Shown here in pieces: positions 1-64,000 of a stretch of DNA of 64,000 bases. This DNA is from Bacteroidota bacterium (GTDB lineage Bacteria; Bacteroidota; Bacteroidia; 2-12-FULL-35-15). The stretch spans positions 620,001 to 684,000 of the forward strand of contig JAQZBR010000002.1 in assembly GCA_029237775.1 (NCBI GenBank). The letters are read 5' to 3'. Position numbers and translations under genes: made by a program. The notes under the pieces are model-generated. The model did not search any database. It worked only from the letters and a program-made list of their open reading frames with translations, and was not told the DNA's origin. Numbering within the stretch: the first letter of the stretch is position 1; each line of letters begins with the position of its first letter.

Positions 1-1975
1 ATTGCACAGGATGGTTTTTCGGAAGTGTGTTCTCTTTGTCTTCAAGAATGAATGAAAGGAACAAAGTATCACCCGGACGCCACACTCCGCGTTCACCGTA
101 AATAAAGCCTTTGAGGCCTTTCTGAACTTCTTCTCCGGAAACATCAAATGCACTTACGGAAAGTGAAGAACCGTCATCAAGCTTCAGGTATCCACGCTGA
201 GTTCCGCTTTTCACAAGCATCAGGAAAGGCTTCTTTTTGAAAGTACCGTCAGCGATCCCTTCGATATTTGTATGAAGTGTTTTCAGCACCTGCAGCTGAT
301 AATCATACAGCTCAATCGTAGCGTTCGCTACAGGCTTAGTAGTGATCAGGTTATTCACTACGAAGGTCATTGATCCGTCTGTTCCTCTTTTTGCGATAAG
401 GCCGAGATCCGAAGCGAGAACATTCCTGCTTACTTCTTTGTTACGATAATATGATTGAGAACAAGGGTCACCACGTTTCTCATAATCGTAATCATAATAT
501 TCATAATCGTCATAATAATAGTCGCCATAATAATCCCAGTCGTGCTCGTTGTCATCATCCGCTCCGCCATCAACACTTTCCATATCATGATTGTCGCTAG
601 CGGTGGAGCCTGTGCATGAATACGTTGAATATTCCTGCTTAAAGCTGATGATCACTTTATAGATCGCACCCGGCTCTGTTTTAATCAGCTCAGCAAGATC
701 AAAAGAATACGTGTTCCATTTTCCGAGATCCATTGCGCTTGTCTGCGTCAGCTGAATGGTTTTCTTCAGAACAACCTTCCCTACTCTTCGTAATTCGCGT
801 TGCCCTTCAATGGTGTTCACCTGCAGGAACTGAGGAATGTTCTTCTCATACACTTTTAATATTTTCAGATCGACCGCTTTTAAGCTCACTGCTTTAAATG
901 GAAAGATCAGTCCATTTGAATTCGGCAGGATCACACCTTTTCCTATCAGCTGCACTTCCGGTTTTAATTCTTCAAACATGATCTCCATCACGTAACGTTC
1001 TTTCAAGGGCATTCCGAGAATGTTCTTAACACCGGTTTCCACCGAGATCGTTCTTGGTCCTGCCTGACGTGCCTGCGGATAGACCCTGATCTCATTTCCT
1101 TCAATGACATATTTCAAGGCGCTTCCTTCAGTCAGTGTGACAAGTCCATCAAGGTTTTGTCCTTCCATGATAGGATCTGAAAACTGAAGTACAGCATATT
1201 GTTCAGGCGACTGCACCACTTTTACATCCACCACTTTAAAATCGCCAAGAGCAGGAATATCAATCACTTTTTCACCATGGATCTCTGACCCGATTGCATC
1301 GCCATCCCAGGTCAGCTTAACTTTTCCGGCTGTTTCTGTCCTTGCAATATCATTCACAGAAAAATGGTGCGTGGTTCTGTTCGGCTCATGGATCCAGCTA
1401 ACCGAAAGATTTTTTCCGTTCTGAGAAACGATCACTGTTTTTTCAATTTGTTTCGGATCCGCCACGTCAGCTGTAGCAAGTGTTCCATCCAGCCTTTGAG
1501 TGCGAAGCGTCTTTTTATCCGTTGTGGTCATACCATCCACATGCACTTCAAAAGATTGCTTCATGGTCTGGAAATCGAAGTTGAATGTTTCGAATTCATC
1601 AGGCACATCAAGTATGTTCGACAAATAAAATTCAGCCTTATATTTTGTGTCGTTCGGCAATGACTTTTCAGGCCGGAACTCGATGGTGCGGCTGTCTACC
1701 CAGACAGCGGTCCCTTTTATATTTGGAGAGAAATCAAATAGATTTTTATCGATTGGTTTTCCAATTTCTATTGGCGACTGAATTTCATTCGTGAGTAGAA
1801 TTCTGATAGAAGATTCACTGGAAATAATTCCCGATGTGAAAGCGCTGATATAAGCACTGAAGGCGGGATCTTCGTGCTCATTTTCTGTTGAAGAATGCAT
1901 TTTACTGAACACAGTAAATCCTATCAAAGCGGCAGCAACAAGGCCCGCAATGAGCATTAATAGTCGTTTCGACAT
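1..1975 (-). CDS. alpha-2-macroglobulin family protein (N-terminal part, runs off the window)
   Basis: The reading frame is open from an ATG at 1975 to the window edge, so about 658 N-terminal residues are present. It starts with a hydrophobic anchor (residues about 5-24), then long beta-rich regions, an acidic Asp/Tyr-rich insert (around 480-500), and near the window edge the phrase GERGVWRPGDTLF, typical of the macroglobulin MG1/MG2 domains of bacterial A2M proteins. Such proteins are envelope-anchored protease traps, about 1800 residues long in Bacteroidota. The thioester region would lie outside the window, so its presence is unknown. It is divergent from the S41 protease at 2327, which fits a periplasmic proteolysis and defence context. 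Confidence 0.85.
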   Translation of the reverse strand, partial: MSKRLLMLIAGLVAAALIGFTVFSKMHSSTENEHEDPAFSAYISAFTSGIISSESSIRILLTNEIQSPIEIGKPIDKNLFDFSPNIKGTAVWVDSRTIEFRPEKSLPNDTKYKAEFYLSNILDVPDEFETFNFDFQTMKQSFEVHVDGMTTTDKKTLRTQRLDGTLATADVADPKQIEKTVIVSQNGKNLSVSWIHEPNRTTHHFSVNDIARTETAGKVKLTWDGDAIGSEIHGEKVIDIPALGDFKVVDVKVVQSPEQYAVLQFSDPIMEGQNLDGLVTLTEGSALKYVIEGNEIRVYPQARQAGPRTISVETGVKNILGMPLKERYVMEIMFEELKPEVQLIGKGVILPNSNGLIFPFKAVSLKAVDLKILKVYEKNIPQFLQVNTIEGQRELRRVGKVVLKKTIQLTQTSAMDLGKWNTYSFDLAELIKTEPGAIYKVIISFKQEYSTYSCTGSTASDNHDMESVDGGADDDNEHDWDYYGDYYYDDYEYYDYDYEKRGDPCSQSYYRNKEVSRNVLASDLGLIAKRGTDGSMTFVVNNLITTKPVANATIELYDYQLQVLKTLHTNIEGIADGTFKKKPFLMLVKSGTQRGYLKLDDGSSLSVSAFDVSGEEVQKGLKGFIYGERGVWRPGDTLFLSFILEDKENTLPKNHPVQ

Positions 1976-2326
1976 TTGGTTGGAAAAGTTTTGAGGTTAG
2001 GTTATGGGTGTGGTGATTTCTGTTTCAAATGTATAGCAAAAAAACATTCTGTTATAATTTGTTAAATAATAATTGTGGAATGGATTTTTATTGAACTTTA
2101 TTGGGGTTTAGTTCGGAGTTTGGAGTCGGTCGTTCGCAGACAGGTCACATGGAAATTATCGGTCAAAACTAAATTTTTACATTTTGCACGAATCAACCCC
2201 ATTAACCTTTAACTATTAACCATTAACTTGAAAATTGCCGTTCATCACATTATTTAAAATAAAACATAAAATCTACGTTTAACACACACAGATTAGTAAT
2301 TTCGTACAAATTAGCATTCATATTCT
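1976..2326. other. intergenic region between divergent genes
   Basis: A 351-bp gap between the divergent A2M and S41 genes. It is AT-rich and contains a short run of degenerate heptads around 2108-2130 (AGTTCGG-AGTTTGG-AGTCGG, i.e. CCGAACT-like on the other strand), a pattern that recurs at 10537 and 14216. A weak -7-like box, TAATTTCG (2297-2304), lies 30 nt before the S41 start. I see no RNA gene or ORF worth calling. Confidence 0.5.
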
Positions 2327-4417
2327 ATGAAACGTCCAAATAAAAAATTACTGCTCCTTATTCCAGTAGCAGCCATTGCAGCATTTTCATACTCATATAA
2401 AGTTCAGGCAGATAAAGATGAAGCCATCGATCAGATCCTGATGCAAAGCCTTAACAATGTCCATTATTCACCTATGACCGTGAATGATGATTTTTCCGAA
2501 AAGGTGTTCAAACTTTATTTGCAGCGACTCGACTACAACAAAAAATTCCTTTTGCAGGAGGATGTTGACGCGCTTAAAAAAATGAATAATACTATTGATG
2601 ATGATATCAATGCCGGGCGCTTTGTCTTTTTCGATAAATCCTTCGAGATCATAACAAAGCGCGTTGATGAAGCTCAGGCATATTACAAGGATATACTCGA
2701 CAAACCTTTCGACTTTACAAAAGATGAGGAAGTGCAGCTGGATGAGGAAAAGCTTAATTACGCCAAAAACCGCGATGAGCTGAAAGAAGCCTGGAGGAAG
2801 TCTTTGAAATACCAGGTGCTTGCACGAATGGTAGAGCTTGGAGACAACCAGACAAAGGCCAAAGAAAAGAGCGATACAGTAAAGATCAAATCGAAAGAAG
2901 AGCTGGAAGCAGATGCACGTAAGAAAGTGCTGAAAAGCAATGATGACTATTTCAAACGAATCAAAGAATTTGACCGTAACGATCGTTTAGTGGTTTACTT
3001 TAATTCAATCACCGGAATTTACGACCCACATACAGAATTCTTCCCTCCGAAGGATAAGGCCAATTTTGATATCAGCATGAGCGGCCAGTTGGAAGGTATT
3101 GGGGCGCAACTTCAGGAGAAAGACGGTTATGTAAAAGTCTCCAGCATTGTTCCGGGAAGCGCTTCCTGGAAACAGGGACAGCTTAAGCCGGGAGATGTTA
3201 TTTTAAAAGTTGCACAAGGCAGCTCTGAGCCTGTGGATATTGTTGACATGAGAATGGATGATGTACTTCCTTTGATCCGCGGAAAAAAAGGAACTGAGGT
3301 TCGTTTGACAGTCAGAAAACCGGATGGTTCACAAACAGTTATCCCGTTGATCCGTGACATAGTTGTCATTGAAGAAAGCTATGCTCAGTCGGTGATCCTG
3401 AAAGGCAAGAAAAACATTGGATACATTAAGCTCCCATCATTCTATGCAGATTTTAGCGGCAAAGGTGGCAGAAGCTGCTCTTCTGATATTAAAAAAGAGC
3501 TTGAAAAGTTGAAAGCTGAAAAAGTAGACGGGGTGATACTTGATCTTCGTTACAATGGTGGCGGATCCTTACCGGATGTAGTTGATATGACAGGGTTGTT
3601 CATCGACAAAGGCCCGGTAGTTCAGGTAAGACAAAAGGTTGGTATGCCGCAGGTGCTTGAAGATAAAGATCCGTCTGTGGTTTATGACGGTCCGCTGGTG
3701 GTTATGATCAATTCCAACTCCGCTTCAGCTTCCGAGATCATGGCGGCAGCAATTCAGGATTATAAAAGAGGAGTGATCGTTGGAACTTCTCCTTCCAGCT
3801 TCGGAAAAGGAACTGTACAGCGTTTTTACAATCTGGATGATTATCTCCCTGCACAGTATTCAACTATAAAGCCTTTGGGTGAAGTGAAGATCACGACTCA
3901 GAAGTTTTACCGTATCAATGGCGGAGCAACGCAATTAAGAGGTGTAACACCTGATATCATTCTTCCTGATCCGTATTACCTGCTTGACCAGGGAGAAAAA
4001 GAACAGGATTATCCAATGGCCTGGGATGAGATCGCACCTGCAAAATATACTCCTTTGAAGCCTTCTTACGCGGTTGATAAACTTAAAGCGAGCAGTGAAA
4101 GCCGTATCAAAACCAATTCCGGTTTTAACATTTTAAACGATGCTGCCAAACGATTAAAGAAGCAGAAAGAGAACACCCTTTTTTCGCTCAATTACGACAA
4201 GTATGTAGCTGAGCAAAAAAAGAATAAGGAAGAGGCGAAAAAAATGGAGGAGCTTGACAAGGAGATCGCGGGTGTTGAGGTTTTAACGCTTAAGGCTGAT
4301 GAAGTTCACGCTACTTCCGATTCAGTAACAATTGCAAAGAAGAAAGACTTTTATAAAGTAATCAGGAAAGATCTTTATCTGAATGAGACTGTTGCGATCA
4401 TGAACGATATGAAATAG
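2327..4417 (+). CDS. carboxy-terminal processing peptidase, S41 family (Tsp/Prc type)
   Basis: A 696-residue periplasmic serine protease that cleaves proteins near their C termini. The N terminus is a signal peptide or anchor (residues 1-28). The order of domains is that of Tsp/Prc: an N-terminal helical domain, a PDZ domain (about 245-340), the S41 core, and a Lys-rich C-terminal helical domain (about 560-690). The nucleophile motif NSASASEI puts the catalytic Ser at 467, and SFGKGTVQ gives the general-base Lys at 494. Their spacing (27) is two more than in E. coli Tsp because of a small loop insertion. Length agrees with the family. The gene appears monocistronic, with terminator-like hairpins downstream. 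Confidence 0.95.
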   Translation: MKRPNKKLLLLIPVAAIAAFSYSYKVQADKDEAIDQILMQSLNNVHYSPMTVNDDFSEKVFKLYLQRLDYNKKFLLQEDVDALKKMNNTIDDDINAGRFVFFDKSFEIITKRVDEAQAYYKDILDKPFDFTKDEEVQLDEEKLNYAKNRDELKEAWRKSLKYQVLARMVELGDNQTKAKEKSDTVKIKSKEELEADARKKVLKSNDDYFKRIKEFDRNDRLVVYFNSITGIYDPHTEFFPPKDKANFDISMSGQLEGIGAQLQEKDGYVKVSSIVPGSASWKQGQLKPGDVILKVAQGSSEPVDIVDMRMDDVLPLIRGKKGTEVRLTVRKPDGSQTVIPLIRDIVVIEESYAQSVILKGKKNIGYIKLPSFYADFSGKGGRSCSSDIKKELEKLKAEKVDGVILDLRYNGGGSLPDVVDMTGLFIDKGPVVQVRQKVGMPQVLEDKDPSVVYDGPLVVMINSNSASASEIMAAAIQDYKRGVIVGTSPSSFGKGTVQRFYNLDDYLPAQYSTIKPLGEVKITTQKFYRINGGATQLRGVTPDIILPDPYYLLDQGEKEQDYPMAWDEIAPAKYTPLKPSYAVDKLKASSESRIKTNSGFNILNDAAKRLKKQKENTLFSLNYDKYVAEQKKNKEEAKKMEELDKEIAGVEVLTLKADEVHATSDSVTIAKKKDFYKVIRKDLYLNETVAIMNDMK

Positions 4418-4428
4418 AGAGATTGACT

Positions 4429-4494
4429 TCCCCTCCTTTCAGGAGGGGCCAGGGGTGGTCAGTAATACCACCCCGACCCTCCTAAGAGGAGGGA
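4429..4494. repeat. GC-rich imperfect palindromic intergenic repeat
   Basis: The segment contains CCCCTCCTTTCAGGAGGGG, then AGGGGTGGT, a short spacer, ACCACCCC, and CCCTCCTAAGAGGAGGG, so it can fold into a large imperfect palindrome. A degenerate copy is at 63001-63035 in reverse orientation. Recurrence in two unrelated intergenic gaps suggests a dispersed REP-like element, not a gene-specific site. Confidence 0.55.
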
Positions 4495-4507
4495 GAAAAA
4501 TAAAAAC

Positions 4508-4532
4508 GCCTTCCAACCGGAAGGCATTTTTA
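4508..4532 (+). terminator. Rho-independent terminator after the S41 protease
   Basis: A perfect 7-bp stem, GCCTTCC (4508-4514) with GGAAGGC (4519-4525), a 4-nt AACC loop and a T-rich tail. Confidence 0.75.
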
Positions 4533-4561
4533 TTTTTTAGTGGCTGGATATAAAAAAAACA

Positions 4562-4580
4562 CCCCGGTATACGGCCGGGG
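4562..4580 (+). terminator. second terminator-like hairpin
   Basis: The stem CCCCGG/CCGGGG follows a run of A residues and precedes CATTTCTCTCTTTTC. It lies in the 390-bp gap before the ABC gene, 37 bp past the first terminator. It could be a second terminator or an attenuator. The rest of the gap to 4807 shows nothing else, apart from a lone TCGGCTA at 4643 that has no 21-bp partner. Confidence 0.45.
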
Positions 4581-4807
4581 CATTTCTCTCTTTTCTAAAC
4601 AATCTAAATCAATCACTTGATTCAGGGGTAAAAACACATTTTTCGGCTAGTTTTAAAAATACTAATATCTTTCCCAAAAATGTCTCTGCTCTATAGATGA
4701 TATTTTTGTAATATTGGTTGCACCAGAATAAAAAAAAATTTTAACCCCTTTTCATAAGTAACAAAACATTATCGATCTCGTCCTAACACGATTTTAAACT
4801 TCAATCT

Positions 4808-5674
4808 ATGAATTTAACCATAACAAACCTTTCAAAGACCTACTCTAACGGGCTAAAAGCCTTAAACAATGTCAACCTGGAGATCAGCAGCGGGATGTTT
4901 GGCCTTTTAGGTCCGAACGGAGCAGGAAAATCCTCTCTGATGCGCACCATTGCTACGTTACAGGAGGCTGATAGCGGTACTATCACCCTTGGGGACATTG
5001 ATGTGGTCAAGCAAAAGGATGAAGTGAGAAAGGTTCTCGGGTATCTTCCCCAGGATTTCGGGTTTTACCCAAAAGTATCTGCCTGGGATATGATAAATCA
5101 CTTTGCTATTTTAAAAGGCATCTCCGATCCGAAAGAGCGAAAAGAGATCTGCGAGGCCCTGCTAAACCAAACAAACCTTTTTGAAGCAAGAAAACGAAAC
5201 ATCGGTGATTATTCCGGTGGTATGCGCCAGCGTTTTGGGATCGCCCAGGCTCTTTTGGGAAACCCTAAGCTTGTGATCGTTGATGAGCCGACAGCAGGAC
5301 TTGACCCAATGGAACGCAACCGTTTTCATAATTTACTGAGCGAGATCGGAGAAAATGTGATCGTGATCCTTTCCACTCACATTGTTGATGATGTGAAGAA
5401 CCTGTGCTCTAAAATGGTGATCATGAACCAGGGAACGATTTTACTTTCGGGCAAACCGACCGAAACAATTAACAATATGAAAGGCAAGATCTGGATGAAA
5501 TTGATTGATAAAGAGCAACTTGCAGAGATCAGGAATTCATTTAAAGTAATTTCCACCAAAGTGGTAGAAGGTAAAATTCAGGTCCATGTTTACAGCGACA
5601 CCCAGCCCGATACTTCTTTCCTTGCGGTAAATGCCGATCTGGAAGATGTTTACTTTGCAACGATCAGTAATTAG
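4808..5674 (+). CDS. ABC transporter ATP-binding protein
   Basis: A 288-residue ABC ATPase. Visible motifs are Walker A GPNGAGKSS (35-43), Q-loop Gln82, signature YSGGMRQR (135-142), Walker B LVIVDEP (155-161) and the H-loop His191. The C-terminal ~70 residues resemble the regulatory tail of drug- or polysaccharide-type exporters of the ABC-2 class. The following gene, 73 bp downstream on the same strand, encodes an ABC-2 membrane protein fused to an M1 peptidase, so the two very likely form one transporter. Substrate unknown. Confidence 0.93.
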   Translation: MNLTITNLSKTYSNGLKALNNVNLEISSGMFGLLGPNGAGKSSLMRTIATLQEADSGTITLGDIDVVKQKDEVRKVLGYLPQDFGFYPKVSAWDMINHFAILKGISDPKERKEICEALLNQTNLFEARKRNIGDYSGGMRQRFGIAQALLGNPKLVIVDEPTAGLDPMERNRFHNLLSEIGENVIVILSTHIVDDVKNLCSKMVIMNQGTILLSGKPTETINNMKGKIWMKLIDKEQLAEIRNSFKVISTKVVEGKIQVHVYSDTQPDTSFLAVNADLEDVYFATISN

Positions 5675-5747
5675 TTAATTAAGAAAATGGTTAATTGAGG
5701 CTAGCCAAATTTAACCGTTTAACCATCTTACCATTTAACCATAAAGA

Positions 5748-8700
5748 ATGTTCATACAAATTTTCCTTTTCGAATTAAAGCTCTGGTTCAAAAAACCTGC
5801 AACCTATATTTTCTTCCTGGTTTTCTTTCTGCTTTCTGTCTTGCTTACTGCAGCCATTGCAGGATTATTGGGAACGGCCACTTCGGACGGCAACGCAACT
5901 ATTAATTCTGCAAATGCAATTGCGGGAATTTTAAATGGTCTCAACACAGATCTTATAGGCGCGATTATCCTGATAACGATTATTGCCCCGGCAGTTTATA
6001 AGGATTTTCAGTACAACATGCATCCGCTGCTTTTTACAAAACCGATCAGTAAATTCGGATATATGTTCGGACGTTTTTCTGCAGCATTTCTAATCGCCTT
6101 GTTCGTTATTTCAGGATCCGTGTTTGGACATATGCTTGCATGCAGTTTTCCCGGTATTGATGCAGAAAAGCTGGGGCCATTCAGTTTGATGAACTATCTG
6201 CAACCCTTTCTGTATTTTGTGATTCCAAACACTTTACTTGTCGGAGCGATCTTTTTTTCATTTGTAACCTTCAGCCGTAATATGATCGCGGGTTACGTTG
6301 GCTGTGTGGCATTGATCCTGATAAAAGGAATTGCCAGCTCGTTGCTCCAGGACATTGACAACCAGTACATGGCTGCATTGCTTGAGCCTTTCGGAGAACA
6401 GGCGTTAAACCAGACCACGAGATACTGGTCACCTGCAGAACAAAATACTCTAAGCATTCCCTTTGAAGGAGTTTTACTATATAACCGTTTATTATGGTTT
6501 GGAATAGGATTAGGTGTCACCATCCTTACATATTTAAGATTTCAATTCAGCCAGTTCAACGAACCCGTTTCTTTTTTCAGAAGAAAAAGGAAAGAAATGC
6601 TTTCACTGGCTTCTGCACCTGTTCAATCACTTTCAGACATTCCAAAGCCGCAACAGGTTTTCAGCATAGAATACAGCTGGTATCAGATCTGGTTTCTCGC
6701 ACGTTTCGAATTTAAGAAGATTGTCAAAAGCATATTCTTTCTGATCATTGTCGCTTTAAGCATACTTACACTTGTTGCTGTAACGACTCAGCTCGGATTG
6801 ATTTACGGAACTTCAACATATCCTGTTACTTATCAGATCCTGCAAATTGGAGGAGCTACATTTCAATTCTTCATGATGATCCTCATCGTGTTTTATTCAG
6901 GAATCCTGGTGTGGCGTGAACGTGATTCTAAGGTGGAAGAGCTTGTTGGAACTGCTCCGCTTAAACCATATGTAAGCTTTGCTTCAAAACTGATTGCACT
7001 TGTTTTAGTACAGGTGGTTTTACTTTGCGTGGTGATGCTTACCGGAATGTGCATTCAGATGTATAATGGTTATTATCATATTGAACCCCTTCAATACATA
7101 AAGGAGCTTTTTGGATTTAAGCTTATCGGCCTGACATTTATTTGTATCATGGCAATGGCGGTTCAGGTATTGATCAATAATAAATATGTTGGATATTTTG
7201 TTGCTGTATTGATTCTTGTGATCATCCCTGTTGTTTTCGGGCTGTTGGAATGGAATACGCAACTGGCATTGTTCAATAGCAGCGGGCCCAGAATGCCGTA
7301 TTCAGACATGAATGGTTACGGACACACTCTTTTCTCATTCATTATTTTTAAAACGTATTGGGCTGCCTTCTGTGTTGCTCTAATCATTGTTTCAAACATG
7401 CTATGGGTGAGAGGAAAAGAAAAAGGCCTAAGAAATCGCTTCAGGATTGCCAAAACCTTATATAACAGGAAAGCGAAGCTTGCTCTTACTCTATCTATTC
7501 TTGTATTTGTTATCTGTGGAGGGTTTATTTATTACAACACTAATATTCTCAACAAGAATATTTCCGGCAAGGAACAAGAAAAACAGCAGGCTGAATTTGA
7601 AAAAAAATATAAGCGGTATTCTACAACTCAACAGCCGAGAATTGTTACTGCAAACTGGAACGTTGATATCTATCCGGAAGAACGGGGTGCAAAGATCAAA
7701 GGATTTTATATTCTTAAGAACAAGAGCACCCGTAATGTTGACAGTATCATCCTGAACACATATCCGGAGATCACCATCAAAGAGATGAAGTTTGCTGCCG
7801 CTGCAAACAAAGTAGTAGATGATCAGGACAATGGATTTTTTATCTATAAACTCGCTACACCGTTAAAGCCTGGAGATTCAATAAAACTTGACATACAACT
7901 GGAACATTTTCCTGAAGGATTTAAAAATTCGGAAGCAGGAACATCTATAGTTTATAACGGAACATTCTTTAACAGTCAGATTCTTCCTTCATTAGGTTAC
8001 AACCCGGATGTTGAGCTTTCAGAAGATAAAGCACGGGCGAAATACGGCCTTGGAAAGAAAGAGCGAATGGCAAGCGTAAATGATAGTGTTGCACGTATGA
8101 ACACGTACATCAGCCATGATGCTGACTGGATAAATTTTGAATGTAAGCTAAGCACATCACCTGATCAGATCGCGATAGCTCCCGGCTATCTTTTAAAAGA
8201 ATGGGAAGAGAACGGTAGGAAATATTTCCATTACAAGATGGATTGCAAGATCCTGAATTTCTATTCTTTCCTTTCTGCACGCTATGAAGTGAAGCGTGAT
8301 AAATGGAATGACATTGCAATTGAAATTTATTACAACAAAGGACATGAGTATAATCTCGACAGAATGATCAATGGAATTAAGAAATCCCTTGACTATTACA
8401 CGAAGAACTTCAGTCCATATCAGCACCGCCAGGTTCGCATTCTGGAATTCCCTCGTTATGCAACCTTTGCACAATCATTTCCTAATACTATTCCATTTTC
8501 GGAAGGTATAGGCTTCATTGCAAAAGTTGACGAAAATGATCCTGAATCGATCGATTATCCATTTTATGTGACTGCACATGAAGTGGCTCACCAGTGGTGG
8601 GCCCATCAGGTGATCGGTGGGAATGTTCAGGGAGGAACTTTAATATCGGAAACGATGTCGCAGTACTCCGCACTAATGGTAATGGAAAAAGAATTCGGGA

Positions 8701-9425
8701 AGCCTGCCATGAAAAAATTCCTGAAGTATGAAATGAACAATTACCTGAAAGGAAGAACCCTTGAAGGAAAGAAGGAGCTTCCGTTAATGTTATGTGAAAA
8801 CCAGCAGTACATTCATTATAACAAAGGAAGTGTTGTTATGTATGCATTGAAAGATTATATCGGTGAAGACTCACTTAATGCAGCACTTGCAAAATATGTA
8901 AAGAAGGTTGCTTTTCAGGAACCTCCTTATACAACATCGGTTGAATTTTTAAGCTTTCTTAAAGCAGCAACTCCTGACAGCCTGAAATACATAATCAACG
9001 ACATGTTTGAAACAATTACATTGTATGAGAACAAAACCAGCAAATGCAGCTATACAAAAAATGCAGATGGTAAATACACTGTGAAGTTTACTGTGGAAAG
9101 CAAGAAAATGAAAGCAGACAGTATCGGGAAAATGAAGAAGGTGGATGTATCCGACTGGATGGACATTGGAGTTTTCGGAAGCAAAGAAGGTAAAGACGGT
9201 AAAAAGACAGAGACTGAATTATATCTTCAGAAGAGAAAGATCAATAAAGATAAAATGGATTTTGAAATTATTGTAAATGAAGAGCCTGTTAAAGTTGGAA
9301 TTGACCCTTACAATAAACTGATCGACAGGACACCGGATAATAATACGAGATCATTGAAGGATGGAAATAATAAGGCTGACGAAGAAAATGAGGGAGCAAA
9401 CGTTTCGATTTCCATTGGGGGATAG
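5748..9425 (+). CDS. ABC-2 permease fused to an M1-family metallopeptidase
   Basis: A 1225-residue fusion. The first ~600 residues hold two sets of six or so membrane segments typical of ABC-2 permeases. The rest is an extracytoplasmic M1 aminopeptidase domain with the zinc motif HEVAH (944-948) and the third ligand Glu968 in SETMSQY. Nineteen residues separate the second His from that Glu, one more than the usual 18. This permease/M1 fusion, paired with an ABC ATPase, is a known Bacteroidota gene family of unclear function, possibly peptide processing coupled to transport. It abuts the convergent gene at 9426 with no gap. Confidence 0.92.
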   Translation: MFIQIFLFELKLWFKKPATYIFFLVFFLLSVLLTAAIAGLLGTATSDGNATINSANAIAGILNGLNTDLIGAIILITIIAPAVYKDFQYNMHPLLFTKPISKFGYMFGRFSAAFLIALFVISGSVFGHMLACSFPGIDAEKLGPFSLMNYLQPFLYFVIPNTLLVGAIFFSFVTFSRNMIAGYVGCVALILIKGIASSLLQDIDNQYMAALLEPFGEQALNQTTRYWSPAEQNTLSIPFEGVLLYNRLLWFGIGLGVTILTYLRFQFSQFNEPVSFFRRKRKEMLSLASAPVQSLSDIPKPQQVFSIEYSWYQIWFLARFEFKKIVKSIFFLIIVALSILTLVAVTTQLGLIYGTSTYPVTYQILQIGGATFQFFMMILIVFYSGILVWRERDSKVEELVGTAPLKPYVSFASKLIALVLVQVVLLCVVMLTGMCIQMYNGYYHIEPLQYIKELFGFKLIGLTFICIMAMAVQVLINNKYVGYFVAVLILVIIPVVFGLLEWNTQLALFNSSGPRMPYSDMNGYGHTLFSFIIFKTYWAAFCVALIIVSNMLWVRGKEKGLRNRFRIAKTLYNRKAKLALTLSILVFVICGGFIYYNTNILNKNISGKEQEKQQAEFEKKYKRYSTTQQPRIVTANWNVDIYPEERGAKIKGFYILKNKSTRNVDSIILNTYPEITIKEMKFAAAANKVVDDQDNGFFIYKLATPLKPGDSIKLDIQLEHFPEGFKNSEAGTSIVYNGTFFNSQILPSLGYNPDVELSEDKARAKYGLGKKERMASVNDSVARMNTYISHDADWINFECKLSTSPDQIAIAPGYLLKEWEENGRKYFHYKMDCKILNFYSFLSARYEVKRDKWNDIAIEIYYNKGHEYNLDRMINGIKKSLDYYTKNFSPYQHRQVRILEFPRYATFAQSFPNTIPFSEGIGFIAKVDENDPESIDYPFYVTAHEVAHQWWAHQVIGGNVQGGTLISETMSQYSALMVMEKEFGKPAMKKFLKYEMNNYLKGRTLEGKKELPLMLCENQQYIHYNKGSVVMYALKDYIGEDSLNAALAKYVKKVAFQEPPYTTSVEFLSFLKAATPDSLKYIINDMFETITLYENKTSKCSYTKNADGKYTVKFTVESKKMKADSIGKMKKVDVSDWMDIGVFGSKEGKDGKKTETELYLQKRKINKDKMDFEIIVNEEPVKVGIDPYNKLIDRTPDNNTRSLKDGNNKADEENEGANVSISIGG

Positions 9426-10040
9426 TTACCAGTTAAAAGGCCTTATCTCAAGCTCTTCTTCTTTTATCCATCCGGAGAAATCACGGTCTTCATACTTGTC
9501 TCCGTATGGACCGCTTGAATAAACTACACTATGAAGTAAAATGTTCAACCACCTGTTTTTACTTTTATCCGTAAAGCGGGATTGCACTTTTATATTCGAG
9601 ACCACATCCATTTCTTCTCTTGAATAAATCACGTCAGAGTCCGTTGAGTTATATTTATGTAATTGCGTATGCTCAGGGAGCCAAAATTTCAGCATATTAT
9701 ATGGAACCTGAATGCTGTTTTCTAAAACAAGATCAAATACCCTCGAATAACTATTCTTATCCTTTAGTACGATCTTTAGTTTTTTACAAATAACCGAATC
9801 ATAGTTATTGTGTTCTATATATGCCGCAATCTGATTTAAGTTGAATGGCTTTAATGTATTTAGATCCTTGCTGCCTTTAATGATAGAATCGATCTTAGGC
9901 TTCAATTTCAGAATATCTTTCAGCGTATCATTATATCTTGTATCAAAAGGATAATAATCAGGTTGAAACACCCAGGCTTCCTGCGCATGACCAATCAAAC
10001 TACAAAAGGCAAAAAGAAATATAATCAGAGATCTTTTCAT
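9426..10040 (-). CDS. secreted hypothetical protein, 204 aa
   Basis: I do not recognise the family. The first ~19 residues form a signal peptide ending in GHAQ. The mature part is rich in Lys, Asp and Tyr, has no cysteine pair pattern or known motif I can see, and ends in RPFNW. Its ATG overlaps the stop codon of the upstream DUF1304 gene by one base (TAATG), which points to translational coupling and one operon. The stop codon directly abuts the convergent ABC/M1 gene. Confidence 0.7.
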   Translation of the reverse strand: MKRSLIIFLFAFCSLIGHAQEAWVFQPDYYPFDTRYNDTLKDILKLKPKIDSIIKGSKDLNTLKPFNLNQIAAYIEHNNYDSVICKKLKIVLKDKNSYSRVFDLVLENSIQVPYNMLKFWLPEHTQLHKYNSTDSDVIYSREEMDVVSNIKVQSRFTDKSKNRWLNILLHSVVYSSGPYGDKYEDRDFSGWIKEEELEIRPFNW

Positions 10041-10411
10041 TATATGAAATGGGAAATGATAATTAACAATATTGCAAGAAAGCCAGGAAGCGCCTGAACA
10101 AAGAAGATCTTCTTAGAAGCAGTGAAAGCTCCATAAATACCTGCAACCGCAACGCAGATCAAAAAGAACAACGCTACATTCACATGCCATTCAGGGTCTT
10201 CAATAAATAAGGACCAGATCAAACCCGCTGAAAGAAAGCCATTATACAAGCCCTGATTTGCAGCAAGTGCTTTTGTTGGTTCAAATAATTCTTCAGGAAA
10301 TTGTCTGAAAACTTTTTTTGCCTTAGTCGTCCAGGCGAACATTTCAAGCCAGAGAAAATACAGATGCTCGAGGGCGATGATGATGATGAGGGCGTGGATG
10401 ATGTAGGACAT
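10040..10411 (-). CDS. DUF1304 family small membrane protein
   Basis: A 123-residue protein with four predicted membrane helices. The conserved block FEPTKALAANQGLYNGFLSA is the hallmark of the DUF1304 family (function unknown). I chose the ATG at 10411 (MSYIIHALIII) over an upstream candidate at 10438 because the latter would extend into a palindromic repeat and adds a polar leader before the first helix. Its stop overlaps the start of the next gene. Confidence 0.82.
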   Translation of the reverse strand: MSYIIHALIIIIALEHLYFLWLEMFAWTTKAKKVFRQFPEELFEPTKALAANQGLYNGFLSAGLIWSLFIEDPEWHVNVALFFLICVAVAGIYGAFTASKKIFFVQALPGFLAILLIIISHFI

Positions 10412-10433
10412 ATTCTTCTGTAATGTGTGTAGA

Positions 10434-10491
10434 GTCATCTTGAACTTGTTTCAGAATCCGCGCGCAGATGCTGAAATAAATTCAGCATGAC
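10434..10491. repeat. REP-like imperfect palindrome
   Basis: The left arm (10434-10454, core TTGTTTCAG) and the right arm (10471-10491, core CTGAAATAA) are near-complementary over about 21 nt around a 16-nt loop. This TTGTTTCAG/CTGAAA palindrome resembles dispersed intergenic repeats of Bacteroidota. A half copy with CCGCTCAGGATGACA follows at about 10580-10600. Confidence 0.5.
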
Positions 10492-10529
10492 CCAATGCGC
10501 CTAATAAATCTGGAATTATCATTCTGGTG

Positions 10530-10677
10530 ATCCGTCTACGAACTCCCAACCCGAACCCCGAACTAAAAAAGATCCATTCGCTCCGCTCAGGATGACATTT
10601 TAATATATTCGAAATTTAAGTTTCGACCTTAAACTTTTAGGTGATCCGCCTCCGAACTACAAACTTCTAACTACTAA
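10530..10677. repeat. degenerate CCGAACT heptad runs in intergenic DNA
   Basis: Two runs are visible: ACGAACTCCCAACCCGAAC... at about 10537-10564 and CTCCGAACTACAAACTT... at about 10642-10676. They share the unit CCGAACT with 14216-14246 and, inverted, with 2108-2130. No ORF or RNA is evident here. Confidence 0.4.
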
Positions 10678-13017
10678 CTACTTTTTAGATTTCTGCATGT
10701 AATTGATATCTGTATTATCAAATCTGCCCGTACGTTTCGATTTAAATAACTCAAACCTTGTCTTCACTTCTGCTTTAGGCCAGCTATTGTTTGTTTCATT
10801 GATATCAGCTGTTTCACGGTATGGATCGATCTGAATTGATTTCACCTCTTTATATTTAACAAACGCTTTTGTGACCTTATTCTCATCTTTTCTCCAGATA
10901 TAAGCGCCTATGCGGTCTACTTCACTTGTGCCATCCGCGAAATTCCATTGGATAATGATCGGCATTACAGCGCCACCTTTATTTGAAAATGTAAGCTCAT
11001 AATAAAAATTGCCTTCATACTTTTTGAAGTCTGAATCTTCCATCAGGCTCAATTTAGCATTCTGATCTCTCGTGATATTTGCACTATAATCAGCTTCCTG
11101 CGGTTTATTGTAATAATAGAAATCACGGAGGGTCGTATCCTTGTCGACCAAAAACTTCATCCCACTCTCACGATTACGGATCTGTGAAATGTGCTGGTAA
11201 GTATCCGGACGATTAATTTTCACCTTCTCCTCTTTCTTTTCTACTTCAGTCGCTTTGGTTACAGTGAATGCATTTACACTGTCCAGTGAAATATCGACAG
11301 GATCGGTATCATAGAACCATGCTCTCCAGAACCAGTCAAGATCGACTCCTGACGCATCTTCCATTGTCCTGAAAAAATCTGAAGGCGTAGGATGCTTGAA
11401 TGCCCAGCGCTGTGCGTATTGCTTGAATGCAAAATCAAAAAGCTCACGCCCCATTACAGTTTCGCGTAAAATGTTCAAAGCTGTCGCAGGTTTTCCGTAA
11501 GCATTTGATCCGAAATTATTGATGTTCTCACTGTTGGTCATGATCGGTTCCAACTGATCTTTTGATAATTTCATATAGTCAACGATCTTATGTGCCGGAC
11601 CACGATTCGAAGGATAATTATTATCAAACTCCTGCTCGGTAAGGAACTGCGTGAACGTATTTAATCCTTCATCCATCCAGCTCCACTGGCGTTCATCACT
11701 ATTGACGATCATCGGGAAAAAGTTGTGTCCGACTTCATGAATGATCACACCTAACATTCCATACTTTGTTTTTTCTGTATAGGTCCCGTCTGCTTCTGTT
11801 CTGCCGTAGTTAAAGCAGATCATGGGATATTCCATCCCGTTAGATGCTTCAACACTGATCGCTGTAGGGTAAGGATAATCAATCGTGTATTTTGAATACG
11901 TGCGGATAGTATGGGCAACTGTTTTTGTTGAATATTTGTTATACAGCGCATAGGATTCTTTGGGATAATAGCTCATGCACATTACATTCTTCGAAGCTTG
12001 TTTTATTCCCATTGCATCCCAGATAAACTTACGTGAGCTTCCCCATGCGAAATCACGAACATTCTCCGCACTGTAGATCCATGTTTTAAAATTAGTGTGA
12101 TCAGGATTTTTCTCTTTTGCTTTTGCTTCATCCAAGGTCACAATTTCAAGCGGAACATCGCTTGTCTGCGATTTGGTCCATTTACCAAGTTGTTCAGGTG
12201 TGAGCACTGCAGCATAATTTGAGCAAACACCGGTAGCTGCTACAACGTGATCAGCCGGAACTTTCATTCTTACCTTAAAATTCCCGAATGCAAGCGCAAA
12301 CTCCCCTCTTCCGGTAAACTGCTTGTTATTCCATCCGCCATAATCATTATACACACACATTCTCGGGTACCACTGTGTCACTGTGAATAAGCTGTTACCA
12401 TCACCTTCGAAAAATTCAAATCCACCGCGTCCGCCAATTTTCATACGCTCGGAGAATTTGTAATTCCATCTTACTTTAAAGATAAATTGCTGTCCCGTCT
12501 TCAGTGGTGTTGGAAGATCGATACGCATCATTGTATAGTTGATCGTATATTTCAATGGCTTTCCCATCGCATCTGTTACACTCAGAATATTTTCTCCATA
12601 ACCTGCAAGCTTCTTTTTAACATCAAGTCCTTCCAGCTGTATATCCGTTACTGGCTGAGTGATCTTGCTGCCGTCAAAGTAATTATTCTCTCCGTTCGGA
12701 TTATGTTCATTTTCATCCAGCTGGAGCCATAAATAGCTCAATGCATCAGGTGAATTGTTATAATACGTAACCTGCTCACTTCCTTCCAGCCTCATCTCTT
12801 TTTCATTCAGAAAAGCATCGATATCGTAATCTGCACGCTGCTGCCAATATTCCTTGCCGGGCGCACCGGACGCAGAACGAAAATTATTGGGAGTCGGCAA
12901 GATAGTTCCAAGCTGCTCAAATTTATTTCCGTGGTTTGACTTCGGATTGTTCTGGATATTCTGTGAAAAAGAAAAAGCGGTGATAAATAAGGCGCAAAGG
13001 CTGATGATTTTTTTCAT
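10678..13017 (-). CDS. secreted M1-family zinc metallopeptidase
   Basis: A 779-residue protein counted from the ATG at 13017, which begins a clean signal peptide (MKKIISLCALFITAFSFSQ). An ATG seven codons upstream (13038) is less likely. The N-terminal beta domain precedes the M1 catalytic domain with HEVGH (427-431 from the chosen start), followed after 18 residues by the third zinc ligand Glu in WMDEG. Aminopeptidase or broader peptidase activity in the periplasm or at the cell surface is expected. Divergent from a DUF6702 gene, a neighbour often seen in this phylum. Confidence 0.9.
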   Translation of the reverse strand: MKKIISLCALFITAFSFSQNIQNNPKSNHGNKFEQLGTILPTPNNFRSASGAPGKEYWQQRADYDIDAFLNEKEMRLEGSEQVTYYNNSPDALSYLWLQLDENEHNPNGENNYFDGSKITQPVTDIQLEGLDVKKKLAGYGENILSVTDAMGKPLKYTINYTMMRIDLPTPLKTGQQFIFKVRWNYKFSERMKIGGRGGFEFFEGDGNSLFTVTQWYPRMCVYNDYGGWNNKQFTGRGEFALAFGNFKVRMKVPADHVVAATGVCSNYAAVLTPEQLGKWTKSQTSDVPLEIVTLDEAKAKEKNPDHTNFKTWIYSAENVRDFAWGSSRKFIWDAMGIKQASKNVMCMSYYPKESYALYNKYSTKTVAHTIRTYSKYTIDYPYPTAISVEASNGMEYPMICFNYGRTEADGTYTEKTKYGMLGVIIHEVGHNFFPMIVNSDERQWSWMDEGLNTFTQFLTEQEFDNNYPSNRGPAHKIVDYMKLSKDQLEPIMTNSENINNFGSNAYGKPATALNILRETVMGRELFDFAFKQYAQRWAFKHPTPSDFFRTMEDASGVDLDWFWRAWFYDTDPVDISLDSVNAFTVTKATEVEKKEEKVKINRPDTYQHISQIRNRESGMKFLVDKDTTLRDFYYYNKPQEADYSANITRDQNAKLSLMEDSDFKKYEGNFYYELTFSNKGGAVMPIIIQWNFADGTSEVDRIGAYIWRKDENKVTKAFVKYKEVKSIQIDPYRETADINETNNSWPKAEVKTRFELFKSKRTGRFDNTDINYMQKSKK

Positions 13018-13202
13018 TAGGATAATGTAATTTGTCAAAATAATTTTAAGGTTAAAGCTAAGGAAAATACCCTTATTTCACACAGTATTGTTGTGAGAGG
13101 TAAAATGAAAGTACTAATGGCAAAAAAAAGATCAGCGACCGGAAACGGCATCAATATTGAAGAGCGGAATAATTAAGACGAATTACTATATTTATAAAAG
13201 AA

Positions 13203-13727
13203 ATGCTTAAGAAAATTTATACTACCAGAACAACGTTTGCCGCGATCATTTGCTGCCTTATGGCAATTACAGGCTTTATAGATCCTGCTCATCGCTTTTA
13301 TTTAAGTCTGACCGAAGTGAGAATCGATACAAAAAAAATGACGCTCGATGTGAGCTGTAAATTATTCACCGATGATCTTGAAAATGCCCTGCAAAAAAAG
13401 TACGGCAAGAAGATCGATCTGGCAACATCAGCTAAAAACAAGGAAGTTCAGGCCCTGGTATATAAATACATCAGTGAAAACTTTAAAATAAATGTCGGAG
13501 GGAAATTACAGAATCTGACTTTTGTCGGTTTTGAAACAGAAACAGATGCGACATGGTGTTACCTTGAAACGGTACCGTATATCGGTAAAGGCAGGATTTC
13601 GATTATGAATTCACTTCTTTATGAATATCTGCCGGAGCAATCCAATATGATGAATGTGTACGTGGATGAAGTTGAAAAAAGTGCGAAACTTGTAAATCCT
13701 GAAAGGCTGGCGGAGTTTGAATATTAA
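13203..13727 (+). CDS. DUF6702 family protein
   Basis: 174 residues with an N-terminal hydrophobic segment (about 10-28), then DPAHRFYLSLTEVRID and VSCKLFTDDLENAL, the conserved start of DUF6702, a periplasmic family of unknown function found beside M1 peptidases in Bacteroidota. A late conserved WCYLE-type segment is also present. The stop overlaps the convergent lipoprotein gene by four bases. I infer an envelope role linked to the divergent M1 gene, without direct evidence. Confidence 0.82.
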   Translation: MLKKIYTTRTTFAAIICCLMAITGFIDPAHRFYLSLTEVRIDTKKMTLDVSCKLFTDDLENALQKKYGKKIDLATSAKNKEVQALVYKYISENFKINVGGKLQNLTFVGFETETDATWCYLETVPYIGKGRISIMNSLLYEYLPEQSNMMNVYVDEVEKSAKLVNPERLAEFEY

Positions 13728-14134
13728 TCTATTTTGAAGCCATTAAGATCAAATGTGGATCGCCAAGCCGGACTATAATTCGAAGAATGTAAAACTAACC
13801 TCTTACCTTTGTCTGAAAACTGCCCTTTAAAAATAGACCCTGAACCTCCCTCGAAAATCTCCCCGCTTCCCGAAACAATAACTTCACGCTTTGAGGCTCT
13901 ATCAAAAGTAATGACAATAGTATTTTTTGAGTAACCTAAAGCAACATCTATACTAGTACTGTAAATAGTGTCATGTTCAGTAAAAGATGAAGAAACACCG
14001 TAGTAGGAGTAGCTATGAACACTGCAATTATACTTTCCGATAAAATCATTCCTGTAATCCAAAAGATCAGGATCTTTTTTACAGCTTCCCAATATCAAAA
14101 CACAGAAAAGGATCGAAATGTTTTTTACCACCAT
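13724..14134 (-). CDS. small surface-type lipoprotein, hypothetical
   Basis: 136 residues from the ATG at 14134; an in-frame GTG at 14149 is less likely. The signal peptide ends in a lipobox, LGSC, and the lipidated Cys is followed by KKDPD, resembling the charged signal that sends lipoproteins to the cell surface in Bacteroidota. The mature protein looks beta-rich, with a Gly/Ser stretch and a final STFDLNGFKID, reminiscent of small calycin-like lipoproteins. No specific family recognised. Confidence 0.72.
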   Translation of the reverse strand: MVVKNISILFCVLILGSCKKDPDLLDYRNDFIGKYNCSVHSYSYYGVSSSFTEHDTIYSTSIDVALGYSKNTIVITFDRASKREVIVSGSGEIFEGGSGSIFKGQFSDKGKRLVLHSSNYSPAWRSTFDLNGFKID

Positions 14135-14209
14135 ACTTGGTTTTAACACCCTTAAATAAATAGTGAGAGCTTCTTTACAATGATTTGAAAACGAAATTAA
14201 GATTATTAG

Positions 14210-14246
14210 GTGTCCCGGCTACGAACTCCGCACTCCCGACTCCGTT
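14210..14246. repeat. CCGAACT-like heptad run
   Basis: Degenerate heptads (ACGAACT, CCGCACT, CCCGACT, CCGTTCT) sit in the short gap after accA (minus strand) and match the unit at 10537. Confidence 0.35.
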
Positions 14247-14249
14247 CTA

Positions 14250-15206
14250 TTAAGCTTCTTCCACCACACCCATCGCGCAAAACTTCTCAATACGAAGATC
14301 AACACGTTTCTTCGGATCCAGCTTTTTCAATTGAGCTATGTGTTTTTGAATTTCAGCTTTTACGGTTGCGAAAATTTCCTGGTGATTGTTATGAGCTCCG
14401 CCCAATGGTTCAGGGATGATCCCGTCAATCAGCTTATTACCGAGCATGTCGGTCGCGGTAAGCTTCAATGCTTCAGCTGCACGTTCTTTATTATTCCAGT
14501 TTCTCCATAAAATGGATGAGCATGATTCAGGTGAAATAACCGAATACCAGGTATTCTCAAGCATCAATACTTTGTCTCCGATTCCAATTCCCAATGCTCC
14601 ACCGGATGCTCCTTCCCCGATCACGATACAAATTACCGGAACTTTCAATTGTGCCATTTCAAGCAAATTTCTTGCAATTGCCTCACCTTGTCCGCGCTCT
14701 TCCGCCTCTAATCCCGGATAAGCACCCGGAGTATCAATCAATGTAACGATTGGCTTATTGAATTTTTCAGCAAGCTTCATCAGTCGCAATGCTTTGCGGT
14801 AACCTTCAGGGTTAGGCATTCCGAAATTTCGGATTTGGCGCATTTTGGTATTGATGCCTTTTTGCTGACCAATGAACATTACAGTTTCACCGTCAACGCT
14901 TCCGAACCCGCCAACCATTGCTTTATCATCTTTTACAGTACGGTCACCATGCAGCTCCATGAAAGTCCCTCCGGTAATATAATCTATGTATGCAAGCGTG
15001 TATGGGCGGTCAGGATGACGAGACACCTGAACCCTTTGCCATGGTGTTAATTTGCCATAAATGTCAGCTCTGGCCTGCTTGATTTTTTCTTCAATGTCCG
15101 TTATTGTCTTAGACACATCCACTCCACTCTTTTCTGCAACCTGCTGCACTTTTTCCAGCTGCTCTACTAATTCCGCAATCGGCTTTTCAAAATCTAAATA
15201 GTTCAT
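14250..15206 (-). CDS. accA: acetyl-CoA carboxylase carboxyltransferase, alpha subunit
   Basis: 318 residues, the normal length. The protein carries the AccA hallmarks: N-terminal coiled helices, [16 protein letters not shown], the oxyanion regions [17 protein letters not shown] and [13 protein letters not shown], and [10 protein letters not shown]. With the beta subunit (not in this window) it transfers CO2 from biotin to acetyl-CoA in the first step of fatty acid synthesis. It is transcribed alone, divergent from ispE, with only 112 bp between the start codons. Confidence 0.97.
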
Positions 15207-15318
15207 AGTTTTGCTTTGTTTAAGGAGTGCTAAAATACTAAAAAAAGTACGGACTACGAATAATTACGAATTTACTAATCTGTGTGATAAAAATGTGAAT
15301 TTATATTTACTTTGCAAT

Positions 15319-16140
15319 ATGATCAGCTTCCCTAATGCAAAAATAAATATTGGCCTCAACATCATTGAAAAACGTAGCGATGGTTTTCACAATATTCAAA
15401 GTGTGATGTATCCGATCGGATTAAAAGATGCACTCGAAGTAATTGAAAACAATGAGAATGATCAAAAGATCGTTTTCAGCGCCAGCGGGATAAAAATTCC
15501 GGGAGACGCATCTACGAACCTGATCGTAAAAGCTTACAATTTAATTTCACAGGAACATATACTTCCTAAAGTGAAGGTGCATCTTCATAAGAATATTCCT
15601 ATCGGTGCCGGACTTGGCGGTGGATCTTCAGATGCAGCATTCTTTATAAAACTTCTTCAGCAGAAATTTGAGTTGGATATCACCTGGGGTGAAATGCATC
15701 ATTATGCGAAACAACTCGGGAGCGATTGTTCTTTTTTCGTAAGCAATAAACCCGCTTTTGCAGAAGGAAAGGGTGATGAATTTGAATCATTGCAATTCAG
15801 TTTGCAAGGACATCATTTAGTCCTGATTTATCCACCGATACATATCAATACGGCCAAAGCTTACAGTGGAGTGAAGCCAAAACAACCAACCCGTTCTTTG
15901 GAAAATGATATTCAACAATTAGACATCAATGACTGGAAAAATCACGTCCATAACGACTTTGAAGATTCTATATTTGTTTCCTTTCCAGAAATAAAACAAA
16001 TCAAAGAATCGCTCTATGAAAAAGGAGCCATTTACGCTTCAATGAGCGGAAGTGGCTCCTCAGTTTATGGAATCTTTAAAGACAAACCAGATCTTAAAGA
16101 ATCATTTCAAGGAAAATTTATCTACGAAGGAAAATTCTAA
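15319..16140 (+). CDS. ispE: 4-diphosphocytidyl-2-C-methyl-D-erythritol kinase
   Basis: 273 residues from the ATG at 15319 (MISFPNAKINIGLNI), which matches the usual IspE start; the frame is open upstream but without family similarity. GHMP-kinase motifs are present: the substrate loop PNAKINIGL, the ATP loop PIGAGLGGGSSDAA, and the C-terminal SMSGSGSSVYG. The enzyme phosphorylates CDP-methylerythritol in the non-mevalonate isoprenoid pathway. The stop overlaps the convergent T9SS gene by four bases. Confidence 0.95.
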   Translation: MISFPNAKINIGLNIIEKRSDGFHNIQSVMYPIGLKDALEVIENNENDQKIVFSASGIKIPGDASTNLIVKAYNLISQEHILPKVKVHLHKNIPIGAGLGGGSSDAAFFIKLLQQKFELDITWGEMHHYAKQLGSDCSFFVSNKPAFAEGKGDEFESLQFSLQGHHLVLIYPPIHINTAKAYSGVKPKQPTRSLENDIQQLDINDWKNHVHNDFEDSIFVSFPEIKQIKESLYEKGAIYASMSGSGSSVYGIFKDKPDLKESFQGKFIYEGKF

Positions 16141-17618
16141 TTCACTATGATCCGCTGATTGAAAGTTTCGTTCAGATCATTAGTTATTTTCAAAAGATAA
16201 ATCCCCTTTGGTTTGTCGCTGATATCGATCTTTGAAGTGTTTATAGCTTGCTTGTCATAAACGCATCTTCCCAGACAATCATAAATGCAGATCTCTTTTA
16301 TCTTACTTTTTTCTAATTGTACCGTAAATATTCCAGAAGAAGGATTTGGGTAAGCAGAGCTGTTGGCGTTCGAAGAAAACTCATTCACATCAACCAGATT
16401 TTCTGATACTGATGCAAGGAAATAAGTTCCCTGCGCTGAAACGGATCCTAATTGAACGGTTTCTGAAGCCGCTCCGTTTCCAAGAAGCACAGGCTTATTA
16501 CCTTTTATTGAAACTCTGACTCCTGCATTTGTAGTTGGAGCATCGCCCATTTGTGTCCATAAACAATTTCCGCTTGAATCTGCTTTAGCGAGAAACAAAA
16601 AATTATCGGAGCCGGAAAGTGAACAGCTCCCAATATCGGCTACCATCCAGCTGCTTCCGGTTACATACAGGTTCGCGTGGCTATCCAATTTGATATCCCT
16701 GATTCCGGAGTATGTATGGGCACCAAACATTTTGCTCCATATCAGTGTTCCTGCAGGAGAATATTTATTCAGATATTCATCAACATAAGTGGTCATGGAC
16801 GTCATATAAAACTCACCTGAATTTGCAATTGCGATATTGCTAAGGCCTCTGCGAAATTGCGAACCCCAGTGTTTCGCCCAATACTCCGTGCCATTTCTAT
16901 TCATTTTTGCAATATAAAATGCACCGTAATAAGTATCCGAATTGGTGATAACTGTAGAACCAATCGTAATAACAGAATCACGATAAACACCTTTCAGATA
17001 AATATTATCTGCGGCATCGATTACCAATCCTCCCGAAGTCGGATGCTGAAAATTCACATGAAAATTATTTGAAAGGCTACCTGTGCTGCCAAACACACAC
17101 ACTGCAAGACCTTTTGCAAATGTCACTCCACCAAAATTCGTCACAGTATCGCTGATATTTGTTACAAATACTTCATCTGATCCATTCAAAGCCAGAGATG
17201 TGATGTTGTCATCCCCGATCCCGGACGATTGCTTCAACCATTTTAAAGTTCCATTCAGGTCAAGAGCGATAAGTAATCCATCTCTTCCACTTACACTGCT
17301 TAAAGGCTGGCCTTCAATTGTGACAGCCCCGTTAAAATATCCTCCAAGAGCAATACTGTTCGTTCCAACAGCAATATCATTTATAAAGCAGTCGATGGTT
17401 TTGATCCAGATCTGATTACCCATAGGATCTAATTTTCTGACCTCTGTAGAATATGGCGGGGCAGAACTTAATACTACAGATGTATATATATTTCCCGATG
17501 CATCCTGGTCCATATCGCCCATGGCAGCACCATTTATATGCATGGCCCAGTCCCATTGCTGTGCATTTAAAATATTGAAACAGAAATAAAATGCAGTAAA
17601 GATGTATAGTTTTTTCAT
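16137..17618 (-). CDS. T9SS-exported beta-propeller-like protein
   Basis: 493 residues. A signal peptide (ending NAQ) is followed by repeated segments of the SBBP/propeller kind, with phrases such as WLKQSSGIGDDNITSLALNG and AKADSSGNCLW. The C-terminal ~75 residues are a type A T9SS sorting domain: AYPNPSSGIFTVQL, then CIYDCLGRCVYD, and KPKGIYLLKI. Secreted or surface-anchored; function unknown. It resembles the protein encoded at 41845. Confidence 0.87.
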   Translation of the reverse strand: MKKLYIFTAFYFCFNILNAQQWDWAMHINGAAMGDMDQDASGNIYTSVVLSSAPPYSTEVRKLDPMGNQIWIKTIDCFINDIAVGTNSIALGGYFNGAVTIEGQPLSSVSGRDGLLIALDLNGTLKWLKQSSGIGDDNITSLALNGSDEVFVTNISDTVTNFGGVTFAKGLAVCVFGSTGSLSNNFHVNFQHPTSGGLVIDAADNIYLKGVYRDSVITIGSTVITNSDTYYGAFYIAKMNRNGTEYWAKHWGSQFRRGLSNIAIANSGEFYMTSMTTYVDEYLNKYSPAGTLIWSKMFGAHTYSGIRDIKLDSHANLYVTGSSWMVADIGSCSLSGSDNFLFLAKADSSGNCLWTQMGDAPTTNAGVRVSIKGNKPVLLGNGAASETVQLGSVSAQGTYFLASVSENLVDVNEFSSNANSSAYPNPSSGIFTVQLEKSKIKEICIYDCLGRCVYDKQAINTSKIDISDKPKGIYLLKITNDLNETFNQRIIVN

Positions 17619-17680
17619 TGATATAAAGATTAGTTAAAACCTATGGCTAAAACTTTATACCATTGACCTAAACTAAAAAA

Positions 17681-17706
17681 CTCCGGCTTGAAAGCCGGAG
17701 TTTTTT
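17681..17706 (-). terminator. bidirectional terminator after carB
   Basis: CTCCGGCTT (17681-17689) pairs with AAGCCGGAG (17692-17700), flanked by AAAAAA on the left and TTTTTT on the right, so it can act on either strand. It lies just after the carB stop on the minus strand. Confidence 0.8.
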
Positions 17707-17739
17707 AGTTTAGTATCGAGAGATAGGGCAGATAGAGAT

Positions 17740-20559
17740 CTACTTACTCAAGTATAAATTCCGTTCCGAATAAATATTATGGAAGAATTCATCCGTTAAA
17801 TCATCAATAAAGTAAATCGCTTCACCGGTTGATTTCATTTCAGGTCCCAGCTCTTTCGTTACTTCAGGGAATTTTTCATAGGAGAAAACCGGGATTTTGA
17901 TCGCATATCCTTTTTTACGCGGATTGAATTTGAAATCTTTCACTTTCTTTTCACCTAACATCACCTTGGTTGCATAGTTCACGTAAGGCTCATCATAAGC
18001 TTTCGCGATGAAGGGAACTGTACGTGATGCGCGCGGATTAGCTTCGATAATATAAACAACTTCGTTTTTGATCGCGAATTGGATATTTAATAATCCAACT
18101 GTTTTCAAAGCAATCGCAATAGTCTTTGTATGATCTTCGATCTGCTTAATAACATTATCGCTTAAGTCGAATGGTGGCAGCACTGCGTAGGAATCACCCG
18201 AGTGGATACCTGCAGGCTCAATGTGCTCCATGATCCCGATGATGTAATTATCAACGCCATCACAAATTGAATCCGACTCTGCTTCTATTGCTCCTTCAAG
18301 GAAATGATCCAACAAGACCTGATTGCCGGGATGATCTTTCAACAGATTCACCACGTGCTGCTCTAGCTCCTGCTCATTAATAACGATCTTCATGTTTTGT
18401 CCACCCAACACATAGGAAGGACGAACAAGTAAAGGAAAACCTAATTTTTTTGAAAGCTCGACTGCCTGCTCTGCATCTTCAATAACTCCGAAATCAGGGT
18501 AAGGAATATTGTTGTCTTTTAACAGGTTTGAAAAGCTTCCGCGATCTTCAGCCAAGTCGAGTGATTTATAATCTGTTCCAATGATCTTGATCCCATAACG
18601 CTCAAGCTTCTCTGCCAGCTTTAAGGCTGTTTGTCCGCCAAGCTGCACGATAACGCCTTCGGGCTTTTCGTTCAGAATGATATCATAGATATGTTCCCAG
18701 AAAACAGGCTCAAAATATAATTTATCCGCAACATTAAAATCGGTTGAAACTGTTTCGGGATTACAGTTGATCATGATCGTTTCATAACCGCATTCTTTCG
18801 CGGCAAGCACACCATGTACGCAGCTATAATCAAACTCGATCCCTTGCCCGATACGGTTAGGGCCGCTTCCAAGCACTACGATCTTCTTCTTGTCAGATGC
18901 GATCGATTCATTCTCATCTTCAAATGTGCTGTAATAATATGGTGTTTTCGCTTCAAATTCTGCTGCACATGTATCAACTAATTTATAAACACGTTTTATG
19001 TTCAATTCGTTTCTTCGATTAAAAACCTCGCTTTCCAAGCATTTCAGAAGGTGTGCGATCTGGCGGTCGGCATATCCTTTTTGTTTTGCTTCGTATAAAA
19101 GTTCACGTGGAAGATCTTTCAATGTATATTTTGAGATCTCGTTTTCGATCAGAATCAGCTCCTCGATCTGATTTAAAAACCATGGATCGATGCGTGTTAA
19201 TTTCTGAATCGTTTTGATAGAGATCCCAAGCTTGATCGCATCATAAATATGGAATAACCTGTTCCAACTAGGACGCTCAAGGCTTTTCAACAATTCATTC
19301 TGGTTGGTGACTTCTCTTCCGTCAGCACCAAGTCCGTTACGTTTGATCTCGAGCGACTGACAAGCTTTTTGCAATGCTTCCTGGAAACAGCGTCCGATTC
19401 CCATCACTTCACCAACCGATTTCATCTGAAAACCTAACTCACGGTTTGCACCTTTGAATTTATCGAAGTTCCAGCGAGGGATCTTTACAATTACGTAATC
19501 GAGTGTTGGCTCAAAGAATGCAGAAGTTGATTTGGTGATCTGATTTTCCAGCTCATCAAGATTGTAGCCGATCGCTAATTTAGATGCGATCTTCGCGATC
19601 GGGTACCCTGTTGCTTTACTTGCTAAAGCAGAAGAACGGGATACACGCGGGTTGATCTCAATAGCAATAATTTCTTCTGAATCATCAGGGTTTACCGCAA
19701 ACTGTACGTTACATCCTCCTGCGAAATTCCCGATACTGCGCATCATCATGATGGCCATGGTACGCATCTTTTGAAACGTTGAATCAGATAATGTCATTGC
19801 AGGAGCAACAGTGATGCTGTCACCGGTATGAACACCCATCGGGTCAAAATTCTCAATGGAGCAAATGATGGTAACGTTATCGTTGCTGTCGCGAAGTAAT
19901 TCCAATTCATATTCTTTCCAGCCAAGAACGGCTTTATCGATCAACACCTCGTGAATTGGTGACGTATGCAAACCGCGATCAAGCAGCTTATCGAAATCTT
20001 CTTTATGATATACAACACTACCCCCGCTTCCACCTAAAGTGAAAGAGGGACGGATCACCAATGGAAATCCAAATTCCTGTGCGATCTCTTTTCCTTCCAG
20101 GAAAGAACGGCAGATCTTTGAAGGAGCCATTCCCACCCCTATTGAATTCATTCGCTGACGAAACTTATCACGGTCCTCTGTTACTTCGATCGCGTCAATG
20201 TCAACACCGATCATTCGCACATTGTATTTTTTCCAGATTCCCATTTCATCGCATTTCATAGCAAGGTTGAGAGCTGTTTGTCCGCCCATTGTCGGAAGCA
20301 CTGCATCGATATCGGGATTCTCCTGAAGTATCTTAACGATCGACTTCACTTCTAATGGCAACAAATAGATATTTTCAGCCGTTACTTTATCCGTCATGAT
20401 AGTTGCCGGATTAGAATTGATAAGCGTAACCTTAATACCTTCTTCTTTCAGGGAACGAGCAGCCTGGGAGCCGGAATAATCAAATTCACAAGCTTGTCCG
20501 ATAACAATTGGTCCGCTACCGATTATAAGTACTGATTTTATCGAATTATCTCTAGGCAT
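17740..20559 (-). CDS. carB: carbamoyl-phosphate synthase large subunit, lacking the MGS domain
   Basis: 939 residues. Both homologous halves are complete: SVLIIGSGPIVIGQACEFDY opens the first and VVLGSGPNRIGQGIEFDY the second, each with an ATP-grasp domain. It makes carbamoyl phosphate for arginine and pyrimidine synthesis with the glutaminase subunit CarA (not seen here). The protein stops about 130 residues earlier than E. coli CarB, right after the second ATP-grasp/connection region, so the C-terminal MGS-like allosteric domain that binds UMP, IMP and ornithine is absent. Short forms of this sort are known in Bacteroidota. Confidence 0.96.
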   Translation of the reverse strand: MPRDNSIKSVLIIGSGPIVIGQACEFDYSGSQAARSLKEEGIKVTLINSNPATIMTDKVTAENIYLLPLEVKSIVKILQENPDIDAVLPTMGGQTALNLAMKCDEMGIWKKYNVRMIGVDIDAIEVTEDRDKFRQRMNSIGVGMAPSKICRSFLEGKEIAQEFGFPLVIRPSFTLGGSGGSVVYHKEDFDKLLDRGLHTSPIHEVLIDKAVLGWKEYELELLRDSNDNVTIICSIENFDPMGVHTGDSITVAPAMTLSDSTFQKMRTMAIMMMRSIGNFAGGCNVQFAVNPDDSEEIIAIEINPRVSRSSALASKATGYPIAKIASKLAIGYNLDELENQITKSTSAFFEPTLDYVIVKIPRWNFDKFKGANRELGFQMKSVGEVMGIGRCFQEALQKACQSLEIKRNGLGADGREVTNQNELLKSLERPSWNRLFHIYDAIKLGISIKTIQKLTRIDPWFLNQIEELILIENEISKYTLKDLPRELLYEAKQKGYADRQIAHLLKCLESEVFNRRNELNIKRVYKLVDTCAAEFEAKTPYYYSTFEDENESIASDKKKIVVLGSGPNRIGQGIEFDYSCVHGVLAAKECGYETIMINCNPETVSTDFNVADKLYFEPVFWEHIYDIILNEKPEGVIVQLGGQTALKLAEKLERYGIKIIGTDYKSLDLAEDRGSFSNLLKDNNIPYPDFGVIEDAEQAVELSKKLGFPLLVRPSYVLGGQNMKIVINEQELEQHVVNLLKDHPGNQVLLDHFLEGAIEAESDSICDGVDNYIIGIMEHIEPAGIHSGDSYAVLPPFDLSDNVIKQIEDHTKTIAIALKTVGLLNIQFAIKNEVVYIIEANPRASRTVPFIAKAYDEPYVNYATKVMLGEKKVKDFKFNPRKKGYAIKIPVFSYEKFPEVTKELGPEMKSTGEAIYFIDDLTDEFFHNIYSERNLYLSK

Positions 20560-20705
20560 AAATTGGTTAATTGGTAATTAGTTATTGGTTAATCGGGCTG
20601 TGTGTAATATTCCCGGGTACATAATACTGCACACGAAAATAGCCAGAATTGAGGCTTTGACTGAAAAATGTTTTAACAAGTTTTCAATAGAAAAGGTCAA
20701 AAAAA

Positions 20706-20731
20706 AAGCCTTCCCTGAACGGAAAGGCTTT
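20706..20731 (-). terminator. terminator after rpmH
   Basis: AAGCCTTCC (20706-20714) pairs with GGAAAGGCTT (20721-20730), with one bulge. Read on the minus strand it ends in a run of T residues, downstream of rpmH. Confidence 0.7.
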
Positions 20732-20756
20732 TTATATAATAAGCTGATTTTCAATT

Positions 20757-20912
20757 TTATTTATGAGTTTTTTCGTCAGAAACAGTTAATTTCTTTCTTC
20801 CTTTTGCTCTACGAGACTTTAAAACTCTGCGACCATTTGCAGATGCCATTCTTTCACGGAAACCGTGCTTGTTTCTTCTTTTCTTTTGCGATGGTTGGAA
20901 TGTACGTAACAT
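20757..20912 (-). CDS. rpmH: 50S ribosomal protein L34
   Basis: A 51-residue ORF. The translation starts [20 protein letters not shown] and continues [20 protein letters not shown], which is the conserved L34 sequence; residue 2 is Leu where Lys is more usual. It is a very basic component of the large ribosomal subunit. A larger open frame on the opposite strand across this site is a shadow. The gene is alone here, without rnpA or dnaA beside it, and is followed by a terminator. Confidence 0.97.
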
Positions 20913-21068
20913 TTTATTTATGTTTTGCGCCTTCCGTGGGAAGACAAATTAATATTCTAAATTTCCCTCTTAACAGTAAATCGGGATGCAAAGATAAAAA
21001 GTTTTTCTATATCACAAACTATTTATTTAAAATTTGACAGGAAAACCGCAGGAATTCGTATAAAAAAA

Positions 21069-21088
21069 GCCTTTCATTACTGAAAGGC
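21069..21088 (-). terminator. terminator after pgi
   Basis: GCCTTTCA (21069-21076) pairs perfectly with TGAAAGGC (21081-21088) around a TTAC loop, with a T run on the minus strand. Confidence 0.78.
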
Positions 21089-21112
21089 CTTACTTTATAT
21101 AGGTTTTACTGA

Positions 21113-22945
21113 CTATAAGTTTGCCGCAGCGGGACCTAAGTTATCCATATTTAATTGATTTTGAACCAAAAGCATTGTTTCAGGTGAAGTTGTATATCCG
21201 GAAACCGTGATTTTTTCCTCAGCCTTCTGAGCCTCTTGTTTCACATTTGTATCAACAGGCTTGATGCTGTCGATTATCAGTTTCAGTGCACTTAAACCCT
21301 TAACATAATCTTCCCCAAGGTCAACCATGATCACTTTACGGCCATGTTGCATAAGCGCTTCTCTATCGCCAATTGCCTGAGCACGCTTTAACATTCCAAA
21401 TGTGTATGGTTTGCCCGGTATGCTTATATCTACACCGGAGCTGCAAACAAGCTGAATGAAATAACCATTGTTCGGTCCGCCTTTATGGTATTGCCCTGTT
21501 GAGTGAAGGTATCTCGGCCCGAACTGGGTGGATACGGCAATATTTAAGTTTGACTGAATGGTTTTGTGCATCTCATTTAAGTACATCTCCACAGCAGGTT
21601 GCTCCGGCAGGTAAGCCTGAAATGTGATATAATCCCCTGCTCCCGCTGTTTTCAGCATCTCTTCGAACAAGTGTTTTCCGTTTTGTTTCTTTTCATTATA
21701 ATAATAAGTAAGAGAATCTTCAATCAGTGCAGGCTGCATTGCAGGAAGCTGTTTCTCTTTCTCGATCTGCTTTAAAATTGTGTCAGTGCATTTTTTACTT
21801 TCCTGTACATTGGGCTGATCAAACGGATTTAGCTCAAGCACCGCACCCGCCACTGCTGTAGCAAGCTCCCACCTGAAGAATTCTTTACCCAGATCTAGTT
21901 CATCTTTAACCGTTATAGTAACAAATGGGAACTTAACGATCACAGACTGCATATCCATCAAATGATTTGCTTGTCCTGATAAGCCATATCTTACAAAGAA
22001 CCTGTCATTCCCATAGGAAGTTTCCTTACTTAACGGGTATCCGTTAAAAGGCATGATACCTTTTCCTTCCTTACCGGTACTCTCTGCAATCAACTGTTCA
22101 AGCCATAAGCCGAAAGAATTAAACTCTTCAGGCATCAAATAGGTAAGCTTTTCACAACCCTGTTTGGCCATGATCGCCATTGCTGCACCAAGAACAAAAG
22201 CACAGTTTTCTTTTACAGGAACTGTTGCCCCCCATGACATGGCAATATTCTTTGCACGCGTCAGTATTTCCTTCACATTAATTCCCATTAATGCAGCCGG
22301 AACCATACCGAAATATGATAAAGCAGAGTATCTTCCCCCGATCTCAGGCAAATTAATAAAAACCTTTCTGAATTGCTTTTGATTCGCAATTGTAACCAGA
22401 GGCGAGCCTTCATCAGTAATGGCTACGAAATTTTCACCTGCTTTTTCACGCTTTATATTATGTACTCTGTCATAGAAATATTCGTAAAATGCCATCACTT
22501 CTGCAGTGTTTCCCGATTTGCTGGAAACAAGGAATAATGTATTTGTAATATTTATCGAATTTTCGATTTCCTTGATTGTTTCAGGCTCAGTTGTATCCAG
22601 GACTGTAAGCTTTAATCCGCTTTTTGATTCACCTATTGTTTTTTGAAAAACCAATGGCGCAAGGCTGCTGCCACCCATCCCTAATAAAACAACATGGTCG
22701 AAACCTGCATGTCTCACGCTTTTACAGAAATCATTGATCTCCGGCAACGCGCCCATCATTTTTTCCGGAAGGTTCAACCAGCCCATTAAAACCTCGGCTG
22801 AAGGGTTTTTCTCCTTCAAGAATAAATCCCTGTCCTTGTTCCACAAACGCTGAACAAAGTCTTCTTCCTGCATTTTCTTTAATTGAATTTCGAGGCCCTT
22901 CTGGTATTTACCAATATTGAGGCTTAATCCATTTCCTGAAGTCAT
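21113..22945 (-). CDS. pgi: glucose-6-phosphate isomerase, TAL-PGI-like type
   Basis: 610 residues. The SIS-fold signature regions are visible: VLLGMGGSSLAPLVF, FLVSSKSGNTAEVMAF, and the C-terminal FGPRYLHSTGQYHKGG. The sequence looks like the isomerase half of bifunctional transaldolase/PGI proteins, here without the transaldolase part. It interconverts glucose-6-phosphate and fructose-6-phosphate in the cytosol. The upstream region has the 21-bp repeat promoter described at 22968, which links it to the polysaccharide genes that follow. Confidence 0.92.
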   Translation of the reverse strand: MTSGNGLSLNIGKYQKGLEIQLKKMQEEDFVQRLWNKDRDLFLKEKNPSAEVLMGWLNLPEKMMGALPEINDFCKSVRHAGFDHVVLLGMGGSSLAPLVFQKTIGESKSGLKLTVLDTTEPETIKEIENSINITNTLFLVSSKSGNTAEVMAFYEYFYDRVHNIKREKAGENFVAITDEGSPLVTIANQKQFRKVFINLPEIGGRYSALSYFGMVPAALMGINVKEILTRAKNIAMSWGATVPVKENCAFVLGAAMAIMAKQGCEKLTYLMPEEFNSFGLWLEQLIAESTGKEGKGIMPFNGYPLSKETSYGNDRFFVRYGLSGQANHLMDMQSVIVKFPFVTITVKDELDLGKEFFRWELATAVAGAVLELNPFDQPNVQESKKCTDTILKQIEKEKQLPAMQPALIEDSLTYYYNEKKQNGKHLFEEMLKTAGAGDYITFQAYLPEQPAVEMYLNEMHKTIQSNLNIAVSTQFGPRYLHSTGQYHKGGPNNGYFIQLVCSSGVDISIPGKPYTFGMLKRAQAIGDREALMQHGRKVIMVDLGEDYVKGLSALKLIIDSIKPVDTNVKQEAQKAEEKITVSGYTTSPETMLLVQNQLNMDNLGPAAANL

Positions 22946-22967
22946 GATGTTTGTTTTAATTTTTTGA

Positions 22968-23032
22968 CAAAACTATCTGAGTAAAATATTATGCCAGCTA
23001 TTTTTCGGTGAGAGAAGTATTTTTTTCGGTGA
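22968..23032 (-). promoter_or_regulatory. repeat-type promoter of pgi
   Basis: The -7 box TAGTTTTG (minus strand, 22975-22968) fits TAnnTTTG. TCGGTGA occurs on the plus strand at 23005-23011 and again at 23026-23032, exactly 21 bp apart; the near copy lies 30 nt from the box. The start codon is 30 nt downstream of the box. See the finding on the shared architecture. Confidence 0.65.
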
Positions 23033-23176
23033 AAAAGGAAATCGGAATGGTAGCTAATCCTTGCCCATGCTTTGATCTCTGTTCTGGCACAAAGTTTTAA
23101 TTATCCCAAATAACTTAAATTAATATGGTGCTTGCGGGAAACTAAAAAGTGATTACCAGTTGTGAAATCAGTAAAC

Positions 23177-23241
23177 CCGGCTATCAATACTGTCCGTTTA
23201 CCGAAAAAAAGAAGTAGAAATAAAATCATCAAATAGATTTG
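23177..23241 (+). promoter_or_regulatory. repeat-type promoter of the 23264 gene and GH15
   Basis: CCGGCTA (23177-23183) and TTACCGA (23198-23204) are 21 bp apart; the second ends 30 nt before the -7 box TAGATTTG (23234-23241). The gene starts 30 nt after the box. There is no TTTG-type -33 box, as expected if an activator is needed. Confidence 0.65.
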
Positions 23242-23263
23242 CACAACCTAATTCAAAACCAAA

Positions 23264-23968
23264 ATGAAAAACATTGACATGAGAACAGGAACAAGCAGTT
23301 TTAAAAAAGGTATCTTTTTGTTATCTGCTTTTTGCATTAGTGCAGGTTTATATTCACAAACTGTTTATGATGACTTTGAAGGGAATAAGACTGTGCGGTA
23401 TTCCGCTAAGAATGGTGTTCTTGATACAACCAAGGCTAATCCGGCTCCAAATGATATTAATAAGTCTGCAAAATGCGCAATGTATGTTCGCAACAGGGCT
23501 CAAAAATTTGACAACATTAAAATGCCGCTGAATGGTAAACTTTCTGATGTGGCCAATTATGCTACGTATCTGGGTGTTCCTCCTAAACTTAAAATGAAAG
23601 TCTATACCACAGCCCCGGTAGGTACTATGGTGGAAATTCTTTTAGGTGACAAATTAATGAACAATACTTTTCCCGGAGGGACCAACAGTCAGTATCAGGC
23701 ACACACAACAGTGACCGGAGCCTGGGAAGAACTCGAGTTTAAATTTGCGCAGATTCCAGAGGGAAGTGAAACACCTACTACCGGTGTTGATCAGATCACA
23801 TTGCTCTTTAATCCAAACTCCGAAAGTTCTGATACATATTATTTCGATGACATAACAGGACCGGCAATTATTCCGATGGCAACCACGCCTGAGGTGAATA
23901 AAGATAAGAAGGGCACGACTGTAAGTCCGGACAAGAATAAAAAACCAACAACAGAGAATAAAAAATAA
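23264..23968 (+). CDS. secreted jelly-roll (CBM-like) protein
   Basis: 234 residues; a second Met at codon 6 is also possible. Signal peptide to about residue 31 (..GLYSQ), then a beta-rich domain starting TVYDDFEGNKTVRY and ending DTYYFDDITGPAI, the layout of galactose-binding-like jelly-roll modules found in carbohydrate-binding and glycanase proteins. A Lys/Thr-rich tail follows. It is a paralogue of the N-terminal part of the protein at 34401 (shared KLTDVANYAT/KLSDVANYAT and KLYTTAPVG/KVYTTAPVG), but has no T9SS domain. It precedes GH15 by 37 bp and probably forms an operon with it. Confidence 0.8.
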   Translation: MKNIDMRTGTSSFKKGIFLLSAFCISAGLYSQTVYDDFEGNKTVRYSAKNGVLDTTKANPAPNDINKSAKCAMYVRNRAQKFDNIKMPLNGKLSDVANYATYLGVPPKLKMKVYTTAPVGTMVEILLGDKLMNNTFPGGTNSQYQAHTTVTGAWEELEFKFAQIPEGSETPTTGVDQITLLFNPNSESSDTYYFDDITGPAIIPMATTPEVNKDKKGTTVSPDKNKKPTTENKK

Positions 23969-24005
23969 CTAAATATAAAACCCCACTTCTAATTAAACGA
24001 ATCCA

Positions 24006-26492
24006 ATGAAGAGAATTGAGAAATACGCATTTGGCTGGCCAGGAATTTTAGCACGATGGACTTCAAGTGCAAAAAGCGGAGTTGGCACATCCCTCAATGC
24101 CAGAAGCAAAGTATGGTATTCCATCAACCATGGAATATTAAATGAGATCTATTATCCTCAGGTGGATCAGGCCTGTACCCGTGATCTGAGCCTTATCGTT
24201 ACGGACGGGAAAGATTTCTTCTCAGAAGAAAAACGTCATACAACCCACTCGATCAAACATATTGCAAAAGGGGTTCCCGGCTATCATATTACAAACAGCT
24301 GTAATATGCATTCGTACCGGATCGAAAAAGAGATTATCTCTGATCCTTCCAGGGACACTGTTCTTCAGCGTATTCAATTCTTTCCTACCAATAAGAAAAG
24401 AAAAGATTTCAAATTGTTCATGATCCTTGCACCACATCTTGGAAACAATGGAAATGAAAACACTGCATGGGTTGGCGACTATAAAGGCCTACCGATGCTA
24501 TTCGCGCAACGTGGTGATACATCACTGGCGCTTGCATGTTCTGTACCCTGGAAAGGTGGATCAGCCGGATTTGTTGGTACTTCTGACGGTTGGCAGGATC
24601 TTAATCAGCATAAAGAAATGATGTGGCATTTCGAAAGAGCTGAGAACGGTAATGTTTCACTTACAGGTGAGATCAACCTTGAAGAGATCAACGGACAACC
24701 GTTTGTTGTTGCCCTTGGTTTTGGAAGAAATCCTGAAGAAGCCGGCCAACGTGCACGTGCAAGCATTCTCGAAAGCTTTGAGTTCGCAAAACAGAAATTC
24801 ATTTCCGAGTGGCAGAAATGGCACAAGAAACTTTATCAGATAGAAAGTAAAGATAATATCGATCCGAAATATTTTCATATCAGCGCATCCATGCTGAGAA
24901 CCCATGAATCGAAACGTCATCCGGGCGGCTTGATTGCCAGCTTATCCATACCATGGGGTTATAACCGCGGTGACGAAGATCTTGGAGGTTATCACCTTGT
25001 GTGGCCAAGAGATATGGTGCAGACTGCAGGTGGTTTGCTTGCCGCAAAAGCATTTGAAGATGCGAGAAGAGTTCTCAACTTCCTTATGGTAACACAGGAG
25101 GAAGACGGACACTGGACACAAAACATGTGGCTTGACGGATCTCCGTACTGGAAAGGGATTCAAATGGACCAGTGTGCTTTGCCGATCATGCTTGTTGATC
25201 TGGTAAACCGTGAAGTTGGTTTAACCGATGAGGAAGTGAAACATTTCTGGCCAATGATCAAGAAGGCTGCAAGCTATCTTGTTCAGCACGGGCCGATCAC
25301 AAACCAGGATCGTTGGGAAGAGAATGCAGGTTATTCCACATTCACACTTGCAGTGGAAGTTTCTGCCCTGCTAATTGCTTCTGAATATGCTGAACGCAAT
25401 AACGAGCCGCTGGTTGCAAAATACCTTGTTCAAACTGCTGATGCATGGAATTCAAGCATCGAAAGATGGACATATGTGACCGGATCTGATCTTGCGAAGT
25501 TTGTGGGGGTTGATGGTTATTATGTACGTATCAATTCGAAAGAATCATTCGATGGTGAAAACACCGGTAATGATCTTGTCTCCATATCAAACCGTGCACA
25601 GGGAGAAAATATTTGTCCGGCAAATGAAATGGTAAGTCCTGATGCTCTTGCATTAGTTCGTTACGGATTACGTTCTGCTGACGATCCACGCATTTTAAAT
25701 ACGATCAAAGTAATTGATGCTACATTAAAATTCGAGAATCCGCTTGGACCGGTGTGGTACCGTTATAACCGCGATGGCTACGGTGAACATGCAGACGGAA
25801 AAGCGTTCGATGGAACAGGAATCGGTCGCCCTTGGCCTCTGTTAACGGGAGAGAGAGCACATTACGAGATCGCTGCAGGTAATTATGCTCAAGCTAAAAA
25901 GCTGTTGCGCACAATGGAAAATTACGCTAATGAATGTGGATTATTCCCTGAGCAGATCTGGGATTCTGAAGATATTCCTGAATACGAATTGTATACCGGA
26001 AAGGCTACCGGAGGCGCAATGCCATTGGTTTGGGCGCACTCCGAATATATTAAGCTTTGCAGATCTTTAAAAACGAAACAGATCTTTGACATGCCGCAGC
26101 AGACCTATCAGCGTTATGTGCTTGGAAATAAAGAGTCGGATATATTTATCTGGAACTTTAAAACCCATTGCAAAACTATTACCAAAGGAAAAACACTTCG
26201 CGTAGAATGTCTGACCTCTGCAACTGTAAGATGGTCGGACGATAATTGGAAAACAACGCATGACGTGTACACGCTCGACTCCGGATTAGGAAATCATTTT
26301 GCGGATATCCCAACTTCCAAAATGGATTATGAGCGCCAGATTGAATTCACATTTTACTGGATCGATGCCCAGAAAGAAGAAGGAGTGAATTATTCCTTGT
26401 CAATTGAGCAGGATCCTCAGTTAAAAGCAAAGATTAAGGAAGAAAAAAAGATTGCTGAACGCGATCGGATCAAAGTTTTTCTTCCATCATAA
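24006..26492 (+). CDS. GH15 glucoamylase-like glycoside hydrolase
   Basis: 828 residues: a beta-sandwich N-terminal domain of the glucodextranase/GH15 kind (about 20-290), an (alpha/alpha)6 barrel (about 300-690), and a C-terminal beta domain. Catalytic candidates are the general acid in RWEENAGYST (Glu438/439) and the base Glu649 in PEQIWD, followed by GGAMPLVWAHSEY. These enzymes release glucose from alpha-glucans, dextrans or related sugars. No signal peptide is visible (MKRIEKYAFGWPG), so a cytoplasmic location is likely, unlike the gene before it. It fits with GH57, the GT4/5-like enzyme and Pgi in alpha-glucan turnover. Confidence 0.9.
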   Translation: MKRIEKYAFGWPGILARWTSSAKSGVGTSLNARSKVWYSINHGILNEIYYPQVDQACTRDLSLIVTDGKDFFSEEKRHTTHSIKHIAKGVPGYHITNSCNMHSYRIEKEIISDPSRDTVLQRIQFFPTNKKRKDFKLFMILAPHLGNNGNENTAWVGDYKGLPMLFAQRGDTSLALACSVPWKGGSAGFVGTSDGWQDLNQHKEMMWHFERAENGNVSLTGEINLEEINGQPFVVALGFGRNPEEAGQRARASILESFEFAKQKFISEWQKWHKKLYQIESKDNIDPKYFHISASMLRTHESKRHPGGLIASLSIPWGYNRGDEDLGGYHLVWPRDMVQTAGGLLAAKAFEDARRVLNFLMVTQEEDGHWTQNMWLDGSPYWKGIQMDQCALPIMLVDLVNREVGLTDEEVKHFWPMIKKAASYLVQHGPITNQDRWEENAGYSTFTLAVEVSALLIASEYAERNNEPLVAKYLVQTADAWNSSIERWTYVTGSDLAKFVGVDGYYVRINSKESFDGENTGNDLVSISNRAQGENICPANEMVSPDALALVRYGLRSADDPRILNTIKVIDATLKFENPLGPVWYRYNRDGYGEHADGKAFDGTGIGRPWPLLTGERAHYEIAAGNYAQAKKLLRTMENYANECGLFPEQIWDSEDIPEYELYTGKATGGAMPLVWAHSEYIKLCRSLKTKQIFDMPQQTYQRYVLGNKESDIFIWNFKTHCKTITKGKTLRVECLTSATVRWSDDNWKTTHDVYTLDSGLGNHFADIPTSKMDYERQIEFTFYWIDAQKEEGVNYSLSIEQDPQLKAKIKEEKKIAERDRIKVFLPS

Positions 26493-26513
26493 CAAAACAA
26501 TTTATTACCGTTT

Positions 26514-26578
26514 TGAGCGACAGAAAAGCAGAGATCAACGAATATCCGGTAGTAAAAATTGAACAGGATTTAATTTTG
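26514..26578 (+). promoter_or_regulatory. repeat-type promoter of the receiver/TPR/barrel/GH26 operon
   Basis: TGAGCGA (26514-26520) and TCAACGA (26535-26541) are 21 bp apart; the second ends 30 nt before a perfect -7 box TAATTTTG (26571-26578). The ATG is 28 nt after the box. Confidence 0.6.
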
Positions 26579-26598
26579 AAGAATTAACGTTCCGTCAC

Positions 26599-27132
26599 AT
26601 GATGAATCGCTCTAATGAACTGTCGCTTTTTTTAGTTGATGATGATAAGTTGTTTCTTACATCTTTAAATCATCAGCTCCAAAGCATGTTCAGTGAAGCA
26701 AAGATTAAATGTTTCGCAACCGGGGAAGAATTTCTAAAGCACCTGAATAAAAAACCGGGAATCGTTCTTCTTGATTATAATCTTAACGGGAGTTACATCG
26801 ATGCCATGAATGGCATCGATGTCCTAAAGAGAATAATGCAGGAGAGTCCTGACACGAAGGTGATAATGCTTTCTTCCCAGGAAAAGATGGAAGTTGCAGT
26901 TGAGAGTATAAAATACGGAGCTTACGATTACATTATCAAAAACGATAATGTATTCATGAAAACCAGGCTGTCAATTATCAATGCATCTGATGCGCAAACG
27001 GTATCAAAGGAGTTGAAAAGTTTTAAGTCGATGTTAAAGGTGGTAGCCGTATTAGTTATTTTAATTATTACCGGCTGCTTGTTGTTACAAAAATATTACC
27101 CGGAAGTTTCAGGAGTTCAGGGCATAAAATAA
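26599..27132 (+). CDS. membrane-anchored response-regulator receiver protein (first of two)
   Basis: 177 residues. A complete receiver domain (8-125) has the acidic pocket Asp14-16, the phosphoacceptor Asp59 (VLLDYN), Ser92/93 and Lys114. There is no DNA-binding or enzymatic output domain. Instead, a linker leads to one hydrophobic helix (about 147-163, KVVAVLVILIITGCLLL) and a short tail, so the receiver should sit in the cytoplasm held by a C-terminal anchor. First gene of an operon with a similar protein, a TPR protein, a barrel and GH26. Receivers tethered this way are rare; the role may be to gate polysaccharide synthesis or export at the membrane. Confidence 0.85.
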   Translation: MMNRSNELSLFLVDDDKLFLTSLNHQLQSMFSEAKIKCFATGEEFLKHLNKKPGIVLLDYNLNGSYIDAMNGIDVLKRIMQESPDTKVIMLSSQEKMEVAVESIKYGAYDYIIKNDNVFMKTRLSIINASDAQTVSKELKSFKSMLKVVAVLVILIITGCLLLQKYYPEVSGVQGIK

Positions 27133-27146
27133 AAAGGAGATTAGGC

Positions 27147-27689
27147 ATGATAGCAAAGAGACCAAAACATATTTTTATTGTAGAAGATAACGAGATTTAT
27201 TCAATGATGCTTGATTACATTCTCTCAAAGGATAGTATATATCAGTTTGTGAGTTTTAAGTCAGGAGAAGAATGCATTGAGAATCTGTATTTAAATCCGG
27301 ATGTGATCATACTTGATTACGGTCTGCCGGGAATGAACGGATATGAAACACTGCTTGAGGTTAAAAAGAAGAATCCGAATATTCATGTAGTGATCCTTTC
27401 CAATAATGAAGATAAAAAGTTGAGGGCACAGCTTCTTGAAGCGGGTGCTGACGACTTTGTAATGAAGCAGGGACATGGAGAGAATCAGATCATTGACAAA
27501 ATAGAAGATATTTTAAGCAGGGATGAAATGCAGAAAAAGACCACTGAGCTAAAAAAGAAACCAATGGCCAAAGCAATGTATTTCGTGCTTGTTTTTGCCC
27601 TGTTAGCCCTTGGGATATTTATCACCCAGGCGGCAAAAAACAAATCCCACGACAAAGCAGGGGCCTCATATATGTATGAGAGTCACTAG
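27147..27689 (+). CDS. membrane-anchored response-regulator receiver protein (second of two)
   Basis: 180 residues with the same plan as the gene before it: receiver (8-125) with Glu13/Asp14, phosphoacceptor Asp57 (IILDYG), Ser85 and Lys107, then a Lys-rich linker, one hydrophobic helix (about 143-161), and a polar tail of ~19 residues. The pair is clearly divergent, so this is an old duplication. A good Shine-Dalgarno, AAGGAG (27134-27139), lies 7 nt before the ATG, which is uncommon in this phylum. No output domain is present. Confidence 0.85.
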   Translation: MIAKRPKHIFIVEDNEIYSMMLDYILSKDSIYQFVSFKSGEECIENLYLNPDVIILDYGLPGMNGYETLLEVKKKNPNIHVVILSNNEDKKLRAQLLEAGADDFVMKQGHGENQIIDKIEDILSRDEMQKKTTELKKKPMAKAMYFVLVFALLALGIFITQAAKNKSHDKAGASYMYESH

Positions 27690-27704
27690 AAAAGGAGAAT
27701 CGCC

Positions 27705-28904
27705 ATGAAGCCATTGTTATTTGTAATTACTTTACTGTTCACTTCCACAGTATATGCGCTTGATCATAACGGGATCATTGTGAAAACAGGTGAAGAGCAA
27801 AATACAGGCATTGATGGCCCGGCTACCGACAGCGATAAAGATTCTGCACAGGTTTACTATAAACGGGGCCTCGAAAAGAATGCAGCCAAAGAATATGGTC
27901 AGGCAATTCGTGATTTTAATAAAGCAATAAAATTCGATCCTACTCTTGGACCCGCATACATGTATCGCGCATACGCGAAACAACAGCTGATGGACTATAA
28001 ATCAGCACTGGCAGATTATAACCAGGCATTGAAATTAAAATTATCCTGGGAAGAAGCTTACGAAGCTTACTTTAACAAAGGACTCACACTTACAGCTCTT
28101 AGAAATATCAGGGAAGCAATGGCTGACTTTAACACCGCGATCAAGCTTAATCCTGATTATGCTGATGCATATTACAATAGAAGTGTTGTCAAGGGACGCA
28201 TTGGAGATTATCCGGGCGAGCTGGAAGATATCAACAAAGTGATTTCTTTGAGGCCGACTGATGACAACGCCTATAACAGCAGAGGAATTGTTAAATCAAT
28301 GATGGGTGATTATACCGGTGCCGTCACTGATTACGGAAAAGCTGTTGAGCTGAACCCTAAGAACAGCAACGCATTTTTTAATCGCGGAGTTGTTCTTTAT
28401 GAAATGGGAAAATATCTAGAAGCCTTGAACGACTACAACATGGCCATTCAGGTAAGTCCGGATCCGGAAATTTATAACAGGCGCGCAAATGTTAAATGCA
28501 GACTGAAGGATTTTCGCGGAGCATTTGATGATTACAACCAGGCAATTAAAATGGACACTAACAATTATGTGAGCTATCTGAACCGCGGTTATCTTAAGTA
28601 TGACCTGAAAGATTACAAATCGGCCATTGAAGATTACAATCAGGCTCTAAAAATCAGGCCGGATTATGCGATCGCTTATTATAACCGGGGACAGGCGAAA
28701 GGCAAAATGAATGATCTTAAAGGAGAGATCGAGGATTATAGCCGAGCAATTGAATTTAAGCCGGATTACGAAAACGCTTATATCGAAAGAGGCATGGCAA
28801 AATATGAAACAGGGGACCGGTCGGGAGGATGCGCAGATCTCAATCAGGCGGTGAAGCTGGGAAGTGACGAAGCCTATAACACACTCCTCGAATATTGTAA
28901 ATAA
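27705..28904 (+). CDS. periplasmic TPR-repeat protein
   Basis: 399 residues. Signal peptide (MKPLLFVITLLFTSTVYA), a short linker, then about ten tetratricopeptide repeats from about 48 to the end, each with the pattern AYYNRG..K...GDY..A..DYN.AI.L.P. Preceded by AAGGAG at 27692-27697. It is followed at once by an outer-membrane barrel gene. A periplasmic TPR protein beside a barrel recalls the two parts of BcsC/PgaA or the AlgK-AlgE pair, which export exopolysaccharides. That role is inferred from context only. Confidence 0.85.
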   Translation: MKPLLFVITLLFTSTVYALDHNGIIVKTGEEQNTGIDGPATDSDKDSAQVYYKRGLEKNAAKEYGQAIRDFNKAIKFDPTLGPAYMYRAYAKQQLMDYKSALADYNQALKLKLSWEEAYEAYFNKGLTLTALRNIREAMADFNTAIKLNPDYADAYYNRSVVKGRIGDYPGELEDINKVISLRPTDDNAYNSRGIVKSMMGDYTGAVTDYGKAVELNPKNSNAFFNRGVVLYEMGKYLEALNDYNMAIQVSPDPEIYNRRANVKCRLKDFRGAFDDYNQAIKMDTNNYVSYLNRGYLKYDLKDYKSAIEDYNQALKIRPDYAIAYYNRGQAKGKMNDLKGEIEDYSRAIEFKPDYENAYIERGMAKYETGDRSGGCADLNQAVKLGSDEAYNTLLEYCK

Positions 28905-28930
28905 CACATCTTAAATCTGAATTTACCATT

Positions 28931-29872
28931 ATGCTTAAAAATACAAGTACGCTAAAATTCTTTTTAATACTGTTCTTTTCTGTTGCATCCTTATCACAAA
29001 CTCTTGTTGCGCAGATCGAAGTTGAAGAAGAACCTAAGCGATTGTATTATGAACGGCTGAGGAGAGTAGACAACTTCTGGGACATGAAGGATATGAGAGA
29101 TGTAACTCATAAGGATCGCTTCCTGATGGGGAAAAACAGGATCTCAGGTAATATCACATATAACACGCAGCGCATTGTTCTCGATAACGGTCAAGAATTG
29201 CACAATGAATACAGAAGCGCGCTCGGTTTTTTTACACGAATCAGATTCTTTGAGCAATTCAGCTTTAACACAACATTCTATTACGATTTTAATCCAAAGG
29301 CCGCTGCCATATGGACCTCAAACTACACCTACTCCATCGGCAGATATAATTGGAAACCATACCGCTTTAATTACGGTTACGAAAATTACATCAACAACCG
29401 TTACAAGGATAATATTAAAGAGGTTGGCGATAAATTTCTCCAGGGTTACTATTTCCTTTCCTTCAGTCATCCCCTCTTTGACACGGTTCCAAAATTATTC
29501 AGGATCGATGAAAGTTCCTCTTTCAAGGTAACATACTTCGCACGTTATTCTATAAAATACATGGATAAATTCAACCATCTGAACGGTGGTCTGGATAATG
29601 GTAAATTTTACTTCGGTGCGGGTATGCGTTACACCATCTTTAAAAAGCTATATGTGGAAGGAGCTGTATACTATTACCCTGAGATGAGCAAAAAACAACC
29701 ATGGGACCCTGACTACAGTTATGGGCTGGGGTATTTTGACTGGCGCTCTTTCCGTCTTTCGTTCACTTACGGTAACTGGGCAGTTAATCGCTTCCCATGG
29801 AATAAGATGGAATATAAACGGTATGGCTTTCTCGATGGTAACTTCAGGATAACCTTTAACTGGATATGGTAA
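28931..29872 (+). CDS. outer-membrane beta-barrel protein
   Basis: 313 residues. The signal peptide ends at LVAQ. The mature protein shows many alternating, aromatic-rich strands (e.g. FFTRIRFFEQFSFNTTFYYD, FYFGAGMRYTIFKKLYVEGA) and ends in a last strand with a C-terminal Trp (RITFNWIW), the usual barrel-assembly signal. It might be a polysaccharide exit pore with the TPR protein. Its stop overlaps the start of the GH26 gene by 7 nt, so the two are translationally linked. Confidence 0.82.
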   Translation: MLKNTSTLKFFLILFFSVASLSQTLVAQIEVEEEPKRLYYERLRRVDNFWDMKDMRDVTHKDRFLMGKNRISGNITYNTQRIVLDNGQELHNEYRSALGFFTRIRFFEQFSFNTTFYYDFNPKAAAIWTSNYTYSIGRYNWKPYRFNYGYENYINNRYKDNIKEVGDKFLQGYYFLSFSHPLFDTVPKLFRIDESSSFKVTYFARYSIKYMDKFNHLNGGLDNGKFYFGAGMRYTIFKKLYVEGAVYYYPEMSKKQPWDPDYSYGLGYFDWRSFRLSFTYGNWAVNRFPWNKMEYKRYGFLDGNFRITFNWIW

Positions 29873-31518
29873 CCCGACATACCATAGGATCAATCTATTT
29901 CCTGCTCATTGTTTGCCTTTTTCCGATCCATTCAAATGCACAGCTTAAATTTGTTATTGAAGATTTTGAAGGGCTTGACTATGGCGCAGCTGATCTCAAG
30001 CCCCATGGGATGTTTGTGTACGGAAATGTTCACGCTTATGTTGATGGAACCATGTCGGTACCACAGGCTTATTCCGGAGAGCGTTCAATTAAAATAGTCA
30101 AAGAAGGGGCTGTAAAATATGGAGGCTGGGGAAAAGGGATCAGCATGAACGTTGAGCTTGATGTGACGAAAGATTATTTCAATTTTTATATCTACTCTCC
30201 TGTTTCAAATGGCCCTACAGAAGTCAAAGTTGAAATTCAGGAAGACGATAATTCAGATAACACTTATAACAAAAACCTTGATGATTCATGGATTGCCACA
30301 TTGCGCATAGAAGCAAAAAACAGCTGGCAACTGATTTCTGTTCCACTTACTACGTTCAAAGACAATAACGAAGGTGGTGATGACGGATTTAACGTGAGCT
30401 ACAAAAATGGCAAGCTCCTGGCGATGAACTTTTCCTACGATGAAAAAAGTAAAAATAATTTGAGCTGGTCGTTTGACTTTTTATGCCTTTCACAGGGAAC
30501 GCTCCCTACAGGCTCCGAGATTTTTTCTGCCCCTTCAGCACAACCTTCTGACTTCTGCAGCCTTGGGCTTTGGTCCAATGAAGGAAACACAGGCAATTTC
30601 ACCGCGATCGCTACAAACTTTGAAAACAGCTTTAAATACGGCATAGACAAAAACCTGGGCGTCATTCATTTTTTTCAACCTTTTGCATTTGATGGTGGTA
30701 ACACCGAAAACTCTTATCCGTCTATTGAGCGGATCAACAAGGTAATACACTCGGGTTATATTCCGATGATCACGTTGGAAGATCACTTCGTTAATTCAAA
30801 ACCAAATGTAAGACAACCCAATCTGTACAGCATTATAGAAGGCCATTTCGATCAATTCTTTGCACAGTGGGCAAAAGAAATAAAGCGCGCAGACGGAATC
30901 GTACTCTTGAGGATCTTACATGAATTCAATGGAGACTGGTACCCATGGTGCACAATTAATAATGACAGGAATCCGGAACTGGTGGTAAAAGCTTACCGAC
31001 ATATTCATGACATATTTAAAGCTCAGCAGGTTCACAACGTAAAATTCATCTGGTGTCCCAATTCAATGTCTTTGCCTCAGGAAAAATGGAATTTCATTAT
31101 GGAAGCATTTCCCGGGGATGAATACGTTGATTACGTAGCTCTTGATATTTACAACGGAGCCGGAAAAGGAACCCCCGTGTGGCGTTCGTTTCGAAAAGAA
31201 GGAATAGAGAATTATTTTGTTTTGAATCAAAGACTCGCGCATAAACCATTGCTTATATGTGAAGCTGCATCGAGAGAGCGGGAATCATCAGAATCGAAGA
31301 GCGGCCAGGATAAAGCAGAATGGATCCGACAAATGTCACAGGCTCTTAGTACAGATATGTCCAAAGTTAGATTGCTTACGTGGTTCAATGAAAAAGGAAC
31401 ATTTAAAATAACATCCTCACCCAATGCTCAACATTCTTATCTGAATAACGTGTTGAAGAATAATTACTTTAGATCAGGCTCAGGTGAATTACTACAATTC
31501 ATTAAAAGCAAAAATTAA
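29866..31518 (+). CDS. secreted GH26-like glycoside hydrolase with an N-terminal CBM-like domain
   Basis: 550 residues. Signal peptide (..IHSNA), then a jelly-roll domain (about 28-208) opening FVIEDFEGLDYG, similar to CBM11-type modules, then a (beta/alpha)8 catalytic domain. The general acid/base is probably Glu353 in ILHEFNGDWYPW and the nucleophile Glu466 in LLICEAAS, both in GH26-like contexts. GH26 enzymes act on beta-mannans, beta-1,3-1,4-glucans or related chains. In this operon it may trim the exported polymer, as BcsZ or AlgL do in other systems (inference). A terminator follows. Confidence 0.85.
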   Translation: MVTRHTIGSIYFLLIVCLFPIHSNAQLKFVIEDFEGLDYGAADLKPHGMFVYGNVHAYVDGTMSVPQAYSGERSIKIVKEGAVKYGGWGKGISMNVELDVTKDYFNFYIYSPVSNGPTEVKVEIQEDDNSDNTYNKNLDDSWIATLRIEAKNSWQLISVPLTTFKDNNEGGDDGFNVSYKNGKLLAMNFSYDEKSKNNLSWSFDFLCLSQGTLPTGSEIFSAPSAQPSDFCSLGLWSNEGNTGNFTAIATNFENSFKYGIDKNLGVIHFFQPFAFDGGNTENSYPSIERINKVIHSGYIPMITLEDHFVNSKPNVRQPNLYSIIEGHFDQFFAQWAKEIKRADGIVLLRILHEFNGDWYPWCTINNDRNPELVVKAYRHIHDIFKAQQVHNVKFIWCPNSMSLPQEKWNFIMEAFPGDEYVDYVALDIYNGAGKGTPVWRSFRKEGIENYFVLNQRLAHKPLLICEAASRERESSESKSGQDKAEWIRQMSQALSTDMSKVRLLTWFNEKGTFKITSSPNAQHSYLNNVLKNNYFRSGSGELLQFIKSKN

Positions 31519-31528
31519 GAACATAAAA

Positions 31529-31558
31529 AAACCTGTAACGAATACAGGTTTTTTTTTG
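31529..31558 (+). terminator. terminator of the receiver-GH26 operon
   Basis: AAACCTGTA (31529-31537) pairs with TACAGGTTT (31543-31551), followed by a long T run. Confidence 0.85.
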
Positions 31559-31577
31559 CTTTTTAAATATCACATTT

Positions 31578-31774
31578 TTAGAAATTCCTCAAACTTACGC
31601 ATTCGTTGAAACTCATCTTCACCAGATAGCTTCCTTTATCAAGTGTTCCGGTAGCAGTCTCGTCTCATATCCACCGTCTGTTTATCAGACTTTATGATGA
31701 GATCCGATTGTATTCAAGTAAGTTCGATGCAGACAAGCATCCGGCCAGTAGAAAAGCAAGTAGTTTTTTTACAT
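31578..31774 (-). pseudogene. decayed small lipoprotein-like gene
   Basis: In one minus-strand frame there is a lipoprotein-like leader, KKLLAFLLAGCLSASNLL, then two in-frame stops (TAA, TGA), then in the same frame a piece that reads TGTLDKGSYLVKMSFN, similar to the last strands of T9SS sorting domains, and a final TAA at 31580-31578. The only ATG at the leader is out of frame by one base. The total is about 64 codons. It looks like the remnant of a small exported protein; the T9SS resemblance is short and may be chance. Confidence 0.35.
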
Positions 31775-31811
31775 TCAGGAACTTTCGTTAAACAATATTA
31801 ATACATGTAGT

Positions 31812-32207
31812 TTAAGATGATTTATTCTCGCGTTTTGCATCAATGCTCATGGTTGCGTGCGGTACACTTCTCAGACGCTCTTTAGGAATAAGTTTTCCCG
31901 TAACCCTGCACACACCGTAAGATTTATTTTCAACACGGATAAGCGCATTTTGAAGATGTTCAATAAACTTCTCCTGACGTGCCGCTAACTGAGCGGTTTC
32001 TTCTTTTGAAAGAACGTCCGCTGCGTCTTCCAGTAATTTAAATGTTGGGGATGTATCATTTGTGCCGTGATCGTCCTGCAGTGTCAAAGAGCTTCGTAAA
32101 AGTTCATAATCCGATTTCGCCTCTTCCAGCTTTGATACAATCAGCTCTTTAAACTCTTTTAATTCCTCATCGGAGTAACGGTCTTTCGTTTCATTCTTAT
32201 TTTCCAT
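31812..32207 (-). CDS. TraR/DksA family regulator with degenerate zinc finger
   Basis: 131 residues: an N-terminal coiled coil (about 10-95), then YGVCRVTGKLIPKERLRSVP near the C terminus, the conserved block of the Bacteroidota TraR/DksA proteins. Of the usual four zinc-binding cysteines only one remains (Cys98), so zinc binding is unlikely. DksA-like proteins bind the RNA polymerase secondary channel and modulate transcription, often with ppGpp. The upstream DNA carries the 21-bp repeat promoter, so it may be co-regulated with the polysaccharide genes. Confidence 0.9.
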   Translation of the reverse strand: MENKNETKDRYSDEELKEFKELIVSKLEEAKSDYELLRSSLTLQDDHGTNDTSPTFKLLEDAADVLSKEETAQLAARQEKFIEHLQNALIRVENKSYGVCRVTGKLIPKERLRSVPHATMSIDAKRENKSS

Positions 32208-32248
32208 AATTCAATGTTTGTTTTAGATTTAATTCTGTCTTCGTAAGG

Positions 32249-32313
32249 CGAAATTATATCTACTTTATGCCATATGAATTTAAATTCGTTCAGAACCGAT
32301 TTTCTGTAGCCAT
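32249..32313 (-). promoter_or_regulatory. repeat-type promoter of the dksA-like gene
   Basis: The -7-like box TAATTTCG (minus, 32256-32249; one mismatch to TAnnTTTG) is 30 nt from TCGTTCA (plus strand 32286-32292), which is 21 bp from TAGCCAT (32307-32313). The start codon is 49 nt past the box. Confidence 0.5.
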
Positions 32314-32424
32314 AAGGTGCAGGTTTACAAGCAGAAAAATCTTATAAACACAATATACACTCGGGGGTACTTTCCAATGGCAGACACGTTGTTGGGGAAC
32401 CAAATCCCCAGGACCCTTATTTAA

Positions 32425-32473
32425 TAGCCAAAGACCGGGAAAGAATAGCCAAAATCTGTTAAAAAATAGGTGA
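32425..32473 (+). promoter_or_regulatory. triple 21-bp-spaced repeat array 1
   Basis: TAGCCAA (32425), TAGCCAA (32446) and TAGGTGA (32467) lie in the same orientation at exact 21-bp steps, each after AAT or AAAT. No TAnnTTTG box is found at the usual 30-31 nt on the near side, so the promoter it serves is unclear. Confidence 0.5.
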
Positions 32474-32515
32474 TTCAACAACTTATGGGGAGTGCTGCCG
32501 TTTTCATATAGTCAA

Positions 32516-32564
32516 TCGTTAAAAAGGGAAAAACAATAGTTGAGAGCCGGAAAAAAATAGCCGG
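32516..32564 (+). promoter_or_regulatory. triple 21-bp-spaced repeat array 2
   Basis: TCGTTAA (32516), TAGTTGA (32537) and TAGCCGG (32558) are spaced by 21 bp and end 48 nt before the start of the gene at 32613. A weak -7-like TAAGTTGT (minus, 32485-32478) is at 31 nt on the dksA side. It may serve either neighbour. Confidence 0.5.
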
Positions 32565-32612
32565 TATTTATAAAGAAAAATCCCTTTTAAATATTAATCT
32601 AAAACAGAAAAA

Positions 32613-34322
32613 ATGAAAAATTTAAAGAAAATATTTCAAATGAGCATGTTAGCATTAGGGCTAATGGGTGCAGCTAAAACAGCAGGTGCACAGGTTATTT
32701 CTAATCACTTCTTCGGTGAGAACGCGTGGATGCCGGATACAATTGGTAACGCAAATGCTTGTACTGATCCTCCATGTATATTATATGGTAAGCTTCACAA
32801 ACAGTGGGGTGCCATTAAAGCAAGCGGTGCGCAGATCATTAGATTTGGTGGTATTACACCGGATAAGAACATGCCTACAAATTATCAATATATTAAAATG
32901 ATCGATTCGATCCGTGCTAAAGGTATGGAACCGGTTATGCAGGTGCCTTTTCACAACTACCGTTATACTGCGCAGCAGGCGGCTGATATCGTTCACTTTA
33001 TCAACGTGGTTAAAGGAAAGAACATTAAATACTGGATCATCGGTAATGAGCCGAATTTAGGTTACTCATATACAAATGCCCACCAGGTTGCGACTTACAT
33101 CAAACCATTTGCGTCAGCAATGAAGAATGCGGATCCCTCGATCCTTATTGTTGGGCCGGAAGTAGCTTGGTATGATCAGGGTATCATCAATGGTTTAACA
33201 ACCCCGAACGGACCGGATGATATTACAGGTAAAGATGCGGCAGGAAGATATTACATTGATATTATCTCTTTCCATACTTACCCTTTCAATGGATCACAAA
33301 CAAGAGCACAGGTGCTTACTAAATTAACAGCTCCGGGTTCTTTACAGGATAATCTGATTGCACTTAATGCACGTATCGCTTCATGTAACGCAGCTCATGG
33401 AAGAACAGGTACAGCTAAGCTTAAAACTGCAATTACTGAGGCAAATATTAACTGGCAGAATCCTTCTAACGATAATTTAAATGGTGTTGGTGTGAATAGT
33501 TTCGTTGGAGCTCAGTTTGTGGCCGAAATGCTTGGAATAAGCTTAAAACAGAGTGTTGATTTCGTTAACTTATGGAGTGTTGTTGAAGGTAATAATACAG
33601 CGTTGAATATCGGTTATATCGATCCCCAGACTGGTAACAAGAAACCAATGTATTACCACTTTCAAATGATGGCTCAGAACTTCAAAGGGAATATGGTTGA
33701 TGCAACTTCAAACCAGACGAATGTTAAAACCTTTGCAAGTAAAACAGGGACACAGATCAATGTAATGATCATGAACCAGGAGCTTTCAACAAATTATAAC
33801 TATACTGTTCGTTTAAGTAATTCAACTGTATCAGGAAGTAATCCTTTGAAAGTAGCGGTAAATGCAGGTGTTAACATTGAATATACTGAATCAATACAGT
33901 CACAGTCATCTTTAGTGCTTACTTTTAACACTGCAGGTGTACTGATCAAAAAAACTGTGTATACTTTGTCAGGACATGCACAAGCTAATCTTCCTCCAAC
34001 TGTTACAACTTTCGGAACAACAGGATTAGAAGAAACAGCAGCTTTAGGAATGGATAACTCAAAATTTGATATTAATTTATATCCGAATCCAACAGCAGGT
34101 AAATTAACTGTGGCTTTGAACAAAGCAAATGATGAAGATAAGGTGATCGATATTGAAATGGTTAATTTAGTTGGTCAGATGGTTTATCAGAAAAAAGCGG
34201 AATTTAAAGATGGAAAAGAGCTGATAGATCTACAGGAAGGTGTTGCGAATGGAGTGTATATAGTGAGAGTGAAAGACGGAGAAAAAGTAGTAACGAAAAA
34301 AGTAGTATTAGAACGAAAATAG
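32613..34322 (+). CDS. T9SS-exported clan GH-A glycoside hydrolase
   Basis: 569 residues. The signal peptide ends at TAGAQ. A (beta/alpha)8 barrel of the clan GH-A type follows: the acid/base Glu146 in WIIGNEPNLG, and the nucleophile candidate Glu276 in TAITEANINW at the end of a later strand. I cannot assign the GH family with certainty. The last ~80 residues are a type A T9SS sorting domain (LYPNPTAGKLTVAL, MVNLVGQMVYQ, GVYIVRV). It should be secreted or bound to the cell surface and act on polysaccharides. Two repeat arrays lie upstream and a strong terminator downstream. Confidence 0.85.
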   Translation: MKNLKKIFQMSMLALGLMGAAKTAGAQVISNHFFGENAWMPDTIGNANACTDPPCILYGKLHKQWGAIKASGAQIIRFGGITPDKNMPTNYQYIKMIDSIRAKGMEPVMQVPFHNYRYTAQQAADIVHFINVVKGKNIKYWIIGNEPNLGYSYTNAHQVATYIKPFASAMKNADPSILIVGPEVAWYDQGIINGLTTPNGPDDITGKDAAGRYYIDIISFHTYPFNGSQTRAQVLTKLTAPGSLQDNLIALNARIASCNAAHGRTGTAKLKTAITEANINWQNPSNDNLNGVGVNSFVGAQFVAEMLGISLKQSVDFVNLWSVVEGNNTALNIGYIDPQTGNKKPMYYHFQMMAQNFKGNMVDATSNQTNVKTFASKTGTQINVMIMNQELSTNYNYTVRLSNSTVSGSNPLKVAVNAGVNIEYTESIQSQSSLVLTFNTAGVLIKKTVYTLSGHAQANLPPTVTTFGTTGLEETAALGMDNSKFDINLYPNPTAGKLTVALNKANDEDKVIDIEMVNLVGQMVYQKKAEFKDGKELIDLQEGVANGVYIVRVKDGEKVVTKKVVLERK

Positions 34323-34340
34323 TTTAGATTGATTGACGAA

Positions 34341-34382
34341 AGAAGCCCCCAGCTGAGAGATCAGCATGGGGGCTTCTTTTTT
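34341..34382 (+). terminator. terminator after the GH-A gene
   Basis: AGAAGCCCCC (34341-34350) pairs with GGGGGCTTCT (34368-34377), with an inner GCTGA/TCAGC stem and a T run. Confidence 0.85.
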
Positions 34383-34400
34383 TGGTATTTGTGAAGATTG

Positions 34401-35258
34401 TTATTTAGAGACGATCATTTTCATTGAACGTGAAGTCCCTTCTTTTTTCAAAACATAGAAATAAATTCCATTTGGTATTTCGCGGGGGTCAAAAGGAACA
34501 GAATATATTCCTGCTTTCATATTTTGTTCAAGCAGAGAAGCTACCGGATTTCCAACCATATCATAGAGTTTCAGCGATACCGGTCCGGCCGAATTTAACT
34601 GAAAATTAATTTTTGTTATTTCTTTAACCGGGTTCGGAGTATTTTGATATAACTTAAACCCTCCCACCGACTCCAGTACCGGTACTGCTACTGGCGCTAC
34701 TGTCGGCCCGCTGAGGTCATCGATATAATACGTGTCCGAAGTCACCGTGTTGGGTCTGAACAGAACAACCACTTTATCAACATTGTTAGAAGCGACTGCA
34801 CTTCCTGCCGGGATCTGAGCAAAGTTGAAAGTCAACTGCTGCCATCCGTTCTGTACCGTGGTAGTGGCCGTGTACTCACTGTGTACTCCTGCAGGATAGG
34901 ATGTGATAGTGCCGGACCCTAACTGTAGCTGAATCAATGAACCTACAGGTGCGGTGGTGTAAAGTTTCATTTTGATCTTTGCTGCTCCGTTGCTTGTTGC
35001 ATAGTTCGCGACATCGGTTAGTTTGTTATTTGCATGAATTTGCAGGTTATCATATAACATCGTGTCCCTTTGGTATTTTGCGCAATGCAAACTATTGTTA
35101 ATCATGTCCGTTGCCGGATTGTTGAATATACTGTCCAGAGTACCGGAATAAAACCCGAAGTATGATGACTTTGTCCCCTCAAAGTCATTATAATTCTGTT
35201 GTGCTATAGATGTGCGGTAAATCATCAGTAATAATATTAATAGTATGAGTTTTTTCAT
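34401..35258 (-). CDS. T9SS-exported jelly-roll (CBM-like) protein
   Basis: 285 residues. Signal peptide (..TSIAQ), then a jelly-roll-like domain (about 20-195) that is a paralogue of the protein at 23264, starting NYNDFEGTKSSYF and ending DTYYIDDLSGP. The C-terminal ~75 residues are a type A T9SS sorting domain (LYQNTPNPVKEITKINFQL, LYDMVGNPVASL, PNGIYFYVLK). Likely a secreted or surface glycan-binding protein. Its promoter has the 21-bp repeats. Confidence 0.83.
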   Translation of the reverse strand: MKKLILLILLLMIYRTSIAQQNYNDFEGTKSSYFGFYSGTLDSIFNNPATDMINNSLHCAKYQRDTMLYDNLQIHANNKLTDVANYATSNGAAKIKMKLYTTAPVGSLIQLQLGSGTITSYPAGVHSEYTATTTVQNGWQQLTFNFAQIPAGSAVASNNVDKVVVLFRPNTVTSDTYYIDDLSGPTVAPVAVPVLESVGGFKLYQNTPNPVKEITKINFQLNSAGPVSLKLYDMVGNPVASLLEQNMKAGIYSVPFDPREIPNGIYFYVLKKEGTSRSMKMIVSK

Positions 35259-35315
35259 TGTAGTGGTATTTGCTGTTCAACTTCTCTAAAATCTGGTCTG
35301 TTATTTATACTGATA

Positions 35316-35380
35316 CAAAGTTAAGGCATCGAAGGAGGGTTTCGGGCGGTATTCGGTGAGCGGGGATTTAAAATCGTTAA
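35316..35380 (-). promoter_or_regulatory. repeat-type promoter of the 34401-35258 gene
   Basis: The -7 box TAACTTTG (minus, 35323-35316) is 30 nt from TCGGTGA (plus 35353-35359), which is 21 bp from TCGTTAA (35374-35380). The start codon is 65 nt past the box. Confidence 0.65.
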
Positions 35381-35466
35381 GGACGGAAAATGGCGAAAGT
35401 TGATAAAATATTCCGTTTGACCCTCCTCAGATAAAACCCTTGCCCGCAGCCATTTTTTACCTCCCC

Positions 35467-35532
35467 CTGGCATACAAAAACAGGCGTTCACCGAAAACTG
35501 GCACAAATCTTTACAAAGCATCGATAGGTTTG
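35467..35532 (+). promoter_or_regulatory. repeat-type promoter of the GT4-GH57-kinase operon
   Basis: CTGGCAT (35467-35473) and TCACCGA (35488-35494) are 21 bp apart; the second ends 31 nt before the -7 box TAGGTTTG (35525-35532). The ATG is 37 nt past the box. It shares the 303-bp gap with the divergent promoter at 35316. Confidence 0.62.
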
Positions 35533-35561
35533 CATAATTATTCACGCATTTTTAAGTTTCA

Positions 35562-36842
35562 ATGAAAAACAGTCAGCCAAAAGTCTTAATGTTAGGGTGG
35601 GAATTTCCTCCAATAATCAATGGTGGATTAGGTGTGGCATGTCATGATCTTTCTAGTGCAATGTCCGAGCTGGCCAATATTACCATGATCATCCCGAAGT
35701 CAAGTCCTGATTTCAAAATGAAGAACATGAATCTTGTCGGGATCAACAATCTTGATGTAAATGAATACGGATCAATGGAATCCAATGAAAAGCTTCCATT
35801 TGACCTTAAAACGATTCCTGCAGACCTGAATCCGTATTATATGGAGGAGCCTTTCCAGGAAGGAAAAGAAAATAATTCTCAAAATTCAAATTTCAGTGGA
35901 AAAGTATCCCCGTTCGATATAGATAACCTATACGGTGGTGATGTCATAAGTAAAGTAATGCAGTATGCTGAAATAACAGCTAATCTGGCTTCTAAGATGG
36001 ATTTTGATGTTATTCATGCTCACGACTGGATGACTATGCTTGCCGGAATGAAGATCAAGCAGCGTACAGGCAAACCGCTGATCATGCATATCCATTCCCT
36101 GGAAGTGGATCGTAGCGGTGTTGACAGTAAAGGATGGGTTTATGAGCTTGAAAAAAAAGGAATGGAATACGCGGATCTACTGATCCCTGTAAGCAATTTC
36201 ACAGCCTCCAATATTCACAAATATTACGGCATCAGCATGGATAAGATGTCTGTTGTGCACAATGGCAGCAACAAAGTTAAATCCTTTAAGAGTAAAAGAA
36301 GATTCAAAGAAAAAACCGTTCTGTTTGTCGGTCGCCTGACTCGCCAGAAAGGACCTGAAAAGTTTTTGGATATAGCAGCTAAAGTTTTGGAAACAAACCC
36401 TGACGTTCGTTTTGTAATGGCCGGTGTGGGAGATTATTTCAAATCAATGCTTGAACAAAGCGCTTACCAGCATATTGGCAACCGCTTTCACCTTACCGGT
36501 TTTTTAAATCAGGAAAAACTTAAATATTTGTTTTCTGTCAGCGATGTATATTGTATGCCCTCAGTATCAGAGCCTTTCGGTTTATCTGCTGTTGAAGCCG
36601 CACAATTCGGCATTCCCTGCGTTATCTCTAAGCAGTCAGGTGTTGCTGAAGTGCTTAACGGTTCATTAAAATTCGACTTCTGGGATATTAATAAAGCCGC
36701 GGGATGCATTTTGAACCTTCTTCACGATCCGATCTTAAGAAAAAAAGTAGTTGAAGATGCTTCCGAAAATCTTAACAATATTACTTGGGATCTGTCTGCT
36801 AAGAAAATAATTGATGCTTACGCATCAAGAAAATTCATATAA
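35562..36842 (+). CDS. GT4/GT5-like glycosyltransferase (glycogen-synthase-like)
   Basis: 426 residues with a GT-B fold. The N-terminal loop WEFPPIINGGLGV resembles the glucosyl-donor loop of glycogen synthases. The donor-binding EX7E pair is Glu337 and Glu345 (SEPFGLSAVEA), after VLFVGRLTRQKGPEKF. It has an unusual polar insert (about 65-120). A cytosolic enzyme that probably extends an alpha-glucan. First gene of an operon with GH57 (17 bp downstream) and a BadF-like kinase. Exact donor and product unknown. Confidence 0.88.
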   Translation: MKNSQPKVLMLGWEFPPIINGGLGVACHDLSSAMSELANITMIIPKSSPDFKMKNMNLVGINNLDVNEYGSMESNEKLPFDLKTIPADLNPYYMEEPFQEGKENNSQNSNFSGKVSPFDIDNLYGGDVISKVMQYAEITANLASKMDFDVIHAHDWMTMLAGMKIKQRTGKPLIMHIHSLEVDRSGVDSKGWVYELEKKGMEYADLLIPVSNFTASNIHKYYGISMDKMSVVHNGSNKVKSFKSKRRFKEKTVLFVGRLTRQKGPEKFLDIAAKVLETNPDVRFVMAGVGDYFKSMLEQSAYQHIGNRFHLTGFLNQEKLKYLFSVSDVYCMPSVSEPFGLSAVEAAQFGIPCVISKQSGVAEVLNGSLKFDFWDINKAAGCILNLLHDPILRKKVVEDASENLNNITWDLSAKKIIDAYASRKFI

Positions 36843-36859
36843 TCATAATACAAATCAAT

Positions 36860-38152
36860 ATGCCATCAATCTGCTTTTACTTCCAGGTGCATCAGCCTTT
36901 CCGTCTGAGAAATTATTCATTTTTTGATATCGGCCAGTCCGATTCTTATGAAGATGATAAATTGAATGAAGAGGTACTAAACAAAGTATCGGAAAAATGC
37001 TACATCAAGACAAACCGAAAGATGCTCGAGTTAATTCAGCGTCATCAGGGGAAGTTCAGAATCAGTTATTCTATCAGCGGAACAGCTATCGAACAATTTG
37101 AGAAATACCGTCCGGATGTTTTGCAGTCGTTTATTGACCTTGCAAACACGGGATGTGTGGAATTCCTTTCCGAGACCTATTCTCACTCTTTAAGCTTCAT
37201 ACACTCTAAGGATGAATTTCAGCGTCAGGTAAAAAAACATTCTGATGTCATAAAAAAATATTTCAATCAAACTCCACGTGTATTCAGAAATACCGAGCTT
37301 ATCTTTAACAATGAACTCGCTTCATTTATCGAAGGCATGGGCTATGACGGTATTGTTTGTGAAGGGGTTGACCGTTTATTGGGAAGCCGCACACCTAACT
37401 TCCTTTATAATTCAGTAAATACCGGTAAGATAAAGCTCCTTCTAAAAAACTATCGTTTGTCAGATGATATCGCATTCCGCTTCTCAGATCGCGGTTGGAA
37501 AGAATTCCCTTTAACGATCGACAGATACGCACAGTGGGTGCATAGCATTGCGGGCAACGGAGATACCGTTAATCTGTTTATGGATTATGAAACATTCGGT
37601 GAACATCAGTGGGAATCAACAGGGATCTTTAATTTCCTTGATGCGTTACCGGCTGAAATTATGAAACATCCGGATTTCAATTTTAAAACTCCTTCCGAAG
37701 TGATCGATTCTTACCCGGCAAGGGATACCTACGATGCTCACGATTTTATTTCCTGGGCGGATATGGAACGCGATCTTTCTGCATGGCTCAGCAATTCAAT
37801 GCAGCAGGAAGCGATGAAACGTATTTACTCACTTGAAAGTGAAGTGAAAGCATGTAATGATCCGCAAATATTGAATATCTGGGAGCGTCTGCAGACTTCA
37901 GATCACTTCTACTATATGTGCACTAAGTTTTGGAACGATGGTGACGTGCATAAATACTTCAGCCCGTACGACTCTCCTTATGATGCATACTTATACTTTA
38001 TGAATGTATTCAGTGATCTTGAATGCAGAGTTAAAGCTTTGAGAAAAAAGTCAAAAAAAGAGATGATCCGGAGTTTAAAACGCCCGAGCGCAGGATCGAG
38101 AATTATTGAAGCAAGGGTTGTTACAAGTGCAGAAGAACTATATTCACATTAA
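36860..38152 (+). CDS. GH57 family alpha-amylase-like hydrolase
   Basis: 430 residues. GH57 conserved regions: HQP at 11-13, the likely nucleophile Glu146 in FRNTELIF, and the likely acid/base Asp242 in FMDYETFGEH. There is no signal peptide, so it acts in the cytosol. Family members are amylases, branching enzymes or glucanotransferases. Placed between a glycogen-synthase-like enzyme and a sugar kinase, it may trim or transfer alpha-1,4-glucan. Confidence 0.9.
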   Translation: MPSICFYFQVHQPFRLRNYSFFDIGQSDSYEDDKLNEEVLNKVSEKCYIKTNRKMLELIQRHQGKFRISYSISGTAIEQFEKYRPDVLQSFIDLANTGCVEFLSETYSHSLSFIHSKDEFQRQVKKHSDVIKKYFNQTPRVFRNTELIFNNELASFIEGMGYDGIVCEGVDRLLGSRTPNFLYNSVNTGKIKLLLKNYRLSDDIAFRFSDRGWKEFPLTIDRYAQWVHSIAGNGDTVNLFMDYETFGEHQWESTGIFNFLDALPAEIMKHPDFNFKTPSEVIDSYPARDTYDAHDFISWADMERDLSAWLSNSMQQEAMKRIYSLESEVKACNDPQILNIWERLQTSDHFYYMCTKFWNDGDVHKYFSPYDSPYDAYLYFMNVFSDLECRVKALRKKSKKEMIRSLKRPSAGSRIIEARVVTSAEELYSH

Positions 38153-38178
38153 TAGCCTGGCATAAAACCTCGAAGGGT

Positions 38179-39036
38179 ATGATTTTAATAGCAGACAGCG
38201 GTTCAACAAAAACAGATTGGCGTTTAATTGACAATAAAAACAACACCTATAACTTCCACACAATTGGGTTCAATCCGTATTTCCAGGATTCAACTTCAAT
38301 TGCCAGGGAACTGAATACTCATCTGGAACCATCCATCTCAGCTCTTCAGCTGGATCAGGAAAAAGAGTTTAACATCTATTTTTATGGAGCCGGTTGTTCC
38401 AGTACTGAAAAATGCGATATCGTTAAAACAGCGATCAGTGAGGTTTTCCCTAATGCTGATATATTTGTGGAACACGATCTTTTGGCTGCAGCCCGCGCCT
38501 TATGCGGCAACACCGAAGGGATAGCAGCTATCATGGGCACAGGCTCAAACTCATGTTATTATGATGGGAATAAAATCGCTGCCAATGTTTCTTCTCTTGG
38601 ATATATTTTAGGTGATGAAGGTAGCGGTGCTTACATAGGTAAACATTTTATCCAGGACTATCTGAACAAAGAATTACCTGCAAAAATAGCTGACAGTTTT
38701 GACGCGACTTACAATTTAAGCAAAGAGAAAATTTTGAATGCTGTGTATAAAGAGCCTATGCCGAGCAGATTTTTGGCTTCTTTCAGTAAATTCATAAATC
38801 AGAATAAGCACGAGGAATACTTTAAAGATCTTGTTAAATTTAATTTTAATCAGTTCTTTGTAAAGCATATTTGCAAGTATGACAATCATCAAAAAGTACA
38901 TCTTTCTTGTGTTGGATCAGTTGCATTTCACTACCGCGATACACTTCAGGAGGTTGCAAACTCAAAAGGGGTTCAACTCAACAAGGTTATTGATTCCCCA
39001 ATTACCGATCTCACAAAGTTTCATCTGAATAAATAA
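38179..39036 (+). CDS. BadF/BcrA-type ATPase, N-acetylglucosamine-kinase-like
   Basis: 285 residues. The actin/hexokinase-like ATPase fold is marked by ADSGSTKTDWRL at the N terminus (phosphate 1), IAAIMGTGSNSCYY (phosphate 2) and LGYILGDEGSGAYIG. Bacteroidota proteins of this length are usually annotated as GlcNAc kinase-like. It is the last gene of the GT4-GH57 operon, followed by a terminator. Substrate is inferred from family, not shown. Confidence 0.85.
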   Translation: MILIADSGSTKTDWRLIDNKNNTYNFHTIGFNPYFQDSTSIARELNTHLEPSISALQLDQEKEFNIYFYGAGCSSTEKCDIVKTAISEVFPNADIFVEHDLLAAARALCGNTEGIAAIMGTGSNSCYYDGNKIAANVSSLGYILGDEGSGAYIGKHFIQDYLNKELPAKIADSFDATYNLSKEKILNAVYKEPMPSRFLASFSKFINQNKHEEYFKDLVKFNFNQFFVKHICKYDNHQKVHLSCVGSVAFHYRDTLQEVANSKGVQLNKVIDSPITDLTKFHLNK

Positions 39037-39040
39037 AAAA

Positions 39041-39067
39041 TGCCCGACTGAATTATTCAGCCGGGCA
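39041..39067. terminator. bidirectional terminator between converging operons
   Basis: TGCCCG-CTGAAT pairs with ATTCAG-CGGGCA (one mismatch), flanked by A and T runs. It lies between the plus-strand kinase and the minus-strand GT2 operon. Confidence 0.78.
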
Positions 39068-39087
39068 TTTTTCTTGTTTTTACTTCT

Positions 39088-39381
39088 CTATTTTTTATCC
39101 GCCACCTTTTTCTTCCTTGACTCATCTATAAACTTTTCAAGCTGGATGTCAAAAGCCTCGCTGTCAAGCACTCCTGATTTGTAGTCATCAGCTAACTTCT
39201 TTAAATAATATTTATCATATTGCGGAACACTTTCAGGGCGGGAATCCTTATGTTCAAAAAGCCGTTTGTACCTTCCCAGATCAGACGGTTCTATTCTTTC
39301 AATGTAGATCACAAGCCACGTTGCGAATACCAGATTGAAGATAAAAAATATCGGTTTTAAAAGGAATTTATAATTTTTCAT
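39088..39381 (-). CDS. small single-pass membrane protein after the GT2 synthase
   Basis: 97 residues: one N-terminal membrane helix (about 8-26), then a polar, Lys/Asp-rich soluble part (SRPESVPQYDKYYLKKLADDYK). No known family. It is 14 nt after the GT2 synthase and the last gene of the STAS-GT2 operon, so it may be an accessory subunit of the synthase, as small membrane partners are in other polysaccharide synthases. That is inference. Confidence 0.72.
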   Translation of the reverse strand: MKNYKFLLKPIFFIFNLVFATWLVIYIERIEPSDLGRYKRLFEHKDSRPESVPQYDKYYLKKLADDYKSGVLDSEAFDIQLEKFIDESRKKKVADKK

Positions 39382-39395
39382 ATTCTTTTAATTTG

Positions 39396-41207
39396 TTAGT
39401 CGGCCTGCCATCTGGCAGCGCGGATCATTATACTTAAGTCTATTATATTAAAGATCGTCCAGAATGCATTAGCAGCAAAGCCGGAAGGAGTTGGATGATA
39501 TCCCAGCATCAGCAGTACTGCATTATAGGTGATTCCAACAACGCACAGTCCTATTATTATCAGGTGTGGAACAATGTGCTGAATGTTTTTTGCATTTGCT
39601 TTGTCCTTAGGCGTTACATTAAACTGCACCTTTTTACCACGTACAACAGAGATTAAAGACATGAGCATAAACCAGAAGCTCGAAATATAATACTGATCTC
39701 CTCTTTTAGTGGCAATTCCCCAACAACCAATCGTTATCGTGATGATATTCATGATCTGAAATGGAAGAAAATATTTAAAGAAATCAAAGCTATATGCCTG
39801 CACAGGTAACTTTAATGTGAAAAAGAAAATGACTGGGCTCAGCAAAAATACGAGGATCCATAAAGGGGCAAAATATGACCATATAGTATTGAAGTAGCAT
39901 ATCCTTTGGCCCAATGTGAGACCTTTTTTTAGAACAGGATTGTCCTTAAAGGCAATATCAAGTGAACCCTCCGCGTAGCGTTGGTGCTGTTTTATCCAGC
40001 TGTCAAGATCCTGAGTTGAAAGCATTTTACATTCAATGTCCGGATGTTGAAGGCTTTCCCAGCGATTTTCCTTATCAGCATGCAGCATGATTGAAGTGTA
40101 AATATCTTCTGATGCGTGAAACTTAAAAGGAATGATCTGCTGATGTGAAAGCAATTCTTTTTTTCTGTTAATAGCAGTTGATGGGATTGCTCCACCAATA
40201 TCCTCAGTCACCAGTTCAAGCTCCTTCTTTTTAAGGCCTTCAGCGAAATCCTTTAGCGCTAAGCTCATTACGGCTTCTCTTCTATGAAAGGAGCCTGCTC
40301 CACAGCAGAATGCGGCATTATAAAAGTTTCTCTTTCTTAGGATCACATCATAGAATAAACGCGGGTCATTACCAAAAATATCCTCATTCACTTCTATTTT
40401 TCCGAATAGAAGATCTATAGGCTTTGAAAGATATTTATTCGAGATCTTTAATTTTGATTTAATAACAGAGCTGAGGCTTTGGGGTTCTGTTGTATCATAA
40501 AACCATTGGGGAGTTTGTACCCATGCTAATTTTCTATTTCTAAAATATCCGCTGGTATTAATAAGAAAATTCGGCAATGGTCTGGTGTCTGCATCCAGAA
40601 TTACAAATAGATCACCATTGGTATGCTGCAAGCCGTTTTTTAAATTTCCAGCTTTGTATCCTTCATTGTGCTCACGGATCAGGTATCCTACGCCCTCCTC
40701 CTCCGCGACAATCTTCATATTTTGCTTGTTGGGATCCCTTCCATCGCGTCTGCCGTCATCCAGCACGTATATCTTTACAGGTACATCTGCGTGAGGATAA
40801 ACCATTTTTTTCGCATCAATGATGCTTAACCTGACAAGCTCGACATCTTCATTATATGTTGCGATAAAGACATCGATCCTGACAGGCCTATCTGTTCTTT
40901 CCTGTAAATCCTCAATCTCAGATAAATAATGAACCGGGGGAGTTTTTTCCGCATCTTTATACGACCAGAAATTAAATACGATCATGATCGTGCTGATAAA
41001 ACTCAATGTTTCCGCGAGTACCAAAGGAACTGCGAACCATAACGCATCGGGATTCAGAGAATGCGTCCAACGCCAGTAGATGTAGGAACACCCTAATGCA
41101 ATAGTAACTATACCGCAGAACTGAAATAGTATCGTGCGGTATTTGTTATCAGGTATTGACTGATAGGGTTTACGATTATCGAACTTGCTGAAATAGAACT
41201 GTTTCAT
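39396..41207 (-). CDS. processive GT2 glycosyltransferase, cellulose-synthase-like
   Basis: 603 residues. Two N-terminal membrane helices (about 25-47, 55-80), a GT-A domain, then about five C-terminal helices. Catalytic motifs in order: LDDG (Asp150/151), DAD (205-207), SED (367-369) in place of the usual TED, and QHQRY (407-411) in place of QxxRW. It has no C-terminal PilZ domain, so it should not sense c-di-GMP the way BcsA does. Likely an inner-membrane synthase of a beta-linked exopolysaccharide. It lies 3 nt after a STAS protein, which may regulate it. Confidence 0.9.
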   Translation of the reverse strand: MKQFYFSKFDNRKPYQSIPDNKYRTILFQFCGIVTIALGCSYIYWRWTHSLNPDALWFAVPLVLAETLSFISTIMIVFNFWSYKDAEKTPPVHYLSEIEDLQERTDRPVRIDVFIATYNEDVELVRLSIIDAKKMVYPHADVPVKIYVLDDGRRDGRDPNKQNMKIVAEEEGVGYLIREHNEGYKAGNLKNGLQHTNGDLFVILDADTRPLPNFLINTSGYFRNRKLAWVQTPQWFYDTTEPQSLSSVIKSKLKISNKYLSKPIDLLFGKIEVNEDIFGNDPRLFYDVILRKRNFYNAAFCCGAGSFHRREAVMSLALKDFAEGLKKKELELVTEDIGGAIPSTAINRKKELLSHQQIIPFKFHASEDIYTSIMLHADKENRWESLQHPDIECKMLSTQDLDSWIKQHQRYAEGSLDIAFKDNPVLKKGLTLGQRICYFNTIWSYFAPLWILVFLLSPVIFFFTLKLPVQAYSFDFFKYFLPFQIMNIITITIGCWGIATKRGDQYYISSFWFMLMSLISVVRGKKVQFNVTPKDKANAKNIQHIVPHLIIIGLCVVGITYNAVLLMLGYHPTPSGFAANAFWTIFNIIDLSIMIRAARWQAD

Positions 41208-41210
41208 ATA

Positions 41211-41618
41211 TTAGCTGCATATGATAATATGATCCAAACCAAGCGACTTGATTTTATTTTTGATCTTATCACATACATTCACAAACTGAACATCCATATC
41301 TTTTTCAAGCAGTGACTTTAAAAGATCAATAAGATTGGCCATCCCGGTGTTGTTAATGAAATAAACATTTTTAAGATCATAATACTGTGTGCCCATAAAA
41401 AACACTCCCGGCAGATCTACTGTTGAATCTGCTAAACGAAAGGATTCATATGAACGAATCGGACTTTCTTCTTTGATAACAAACTTATCTCCATCAATAT
41501 GAATGCTCTTCATGTTTGTTTCTGCACGTTTACTTTTCTCACCTGATGACAGATTGGTTAAAGATGGTACTGTAGCAGCTGCGTCACCGGAGATTCCATT
41601 TATTGTATTATTTTCCAT
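41211..41618 (-). CDS. STAS-domain (anti-sigma-antagonist-like) protein
   Basis: 135 residues from the ATG at 41618; an upstream in-frame start is possible but would overlap the -7 box. The N-terminal ~35 residues are polar. The C-terminal half reads VYFINNTGMANLIDLLKSLL and FVNVCDKIKNKIKSLGLDHI, the pattern of STAS proteins; Thr91 sits where the phosphorylated Ser of SpoIIAA would be (NNTG for DSSG). It is 3 nt before the GT2 synthase. I infer that it controls the synthase by partner switching; the SpoIIE-like phosphatase at 60857 is a possible partner. Confidence 0.78.
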   Translation of the reverse strand: MENNTINGISGDAAATVPSLTNLSSGEKSKRAETNMKSIHIDGDKFVIKEESPIRSYESFRLADSTVDLPGVFFMGTQYYDLKNVYFINNTGMANLIDLLKSLLEKDMDVQFVNVCDKIKNKIKSLGLDHIIICS

Positions 41619-41645
41619 AAGTATATTATTAGATATTTTCCTTAC

Positions 41646-41732
41646 CAAAATTACGTGCCTGCTCAGGCATTATTTTCTTAAAATCGCTAAGAATGCCTTT
41701 TAGCTCGTTGAAAAAATATTTATGAAGGCCGG
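41646..41732 (-). promoter_or_regulatory. repeat-type promoter of the STAS-GT2 operon
   Basis: The -7 box TAATTTTG (minus, 41653-41646) is 31 nt from TCGCTAA (plus 41684-41690), followed at 21-bp steps by TCGTTGA (41705-41711) and a weaker AGGCCGG (41726-41732). The start codon is 35 nt past the box. Confidence 0.65.
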
Positions 41733-41809
41733 AAACCGTTGCCTGGTAATACACACACATAGGTTAATTATTTTCTTGTGTTTTTTTCTTTGGGCTGGCA
41801 TGGATTTTT

Positions 41810-41829
41810 GTTAGTGTTTTATCACTAAC
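41810..41829 (+). promoter_or_regulatory. inverted repeat before the 41845 gene
   Basis: GTTAGTG (41810-41816) and CACTAAC (41823-41829) form a perfect 7-bp inverted repeat around TTTTAT, ending 15 nt before the start codon. It could be an operator or a leader hairpin. Confidence 0.35.
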
Positions 41830-41844
41830 TAAAAAAATCACGAT

Positions 41845-43524
41845 ATGAAAAAAGTTTACTTATTAGTGTTATTAAATTCTTTATTTATTAACCTGGGAGC
41901 TCAGAACTTCGACTGGGCTAAAAGAGAAGGATATTATGAATATGACTACGGTTATGGTTTAGGAACCGATAACAGTGGAAATGTTTATGTTGCAGGTAAA
42001 TATGAACAGAGTGGTGCAATGTTCAGCGGAACCTCCGTGACCTGTGAAGGTAATCATGATATGTATCTTGCAAAATATGATGCTGCAGGTTCTCTAATAT
42101 GGATCCGCACTGCAGGAGGTGTCCTTGGCGATTACGCACATGACATGGCTTGCGATAAAACATCCGCGATTTATGTTGCCGGTGAGATCGAAGGCGGAAA
42201 TGCTACGATAACATTCAGCAACTCACCTATAACACTGACTGCAATCTCTGATAATGACATCTTCGTTGCCAAATATGACCTTAACGGTACTCTTTTATGG
42301 GCGAAAAGCGCTGGTGGCGGAAATGGGGAAAAAGCTCTTGGAGTTACTTACGATGCTGCAGGAAATGTTTACATCTGCGGACAATACAAAGATGCGATCA
42401 CCTTTAATGGAACTACAACATTATCTCACAACGGAGTACCGGGAAGCACGGATATTTTTATCGCGAAATATGACAGCAACGGAAATTTTATCTGGGCGAA
42501 AAGCGCAGGTGGACCTGAGCGCGATGAAGCACTTAGCATTCAATGTAATTCAGCGGGCGAAGTGGTAGTTTGTGGTCTTTATTCTAACGGGGCTGTCTTC
42601 GGATCTAATGCTCCTCTTTCAACTCCAAACACTCCAACCGGTCATTACATGGACGGATTTGTTGCGAAATACGCAGCTGACGGAACTTTACTATGGGTAA
42701 AAACAATCAGCGGAGATTATGATGATGTAGCGTGGTCACTTTCTGTCGATAACAATAATAAAATTTACGTTTCAGGAGAATTCAATGCGTATGTGAATTT
42801 CGGAGCAACTGCTTTACCTGCAACTCAGGGTGATGCTTTCGTAGCATGTTACGATAACAATGGAACCAATCTTTGGGCTGTTAAAGGCGGAGGCCCTAAT
42901 GTTGACAGAGCAAGAGGAATTGCGACTGATGGAAACAAAATCTTTATCACAGGCCAGTTTGGTGCTTCCAGTGTGGGATCGACTGCTACATTCGGGTCAA
43001 CAAGCGTAACAGCGGTTGACAGCTCTGACATTTTCATTGCGGGATTAGACATGAACGGAAACTTCCTTTGGTCTAAAGGAATTTCAGGCGCTGCAGATGC
43101 CCCTGAATATTTAGGTTATGAATCAGGCAATGCTGTTTTACCTGACGGCAACAAATTATACGTGACAGGTGCAATATTAGATGGTGGCACTTTCGGCCCA
43201 TTTAATCTGACCGGATACGCTCATACAGACATGTTCCTTGCGAAACTTGACGTCCTTACAGGAATTACTGAAGAGGAAAAAGGACAGGCTTTACCGGTTT
43301 ACCCAAACCCAAATAATGGAAACTTCTCTATCGATTTGAGAAGCATAGGTTCTGAAAAAGCTGATTACAGTGTGATCAATTATCTTGGAGAAACAGTACT
43401 GAAAGGTTCTGCTAAAAACTCATCTCATCTGAATGTAGATATTTCTACACAACCGAAAGGAATTTACATGATAGAAGTAAAAGCAGGAGAAAAACAGTAT
43501 CAACAAAAAATAGTAATTCAGTAA
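41845..43524 (+). CDS. T9SS-exported SBBP/propeller-like protein
   Basis: 559 residues. The signal peptide ends at LGAQ. About nine repeats follow with the shared phrases FVAKYDLNGTLLWAKSAGG and GNVYVCGQY, as in SBBP-type beta-propellers. The C-terminal ~75 residues form a T9SS sorting domain (VYPNPNNGNFSIDL, VINYLGETVLKG, KGIYMIEV). Surface or secreted; ligand unknown. It resembles the protein encoded at 16137. The plus-strand neighbour at 43600 has its own terminator. Confidence 0.87.
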   Translation: MKKVYLLVLLNSLFINLGAQNFDWAKREGYYEYDYGYGLGTDNSGNVYVAGKYEQSGAMFSGTSVTCEGNHDMYLAKYDAAGSLIWIRTAGGVLGDYAHDMACDKTSAIYVAGEIEGGNATITFSNSPITLTAISDNDIFVAKYDLNGTLLWAKSAGGGNGEKALGVTYDAAGNVYICGQYKDAITFNGTTTLSHNGVPGSTDIFIAKYDSNGNFIWAKSAGGPERDEALSIQCNSAGEVVVCGLYSNGAVFGSNAPLSTPNTPTGHYMDGFVAKYAADGTLLWVKTISGDYDDVAWSLSVDNNNKIYVSGEFNAYVNFGATALPATQGDAFVACYDNNGTNLWAVKGGGPNVDRARGIATDGNKIFITGQFGASSVGSTATFGSTSVTAVDSSDIFIAGLDMNGNFLWSKGISGAADAPEYLGYESGNAVLPDGNKLYVTGAILDGGTFGPFNLTGYAHTDMFLAKLDVLTGITEEEKGQALPVYPNPNNGNFSIDLRSIGSEKADYSVINYLGETVLKGSAKNSSHLNVDISTQPKGIYMIEVKAGEKQYQQKIVIQ

Positions 43525-43533
43525 CATTTAAAA

Positions 43534-43570
43534 AATGCATCAGCAACATTTTGCTGGTGCATTTTTTTAT
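43534..43570 (+). terminator. terminator after the 41845 gene
   Basis: AATGCATCAGCAA (43534-43546) pairs with TTGCTGGTGCATT (43551-43563) with one G-T pair, then a T run. Confidence 0.85.
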
Positions 43571-43599
43571 TACTTCCTCTTACCATAAATACTCACACT

Positions 43600-45048
43600 A
43601 TGAAAATAAATTACAAAACAGGGTTAGCAGGTCTTACACTTCTTCTTTCTTTGAATCAGGATATGAAGGCCCAAATGATAACATTCCACAATCATTATTC
43701 AACGACCATCGATCAGAGTGGAAAGGATGTAGTACAAACAGCTGATGGCGGTTATCTGATAGCCGGCACTACTGAAAACAGTGATCCCACAGATCTCGAT
43801 ATGAAGATCACAAAAACTGATGCGTACGGAAACATTGTGTCAACAAAAATTTACGGAGGCGCGAGGGTTGAATACCCAAACAACATGGTTGCCACCTCTG
43901 ATGGTAATTACCTTGTTGTAGGGTTTTCCCAAAGCTTTGGTGGTGGGGATATGGATGTTTACCTTATGAAGATAGATGCCAACGGTAATGAAATTTTTAC
44001 CAAATCATATGGTGGCTTCGGAAACGAGGAAGGAAAAGAAATTATCGCTACTGCCGATGGAAATTATATCATTGTTGGTGCTTCAAATAGCTATACCGGA
44101 TCGTCCACCAATAATGATATCCAGCTTTTTAAGATCGACCCAAATGGGACTCTTCTAACAACCAGAAATTACGGGACTTCTCAGTATGAATCCGCGCGCT
44201 CAATAAAGCTGTGCTCTGACGGAGGTTTTGTAATTGCAGGTAAAACTGCACCAAGCCTAACGTCTAATGCAAGCTTATACCTTGTAAGAACTAATGCGAA
44301 CCTCGACACAATGTGGACAAGAGTTTTATCAGGTGCACCCAACTCCTGGGAAGGCAAATCTGTGATTGTAAATTCTGACAACAGCCTGACTCTTGCTATA
44401 GATGATAGTTCCGTTACCAACGATTCAGACATTCGTATTATGAAATTGAACTCGGATGCCACAAGTATAATAACGAACAACAGATTCGGAGATAACATGA
44501 AAGATATCGTTAAAACACTTCGTCCCACTAATGATGGCGGTTATATCCTTGGCGGTATAAGCCGCAGCTTTGGCTGGCCTGTAGACATGTGGGTAATTAA
44601 GCTTGATGGGAATTGTAACCTGCAATGGGATAAAAACTATGGAGGTGCGGGACACGAGCACGCGTATTCAATTCGACAAACTTCAGATGGTGGCTACATA
44701 GCAGTCGGGCACGCCAGAAGCTATTCCACATTTTGGGAATTATATCTCGTAAAAATGGGACAAACCGGACTTGTTGGCGTTAATGAGTTAGCTTTAAATA
44801 ACAGCAAAGCATCAATTTATCCGAATCCCACAGATGGTGTATTAAATATCGATCTGAGTGAGTTAAAAGATTATTCATCCTTCACTATTTCAAATACGAT
44901 CGGACAGACAGTTTACTCCGAAGATCTGGTAACATTGAGAGGAAATCAGTTAATGACTATAGATCTGAAAGATCAGAAACCGGGTGTTTATTTCGTTACT
45001 ATTCAATCCGCTAATGAAAAGATCACAAAGAAATTGATACTGAATTAA
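43600..45048 (+). CDS. T9SS-exported repeat protein
   Basis: 482 residues. A signal peptide (to about residue 24, DMKAQ) is followed by five to seven repeats with the core TADGGYLIAGTTENSDPTDL, D.Y.MK.D..GN and YGG.G.E, as in propeller-like secreted proteins. The end is a type A T9SS sorting domain (IYPNPTDGVLNIDL, ISNTIGQTVYSE, KPGVYFVTIQS). Function unknown. Confidence 0.85.
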   Translation: MKINYKTGLAGLTLLLSLNQDMKAQMITFHNHYSTTIDQSGKDVVQTADGGYLIAGTTENSDPTDLDMKITKTDAYGNIVSTKIYGGARVEYPNNMVATSDGNYLVVGFSQSFGGGDMDVYLMKIDANGNEIFTKSYGGFGNEEGKEIIATADGNYIIVGASNSYTGSSTNNDIQLFKIDPNGTLLTTRNYGTSQYESARSIKLCSDGGFVIAGKTAPSLTSNASLYLVRTNANLDTMWTRVLSGAPNSWEGKSVIVNSDNSLTLAIDDSSVTNDSDIRIMKLNSDATSIITNNRFGDNMKDIVKTLRPTNDGGYILGGISRSFGWPVDMWVIKLDGNCNLQWDKNYGGAGHEHAYSIRQTSDGGYIAVGHARSYSTFWELYLVKMGQTGLVGVNELALNNSKASIYPNPTDGVLNIDLSELKDYSSFTISNTIGQTVYSEDLVTLRGNQLMTIDLKDQKPGVYFVTIQSANEKITKKLILN

Positions 45049-45080
45049 ACGAAGGAATTCTTTTGATCTCAGAATCAATA

Positions 45081-45112
45081 AAAGCTGCTTAGAAATGAGC
45101 AGCTTTTTTATT
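45081..45112 (+). terminator. terminator after the 43600 gene
   Basis: AAAGCTGCT (45081-45089) pairs with AGCAGCTTT (45098-45106), followed by TTTTA. Confidence 0.83.
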
Positions 45113-45152
45113 GCAAATATTCGTTAACATGCCTCAATACTATGTAACAAAA

Positions 45153-45180
45153 AACACCCGGGAAATGATTCCCGGGTGTT
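45153..45180 (-). terminator. strong terminator of the 45199-45411 gene
   Basis: A perfect 12-bp stem, AACACCCGGGAA with TTCCCGGGTGTT, with an ATGA loop. On the minus strand it ends in a T run. Confidence 0.83.
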
Positions 45181-45198
45181 TCCAAAAGTGCTTTTATA

Positions 45199-45411
45199 TT
45201 AACTTAATGCGTTTGTATACCTTGAACGTTTCGTGAGAATTTCATTTCTTCTGTTCTCCACCTCATTCTTTAATAAGACTCTCATGCTTTCATCTTTATA
45301 TCTTACTATAAAGATCCCTATCATAATTGTGCATGTATGCAAATGAAGTTCATTTCTTGAGCCTTGTATCGTCCTTCTTATCTTGTGATAGGCATTTATT
45401 TTATCTTTCAT
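45199..45411 (-). CDS. hypothetical 70-residue protein
   Basis: I do not recognise it. The ATG at 45411 gives MKDKINAYHKIRRTIQGSRN..., a basic protein with a hydrophobic middle (TCTIMIGIFIVRY) and a charged C terminus rich in Arg and Glu. An upstream in-frame start would run into the pgm terminator. A strong terminator lies 19 bp after its stop and a terminator lies upstream, so it looks like an independent small gene. Confidence 0.5.
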   Translation of the reverse strand: MKDKINAYHKIRRTIQGSRNELHLHTCTIMIGIFIVRYKDESMRVLLKNEVENRRNEILTKRSRYTNALS

Positions 45412-45450
45412 GTTAGTAGTTTTAAATATTAATGCTATAATATTTAATAC

Positions 45451-45477
45451 AAAAACCTGTCCAAAGGACAGGTTTTT
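45451..45477 (-). terminator. bidirectional terminator after the phosphohexomutase
   Basis: AAAAACCTGTCC (45451-45462) pairs perfectly with GGACAGGTTTTT (45466-45477). Confidence 0.85.
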
Positions 45478-45501
45478 GAACATTTTATCAATAAAAATTT
45501 A

Positions 45502-46911
45502 TTAACTTTTTAACAATGTTTTTTCGGCTGCTTTAAGTATGGATGCTGCATTCTGAAGCGAGCTTGATTCCGCATAATTTCTTAAAACAGGCTCAGTTCC
45601 CGATGCTCTGATCATCAACCATTCATCTTCATTAAAAAAGAATTTATAACCGTCAGTATTTTCGATTCTTAAGATCTGATAATCGCCAAAGCTCTTATAA
45701 ATGTTCTTTTCGCAGTTCTTAACTATCTCATTTTTTACATCTTCACTTAAATGCATATCCCAACGTTCAAAAGCGAAAGTACCAACGATCTCATACACTT
45801 CCTCAATAAGCGCCTGCAATGTTTTTCCTGATTTTGCCATGTATTCCCAGATGGTCAATCCCATCCAGATACCATCTCTTTCAGGAATATGGCCTTTAAT
45901 GGCGATACCTCCGGACTCTTCTCCACCAAGCAGAACATCTTCATCTACCATGATCCCTGCAATATGCTTGAATCCGATTTTTGTTACCTGCTGCTCAAGA
46001 CCGAAGTGTTTGCACATTTTGCTCACCTTGGGGCTCACAGAAAATGCAGTAACAACTTTTCCTGTCATCTGTTTTTGTTCAACCAGATATTTGATCAATA
46101 ATAAAATGATGTGATGAGAATCGATAAAATTCCCTTTGTTATCGTACAAACCAATACGATCTGCGTCTCCATCTGTAGCCAGGCCGCAATCAATGTTTCC
46201 GGCTGCTTTGATCATTTCTGAAAACTCAGTCAGATTTTTATGAATAGGCTCCGGAGCCTGCCCGTTAAAGGAAGGATTATTTTCACAGTGAAGCATTGAT
46301 GTCTCAGGAAGTAAACGCTTAATAACATTTTGTCCTGCTCCAAACATTGCATCATAACCAAAACGTAATCCCGAATTGCGGATCGCATTCAGATCAAAAT
46401 TCGCTTCAACGTGTTCACAATACATTGTTTCAAGGTCAACGTACTCGATAAGACCTTTGTCAATAAATTCTTTCATTGAAAGTTTTTCAGTATCAACAGA
46501 AGATCTTTCAGGAATCATGTTCTCTATTTCTTCAATTTTCTCAGGCAACAAGGGCCCACCATATGAGCCTTTAAGCTTGTACCCATTATATGCAGGAGGA
46601 TTATGGCTTGCAGTGATCACCACTCCAAGATCTGCTTTCTTTCTCAACGTTCCTAAAGATACCATTGGAGTTGAAACAAACCCTTTTGCTAAAAACACTT
46701 TTACTCCATGCGAAGCAAGAACTTTACATGTTGTTTCTGAAAAAAGCTCACCTGCAAATCTGCAGTCGTGTCCAATGACAATAGAAGGTTTCTTTGAATT
46801 CTTCACAAGCCATTTAGCTGTTGCTTCTGCAACTCTTGCTACGTTATCAACTGTGAAATCTTTTGCGATGATGGCCCGCCAGCCGTCTGTTCCAAATTTA
46901 ATTGCTGTCAT
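45502..46911 (-). CDS. phosphoglucomutase/phosphomannomutase
   Basis: 469 residues from the ATG at 46911 (MTAIKFGTDGWRAIIAKDF); the longer frame upstream has no family similarity. The alpha-D-phosphohexomutase motifs are clear: the phosphoserine loop VVITASHNPPAYNGYK, the metal loop ATDGDADRIG, the sugar-binding GGEESGG, and the phosphate-binding RASGTEPVLRNY. It interconverts hexose 1- and 6-phosphates and supplies sugar nucleotides for glycogen and exopolysaccharide. Last gene of the LytTR/receiver/OmpA cluster, 28 bp after the OmpA gene. Confidence 0.93.
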   Translation of the reverse strand: MTAIKFGTDGWRAIIAKDFTVDNVARVAEATAKWLVKNSKKPSIVIGHDCRFAGELFSETTCKVLASHGVKVFLAKGFVSTPMVSLGTLRKKADLGVVITASHNPPAYNGYKLKGSYGGPLLPEKIEEIENMIPERSSVDTEKLSMKEFIDKGLIEYVDLETMYCEHVEANFDLNAIRNSGLRFGYDAMFGAGQNVIKRLLPETSMLHCENNPSFNGQAPEPIHKNLTEFSEMIKAAGNIDCGLATDGDADRIGLYDNKGNFIDSHHIILLLIKYLVEQKQMTGKVVTAFSVSPKVSKMCKHFGLEQQVTKIGFKHIAGIMVDEDVLLGGEESGGIAIKGHIPERDGIWMGLTIWEYMAKSGKTLQALIEEVYEIVGTFAFERWDMHLSEDVKNEIVKNCEKNIYKSFGDYQILRIENTDGYKFFFNEDEWLMIRASGTEPVLRNYAESSSLQNAASILKAAEKTLLKS

Positions 46912-46939
46912 TTGATTTGTATATTTAGTTTTACATTGA

Positions 46940-48943
46940 TTATTTATTATCCGAGAGCATATCCTGCCCCTTATTACGTTCAACAATGGTCATCTCAACC
47001 CATTGCCCCACTTTTTTGGAAGGTGACTTTTTTACCTTCATGGCAACCCCTTTGGTGACAATCTTATCTTTTGGAATTCCGTATGTGCATAAACATTTTT
47101 TAATGTTTTCCGCTCTCTGCTGTGATAACTTTGAATTAAGCTTGATATCCTGTTTAGCAACAATTGTATTTGTTAATTCCACTTTAAGATCAGGGTTACA
47201 TGTTAAAAAATCGTTTAGATCTTTAAGCGCAACACCGGAGGTGTTTGCAAGTTCCGGTTTATCCTGTTCGAAAAAAATATTATTAAGAACGATCCTTGCT
47301 CCTTCCGAAACGGGATTTAAAACTACCGGATCCCTTTTTTCATAAAGATCATTTTTTACAGTAAGATCAATATTTTCGGAAAAGATCATATAACCATCTT
47401 TCTTATAGGTTATATTATTATTTCTGGCCGGGGGCAGTATAATTGCAAATTTTTGCCGTATGCTGTCAGATAAATAAACTGAGCTGACAGCCCCTGAATT
47501 ATTATTATTTACACTGATTTTAACCGGTCCCGATATTTTTTGATCCTGCTCAATAAACTCTCCTTTCAATATTGTTAAAGGCGGGCCATTCGGGTTGTTA
47601 AATGAGATCAGATAATTCTCCCTGGTTTCACTGATGCTTTTCTTTTCAGGGGAAGATTTTTTCTTTTTCCTGTGCTTTTTCGTTTCAGTTACAATTTCGG
47701 GTTTGGCTTCTTTTGCCGGTTCCTCCTTTTTAGTTGTATCTGCCGGAAAGCCTATATTTACAGGATCTGACCAAACATTCGAGATGTAATTACTGGTATA
47801 AATATCAAACTGTCCGGTATTTTTTCTACCGTTCGAGCTGAAATACAACGTAACACCATCCGGGTGAATAAATGGCGCTTCTTCATCAAAAGGAGAATTA
47901 ATCTGTGGCCCTAAATTCTGCGCTTTCCCCCACTCCCCGTCTTCACTTTTCCTGCAGACATAAATATCCTTACCTCCATATCCGCCTTTTCTGTCACTTG
48001 TAAAGTACATTACAGAACCATCAGCTGAGATACATTCATTCTCCTCCCATCCGTTATCATTTACAGGAGTTGAAATTTTTTCCGGGAATGACCATGTATT
48101 ACCATTCAGACAACTGGTATATAAACTTGCTGTACCATCCTCATCTCTGTAGTTCAGAATTATCTGTCCGTCATACGATGTTGCGATGGTGGTTTCATTT
48201 ATATTCTTATTCACAAATTTCACCTTTTTGCCATTAACTATCGGAGTATCGGCTTTGGTGCTGTTAATATAATCTTCAAAGAAACGGGAATCATCAAAAA
48301 GCATTGATTCCTTTGATTTTACTTCTTGTCTCTTCAAAGTAAATGTCATCTTCTCCTGGTCGGTCGACATAAAAGATGAGTAATTTCCATAATTCGGTAA
48401 TTCGATAGCTTTAGAAGCTTTAGAATTTTTCTGCTTTTTTAAACTGACAGTATTATCGGCTAAGCCGTTCAGAGCTTTACCGACACGGCACATGTCAATT
48501 CTCCAGTTAAGCTCTTCGGCTATTTTTTTATCTGAGTTTTCGGTATCTTTTAATAAGGCTTTAAACTTTTCATAATTGAAGATCGCTTTATCAAAGTCAT
48601 ATATGATCTGATAAGCCTCTCCAAGGGTTTTGAAAACCTCTTGTGGAATATTCTCGCTCTTTAATTGCTCAGAGGTTGAAATATTTCCGATGGCTCTTTC
48701 GAGATATTTTATAGAGCTTGCTTTTTGAGAGCGTGAATTGAAATAGCAGATTCCCGTGCGATAATTGAAGAAACGGTGGTTGGTGTCTTTATTTGAAAAC
48801 AGAGAATAATAATGAAGGGCTTCTGCGTACTTTCTATTTAAAAATAACTTATCTGCCAATTGCAGATCACCGGCATCAATCTGAGCTCCGGCCTCTGAAA
48901 CTAAAAAGATCAGAGATGTTATTATCAAATAAAATCTTCTCAT
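46940..48943 (-). CDS. OmpA-family protein with TPR and PD40 repeats
   Basis: 667 residues. Signal peptide, TPR-like helices (about 25-130), a WD40-like PD40 region with SADGSVMYFTSDRKGGYGG and HPDGVTLYFSSNGRKNTGQ, a Lys-rich linker, a small beta domain, and a C-terminal OmpA-like domain (about 545-660) with LNNIFFEQDKPELANTS. The layout resembles outer-membrane, peptidoglycan-binding proteins such as PorE of the T9SS, though it is not proof of T9SS function. Cotranscribed with the two response regulators upstream (14-nt gap). Confidence 0.87.
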   Translation of the reverse strand: MRRFYLIITSLIFLVSEAGAQIDAGDLQLADKLFLNRKYAEALHYYSLFSNKDTNHRFFNYRTGICYFNSRSQKASSIKYLERAIGNISTSEQLKSENIPQEVFKTLGEAYQIIYDFDKAIFNYEKFKALLKDTENSDKKIAEELNWRIDMCRVGKALNGLADNTVSLKKQKNSKASKAIELPNYGNYSSFMSTDQEKMTFTLKRQEVKSKESMLFDDSRFFEDYINSTKADTPIVNGKKVKFVNKNINETTIATSYDGQIILNYRDEDGTASLYTSCLNGNTWSFPEKISTPVNDNGWEENECISADGSVMYFTSDRKGGYGGKDIYVCRKSEDGEWGKAQNLGPQINSPFDEEAPFIHPDGVTLYFSSNGRKNTGQFDIYTSNYISNVWSDPVNIGFPADTTKKEEPAKEAKPEIVTETKKHRKKKKSSPEKKSISETRENYLISFNNPNGPPLTILKGEFIEQDQKISGPVKISVNNNNSGAVSSVYLSDSIRQKFAIILPPARNNNITYKKDGYMIFSENIDLTVKNDLYEKRDPVVLNPVSEGARIVLNNIFFEQDKPELANTSGVALKDLNDFLTCNPDLKVELTNTIVAKQDIKLNSKLSQQRAENIKKCLCTYGIPKDKIVTKGVAMKVKKSPSKKVGQWVEMTIVERNKGQDMLSDNK

Positions 48944-48957
48944 TATTCATAAAATTT

Positions 48958-49320
48958 TCAGGCAGCTTTCTCGAACTTTTTCAGCTTGGCAGTAAGATCT
49001 TCCACAGAGAAAGGCTTCGGAAGGAAGTCATCGGCTCCTGCCGCTGTTGCAGCATCCAGCAGAGGTTTGTTATTAAGCGTAGACATCATTATAATCGGTA
49101 TGGTATAATGACGTCCGGTTCTCAAGGCACTTACAAGTGATAATCCCGAGATCCCGGGCATCATTACATCACAAATTAAAAGATCGTAATTCGATTCGGT
49201 TAACATATTGATAGCTTCATCCCCGTCAGCCGCAAGGTGAGCCTTGTGCCCCAGGTTCTCAATGCAGTACTGAAGCAGGTTCAAGGTCATCTTATCATCT
49301 TCTATAATTAGAATATCCAT
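48958..49320 (-). CDS. single-domain response regulator
   Basis: 120 residues, a receiver only: acidic Glu7/Asp8/Asp9, phosphoacceptor Asp51 (LICDVMMPG), Ser80/Thr81 and Lys102 (FLPKPF). There is no output domain. AGGAG (plus-strand CTCCT at 49330-49334) precedes its start by 9 nt. Between the LytTR regulator (18 nt upstream) and the OmpA protein (14 nt downstream), so probably a signalling partner of that operon. Confidence 0.92.
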   Translation of the reverse strand: MDILIIEDDKMTLNLLQYCIENLGHKAHLAADGDEAINMLTESNYDLLICDVMMPGISGLSLVSALRTGRHYTIPIIMMSTLNNKPLLDAATAAGADDFLPKPFSVEDLTAKLKKFEKAA

Positions 49321-49338
49321 AAAGCAATTCTCCTGTAA

Positions 49339-50040
49339 TTAGATCAGATTTAGTTTGGCAAGTAATTCTTTTTTGAATTGTTTACCGATCGGAATAGGGT
49401 GCTGTCCGATGTATGCTGTCCCCTCTTCGACTCCATCAACGCAATCAAGTGACACAAGGAATGAGCGGTGCAAACGATAAAATTTATCAGCAGGAAGCTT
49501 TTCTTCTATTCCTTTTAAGGTGATGTGGGCAGTATATCGTTTTTCACGGGTAAAAATGTTTACATAATCCCCCAACGCCTGAATGTAAATGATATCGTTA
49601 ACCTTGATCTTTGTCAAAACTGAGTTTGATCTCACAAATATGTAATCCTTTTCACGTGCGCTCAGGTCAGGCTTAAGCTGATCAACGTTTTCATGCAATT
49701 TTTTTGCGCGGTCGATTGCCAACATTAAGCGTGGCAATGTTACCGGCTTTGTCATATAATCCGCAACATTTAATTCAAATGCTTCAACGGCATAATCTTT
49801 TTTAGCCGAGATAAGAATTACGATCGGGCGCTTCTCAAGGTTTTTGATAAGTTCGATACCTGTCATTCCCGGCATTTCCACATCAAGGAAAACAAGATCG
49901 ACAGCTTCCTTTTTCAGATAGTTGTAAGCATCTACCGGGCTTGAACATTCTTCTTTTACAGCAAGAAAATCAACCTGATCTGTAAGTTTTTTAAGGGCCG
50001 TACGAGCCATCTTGTTATCATCTACGATTAAACAGTTCAT
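49339..50040 (-). CDS. LytTR-family response regulator
   Basis: 233 residues. Receiver domain with Asp7/Asp8, phosphoacceptor Asp53 (VFLDVEMPG), Ser78 and Lys98, then a LytTR DNA-binding domain (about 130-230) with YIFVRSNSVLTKI, IIYIQALGDYVNIFT and FYRLHRSFLVSLD. LytTR proteins usually bind two direct repeats about two helical turns apart. It heads the operon with a receiver, an OmpA protein and a phosphohexomutase. It is a candidate for the factor that reads the 21-bp repeats in this window, but no cognate kinase is present and its own promoter lacks the repeats. Confidence 0.93.
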   Translation of the reverse strand: MNCLIVDDNKMARTALKKLTDQVDFLAVKEECSSPVDAYNYLKKEAVDLVFLDVEMPGMTGIELIKNLEKRPIVILISAKKDYAVEAFELNVADYMTKPVTLPRLMLAIDRAKKLHENVDQLKPDLSAREKDYIFVRSNSVLTKIKVNDIIYIQALGDYVNIFTREKRYTAHITLKGIEEKLPADKFYRLHRSFLVSLDCVDGVEEGTAYIGQHPIPIGKQFKKELLAKLNLI

Positions 50041-50260
50041 TGTGGGGAAATTTAAATTGTTAATTTATTTCTGTATAGTTAAAAGCAAATCACATACCAC
50101 CTGAGAAAATAGTTCACACAGCCTTTAAAAATCAGTAATGAACGGCATTAAAATAAAAGGCATCGCCTAAATACATTCATTTATAGGGCATCCAGACATC
50201 ACCGACTGCTGAAGGGCTTAAAAAAAAAGAAAAGGAGGATTGGGGAATTATTTATAAAAA

Positions 50261-50297
50261 AAGCCGGAAAGTGTTACTTATTTTCCCCTTCCGGCTT
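50261..50297 (-). terminator. terminator after yceI
   Basis: AAGCCGGAA (50261-50269) pairs with TTCCGGCTT (50289-50297); A and T runs flank both sides. The rest of the gap 50041-50260 shows nothing I can name. Confidence 0.72.
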
Positions 50298-50321
50298 TTT
50301 TCAATCGTATTTCAGTATAAT

Positions 50322-50906
50322 TTATCGGATGAAAGAATTCTGTGTTGATCGGTTCAGAATTCCATTTCTAACCTCTACCCTGATCACTCTTACGAAGTTG
50401 ATGGTTTCAAAGTCGAGCCCGTATTCTGCCGGATTAATTTCTATAATAAAAGAAACCAAAGCCGGAAATGTTTTGATCCCAAGCGCTCCATTCGCCTGCG
50501 TCATTGAGCTGTGAATCCCAAAAACCATCTTTACCGGACGTGTTATATTATTAATTGTTAATTCCCCCGGTATACTGTAAGTTTTTTCCGAGCCATCATT
50601 CGCAAGGAAATCAAGGTCACCAGCCGGAAACTGCGCGTGAAAATTCAGATCAACTTGTTTATTTAAGCCTGTAATGGAATCGTTTGCAGCCGGACTTGTC
50701 AATATAGGAAAGAGAGATATATCAAAGCTGAATTCATCATTTTGATCGTTCAGTTTAATCAAACCTATCTCCCCTGCTGTATAAGAACCTCCCGTTTCAA
50801 TCTCCTTGGAAAACCTGACGTTTGTCCCTATAAAATCCTGAGCAAGGACACCAATTGAAGATGCAGCTATTAGAAAAGACGTTATAATTGTTTTGAGCGT
50901 TTTCAT
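50322..50906 (-). CDS. YceI family periplasmic protein
   Basis: 194 residues from the ATG at 50906. Signal peptide (..SSIGVLAQ), then a lipocalin-like YceI barrel with SFDISLFPILTS, a variable loop, YSIPGELTINNITRPVKMVF and a late GLDFETINFVRVIRVEVR. The family binds isoprenoid or other hydrophobic ligands and is often stress-linked. The promoter has the 21-bp repeats, shared back-to-back with the 47-residue protein gene. Confidence 0.82.
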   Translation of the reverse strand: MKTLKTIITSFLIAASSIGVLAQDFIGTNVRFSKEIETGGSYTAGEIGLIKLNDQNDEFSFDISLFPILTSPAANDSITGLNKQVDLNFHAQFPAGDLDFLANDGSEKTYSIPGELTINNITRPVKMVFGIHSSMTQANGALGIKTFPALVSFIIEINPAEYGLDFETINFVRVIRVEVRNGILNRSTQNSFIR

Positions 50907-50935
50907 AGTTTTGTTATTAAACACGTTTTATATTA

Positions 50936-51000
50936 CAAAGTTAGTTCGCTTCTTATAAGCTTTATAGCTATTTCGCCCAAAGGTAATCCTGTGTCGGCAG
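50936..51000 (-). promoter_or_regulatory. repeat-type promoter of yceI
   Basis: The -7 box TAACTTTG (minus, 50943-50936) is 30 nt from TCGCCCA (plus 50973-50979), followed at 21 bp by TCGGCAG (50994-51000). The half-sites are weaker than elsewhere. The start codon is 37 nt past the box. Confidence 0.5.
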
Positions 51001-51086
51001 GCACAAGAAGGGTGAACTGGGCTTACAATGCAATATTTATGAGCTTTCCCGCCTATTATTTCCTTTCAAGATTTAAAAAGCGGGGT

Positions 51087-51152
51087 TCAACGACAGGCGG
51101 TTTCGCTTCACCGAATTTGAGGCGGTTAGGGCTCTTTTAACGCATAACTTTG
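51087..51152 (+). promoter_or_regulatory. repeat-type promoter of the 47-residue protein
   Basis: TCAACGA (51087-51093) and TCACCGA (51108-51114) are 21 bp apart; the second ends 31 nt before TAACTTTG (51145-51152). A possible third, TCAAGAT, is at 51066. The ATG is 44 nt past the box. Confidence 0.65.
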
Positions 51153-51188
51153 CTTAAGAAATTAAATATTAATCAAAAAATAGAAATC

Positions 51189-51332
51189 ATGAAAAAGTTA
51201 ATTCTGTTAGCAGTAGGTGCCGTATTAGTACAGCAGGCTGCCAAATATTTCAATATTAAATCAGTTGAAGATTTAAAAGCTTCACTAGCCGATCTTAAAG
51301 ATCTGTTATTACCAAAACTTAGCATGAACTAG
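51189..51332 (+). CDS. small hydrophobic-N-terminus protein, 47 aa
   Basis: The ATG at 51189 gives MKKLILLAVGAVLVQQAAKY..., one short hydrophobic helix and an amphipathic C-terminal helix (SVEDLKASLADLKDLLLPK). No family known to me. It has its own regulated promoter and a strong terminator 20 bp after the stop, so it is likely a real small protein, probably membrane-associated. Confidence 0.65.
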   Translation: MKKLILLAVGAVLVQQAAKYFNIKSVEDLKASLADLKDLLLPKLSMN

Positions 51333-51352
51333 ATTTTGGTTATAATAAAAAA

Positions 51353-51378
51353 GTCCTGCATCATGCAGGACTTTTTTT
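51353..51378 (+). terminator. terminator after the 47-residue gene
   Basis: AGTCCTGCA (51353-51361) pairs with TGCAGGACT (51365-51373), then a T run. From here to 51610 I see no gene. Confidence 0.85.
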
Positions 51379-51611
51379 GCGCTTTATAATTTAGTGTGAT
51401 CATGCTTTATGAACCCCAAGTTCTGGTAAGTTTTGTAAAAGTCATTATCTAACAGTTAGAAAATAGTTGAAGCAGACGAATTTCCTTCGTAGAAAAAACT
51501 TTCCTGCTTTACGCTACAATCTTCTTGTGAAAAATAAAAAGGATTTCCACTACAATCGGGGCTATAAAAAACATCAATTTGGTAATTATGCTAAATTTCG
51601 GCAGACGCAAA

Positions 51612-51641
51612 AAGGGTGTAAAGCAAGAACTTTACACCCTT
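51612..51641 (-). terminator. terminator downstream of tRNA-Arg
   Basis: A 12-bp stem, AAGGGTGTAAAG (51612-51623) with CTTTACACCCTT (51630-51641). On the minus strand it follows tRNA-Arg and ends in a T run. Confidence 0.8.
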
Positions 51642-51652
51642 TTATTATTACG

Positions 51653-51726
51653 TGATCCCGGCGCGATTCGAACGCGCGACCTACTGCTTAGAAGGCAGTT
51701 GCTCTATCCAGCTGAGCTACGGAATC
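51653..51726 (-). tRNA. tRNA-Arg (TCT)
   Basis: The acceptor arms GATTCCG and CGGGATC pair (one G-T), the D arm reads TAGCTCAGCTGGATAGAGC, and the T loop is GTTCGAATC. The anticodon stem-loop CTGCCTTCTAAGCAG gives anticodon TCT. 74 nt; CCA is not encoded. Confidence 0.95.
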
Positions 51727-51894
51727 AGAAAATTTAAGAACGATCTTTCTCGAAATACCAAATGGCACTAAGCTACTGGATCAAAATTTCAATGAGAGGC
51801 TTTAGCAGCCAACACTTTTAAATCAAAAATGGTTAACGATAAATATGTTATAAGTAAACCTGATAACAAATAACCATTAACCATTTTATTTAAG

Positions 51895-51969
51895 TCGGGG
51901 CGGCAAGATTCGAACTTGCGACCTCCTGGTCCCAAACCAGGCGCGATGACCGGACTACGCTACGCCCCG
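51895..51969 (-). tRNA. tRNA-Pro (TGG)
   Basis: Acceptor CGGGGCG pairs with CGCCCCG, the T arm contains GTTCGAATC, and the anticodon loop in CCTGGTTTGGGACCAGG gives TGG. 75 nt; CCA not encoded. Confidence 0.95.
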
Positions 51970-52087
51970 AGCTATTACTTAATTCTTTTTTTAAAGAACA
52001 ACGCCTTAAAGAAATCCTTAAAGCGGCTGCAAATGTAACATTACTTTTTTATTTTACAAGCAAAATTCTCGAATTTTGATTTTTTTT

Positions 52088-52320
52088 GAGGAAAGGCTTC
52101 GCTAACCGAATGTTACCCGCTACTTAATTCCTGTGATTAGCTTCGCTGATTCCTTATCACCCAATTGAAAATTTAAATAAGACCGCGGGCTACACCTGAG
52201 ATCGGATTAGCCTCGCTGATTCATCCATTGGGAAAATGAAACAAGTCAAATTATAGATTAGCTTCGCTGATCCCTGTTCACCCATCGTCAACATTAAATA
52301 AAGCGCTGCGCTATTTTTAA
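52088..52320. repeat. degenerate repeats in the tRNA-Pro/tRNA-Ser gap
   Basis: The 440-bp gap 51970-52409 has no ORF. It holds four imperfect copies of GATTAGCTTCGCTGATYCC (TCGCTRA cores at 52099, 52143, 52213 and 52264), two of them followed by a TTAAATAA-type tail and a short GC word (ACCGCGGGCT, GCGCTGCGC). The spacing is irregular (44, 70, 51 bp), so this is not CRISPR. Confidence 0.5.
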
Positions 52321-52373
52321 TTTTCCTGCAAGTCTTAAAAGCGCACTTTTAAAACTTTCCGAAAAAATAAAAA

Positions 52374-52390
52374 CCCCGCGAAAAGCGGGG
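52374..52390 (-). terminator. terminator after tRNA-Ser
   Basis: CCCCGC (52374-52379) pairs with GCGGGG (52385-52390), with a T run on the minus strand. Confidence 0.75.
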
Positions 52391-52409
52391 CTTTATTTAA
52401 TGCAGTCTG

Positions 52410-52496
52410 CGGTGAGGGAGGGATTCGAACCCTCGGTACAGTTACCCGTACGCCAGTTTAGCAAACTGGTCCTTTCGGCCTCTCAGGCACCTCACC
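52410..52496 (-). tRNA. tRNA-Ser (GCT)
   Basis: 87 nt with a long variable arm, as in serine tRNAs. The acceptor GGTGAGG pairs with CCTCACC, the T arm has GTTCGAATC, and the loop in CAGTTTGCTAAACTG gives anticodon GCT. Confidence 0.95.
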
Positions 52497-52632
52497 ATTC
52501 CTTTTGTTTCAAAGGACTGCAAATGTAGAAAAAGATTCTTTAATCCAAAACAAAAAAAGACAAATTCAGTTTGTCATTTCCCCGGAGCCCTTATCAATTA
52601 TCAATTTTATAGCTTTAATGAAAAGGTAATAT

Positions 52633-52640
52633 TATATTTG
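52633..52640 (+). promoter_or_regulatory. -7 box of the peptide transporter operon
   Basis: TATATTTG matches TAnnTTTG and lies 34 nt before the start at 52667. There is no 21-bp repeat half-site 30-31 nt upstream. Confidence 0.4.
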
Positions 52641-52666
52641 CCTCAATACAAAATCGAAAGATAATT

Positions 52667-54553
52667 ATGGGCATTACGCGTACTCTTTCAGGGTTTTTCT
52701 CTTTTACATCCCTGTTATTTCTGACTGCCTGCGGAGGCGATAACTCATCATCCTCTGAAAATGCAAATGACTCCCTCCATAAAAAGGTGAACGTTACAGA
52801 TGTGAAATATATCAGGATCGATGACGCTAAAAACTTCCTTCCTTCCTGGTCGAAAGAGAATATCCTTGTATACCACGACATTTCGGAGCCTGATGACATG
52901 CATCCCTGCAATGGCCTTAGCGTGTCGCGCAGCGAGCGAATGGGATACACTCAAACTTACATTATCGGTGTAGATTTTCAAAACCTGAAACCACGTCCCG
53001 TTTGTGTTAAGGCCTTGCCTGAGATTTCGGCTGACGGTCTTAACTTCACATATGAACTCAGGGATGATATCACATTCGATGATGGCTCGCCAATAACTCT
53101 GGAAGATATCATCTTCACTTTCAAAGCCTGTAAAAACCCGCTGACGAATAATCCTCATGCTAAGCCTTATCTTGATAACCTCGAGGATATTCTTACAGAT
53201 AAAGCCTCCCCACGCAAGTTTACACTGAAGATGAAGCGTAAATACATTCAGAACATAGTATTTCTTGCCGATTACCCAATCATGCAGCGTACCTTTTATG
53301 ATAAAGAAAATATTTTAGCAAAATACTCTTTCAGCCAGTTTGATGATCCGAATTTTAAAGCTGATCAGCAACAGGATCTTAATAAGTGGGCGGCAGAATT
53401 TAACAGCGCAAAGTACGGACATGATCCAAAGTTCCTTGTTGGCGCAGGTCCTTATTTCGTTGAGAAATGGGACGCTGGACAGGAAATGATCCTTGCACGC
53501 AAGAAGAATCACTGGAGCTTTGGAAGCTCAAACATGTATGAATCATCTTATCCTGATAAGATCGTGTTTAAATTAAACAAGGATCAAAATTCACAGATCC
53601 TTGAATTTAAGACACAAACGCTCGATGCAACTACTTCCATATCAACTAAAACCCTTATCGAGTTACAAAAGGACAGTAACTTCAATGCAAATTACAACGC
53701 GCGCTTCACAGACACTTATTACTACGGGTACATGTGCATGAACCAAAAACCGGATGGTATCAAACGACAACCGCTTTTCACTGACAAAAAAACAAGACGC
53801 GCCATAGCTATGCTGGTTCCGCTTGATGATATCAATAAAGTGGTGAATAAAGGGAAGAACAAACGGATTGTTGGTCCTGTATCTCCATTAAAACCAGAAT
53901 ATAATTCTGACCTGAAACTTATTCCTTTTGATATTGAAGGTGCTAAGAAACTTCTGGATGAGGCCGGATGGAAAGATACTGATGGAGATAATATTCGTGA
54001 TAAAATGGTAGACGGAAAAAAGGTCAAATTTGAATTCGATCTTAATTATTCCAATTCTGACGTTGCCTGGAAGGACATTTCGCAGATGACCTCCGAAGCA
54101 ATGTACAAAGCCGGTGTTAAAGCAATCATGAATCCTCTTGACTTTTCTGTTATTATCGGCAATGCAAATAACCACGATTTTGATATGATGATCGGTGGTT
54201 GGGGAGGAAGCTTCGCACCTGAAGATTATACACAGATCTGGCATACGTCTGCCTGGGTTACAAAAGGATCTAATTACGGGGGCTTCGGAAATGCGGAATC
54301 AGACGCACTTATTGATTCCATCAAATATGAGATGGATGATGACAAACGAGCTGTGCTTGTCAAGAAATTCCAGCAGATCGTTTATGATGAGCAGCCCTAC
54401 GTGTTCATGTTTTCTTCCTTAAGAAGAAACGTGATTCATAAAAGATTCGGCAATCAGGAAATGTATTTTGAACGCCCTGGCAACTGGATCACGAATCTGA
54501 AACTTCTCTCAAATACGGGAACGATGGCAAAAGCTGCAGCAACGGCTAACTAA
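52667..54553 (+). CDS. ABC transporter substrate-binding lipoprotein, oligopeptide/dipeptide type
   Basis: 628 residues. Lipobox LTAC with Cys22, followed by GGDNSSSS. The rest is a family-5 solute-binding protein (DppA/OppA type), with LRDDITFDDGSPITLEDIIFT near the N terminus and GGWGGSFAPEDYTQIWHT in the C-terminal half. It should capture peptides or similar solutes for the two permeases that follow (9-nt gap, then a 4-nt overlap). Confidence 0.92.
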   Translation: MGITRTLSGFFSFTSLLFLTACGGDNSSSSENANDSLHKKVNVTDVKYIRIDDAKNFLPSWSKENILVYHDISEPDDMHPCNGLSVSRSERMGYTQTYIIGVDFQNLKPRPVCVKALPEISADGLNFTYELRDDITFDDGSPITLEDIIFTFKACKNPLTNNPHAKPYLDNLEDILTDKASPRKFTLKMKRKYIQNIVFLADYPIMQRTFYDKENILAKYSFSQFDDPNFKADQQQDLNKWAAEFNSAKYGHDPKFLVGAGPYFVEKWDAGQEMILARKKNHWSFGSSNMYESSYPDKIVFKLNKDQNSQILEFKTQTLDATTSISTKTLIELQKDSNFNANYNARFTDTYYYGYMCMNQKPDGIKRQPLFTDKKTRRAIAMLVPLDDINKVVNKGKNKRIVGPVSPLKPEYNSDLKLIPFDIEGAKKLLDEAGWKDTDGDNIRDKMVDGKKVKFEFDLNYSNSDVAWKDISQMTSEAMYKAGVKAIMNPLDFSVIIGNANNHDFDMMIGGWGGSFAPEDYTQIWHTSAWVTKGSNYGGFGNAESDALIDSIKYEMDDDKRAVLVKKFQQIVYDEQPYVFMFSSLRRNVIHKRFGNQEMYFERPGNWITNLKLLSNTGTMAKAAATAN

Positions 54554-54562
54554 TAAAGATCA

Positions 54563-56038
54563 ATGCTCAGATACATTGTTAAACGGATCTTAATTTTTAT
54601 TCCTACGCTCATAATAATTACTCTACTGGGTTTTATTATAAGCATTAATGCACCGGGAGATCCCGTTGAACGTATGGTATCCTCCGCACAATCCGGAGGA
54701 GAACTGGGAACACAAAATCTCAGTCAATTGCAGGATAAATTATTCTGGCGAAAAAAACTCGGGCTGGATCTGCCTGTTTTCTACTTTTCCATCACCTCTC
54801 TTTCACGCCCGGATACACTGTTTAAGATCTACGATAAAAGCGAACGCGAGGCTCTTGACAGGCTCATCAGCAAGCATGGGAACTGGCGGGAAATTCAACA
54901 TTATTATCATGCTCAAAACAGACTCTACAATTTCCTTTTGGCATTTTCTCCGGATACAAACCTGGTGAAAGCTGCAGAATTCAATACTGTTAAAGAAAAT
55001 ATCAATCTGCTCAAATATGAGACACTCGCATTAAAATCCTCCTATGACGAAATTGTTATCGATGCGAAGCTTAAAAAAATCAAAACACTTCTTTCCCAAT
55101 ATCCCTTTCTGCAAAAGTTTAAAAGTGAGTTTAATGAAAGTGAAAAGGCCTATAATGAAATAAAAGCAAGCTCCACTTCCTGGAAAAATTATATCCCAAG
55201 AATAGCATTTTACAAAACACATAACCAATATCATCGTTGGCTCTTTGGGGATGGCGGGCATTTTTCAAGAGGTTTACTGCATCTCGATTTTGGAACATCT
55301 TACATTACAAAGCAACCTATCTCGGATGTCATATTTACAAAGATCGGCTGGTCGCTTTTCTTTGCAATGCTTTCGGTACTTCTTGCGTATCTCGTAAGCA
55401 TCCCGGTGGGTGTAAAAGCTGCCGCCAACAGAGGTTCACGATTCGACAGGTTTTCTTCCATCATTTTGTTCATGCTCTATTCAATGCCCGCATTTTGGCT
55501 TGCAACATTACTGCTGATGACGTTTGCAAACCCCGATGTTCTGCAATGGTTTCCCGCATCAGGTGTAAAGCCCGCAACCGGATATCCAGAGGACGCAGGA
55601 ATTTTTGAGAAAATAAGACTTTCTCTGCCCTATCTTATATTGCCTGCCATCTGCTATACATACAGCTCCTTTGCTTTTTTGTCGAGAACGATGCGGGTTT
55701 CAATGATAGAGACGGTGGGACAGGATTACATTCGCACTGCCCGCGCTAAAGGCCTTCCTGAAAACAAAGTGATCTGGAAACATGCTTTCAGAAATTCACT
55801 TCTTCCTATCATCACGGTTTTTGCGAATATTTTTCCTGCTGCCATTGGTGGCTCTGTAATTATTGAAAGCATCTTCACAATTCCGGGGATGGGTTATGAA
55901 ACATTCCTCGCGATACAAAGCAATAATTATCCGATGATCATTGCTGTGTTTACTATAACCGGCTTTTTAACACTGGTTGGTTATTTAGTTTCTGATATTT
56001 TATATGCACTTGTCGATCCCCGTATTTCCTATAAATGA
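54563..56038 (+). CDS. ABC transporter permease, OppB/DppB type, with a large insertion
   Basis: 491 residues, versus about 310 usual. The first helix and GFIISINAPGDPVERM are of the OppB type; then comes an insertion of about 160 residues (60-235), helical and charged, before GLLHLDFGTSYITKQPISDV and the six-helix BPD domain with the EAA loop YIRTARAKGLPENKVIWKHA. The insertion should be periplasmic. The stop overlaps the start of the next permease (ATGA). Confidence 0.9.
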   Translation: MLRYIVKRILIFIPTLIIITLLGFIISINAPGDPVERMVSSAQSGGELGTQNLSQLQDKLFWRKKLGLDLPVFYFSITSLSRPDTLFKIYDKSEREALDRLISKHGNWREIQHYYHAQNRLYNFLLAFSPDTNLVKAAEFNTVKENINLLKYETLALKSSYDEIVIDAKLKKIKTLLSQYPFLQKFKSEFNESEKAYNEIKASSTSWKNYIPRIAFYKTHNQYHRWLFGDGGHFSRGLLHLDFGTSYITKQPISDVIFTKIGWSLFFAMLSVLLAYLVSIPVGVKAAANRGSRFDRFSSIILFMLYSMPAFWLATLLLMTFANPDVLQWFPASGVKPATGYPEDAGIFEKIRLSLPYLILPAICYTYSSFAFLSRTMRVSMIETVGQDYIRTARAKGLPENKVIWKHAFRNSLLPIITVFANIFPAAIGGSVIIESIFTIPGMGYETFLAIQSNNYPMIIAVFTITGFLTLVGYLVSDILYALVDPRISYK

Positions 56039-57396
56039 CACAAAAGGCAGAGAAAAACATCATCGAGAACGTTCCTGAAAGAAACCATTTCAGCTTTAAG
56101 AGATATGCCTGGGCGCAATTCAAAAAAAACAAAGCCGCTTTTTATTCTTTCCGTATCCTTATTTTTCTGGTCATTCTCGCGGTAATAGCTCCATTTATTG
56201 CGACCGACCTTCCGCTTTACTGTAAATACAAAGGAGTTTCCATGTTTCCTGCTTTTTCTTTTTCCAACAATTGCGAAGTGACAAATCCTGAGTCAGGTGA
56301 AAAAGAAAATATACAATACGATATCGCAGAATGGAAAAAAATGGATGTTGAAAACATAATTTTTGCCCCCGTTCCATATACACCAAATAAAACGGACTAC
56401 GACAACGCTAATTATGTATCACCGGGTGGAAAACAAATATTTACAGATAAAGATGGAAACCAGGTAGACATGCCTTCGCGCTTCCGACACAGGTTAGGTA
56501 CAAATAAAGGTGGTGAGGATGTTTTATCAGGACTTATAAACGGGACTCGTGTTTCACTGACAATTGGAATATTATCAATGTCGATTGCATCTGCTCTTGG
56601 TTTATTACTTGGTGCAATGGCTGGTTATTTTGGCGACAGAAAGCTTCAAACGACCAGGGGCGCTTTCTGGACCTTCATTGTCGGGACAATCTTTGCCTGG
56701 TATTATGCGTTCTACCTCCGCTCCTATTCCATTGCAGATGGATTTGCGGAGTCAAGCTTCTCCATGCTCGGACAATTGTTATTGAGTCTTTTCATTTTTT
56801 CAACGATCCTCTATTTATTCTATCTTATCGGCAAAGTCGTGGGTAAGTTGCCATTCCTTAATTCAAATGTCTACATCCCTGTAGATTCCATCATTTCACG
56901 TTGTATTGAAATTCTCATCTCAATGCCCTTACTTATTTTGATCATTTCTGTCGCTGCCATCGCAAAAGAAAAATCCATCATTAATATTATGGTGATCATT
57001 GGTTTGACTGGTTGGACACCCATCGCGCGCTTAACGCGCGCAGAGTTCCTTCGTGTTTCAAACCTTGAATATATTCACGCAGCAAAATCTATGGGATTCA
57101 AAGAATTCAGAATAATATTCAAGCATGCGCTTCCTAATGCGATTGCGCCAGCGCTTGTCGCGATAGCATTCGGAGTTGCTTCTGCAATACTTATAGAATC
57201 TTCTTTGTCATTCCTTGGGGTGGGAGTTCCGCCATCCACGGTAACATGGGGATCATTATTGAATTCGGGACGTGAACAATACTCTGCCTGGTGGCTGGTG
57301 ATCTTTCCCGGCCTTGCTATATTTTTAACGGTAACGATATACAACCTTTTAGGAGAAGGCTTAAGAGACGCGCTTGATCCGCGGCTTAAACGATAA
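56035..57396 (+). CDS. ABC transporter permease, OppC/DppC type, enlarged
   Basis: 453 residues, versus about 300 usual. An N-terminal helix and a long periplasmic segment (about 60-155) precede RHRLGTNKGGEDVLSGLINGT, which matches OppC (HxLGTDxxGxDxxSR). The BPD domain is split by an insertion with two extra helices (about 200-270). The EAA loop is YIHAAKSMGFKEFRIIFKHA. No ABC ATPase is encoded nearby, so it must be supplied from elsewhere. Confidence 0.9.
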   Translation: MTQKAEKNIIENVPERNHFSFKRYAWAQFKKNKAAFYSFRILIFLVILAVIAPFIATDLPLYCKYKGVSMFPAFSFSNNCEVTNPESGEKENIQYDIAEWKKMDVENIIFAPVPYTPNKTDYDNANYVSPGGKQIFTDKDGNQVDMPSRFRHRLGTNKGGEDVLSGLINGTRVSLTIGILSMSIASALGLLLGAMAGYFGDRKLQTTRGAFWTFIVGTIFAWYYAFYLRSYSIADGFAESSFSMLGQLLLSLFIFSTILYLFYLIGKVVGKLPFLNSNVYIPVDSIISRCIEILISMPLLILIISVAAIAKEKSIINIMVIIGLTGWTPIARLTRAEFLRVSNLEYIHAAKSMGFKEFRIIFKHALPNAIAPALVAIAFGVASAILIESSLSFLGVGVPPSTVTWGSLLNSGREQYSAWWLVIFPGLAIFLTVTIYNLLGEGLRDALDPRLKR

Positions 57397-57397
57397 A

Positions 57398-57808
57398 CTA
57401 TTTCTTCTTTCTGTGAATCATATCTGACAACTGTTCAGTAAACCTATCCAATTCTAAAGCAGATTTCTTGATCATCCCCAGCATTTTTTTCATTTCAATT
57501 GCATCATTCTCAAGCTCCAGTAAATTAGCAATACCAAGCAAATGTGCCACCGGTTGCCTTATCTTATGAGAGATGACAAACATAAGGTCCTCCATATCCC
57601 CAACATGAAGATCCTGGTAATCATTCGCCTTTTGTAATTCTGCATTTGTATCTATAAGTTCCTCTGCACGTTTTTCTTTTTCATCTTGCTCGAAAACAAG
57701 TTCACTGTTAGACTTTGATAATTCCTCAGCACATTTCAATAGAGCTCTGTGCAGAAGTATCAAATTATTATGAGCTTCCAATAATTCTCTTACTTTTTTC
57801 TCATTCAT
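57398..57808 (-). CDS. orphan histidine-kinase dimerisation (DHp) domain protein
   Basis: 136 residues: a coiled coil (about 1-68), then a HisKA-like helical pair with the H-box FVISHKIRQPVAHLLG (His81) and a second helix rich in Leu/Lys. The protein ends before any ATP-binding (HATPase) domain, and no such domain is encoded downstream. It could be a phosphotransfer protein like Spo0B, or a decoy for a kinase or receiver. Convergent with the permease gene, one base apart. Confidence 0.78.
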   Translation of the reverse strand: MNEKKVRELLEAHNNLILLHRALLKCAEELSKSNSELVFEQDEKEKRAEELIDTNAELQKANDYQDLHVGDMEDLMFVISHKIRQPVAHLLGIANLLELENDAIEMKKMLGMIKKSALELDRFTEQLSDMIHRKKK

Positions 57809-57943
57809 TTGTTTGAATTCAAGCTGGAATTAACCAGCAAATGTTTAAAACTTCCTTATTTATAAGCTAATTCTGTTGGGCAATTACATAAGTTTATCTA
57901 AACTAATGTGCCTTATCATTAAAAGACATACTTAATAAAAAAG

Positions 57944-59314
57944 ATGAATATTCATTTAATAGCAATCGGTGGAAGTGCAATGCATAACATGGCACTTGCC
58001 ATGCACAAAAAAGGTTATAAGGTAAGCGGTTCGGATGACGAGATCTTTGAACCTTCAAAATCAAGATTGGAAAAAGCAGGGTTACTTCCGGCAAAGGAAG
58101 GATGGGATGTAAATAATATTCACGATGGCCTGGATGCGATCATACTTGGTATGCACGCGCGTTCGGACAACCCCGAGCTTTTGCGTGCACAGGAATTGGG
58201 ATTGAAGATCTATTCGTATCCGGAATACATTTACGAACAAACAAAAGATAAGGTAAGAGTGGTTGTTGGAGGAAGCCATGGAAAGACAACAATTACCGCA
58301 ATGATCCTGCATGTTCTTGAACACTGTAAAATAAACTGTGATTATATGGTTGGAGCACAGCTTGCCGGATTCGACACCATGGTAAAGCTTAGCCAGGAAG
58401 CTAAGATTGCGGTTATTGAAGGTGATGAATATTTATCCTCACCGATCGACCGCAGGCCTAAATTTCATTTATACAAACCAGACATTGCTATTCTGAGCGG
58501 AATTGCATGGGATCACATCAATGTATTTCCAACATTTGATAACTATATTGAACAATTCAGGATCTTTACAGGGTTGATCGAACCAAATGGAACCATTGTT
58601 TACTGTGAGCTTGATCCTGAAGTAAAAAACGTTTGTGAAGCTGTCCGCCCCGACATAAAAAAATTCCCTTACGGAATCCCTGCTCATAAAATTGAAAATG
58701 GAACAACTATCCTCACGGAAACAGGTTTGCCTGATGCTGCATGTGCGCTCGAAATTTTTGGAGATCATAACCTTATGAATATGAACGGTGCGCGGTTAGT
58801 GTGTAACCAATTGGGAGTTAGTGATGGTCAATTTTATGATGCGATTAAAAGCTTTAAAGGTGCATCAAAACGACTTGAGCTTGTCAGCAGAAATGAAAGC
58901 ACAGCAGTTTATAAAGACTTTGCCCACTCACCTTCAAAATTAAAAGCGACAACACTCGCAGTGAAAAAGCAATTTCCCGATCGTAAATTATTAGCCTGCA
59001 TGGAGCTGCATACCTTCAGCAGTCTTAATGAGAATTTCCTTCGTGAGTATAAGGGTTCAATGGCTGTGGCTGATGAGGCAATTGTTTATTTTAACTCTCA
59101 TACTATTGAGCACAAAAAATTAAAACCGATAACTGAAGACCAGGTGAAGCAAGCCTTCGGAGGCGATAACATTAAGGTCTTCACAGATTCAGCAGCGCTT
59201 TTAAAACATCTGGAGGGTGTGGACTACAGAAATAAAAACCTCCTGCTGATGAGCTCAGGAAATTTTGACGGAATTGATTTTAAGCAACTCGGGGATAAAG
59301 TTATTTCATCATAA
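57944..59314 (+). CDS. mpl: UDP-N-acetylmuramate:L-Ala-gamma-D-Glu-meso-DAP ligase
   Basis: 456 residues with the Mur-ligase fold: an N-terminal Rossmann part (IHLIAIGGSAMHNMALAM), the P-loop GGSHGKTT (109-116), the central EGDEYLSSPIDRRPKF region, and the C-terminal YKDFAHSPSKLKATT. Mpl joins recycled murein tripeptide to UDP-MurNAc. MurC also has this fold, but EGDEY and the HARSDNPEL segment fit Mpl. Confidence 0.92.
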   Translation: MNIHLIAIGGSAMHNMALAMHKKGYKVSGSDDEIFEPSKSRLEKAGLLPAKEGWDVNNIHDGLDAIILGMHARSDNPELLRAQELGLKIYSYPEYIYEQTKDKVRVVVGGSHGKTTITAMILHVLEHCKINCDYMVGAQLAGFDTMVKLSQEAKIAVIEGDEYLSSPIDRRPKFHLYKPDIAILSGIAWDHINVFPTFDNYIEQFRIFTGLIEPNGTIVYCELDPEVKNVCEAVRPDIKKFPYGIPAHKIENGTTILTETGLPDAACALEIFGDHNLMNMNGARLVCNQLGVSDGQFYDAIKSFKGASKRLELVSRNESTAVYKDFAHSPSKLKATTLAVKKQFPDRKLLACMELHTFSSLNENFLREYKGSMAVADEAIVYFNSHTIEHKKLKPITEDQVKQAFGGDNIKVFTDSAALLKHLEGVDYRNKNLLLMSSGNFDGIDFKQLGDKVISS

Positions 59315-59477
59315 GTTCAGCCACTGAATTTCCTTTTTCAGCAATTAAATTCCACGTTTAAACCCCAGATAAAGCTTTTTTGGGGAGATTTTTTCACACC
59401 AGAACAAACACCTCCTTGTTAATAAAGGGCTTCCCGCAATGGCATATTTTATGGAAATACCATAGAAAAAAACATCC

Positions 59478-60386
59478 ATGGAAACCTTTAACATTAAAAA
59501 GATCTTAGTGCCTGTTGATTTCTCTGAAACTTCAATGAAAGCGCTTGATCATGCCGTGTATATCGCGAAACTTAACACTGCAGACATTACTCTTCTTAAT
59601 GTTGTTGAGAGTACATATTCTTACGCTCCTTCAACCGACTATACAGCTCTTGCTTTCACAAACATGGAAACGTATGAGAAAGAAATTCAGAAGCAGGCAA
59701 AGGACCATATCCTTAAGCTGGCTCAAAAGATCAAGAAGAAAGAAGGAGTGAATATCATTGGCATTGTTTCCAAAGGCTGGGTAAAAGAGGAAATACTTGA
59801 TGCTGCAAGAAGTATGAGAGCCGATATTATTATCATGGGGACACATGGTGTAAAAGGGTTTCGTGAGTTCATTACGGGAAGCAATACCTTCCGTGTTGTC
59901 AACGAAGCGCAATGTCCGGTGCTGTCGGTTCAAAAGGATGCAGTAACACCCGGATTCAAAAACATTCTTGTTCCATTCCGGGACAAACCACACTCGCGTG
60001 AGAAAGTAGATTATGCAATCAAAATGGCGGAGCTGTATGGCGCTAAAATATTTGTACTGGGAATTGATATGGATGATGACGAAGGTCAGTTAAAAAAAAT
60101 AGAGCTTGAGGCTGCCCAGATAAAGAGGATCATAGAAAAGCACGGATTAAAATGCACGGTAAAAGTTAAATCAAGTCCTTATCTGGCAGAAAAGATCCTT
60201 AAATACGCAAAGAAGAAAGGCATAGATCTGATAGTGATAATGGCTGATCTTGACAGGATGCAGGTTTCCGAATTTTTCATGGGCCCTTTTGCACAGCAGA
60301 TGGTGAATCATTCTCCAATTCCGGTTTTAAGCATCCGACCAACATTCAACCCTAACACAGTTGACCTGGGCGGTTACGGCTGGTAA
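59478..60386 (+). CDS. tandem UspA-domain universal stress protein
   Basis: 302 residues with two UspA folds. The first (about 5-155) has ILVPVDFSETSMKALDHAV and the ATP-binding-type IIMGTHGVKGFREFITGSN; the second (about 158-295) has NILVPFRDKPHSREKVDYA and a degenerate end (MADLDRMQVSEFFMGPFA) without the G2xG9GS motif. A cytosolic stress protein; it may be under separate control from the next gene. Confidence 0.9.
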   Translation: METFNIKKILVPVDFSETSMKALDHAVYIAKLNTADITLLNVVESTYSYAPSTDYTALAFTNMETYEKEIQKQAKDHILKLAQKIKKKEGVNIIGIVSKGWVKEEILDAARSMRADIIIMGTHGVKGFREFITGSNTFRVVNEAQCPVLSVQKDAVTPGFKNILVPFRDKPHSREKVDYAIKMAELYGAKIFVLGIDMDDDEGQLKKIELEAAQIKRIIEKHGLKCTVKVKSSPYLAEKILKYAKKKGIDLIVIMADLDRMQVSEFFMGPFAQQMVNHSPIPVLSIRPTFNPNTVDLGGYGW

Positions 60387-60403
60387 CCATACAAAACAGA
60401 TTT

Positions 60404-60469
60404 TCGGCTATCAAAAGTGCCGGATTAACGAAACTTGAAATAAAACAACGTTATCACAAAATATATTTG
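60404..60469 (+). promoter_or_regulatory. repeat-type promoter of the 86-residue protein
   Basis: TCGGCTA (60404-60410) and TTAACGA (60425-60431) are 21 bp apart; the second ends 31 nt before TATATTTG (60462-60469). A third candidate, GTAACCA, lies 21 bp upstream (60383-60389), within the end of the UspA gene. The ATG is 62 nt past the box. Confidence 0.65.
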
Positions 60470-60523
60470 TCGCAGAAAATTAAACAAACCAACATATAAA
60501 ACTAACCCTAAACCCATTAAGCC

Positions 60524-60784
60524 ATGTTCCAGATTTTAAAAGAAGAAATTGTAGAAGAGATCATCAAATGTGAAGATCCTAAATCAGTTGAGTCTTATAT
60601 CAATAATGAGATCACTGATCTAAAGAAAAAAGGTTATATCAACCACCTGATCATGCGTTTTATTCAGAAGCTGGATATGAAGCTGATCACTTTCAAACAG
60701 AGCGTATCGTCTGAGCGTATGGAGAATATCAGACTTGCACGCCAGATATTATTAAATAAAATGTTAAAAGGTGTAGACGCCTAA
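60524..60784 (+). CDS. hypothetical 86-residue protein
   Basis: MFQILKEEIVEEIIKCEDPK..., an all-helical, charged, soluble-looking protein, with a middle part ITDLKKKGYINHLIMRFIQK and a C-terminal helix. No known family. It has the 21-bp repeat promoter and a strong terminator 8 bp after the stop, so it is a single-gene unit. Confidence 0.72.
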   Translation: MFQILKEEIVEEIIKCEDPKSVESYINNEITDLKKKGYINHLIMRFIQKLDMKLITFKQSVSSERMENIRLARQILLNKMLKGVDA

Positions 60785-60791
60785 AAATAAA

Positions 60792-60828
60792 AAAGCTTCC
60801 GGAATAACCCACCGGAAGCTTTTTTTTA
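60792..60828 (+). terminator. terminator after the 86-residue gene
   Basis: AAAGCTTCCGG (60792-60802) pairs with CCGGAAGCTTT (60812-60822), then a T run. Confidence 0.85.
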
Positions 60829-60856
60829 TCTGTTTAATAAGCCGAGCAAAGTAAAT

Positions 60857-62917
60857 TCAACTGATCTTCACTCCTATAACGAGAATATCATCTACCTGCT
60901 CAAGGTTACCTCTCCACTTTTCAATAGTTTCTTCCAGTAATCTTTTTTGTTCAAGCATACTTTTATTCTGACTAGATAAAAGCAGATCCTGCAAAGGCTT
61001 ATACTTGAATTTTTTCCCTTTTGCTCCCCCAAACTGATCGGCATAACCGTCTGTGAAAATATAAATGGAATCGCCAGGGTAAAGCTCCATTTGATGATTG
61101 CTGAACTCACGAAGCTTTTCTCCAATGAAAATACCAACGGGAAACTTATCGCCTTTTATTTCTTCGATTTTTTCGTGACCCGACCTTATAATCCATAAAG
61201 AATTGAAAGCTCCGGCATATTCCAGAATAGTGGAACCGTCATCATTTTTATAAAGGGAACATAAAGCTACGTCCATACCGTCTTTAACTACCGACTCCTC
61301 TTCTTTCTGGCGAAGTGTTTCACTTAATCCGCTGTTAAGTTCATTCAGTATATCTGAGGGCTTTGTCTTATGATGCTCTTTAACGGCCTGCTTTAACAGG
61401 TTATGCCCCACAATACTCATAAAAGCTCCCGGTACACCATGCCCTGTGCAATCCACTGCAGCAAAAAGGATCTTTTCTATTGAACCCTCCCTCACCGATT
61501 CAACCCAATAAAAATCTCCGCTGACAATATCCTTTGGTTTATAAAGCACAAATCCGTTACTTCCAAAGTGCTTGTTAAACGCAGCTGTCGGAAGGATTGC
61601 ATTTTGTAACCTCTCCGCATATTTAATACTGTCTTTAATATCTTTATGCTGGTCCTCGATGATGTTATATGCAGTTTCTATTTTCTGATTCTTTTCTTCA
61701 AGAAGACGGTTAGCTGTACGCTTCTGTATATTCGCGCGAATCGCCAGTAACGCCAGTAGCAATACAAATACACCCCCAATAGCAACTGACCAGCTGATCA
61801 AACGTTGTCTTGTCAGCTCACTTTCCTTGATCTTTTTATCCTTTGTAAGGAGGTCTATCTCCTTTGCCTTTTTCTCTGTATCAAAGCGGGCCTGCATTTC
61901 AGCGATCTGCTTCGAACTTTCAATATTATATACGGAATCATTTAACTCTTGAAATTCTTCGTACATACTCAACGCAGATTTGTAGTCCCCAAGCTTTTTA
62001 TAAGCAGCCGACATTCCTTTTAATGAGCTAAGGATCCTGTCCCCCGCCTTGATTTGTCTGGAATATTCGTTGCCACGCTTATAATACTCCAAAGCTTTTT
62101 CCGGCTGACCGGAAGATGCGTAGAAATCACCGAGATTATTGAGTGCAAGCGACATCCCATAAACATTTCCAATCTCCTCATAGATCTCATAAGCCTTGGT
62201 TATATTCACCATCGCTTTCGGAAAATCCTTCATCTTATGGTAACTGTCGGCAATATTATTATAACACGTTGCCACAGCCTCTTTATAATCAAGTTCATCA
62301 AAAAGCTTTAAAGCCCTTGAAGTATAATCGAGAGAAGACTTATAATTCCCTTTATCGCTATAAACTGTTCCCATAGCAATGAGACAGGAAGCTATTCCGC
62401 GTTTGTTATTCAGCTCGCGCGAGATGGAAAGGGCCTGCTCAAAAAACGGAAGAGCCTGATCCGGCTGCTTCATATCAAGGAAAACATTTCCAATGGAACC
62501 TGAAGCACTGAGTATTCCTTTTTTATTTCCGATCTCCTCTTGAATATGCAAAGCTTTGATATAATAAAACAAAGCCATTTTGTAGTCAGCAAGATTATAA
62601 TGTCCGTTGCCGATATTGTTTAGCGAGGTGGCGGATGCCTTTTTATTTTGGCTTGCTTCAGCAAGTCGAAGAGCTTCTTCTGCAAGCTGCATTGATCTTG
62701 CAGGATTCACATCTACAATTTGTGCAGCAAGCTCGTTCAGCACCTGAATTCTGCTGCTGTCTGTTTTTACTGTAGGCAACAGTTTTTCGAGAGAATCGAT
62801 TTCGTGCTGGTCCTGAGCGTTTAAGGAAAAGGAAAGGCACAGAATAAAGACAACCAACAGCCGGATAATTAAATTATCTTTTTGAAATTTCAAACTGAAA
62901 TTCAAGCGTTGATGCAT
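60857..62917 (-). CDS. TPR sensor with C-terminal SpoIIE/PP2C-type phosphatase
   Basis: 686 residues. Signal anchor (about 17-35), seven or so TPRs in the periplasm (about 55-335), a membrane helix (about 374-394), a coiled coil (398-435), then a SpoIIE-type PP2C domain with metal-binding Asp468 (SGDFYW) and Asp489 (VDCTGHGVPGAFMS). Such phosphatases dephosphorylate STAS anti-sigma antagonists in partner-switching systems. The only STAS protein in the window is the one before GT2 (41211), so a link is possible but unproven. Confidence 0.9.
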   Translation of the reverse strand: MHQRLNFSLKFQKDNLIIRLLVVFILCLSFSLNAQDQHEIDSLEKLLPTVKTDSSRIQVLNELAAQIVDVNPARSMQLAEEALRLAEASQNKKASATSLNNIGNGHYNLADYKMALFYYIKALHIQEEIGNKKGILSASGSIGNVFLDMKQPDQALPFFEQALSISRELNNKRGIASCLIAMGTVYSDKGNYKSSLDYTSRALKLFDELDYKEAVATCYNNIADSYHKMKDFPKAMVNITKAYEIYEEIGNVYGMSLALNNLGDFYASSGQPEKALEYYKRGNEYSRQIKAGDRILSSLKGMSAAYKKLGDYKSALSMYEEFQELNDSVYNIESSKQIAEMQARFDTEKKAKEIDLLTKDKKIKESELTRQRLISWSVAIGGVFVLLLALLAIRANIQKRTANRLLEEKNQKIETAYNIIEDQHKDIKDSIKYAERLQNAILPTAAFNKHFGSNGFVLYKPKDIVSGDFYWVESVREGSIEKILFAAVDCTGHGVPGAFMSIVGHNLLKQAVKEHHKTKPSDILNELNSGLSETLRQKEEESVVKDGMDVALCSLYKNDDGSTILEYAGAFNSLWIIRSGHEKIEEIKGDKFPVGIFIGEKLREFSNHQMELYPGDSIYIFTDGYADQFGGAKGKKFKYKPLQDLLLSSQNKSMLEQKRLLEETIEKWRGNLEQVDDILVIGVKIS

Positions 62918-62943
62918 TTACGGGATTGGAGCTTAGTTCTTTT

Positions 62944-62951
62944 CAAATATA
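62944..62951 (-). promoter_or_regulatory. -7 box of the TPR/SpoIIE gene
   Basis: TATATTTG on the minus strand, 34 nt before the start, matches TAnnTTTG. No half-site at the usual distance. Confidence 0.4.
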
Positions 62952-63000
62952 GTTATTAATTACAACTGCCGGGCATGATCGGAGTGCTTAAAGCATCCGG

Positions 63001-63035
63001 ACCCCACCAGCCCTGTCCCCTCCTGAAAGGAGCGG
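63001..63035. repeat. second, degenerate copy of the GC-rich repeat
   Basis: Reads CCCCACCAGCCCTGTCCCC then TCCTGAAAGGAG; the reverse complement matches the 4431-4460 part of the element at 4429 (CTCCTTTCAGGAGGGG, then CAGGG.TGGT). Confidence 0.45.
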
Positions 63036-63110
63036 AATTGTCTTCAAGAAAAATTAAATCGTATTCTGTCAAAGCCACAAAAGAATCAGATCATAATTTA
63101 TAATAAAAAG

Positions 63111-63158
63111 CGAGGTGTTCTCAATGCCCCCGTGACTCAGTGGTAAGAACATGCCTCG
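63111..63158 (+). other. long imperfect hairpin, possible structured RNA or tRNA remnant
   Basis: CGAGGTGTTCT (63111-63121) pairs with AGAACATGCCTCG (63146-63158) apart from a 2-nt bulge. The loop contains GTGACTCAGTGGTAAGA, which looks like a tRNA D arm, but there is no matching T arm. Nothing else is evident in the 300-bp gap. Confidence 0.3.
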
Positions 63159-63191
63159 ATCAATGGTAAACCACCCTTGTCAGCTACTTTC

Positions 63192-63199
63192 TAATTTTG
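63192..63199 (+). promoter_or_regulatory. -7 box of the DUF3820 gene
   Basis: TAATTTTG lies 26 nt before the start at 63218. No repeat half-site upstream. Confidence 0.4.
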
Positions 63200-63217
63200 T
63201 ACTTTTGCTTATCAGAA

Positions 63218-63430
63218 ATGGATCCCAAACTTCTCTTATCACTTGTTGAAATGAAAATGCCTTTTGGCAGATTTGAAGGCCGTTTGCTTTGTGACCTTCC
63301 TGTCTCCTATCTGGAATGGTTCAACCGAAACGGATTTCCTGAAGGGAAACTTGGAATTCTTCTACAAACAATGCTTGAAATAAAAATGAACGGACTGGAA
63401 TATCTGCTCCTTCCTTTAAAAAAGAAATAA
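63218..63430 (+). CDS. DUF3820 family protein
   Basis: 70 residues from the ATG at 63218; an in-frame TTG upstream overlaps the promoter. The conserved block MPFGRFEGRLLCDLPVSYLE and WFNRNGFPEGKLG is typical of DUF3820, small proteins of unknown biochemical role, sometimes called quorum-related virulence factors. Alone here; the next gene starts 30 bp downstream. Confidence 0.85.
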   Translation: MDPKLLLSLVEMKMPFGRFEGRLLCDLPVSYLEWFNRNGFPEGKLGILLQTMLEIKMNGLEYLLLPLKKK

Positions 63431-63433
63431 TTT

Positions 63434-63441
63434 TATCTTTG
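63434..63441 (+). promoter_or_regulatory. -7 box of the last gene
   Basis: TATCTTTG lies 26 nt before the ATG at 63460. Confidence 0.4.
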
Positions 63442-63459
63442 ATCATACACAACTTATAA

Positions 63460-64000
63460 ATGCGCAGAATACTTTTAGCCGGCTTACTCATCTTTTCTTT
63501 TGTATCATTTTCATTTTCCCAGGAAAGCGATGAAGACGATGATACCGGTACACCGTTAAAAACAAAAGGGCTCAACCTCGGATTGTATCTCGGAAGTTAT
63601 TTTGCAAACAACCATACAGCGACTCTGTACGATGGTTATGGCTTTGATATCAATGGGAAGAGAAACACCTTCGAGAACAGCTTCATGTACAACAAGATCG
63701 TGATGGAATATGGTGGCGGCTACGGTCAGCAGGACCAAATTGCAATTGCGCTAGGTGTTCAGCATGGTGAATGGGTGTTCAACGAAAGTGATATGCCGAT
63801 AAACATGAAATATGCACCGGCATTTTTACTCGGGCTGCAAGGTCGTTACTCAGTTGATGCAAAGAATGCCATATTATTGAATGTGAATGCGAGCAAACTG
63901 AACATTACAGGAAACTTTACGATCACAACCCTTCCTCCTACCAATTCCACACAACTGAATGACGCGATCAAAACCTGTGCAATTAAAGGAACTGAGCAGC
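63460..64000 (+). CDS. outer-membrane-like protein (N-terminal part, runs off the window)
   Basis: The frame is open from the ATG at 63460 to the edge (180 codons). Signal peptide MRRILLAGLLIFSFVSFSFS, an acidic linker (ESDEDDDTG), then alternating strands (LNLGLYLGSYFANNHTATLY, AIALGVQHGEWVF) of a probable beta-barrel, as in small uncharacterised outer-membrane proteins of Bacteroidota. Confidence 0.7.
   Translation, partial: MRRILLAGLLIFSFVSFSFSQESDEDDDTGTPLKTKGLNLGLYLGSYFANNHTATLYDGYGFDINGKRNTFENSFMYNKIVMEYGGGYGQQDQIAIALGVQHGEWVFNESDMPINMKYAPAFLLGLQGRYSVDAKNAILLNVNASKLNITGNFTITTLPPTNSTQLNDAIKTCAIKGTEQ

Follow-up and report, generated by a model that had tools for sequence, protein, structure and literature searches.

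Direct repeats at ten promoters of a Bacteroidota gene cluster resemble the operator of a LytTR-type response regulator

Introduction

The operators of LytTR regulators consist of two repeats of 9-11 nt that lie 11-13 nt apart and have no common consensus (PMC4847170). Their spacing is mostly 12 bp, they are placed just upstream of the promoter or upstream of the -35 element, and they occur with autoregulation (PMC6193735); a consensus of WMMGTTNRK has been given (PMC8826819). In Bacteroidota, the sigma-A promoter is marked by a -7 box, TAnnTTTG, spanning positions -12 to -5 (PMC9723704). Limited searches of the open literature returned no defined LytTR operator in Bacteroidota, nor the motif described here.

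This study concerns a 64,000-nt stretch of the genome of an uncultured Bacteroidota bacterium (contig JAQZBR010000002.1, positions 620,001 to 684,000), called the window below, in which an initial annotation had noticed heptamer repeats, phased at 21 bp, upstream of TAnnTTTG boxes at ten promoters. The repeats share the geometry of LytTR operators, with 9-nt halves, a 12-nt spacer and a 21-bp period (definition in PMC4847170), and also their placement, the near half ending 29-30 nt before the -7 box. Agreement with WMMGTTNRK (PMC8826819) is partial, with the GTT-like core on the non-coding strand: the reverse complements ATCGTTAA and ATAGTTGA fit at most positions and TTCGGTGA and ATAGCCGA less, in a family without a common consensus (PMC4847170). 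It is proposed that the architecture can be named as an operator of the LytTR response-regulator type, and a gene for a LytTR regulator sits inside the cluster.

Results

Ten operator-promoters

A direct read of the window found all ten pairs of repeats and box where they had been annotated. They are listed with their scores under a matrix trained solely on other genomes, and with the related genomes that keep the site.

22968-23032, minus strand: operator-promoter of pgi (21113-22945); box T 22975, near half end 23005; score 29.7; kept in G018 and G009
23177-23241, plus strand: operator-promoter of gene 23264, 5' of the GH15 gene 24006; box T 23234, near half end 23204; score 35.1; kept in G009, G018, G015 and G008
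26514-26578, plus strand: operator-promoter of the receiver operon 26599-31518; box T 26571, near half end 26541; score 34.0; kept in G009 and G018
32249-32313, minus strand: operator-promoter of the dksA-like gene (31812-32207); box TAATTTCG, T 32256, near half end 32286; score 34.0
35316-35380, minus strand: operator-promoter of gene 34401; box T 35323, near half end 35353; score 40.1, the best in the window; kept in G009 and G018
35467-35532, plus strand: operator-promoter of the GT4-GH57-BadF-like operon 35562-39036; box T 35525, near half end 35494; score 15.2; kept, its upstream half improved, in G018, G009 and G008
41646-41711, minus strand: operator-promoter of the STAS gene and the GT2 gene 39396; box T 41653, near half end 41684; score 26.8; kept in G009
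50936-51000, minus strand: operator-promoter of the yceI-like gene 50322; box T 50943, near half end 50973; score 23.2; kept in G009 and G018
51087-51152, plus strand: operator-promoter of the 47-aa gene 51189; box T 51145, near half end 51114; score 21.9; kept in G009 and G018
60404-60469, plus strand: operator-promoter of the 86-aa gene 60524; box T 60462, near half end 60431; score 36.9

All ten sites were among the 12 best window matches of this matrix (scores 15-40), and the reversed-sequence control of the window topped out at 9.4. The annotated sequences needed some qualification: the box is exact at nine of the ten sites but reads TAATTTCG at dksA, and the half-sites are in place, but the upstream half at GT4 is degenerate (CTGGCAT) and both halves at yceI are weak (CTGCCGA and TGGGCGA). 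In two close relatives the GT4 upstream half is CTGGCTA and CCGGCTA.

The secreted proteins 23264-23968 and 34401-35258, both under the operator, are related, and their family is a recurrent target in relatives. The former had no Pfam match and the latter was matched solely in its sorting tail.

Motif anatomy and spacing

The half-site is TYRVCKAWW, and a 9-nt repeat with a 12-nt spacer gives the period of 21 bp, an A/T tract lying between the halves. Positions left free by the pattern were also conserved, namely a T before each half, four A/T at +7 to +10, CC at +13/+14 and an A after CGA. An inverted repeat (TTCGG upstream and CCGAA downstream in the strongest sites) was considered and rejected; many upstream halves are TCAACGA or TCACCGA, so that direct repeats better describe the set.

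Phasing was sharp, with 15 same-orientation half-site pairs at 21 bp in the window against 0-5 at the other spacings from 14 to 45 bp. In loci fetched around homologues of the cluster's regulator, the 21-bp spacing accounted for 242 pairs and its neighbours, 20 bp and 22 bp, for 29 and 18, with a lesser excess at 42 bp, as expected from triple arrays (below). Some of these pairs are background, since the reversed-sequence control was raised as well, with 99 pairs at 21 bp and 83 at 42 bp.

The distance from the near half to the box was also fixed, with a gap of 29 or 30 nt (78 and 73 strong matches, respectively), and the median distance from box to ATG was 43.5 nt (124 sites). The box stands before genes, as in the Bacteroidota sigma-A promoter, and if it starts at -12 (PMC9723704) the near half ends around -42, a position that suits contact with the polymerase. 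A CGA ends 30 or 31 nt before only 9 of the 59 TAnnTTTG boxes of the window, so the motif tags a subset of promoters. A -33 element was visible neither at the motif sites nor in a rough set of control promoters, and its lack was dropped as a distinguishing trait of motif promoters since the controls were equally without it.

Distribution within and beyond the genome

The bipartite pattern matched ten times in the window, compared with a mean of 0.33 and a maximum of 3 in 60 second-order Markov simulations. Across the genome (4.08 Mb) there were 33 matches, and these bunch in one 41 kb neighbourhood (window 22970-60467) rather than being scattered, with 11 of the 33 inside it (binomial p 1.7e-14, for a pattern that had itself been derived from these sites). 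Reversal of the pattern gave 62 matches genome-wide, so most matches outside the neighbourhood are background; strong sites elsewhere in the genome precede receiver-like genes on C3 and C5 (L121, L122). In 1.7 Mb of loci fetched around regulator homologues, window included, there were 181 matrix matches as against 6 in reversed sequence, and in the fetched loci the window's own pattern gave 86 matches as against 22 for the reversed pattern.

Comparison of orthologues found the heptamers conserved in most of the orthologous upstream regions. Among G009, G018, G008 and G015, the site is kept before orthologues of pgi, 23264, the receiver gene, 34401, GT4, STAS, yceI and the 47-aa gene, and the spacer sequences differ between orthologous sites that keep the motif. 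G008 had no match before its pgi and receiver gene orthologues. In the same comparison, a site of this form was absent upstream of GH15, 32613, 41845, 43600 and the receiver gene 48958. A matrix scan of the fetched loci located sites before dksA orthologues in L110, L113 and L115, and an orthologue of the 86-aa gene 60524 was absent from the stretches fetched.

Two triple arrays lie in the window upstream of gene 32613, without a good box:

32422-32474, minus strand: three half-sites at a 21-bp period, oriented opposite to gene 32613
32513-32565, minus strand: another three half-sites with the same period and likewise opposite to gene 32613

Similar arrays occur before homologues of 32613 in L110 and L113, and in relatives they are also found away from dksA.

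A LytTR regulator as the candidate binder

The LytTR domain was the sole recognised transcription-factor DNA-binding domain in the window genes that were scanned, the DksA-like zinc-finger protein being regarded here as a polymerase-binding factor. The LytTR gene is as follows:

49339-50040, minus strand: response regulator with receiver and LytTR domains, the protein proposed to bind the repeats (Pfam Response_reg 2.7e-23, LytTR 8.3e-19)

Both domains of its product exceed the Pfam curated cut-offs, and the sequence FYRLHRS fits the conserved LytTR motif FhRhHRS (PMC4227749).

The occurrence of sites followed that of this regulator in comparisons where regulator identity and genome relatedness are correlated. 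Within the genus, 6-18 strict matches were counted in each genome whose homologue reaches about 63% identity or more and 0-4 in the other 15 (p 1.6e-5), with no difference in controls. In the class, 247 genomes were compared; five or more matches occur in three of them, and these same three alone encode a homologue of at least 68% (p 4e-7), while G197 has no strict match despite a 63% homologue. Site density dropped with regulator identity: it was 16.4 per 100 kb where identity was 60% or more, and 0 where it was below 36%. Inside the loci, the density of sites was 8.4-fold higher at distances of up to 400 bp from the regulator gene (p 3e-17). Several regulator genes in the relatives' loci carry a site in their own promoter; the window regulator has none in its own.

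The link between site and regulator holds in Chitinophaga, Niastella and Flavisolibacter, the target that follows the regulator-kinase pair being variable. In Chitinophaga and Flavisolibacter the order is regulator, hybrid kinase and then a site after the kinase gene, and hybrid kinases adjoin the regulator in Chitinophagaceae relatives. No cognate histidine kinase adjoins the window regulator; the window has just a weak HisKA fragment, at 57398.

RNA-like sequences

Flavisolibacter-like genomes contain a conserved RNA-like sequence, CTTGGTTTCGTATGGTTAAGGGTGAAGCCCTG, with a terminator-like stem, mostly right after a LytTR-type operator:

L069 13728, L072 13743, L074 13423, L075 13711 and L077 5712, plus strand: RNA-like sequence CTTGGTTTCGTATGGTTAAGGGTGAAGCCCTG
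L078 13401, L079 13411, L080 13468, L081 13490 and L064 6581, plus strand: RNA-like sequence CTTGGTTTCGTATGGTTAAGGGTGAAGCCCTG

Within it, one segment of about 32 nt is invariant and the stem varies through compensating changes. It had no Rfam match, and is a candidate for a conserved small RNA governed by this operator. In Chitinophaga (L059-L061, about 13470, plus strand) the site that follows the LytTR-kinase pair is succeeded not by the RNA but by a small secreted protein, rich in Lys, Ala and Pro and about 59 aa long. In the window, an Rfam Flavo-1 RNA (62 bits) was found at 51496-51567 (minus strand), adjoining three tRNA genes at 51653, 51895 and 52410, also on the minus strand.

Discussion

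The ten promoters carry a motif of set phasing and fixed distance to the -7 box, which is conserved and tied to one regulator subfamily. Quite likely, the repeats serve as operator for a response regulator of the LytTR type. The 49339-50040 product is the most probable one, and it would activate a local regulon at sigma-A promoters. Once phosphorylated, two molecules of the regulator would occupy the pair of direct half-sites, which lie on the same DNA face at a distance of 21 bp, and the fixed spacing would hold them immediately upstream of RNA polymerase at the TAnnTTTG promoters. The initial annotation had pictured two same-face half-sites just upstream of the -33 region, and this fits the evidence; binding as a dimer, by this product and in its phosphorylated form, and activation rather than repression in response to a signal, are what we infer.

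It is unlikely that the repeats, as LytTR operators, are mainly bound in this genome by another LytTR protein, such as the 68% identical paralogue at C3:106318 or another of the regulator's matches, or by several such proteins sharing the site. There are 32 matches to the regulator in this genome, not all of which need carry LytTR, and paralogues in relatives likewise have adjoining sites (L050, L055); however, the nearest regulator is the one in the cluster, and two relatives in which the cluster sites persist encode it with 93-94% identity, whereas the matrix scan found no site near C3:106318 (L120). That a transcription factor of another type, encoded elsewhere, binds the repeats, its distribution merely coinciding with that of the LytTR subfamily, seems distinctly improbable on these sequence comparisons. 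Tandem direct repeats are also used by regulators of the OmpR/PhoB type, but those of OmpR type recur at about 11 bp rather than the 21 bp seen here, and the sites crowd around a LytTR gene inside the loci of several families.

It is very improbable indeed that the repeats are an intrinsic promoter feature (a UP-like element) or copies of a spread repeat, with no specific regulator. The fixed distance to the TAnnTTTG box and the A/T tract in the middle would suit such an origin, yet the repeats occur at a minority of boxes and are missing from most genomes of the class, their C, G and A positions are base-specific, and the spacers are unrelated between sites and between orthologues. Chance and a spread repeat had been considered as sources of the pattern and were discarded on the simulations, the matrix from other genomes and the diverged spacers of orthologues.

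Under the LytTR-type operator, the regulator would activate genes for polysaccharide synthesis and hydrolysis, and for secreted, signalling and small stress-like proteins. In the window the sites precede pgi, the GT4-GH57 operon, STAS-GT2, secreted proteins, receivers, the DksA-like and YceI-like genes and small proteins; the targets in relatives, as read from their sequences, also include hybrid kinases, a sugar nucleotidyltransferase and YtxH-like small proteins. The regulon first annotated, of polysaccharide synthesis, hydrolases, a DksA-like factor and small stress-like proteins, was broadly right but lacked the signalling genes, that is, the receivers, STAS and, in relatives, the hybrid kinases and the regulator. 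This gene content suggests a surface polysaccharide and stress programme. More tentatively, and with somewhat less than even confidence, a LytTR subfamily across several families of Bacteroidota may share a rigid code (21-bp repeats and a 29/30-nt gap to TAnnTTTG), with targets rewired by lineage, ranging from clusters for polysaccharides and signalling to a so far undescribed small RNA, and with the triple arrays in reverse orientation providing another mode of control.

These genomes are rich in LytTR-type regulators (32 matches to the 49339-50040 regulator in this one). By naming the operator, the probable regulator and the geometry of the promoter, a matrix would make such regulons readable from sequence in uncultured species. 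The cultured relatives Chitinophaga, Niastella and Flavisolibacter are indicated as test systems, and co-regulation gives small genes without a known function an initial functional lead.

Among described systems, the box at the motif sites is the same element as in the Bacteroidota sigma-A promoter, of which the upstream repeats are no part (PMC9723704). The operators of E. coli YpdB, S. aureus AgrA and S. mutans HdrR/BrsR are two direct repeats just upstream of the promoter, as here. The 21-bp period is shared with YpdB, whose site GGCATTTCAT is repeated with 11 nt between, and with HdrR (9 + 12), and the autoregulation of LytTR operators is paralleled by the sites at regulator genes in several relatives. 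Unlike those operators, the sites described here have their own half-site, TYRVCKAWW, with the GTT-like core on the opposite strand, and they belong to Bacteroidota sigma-A promoters, at least ten of them in one cluster, accompanied by triple arrays. The operator and its regulon are real and new, and most likely of the known LytTR kind.
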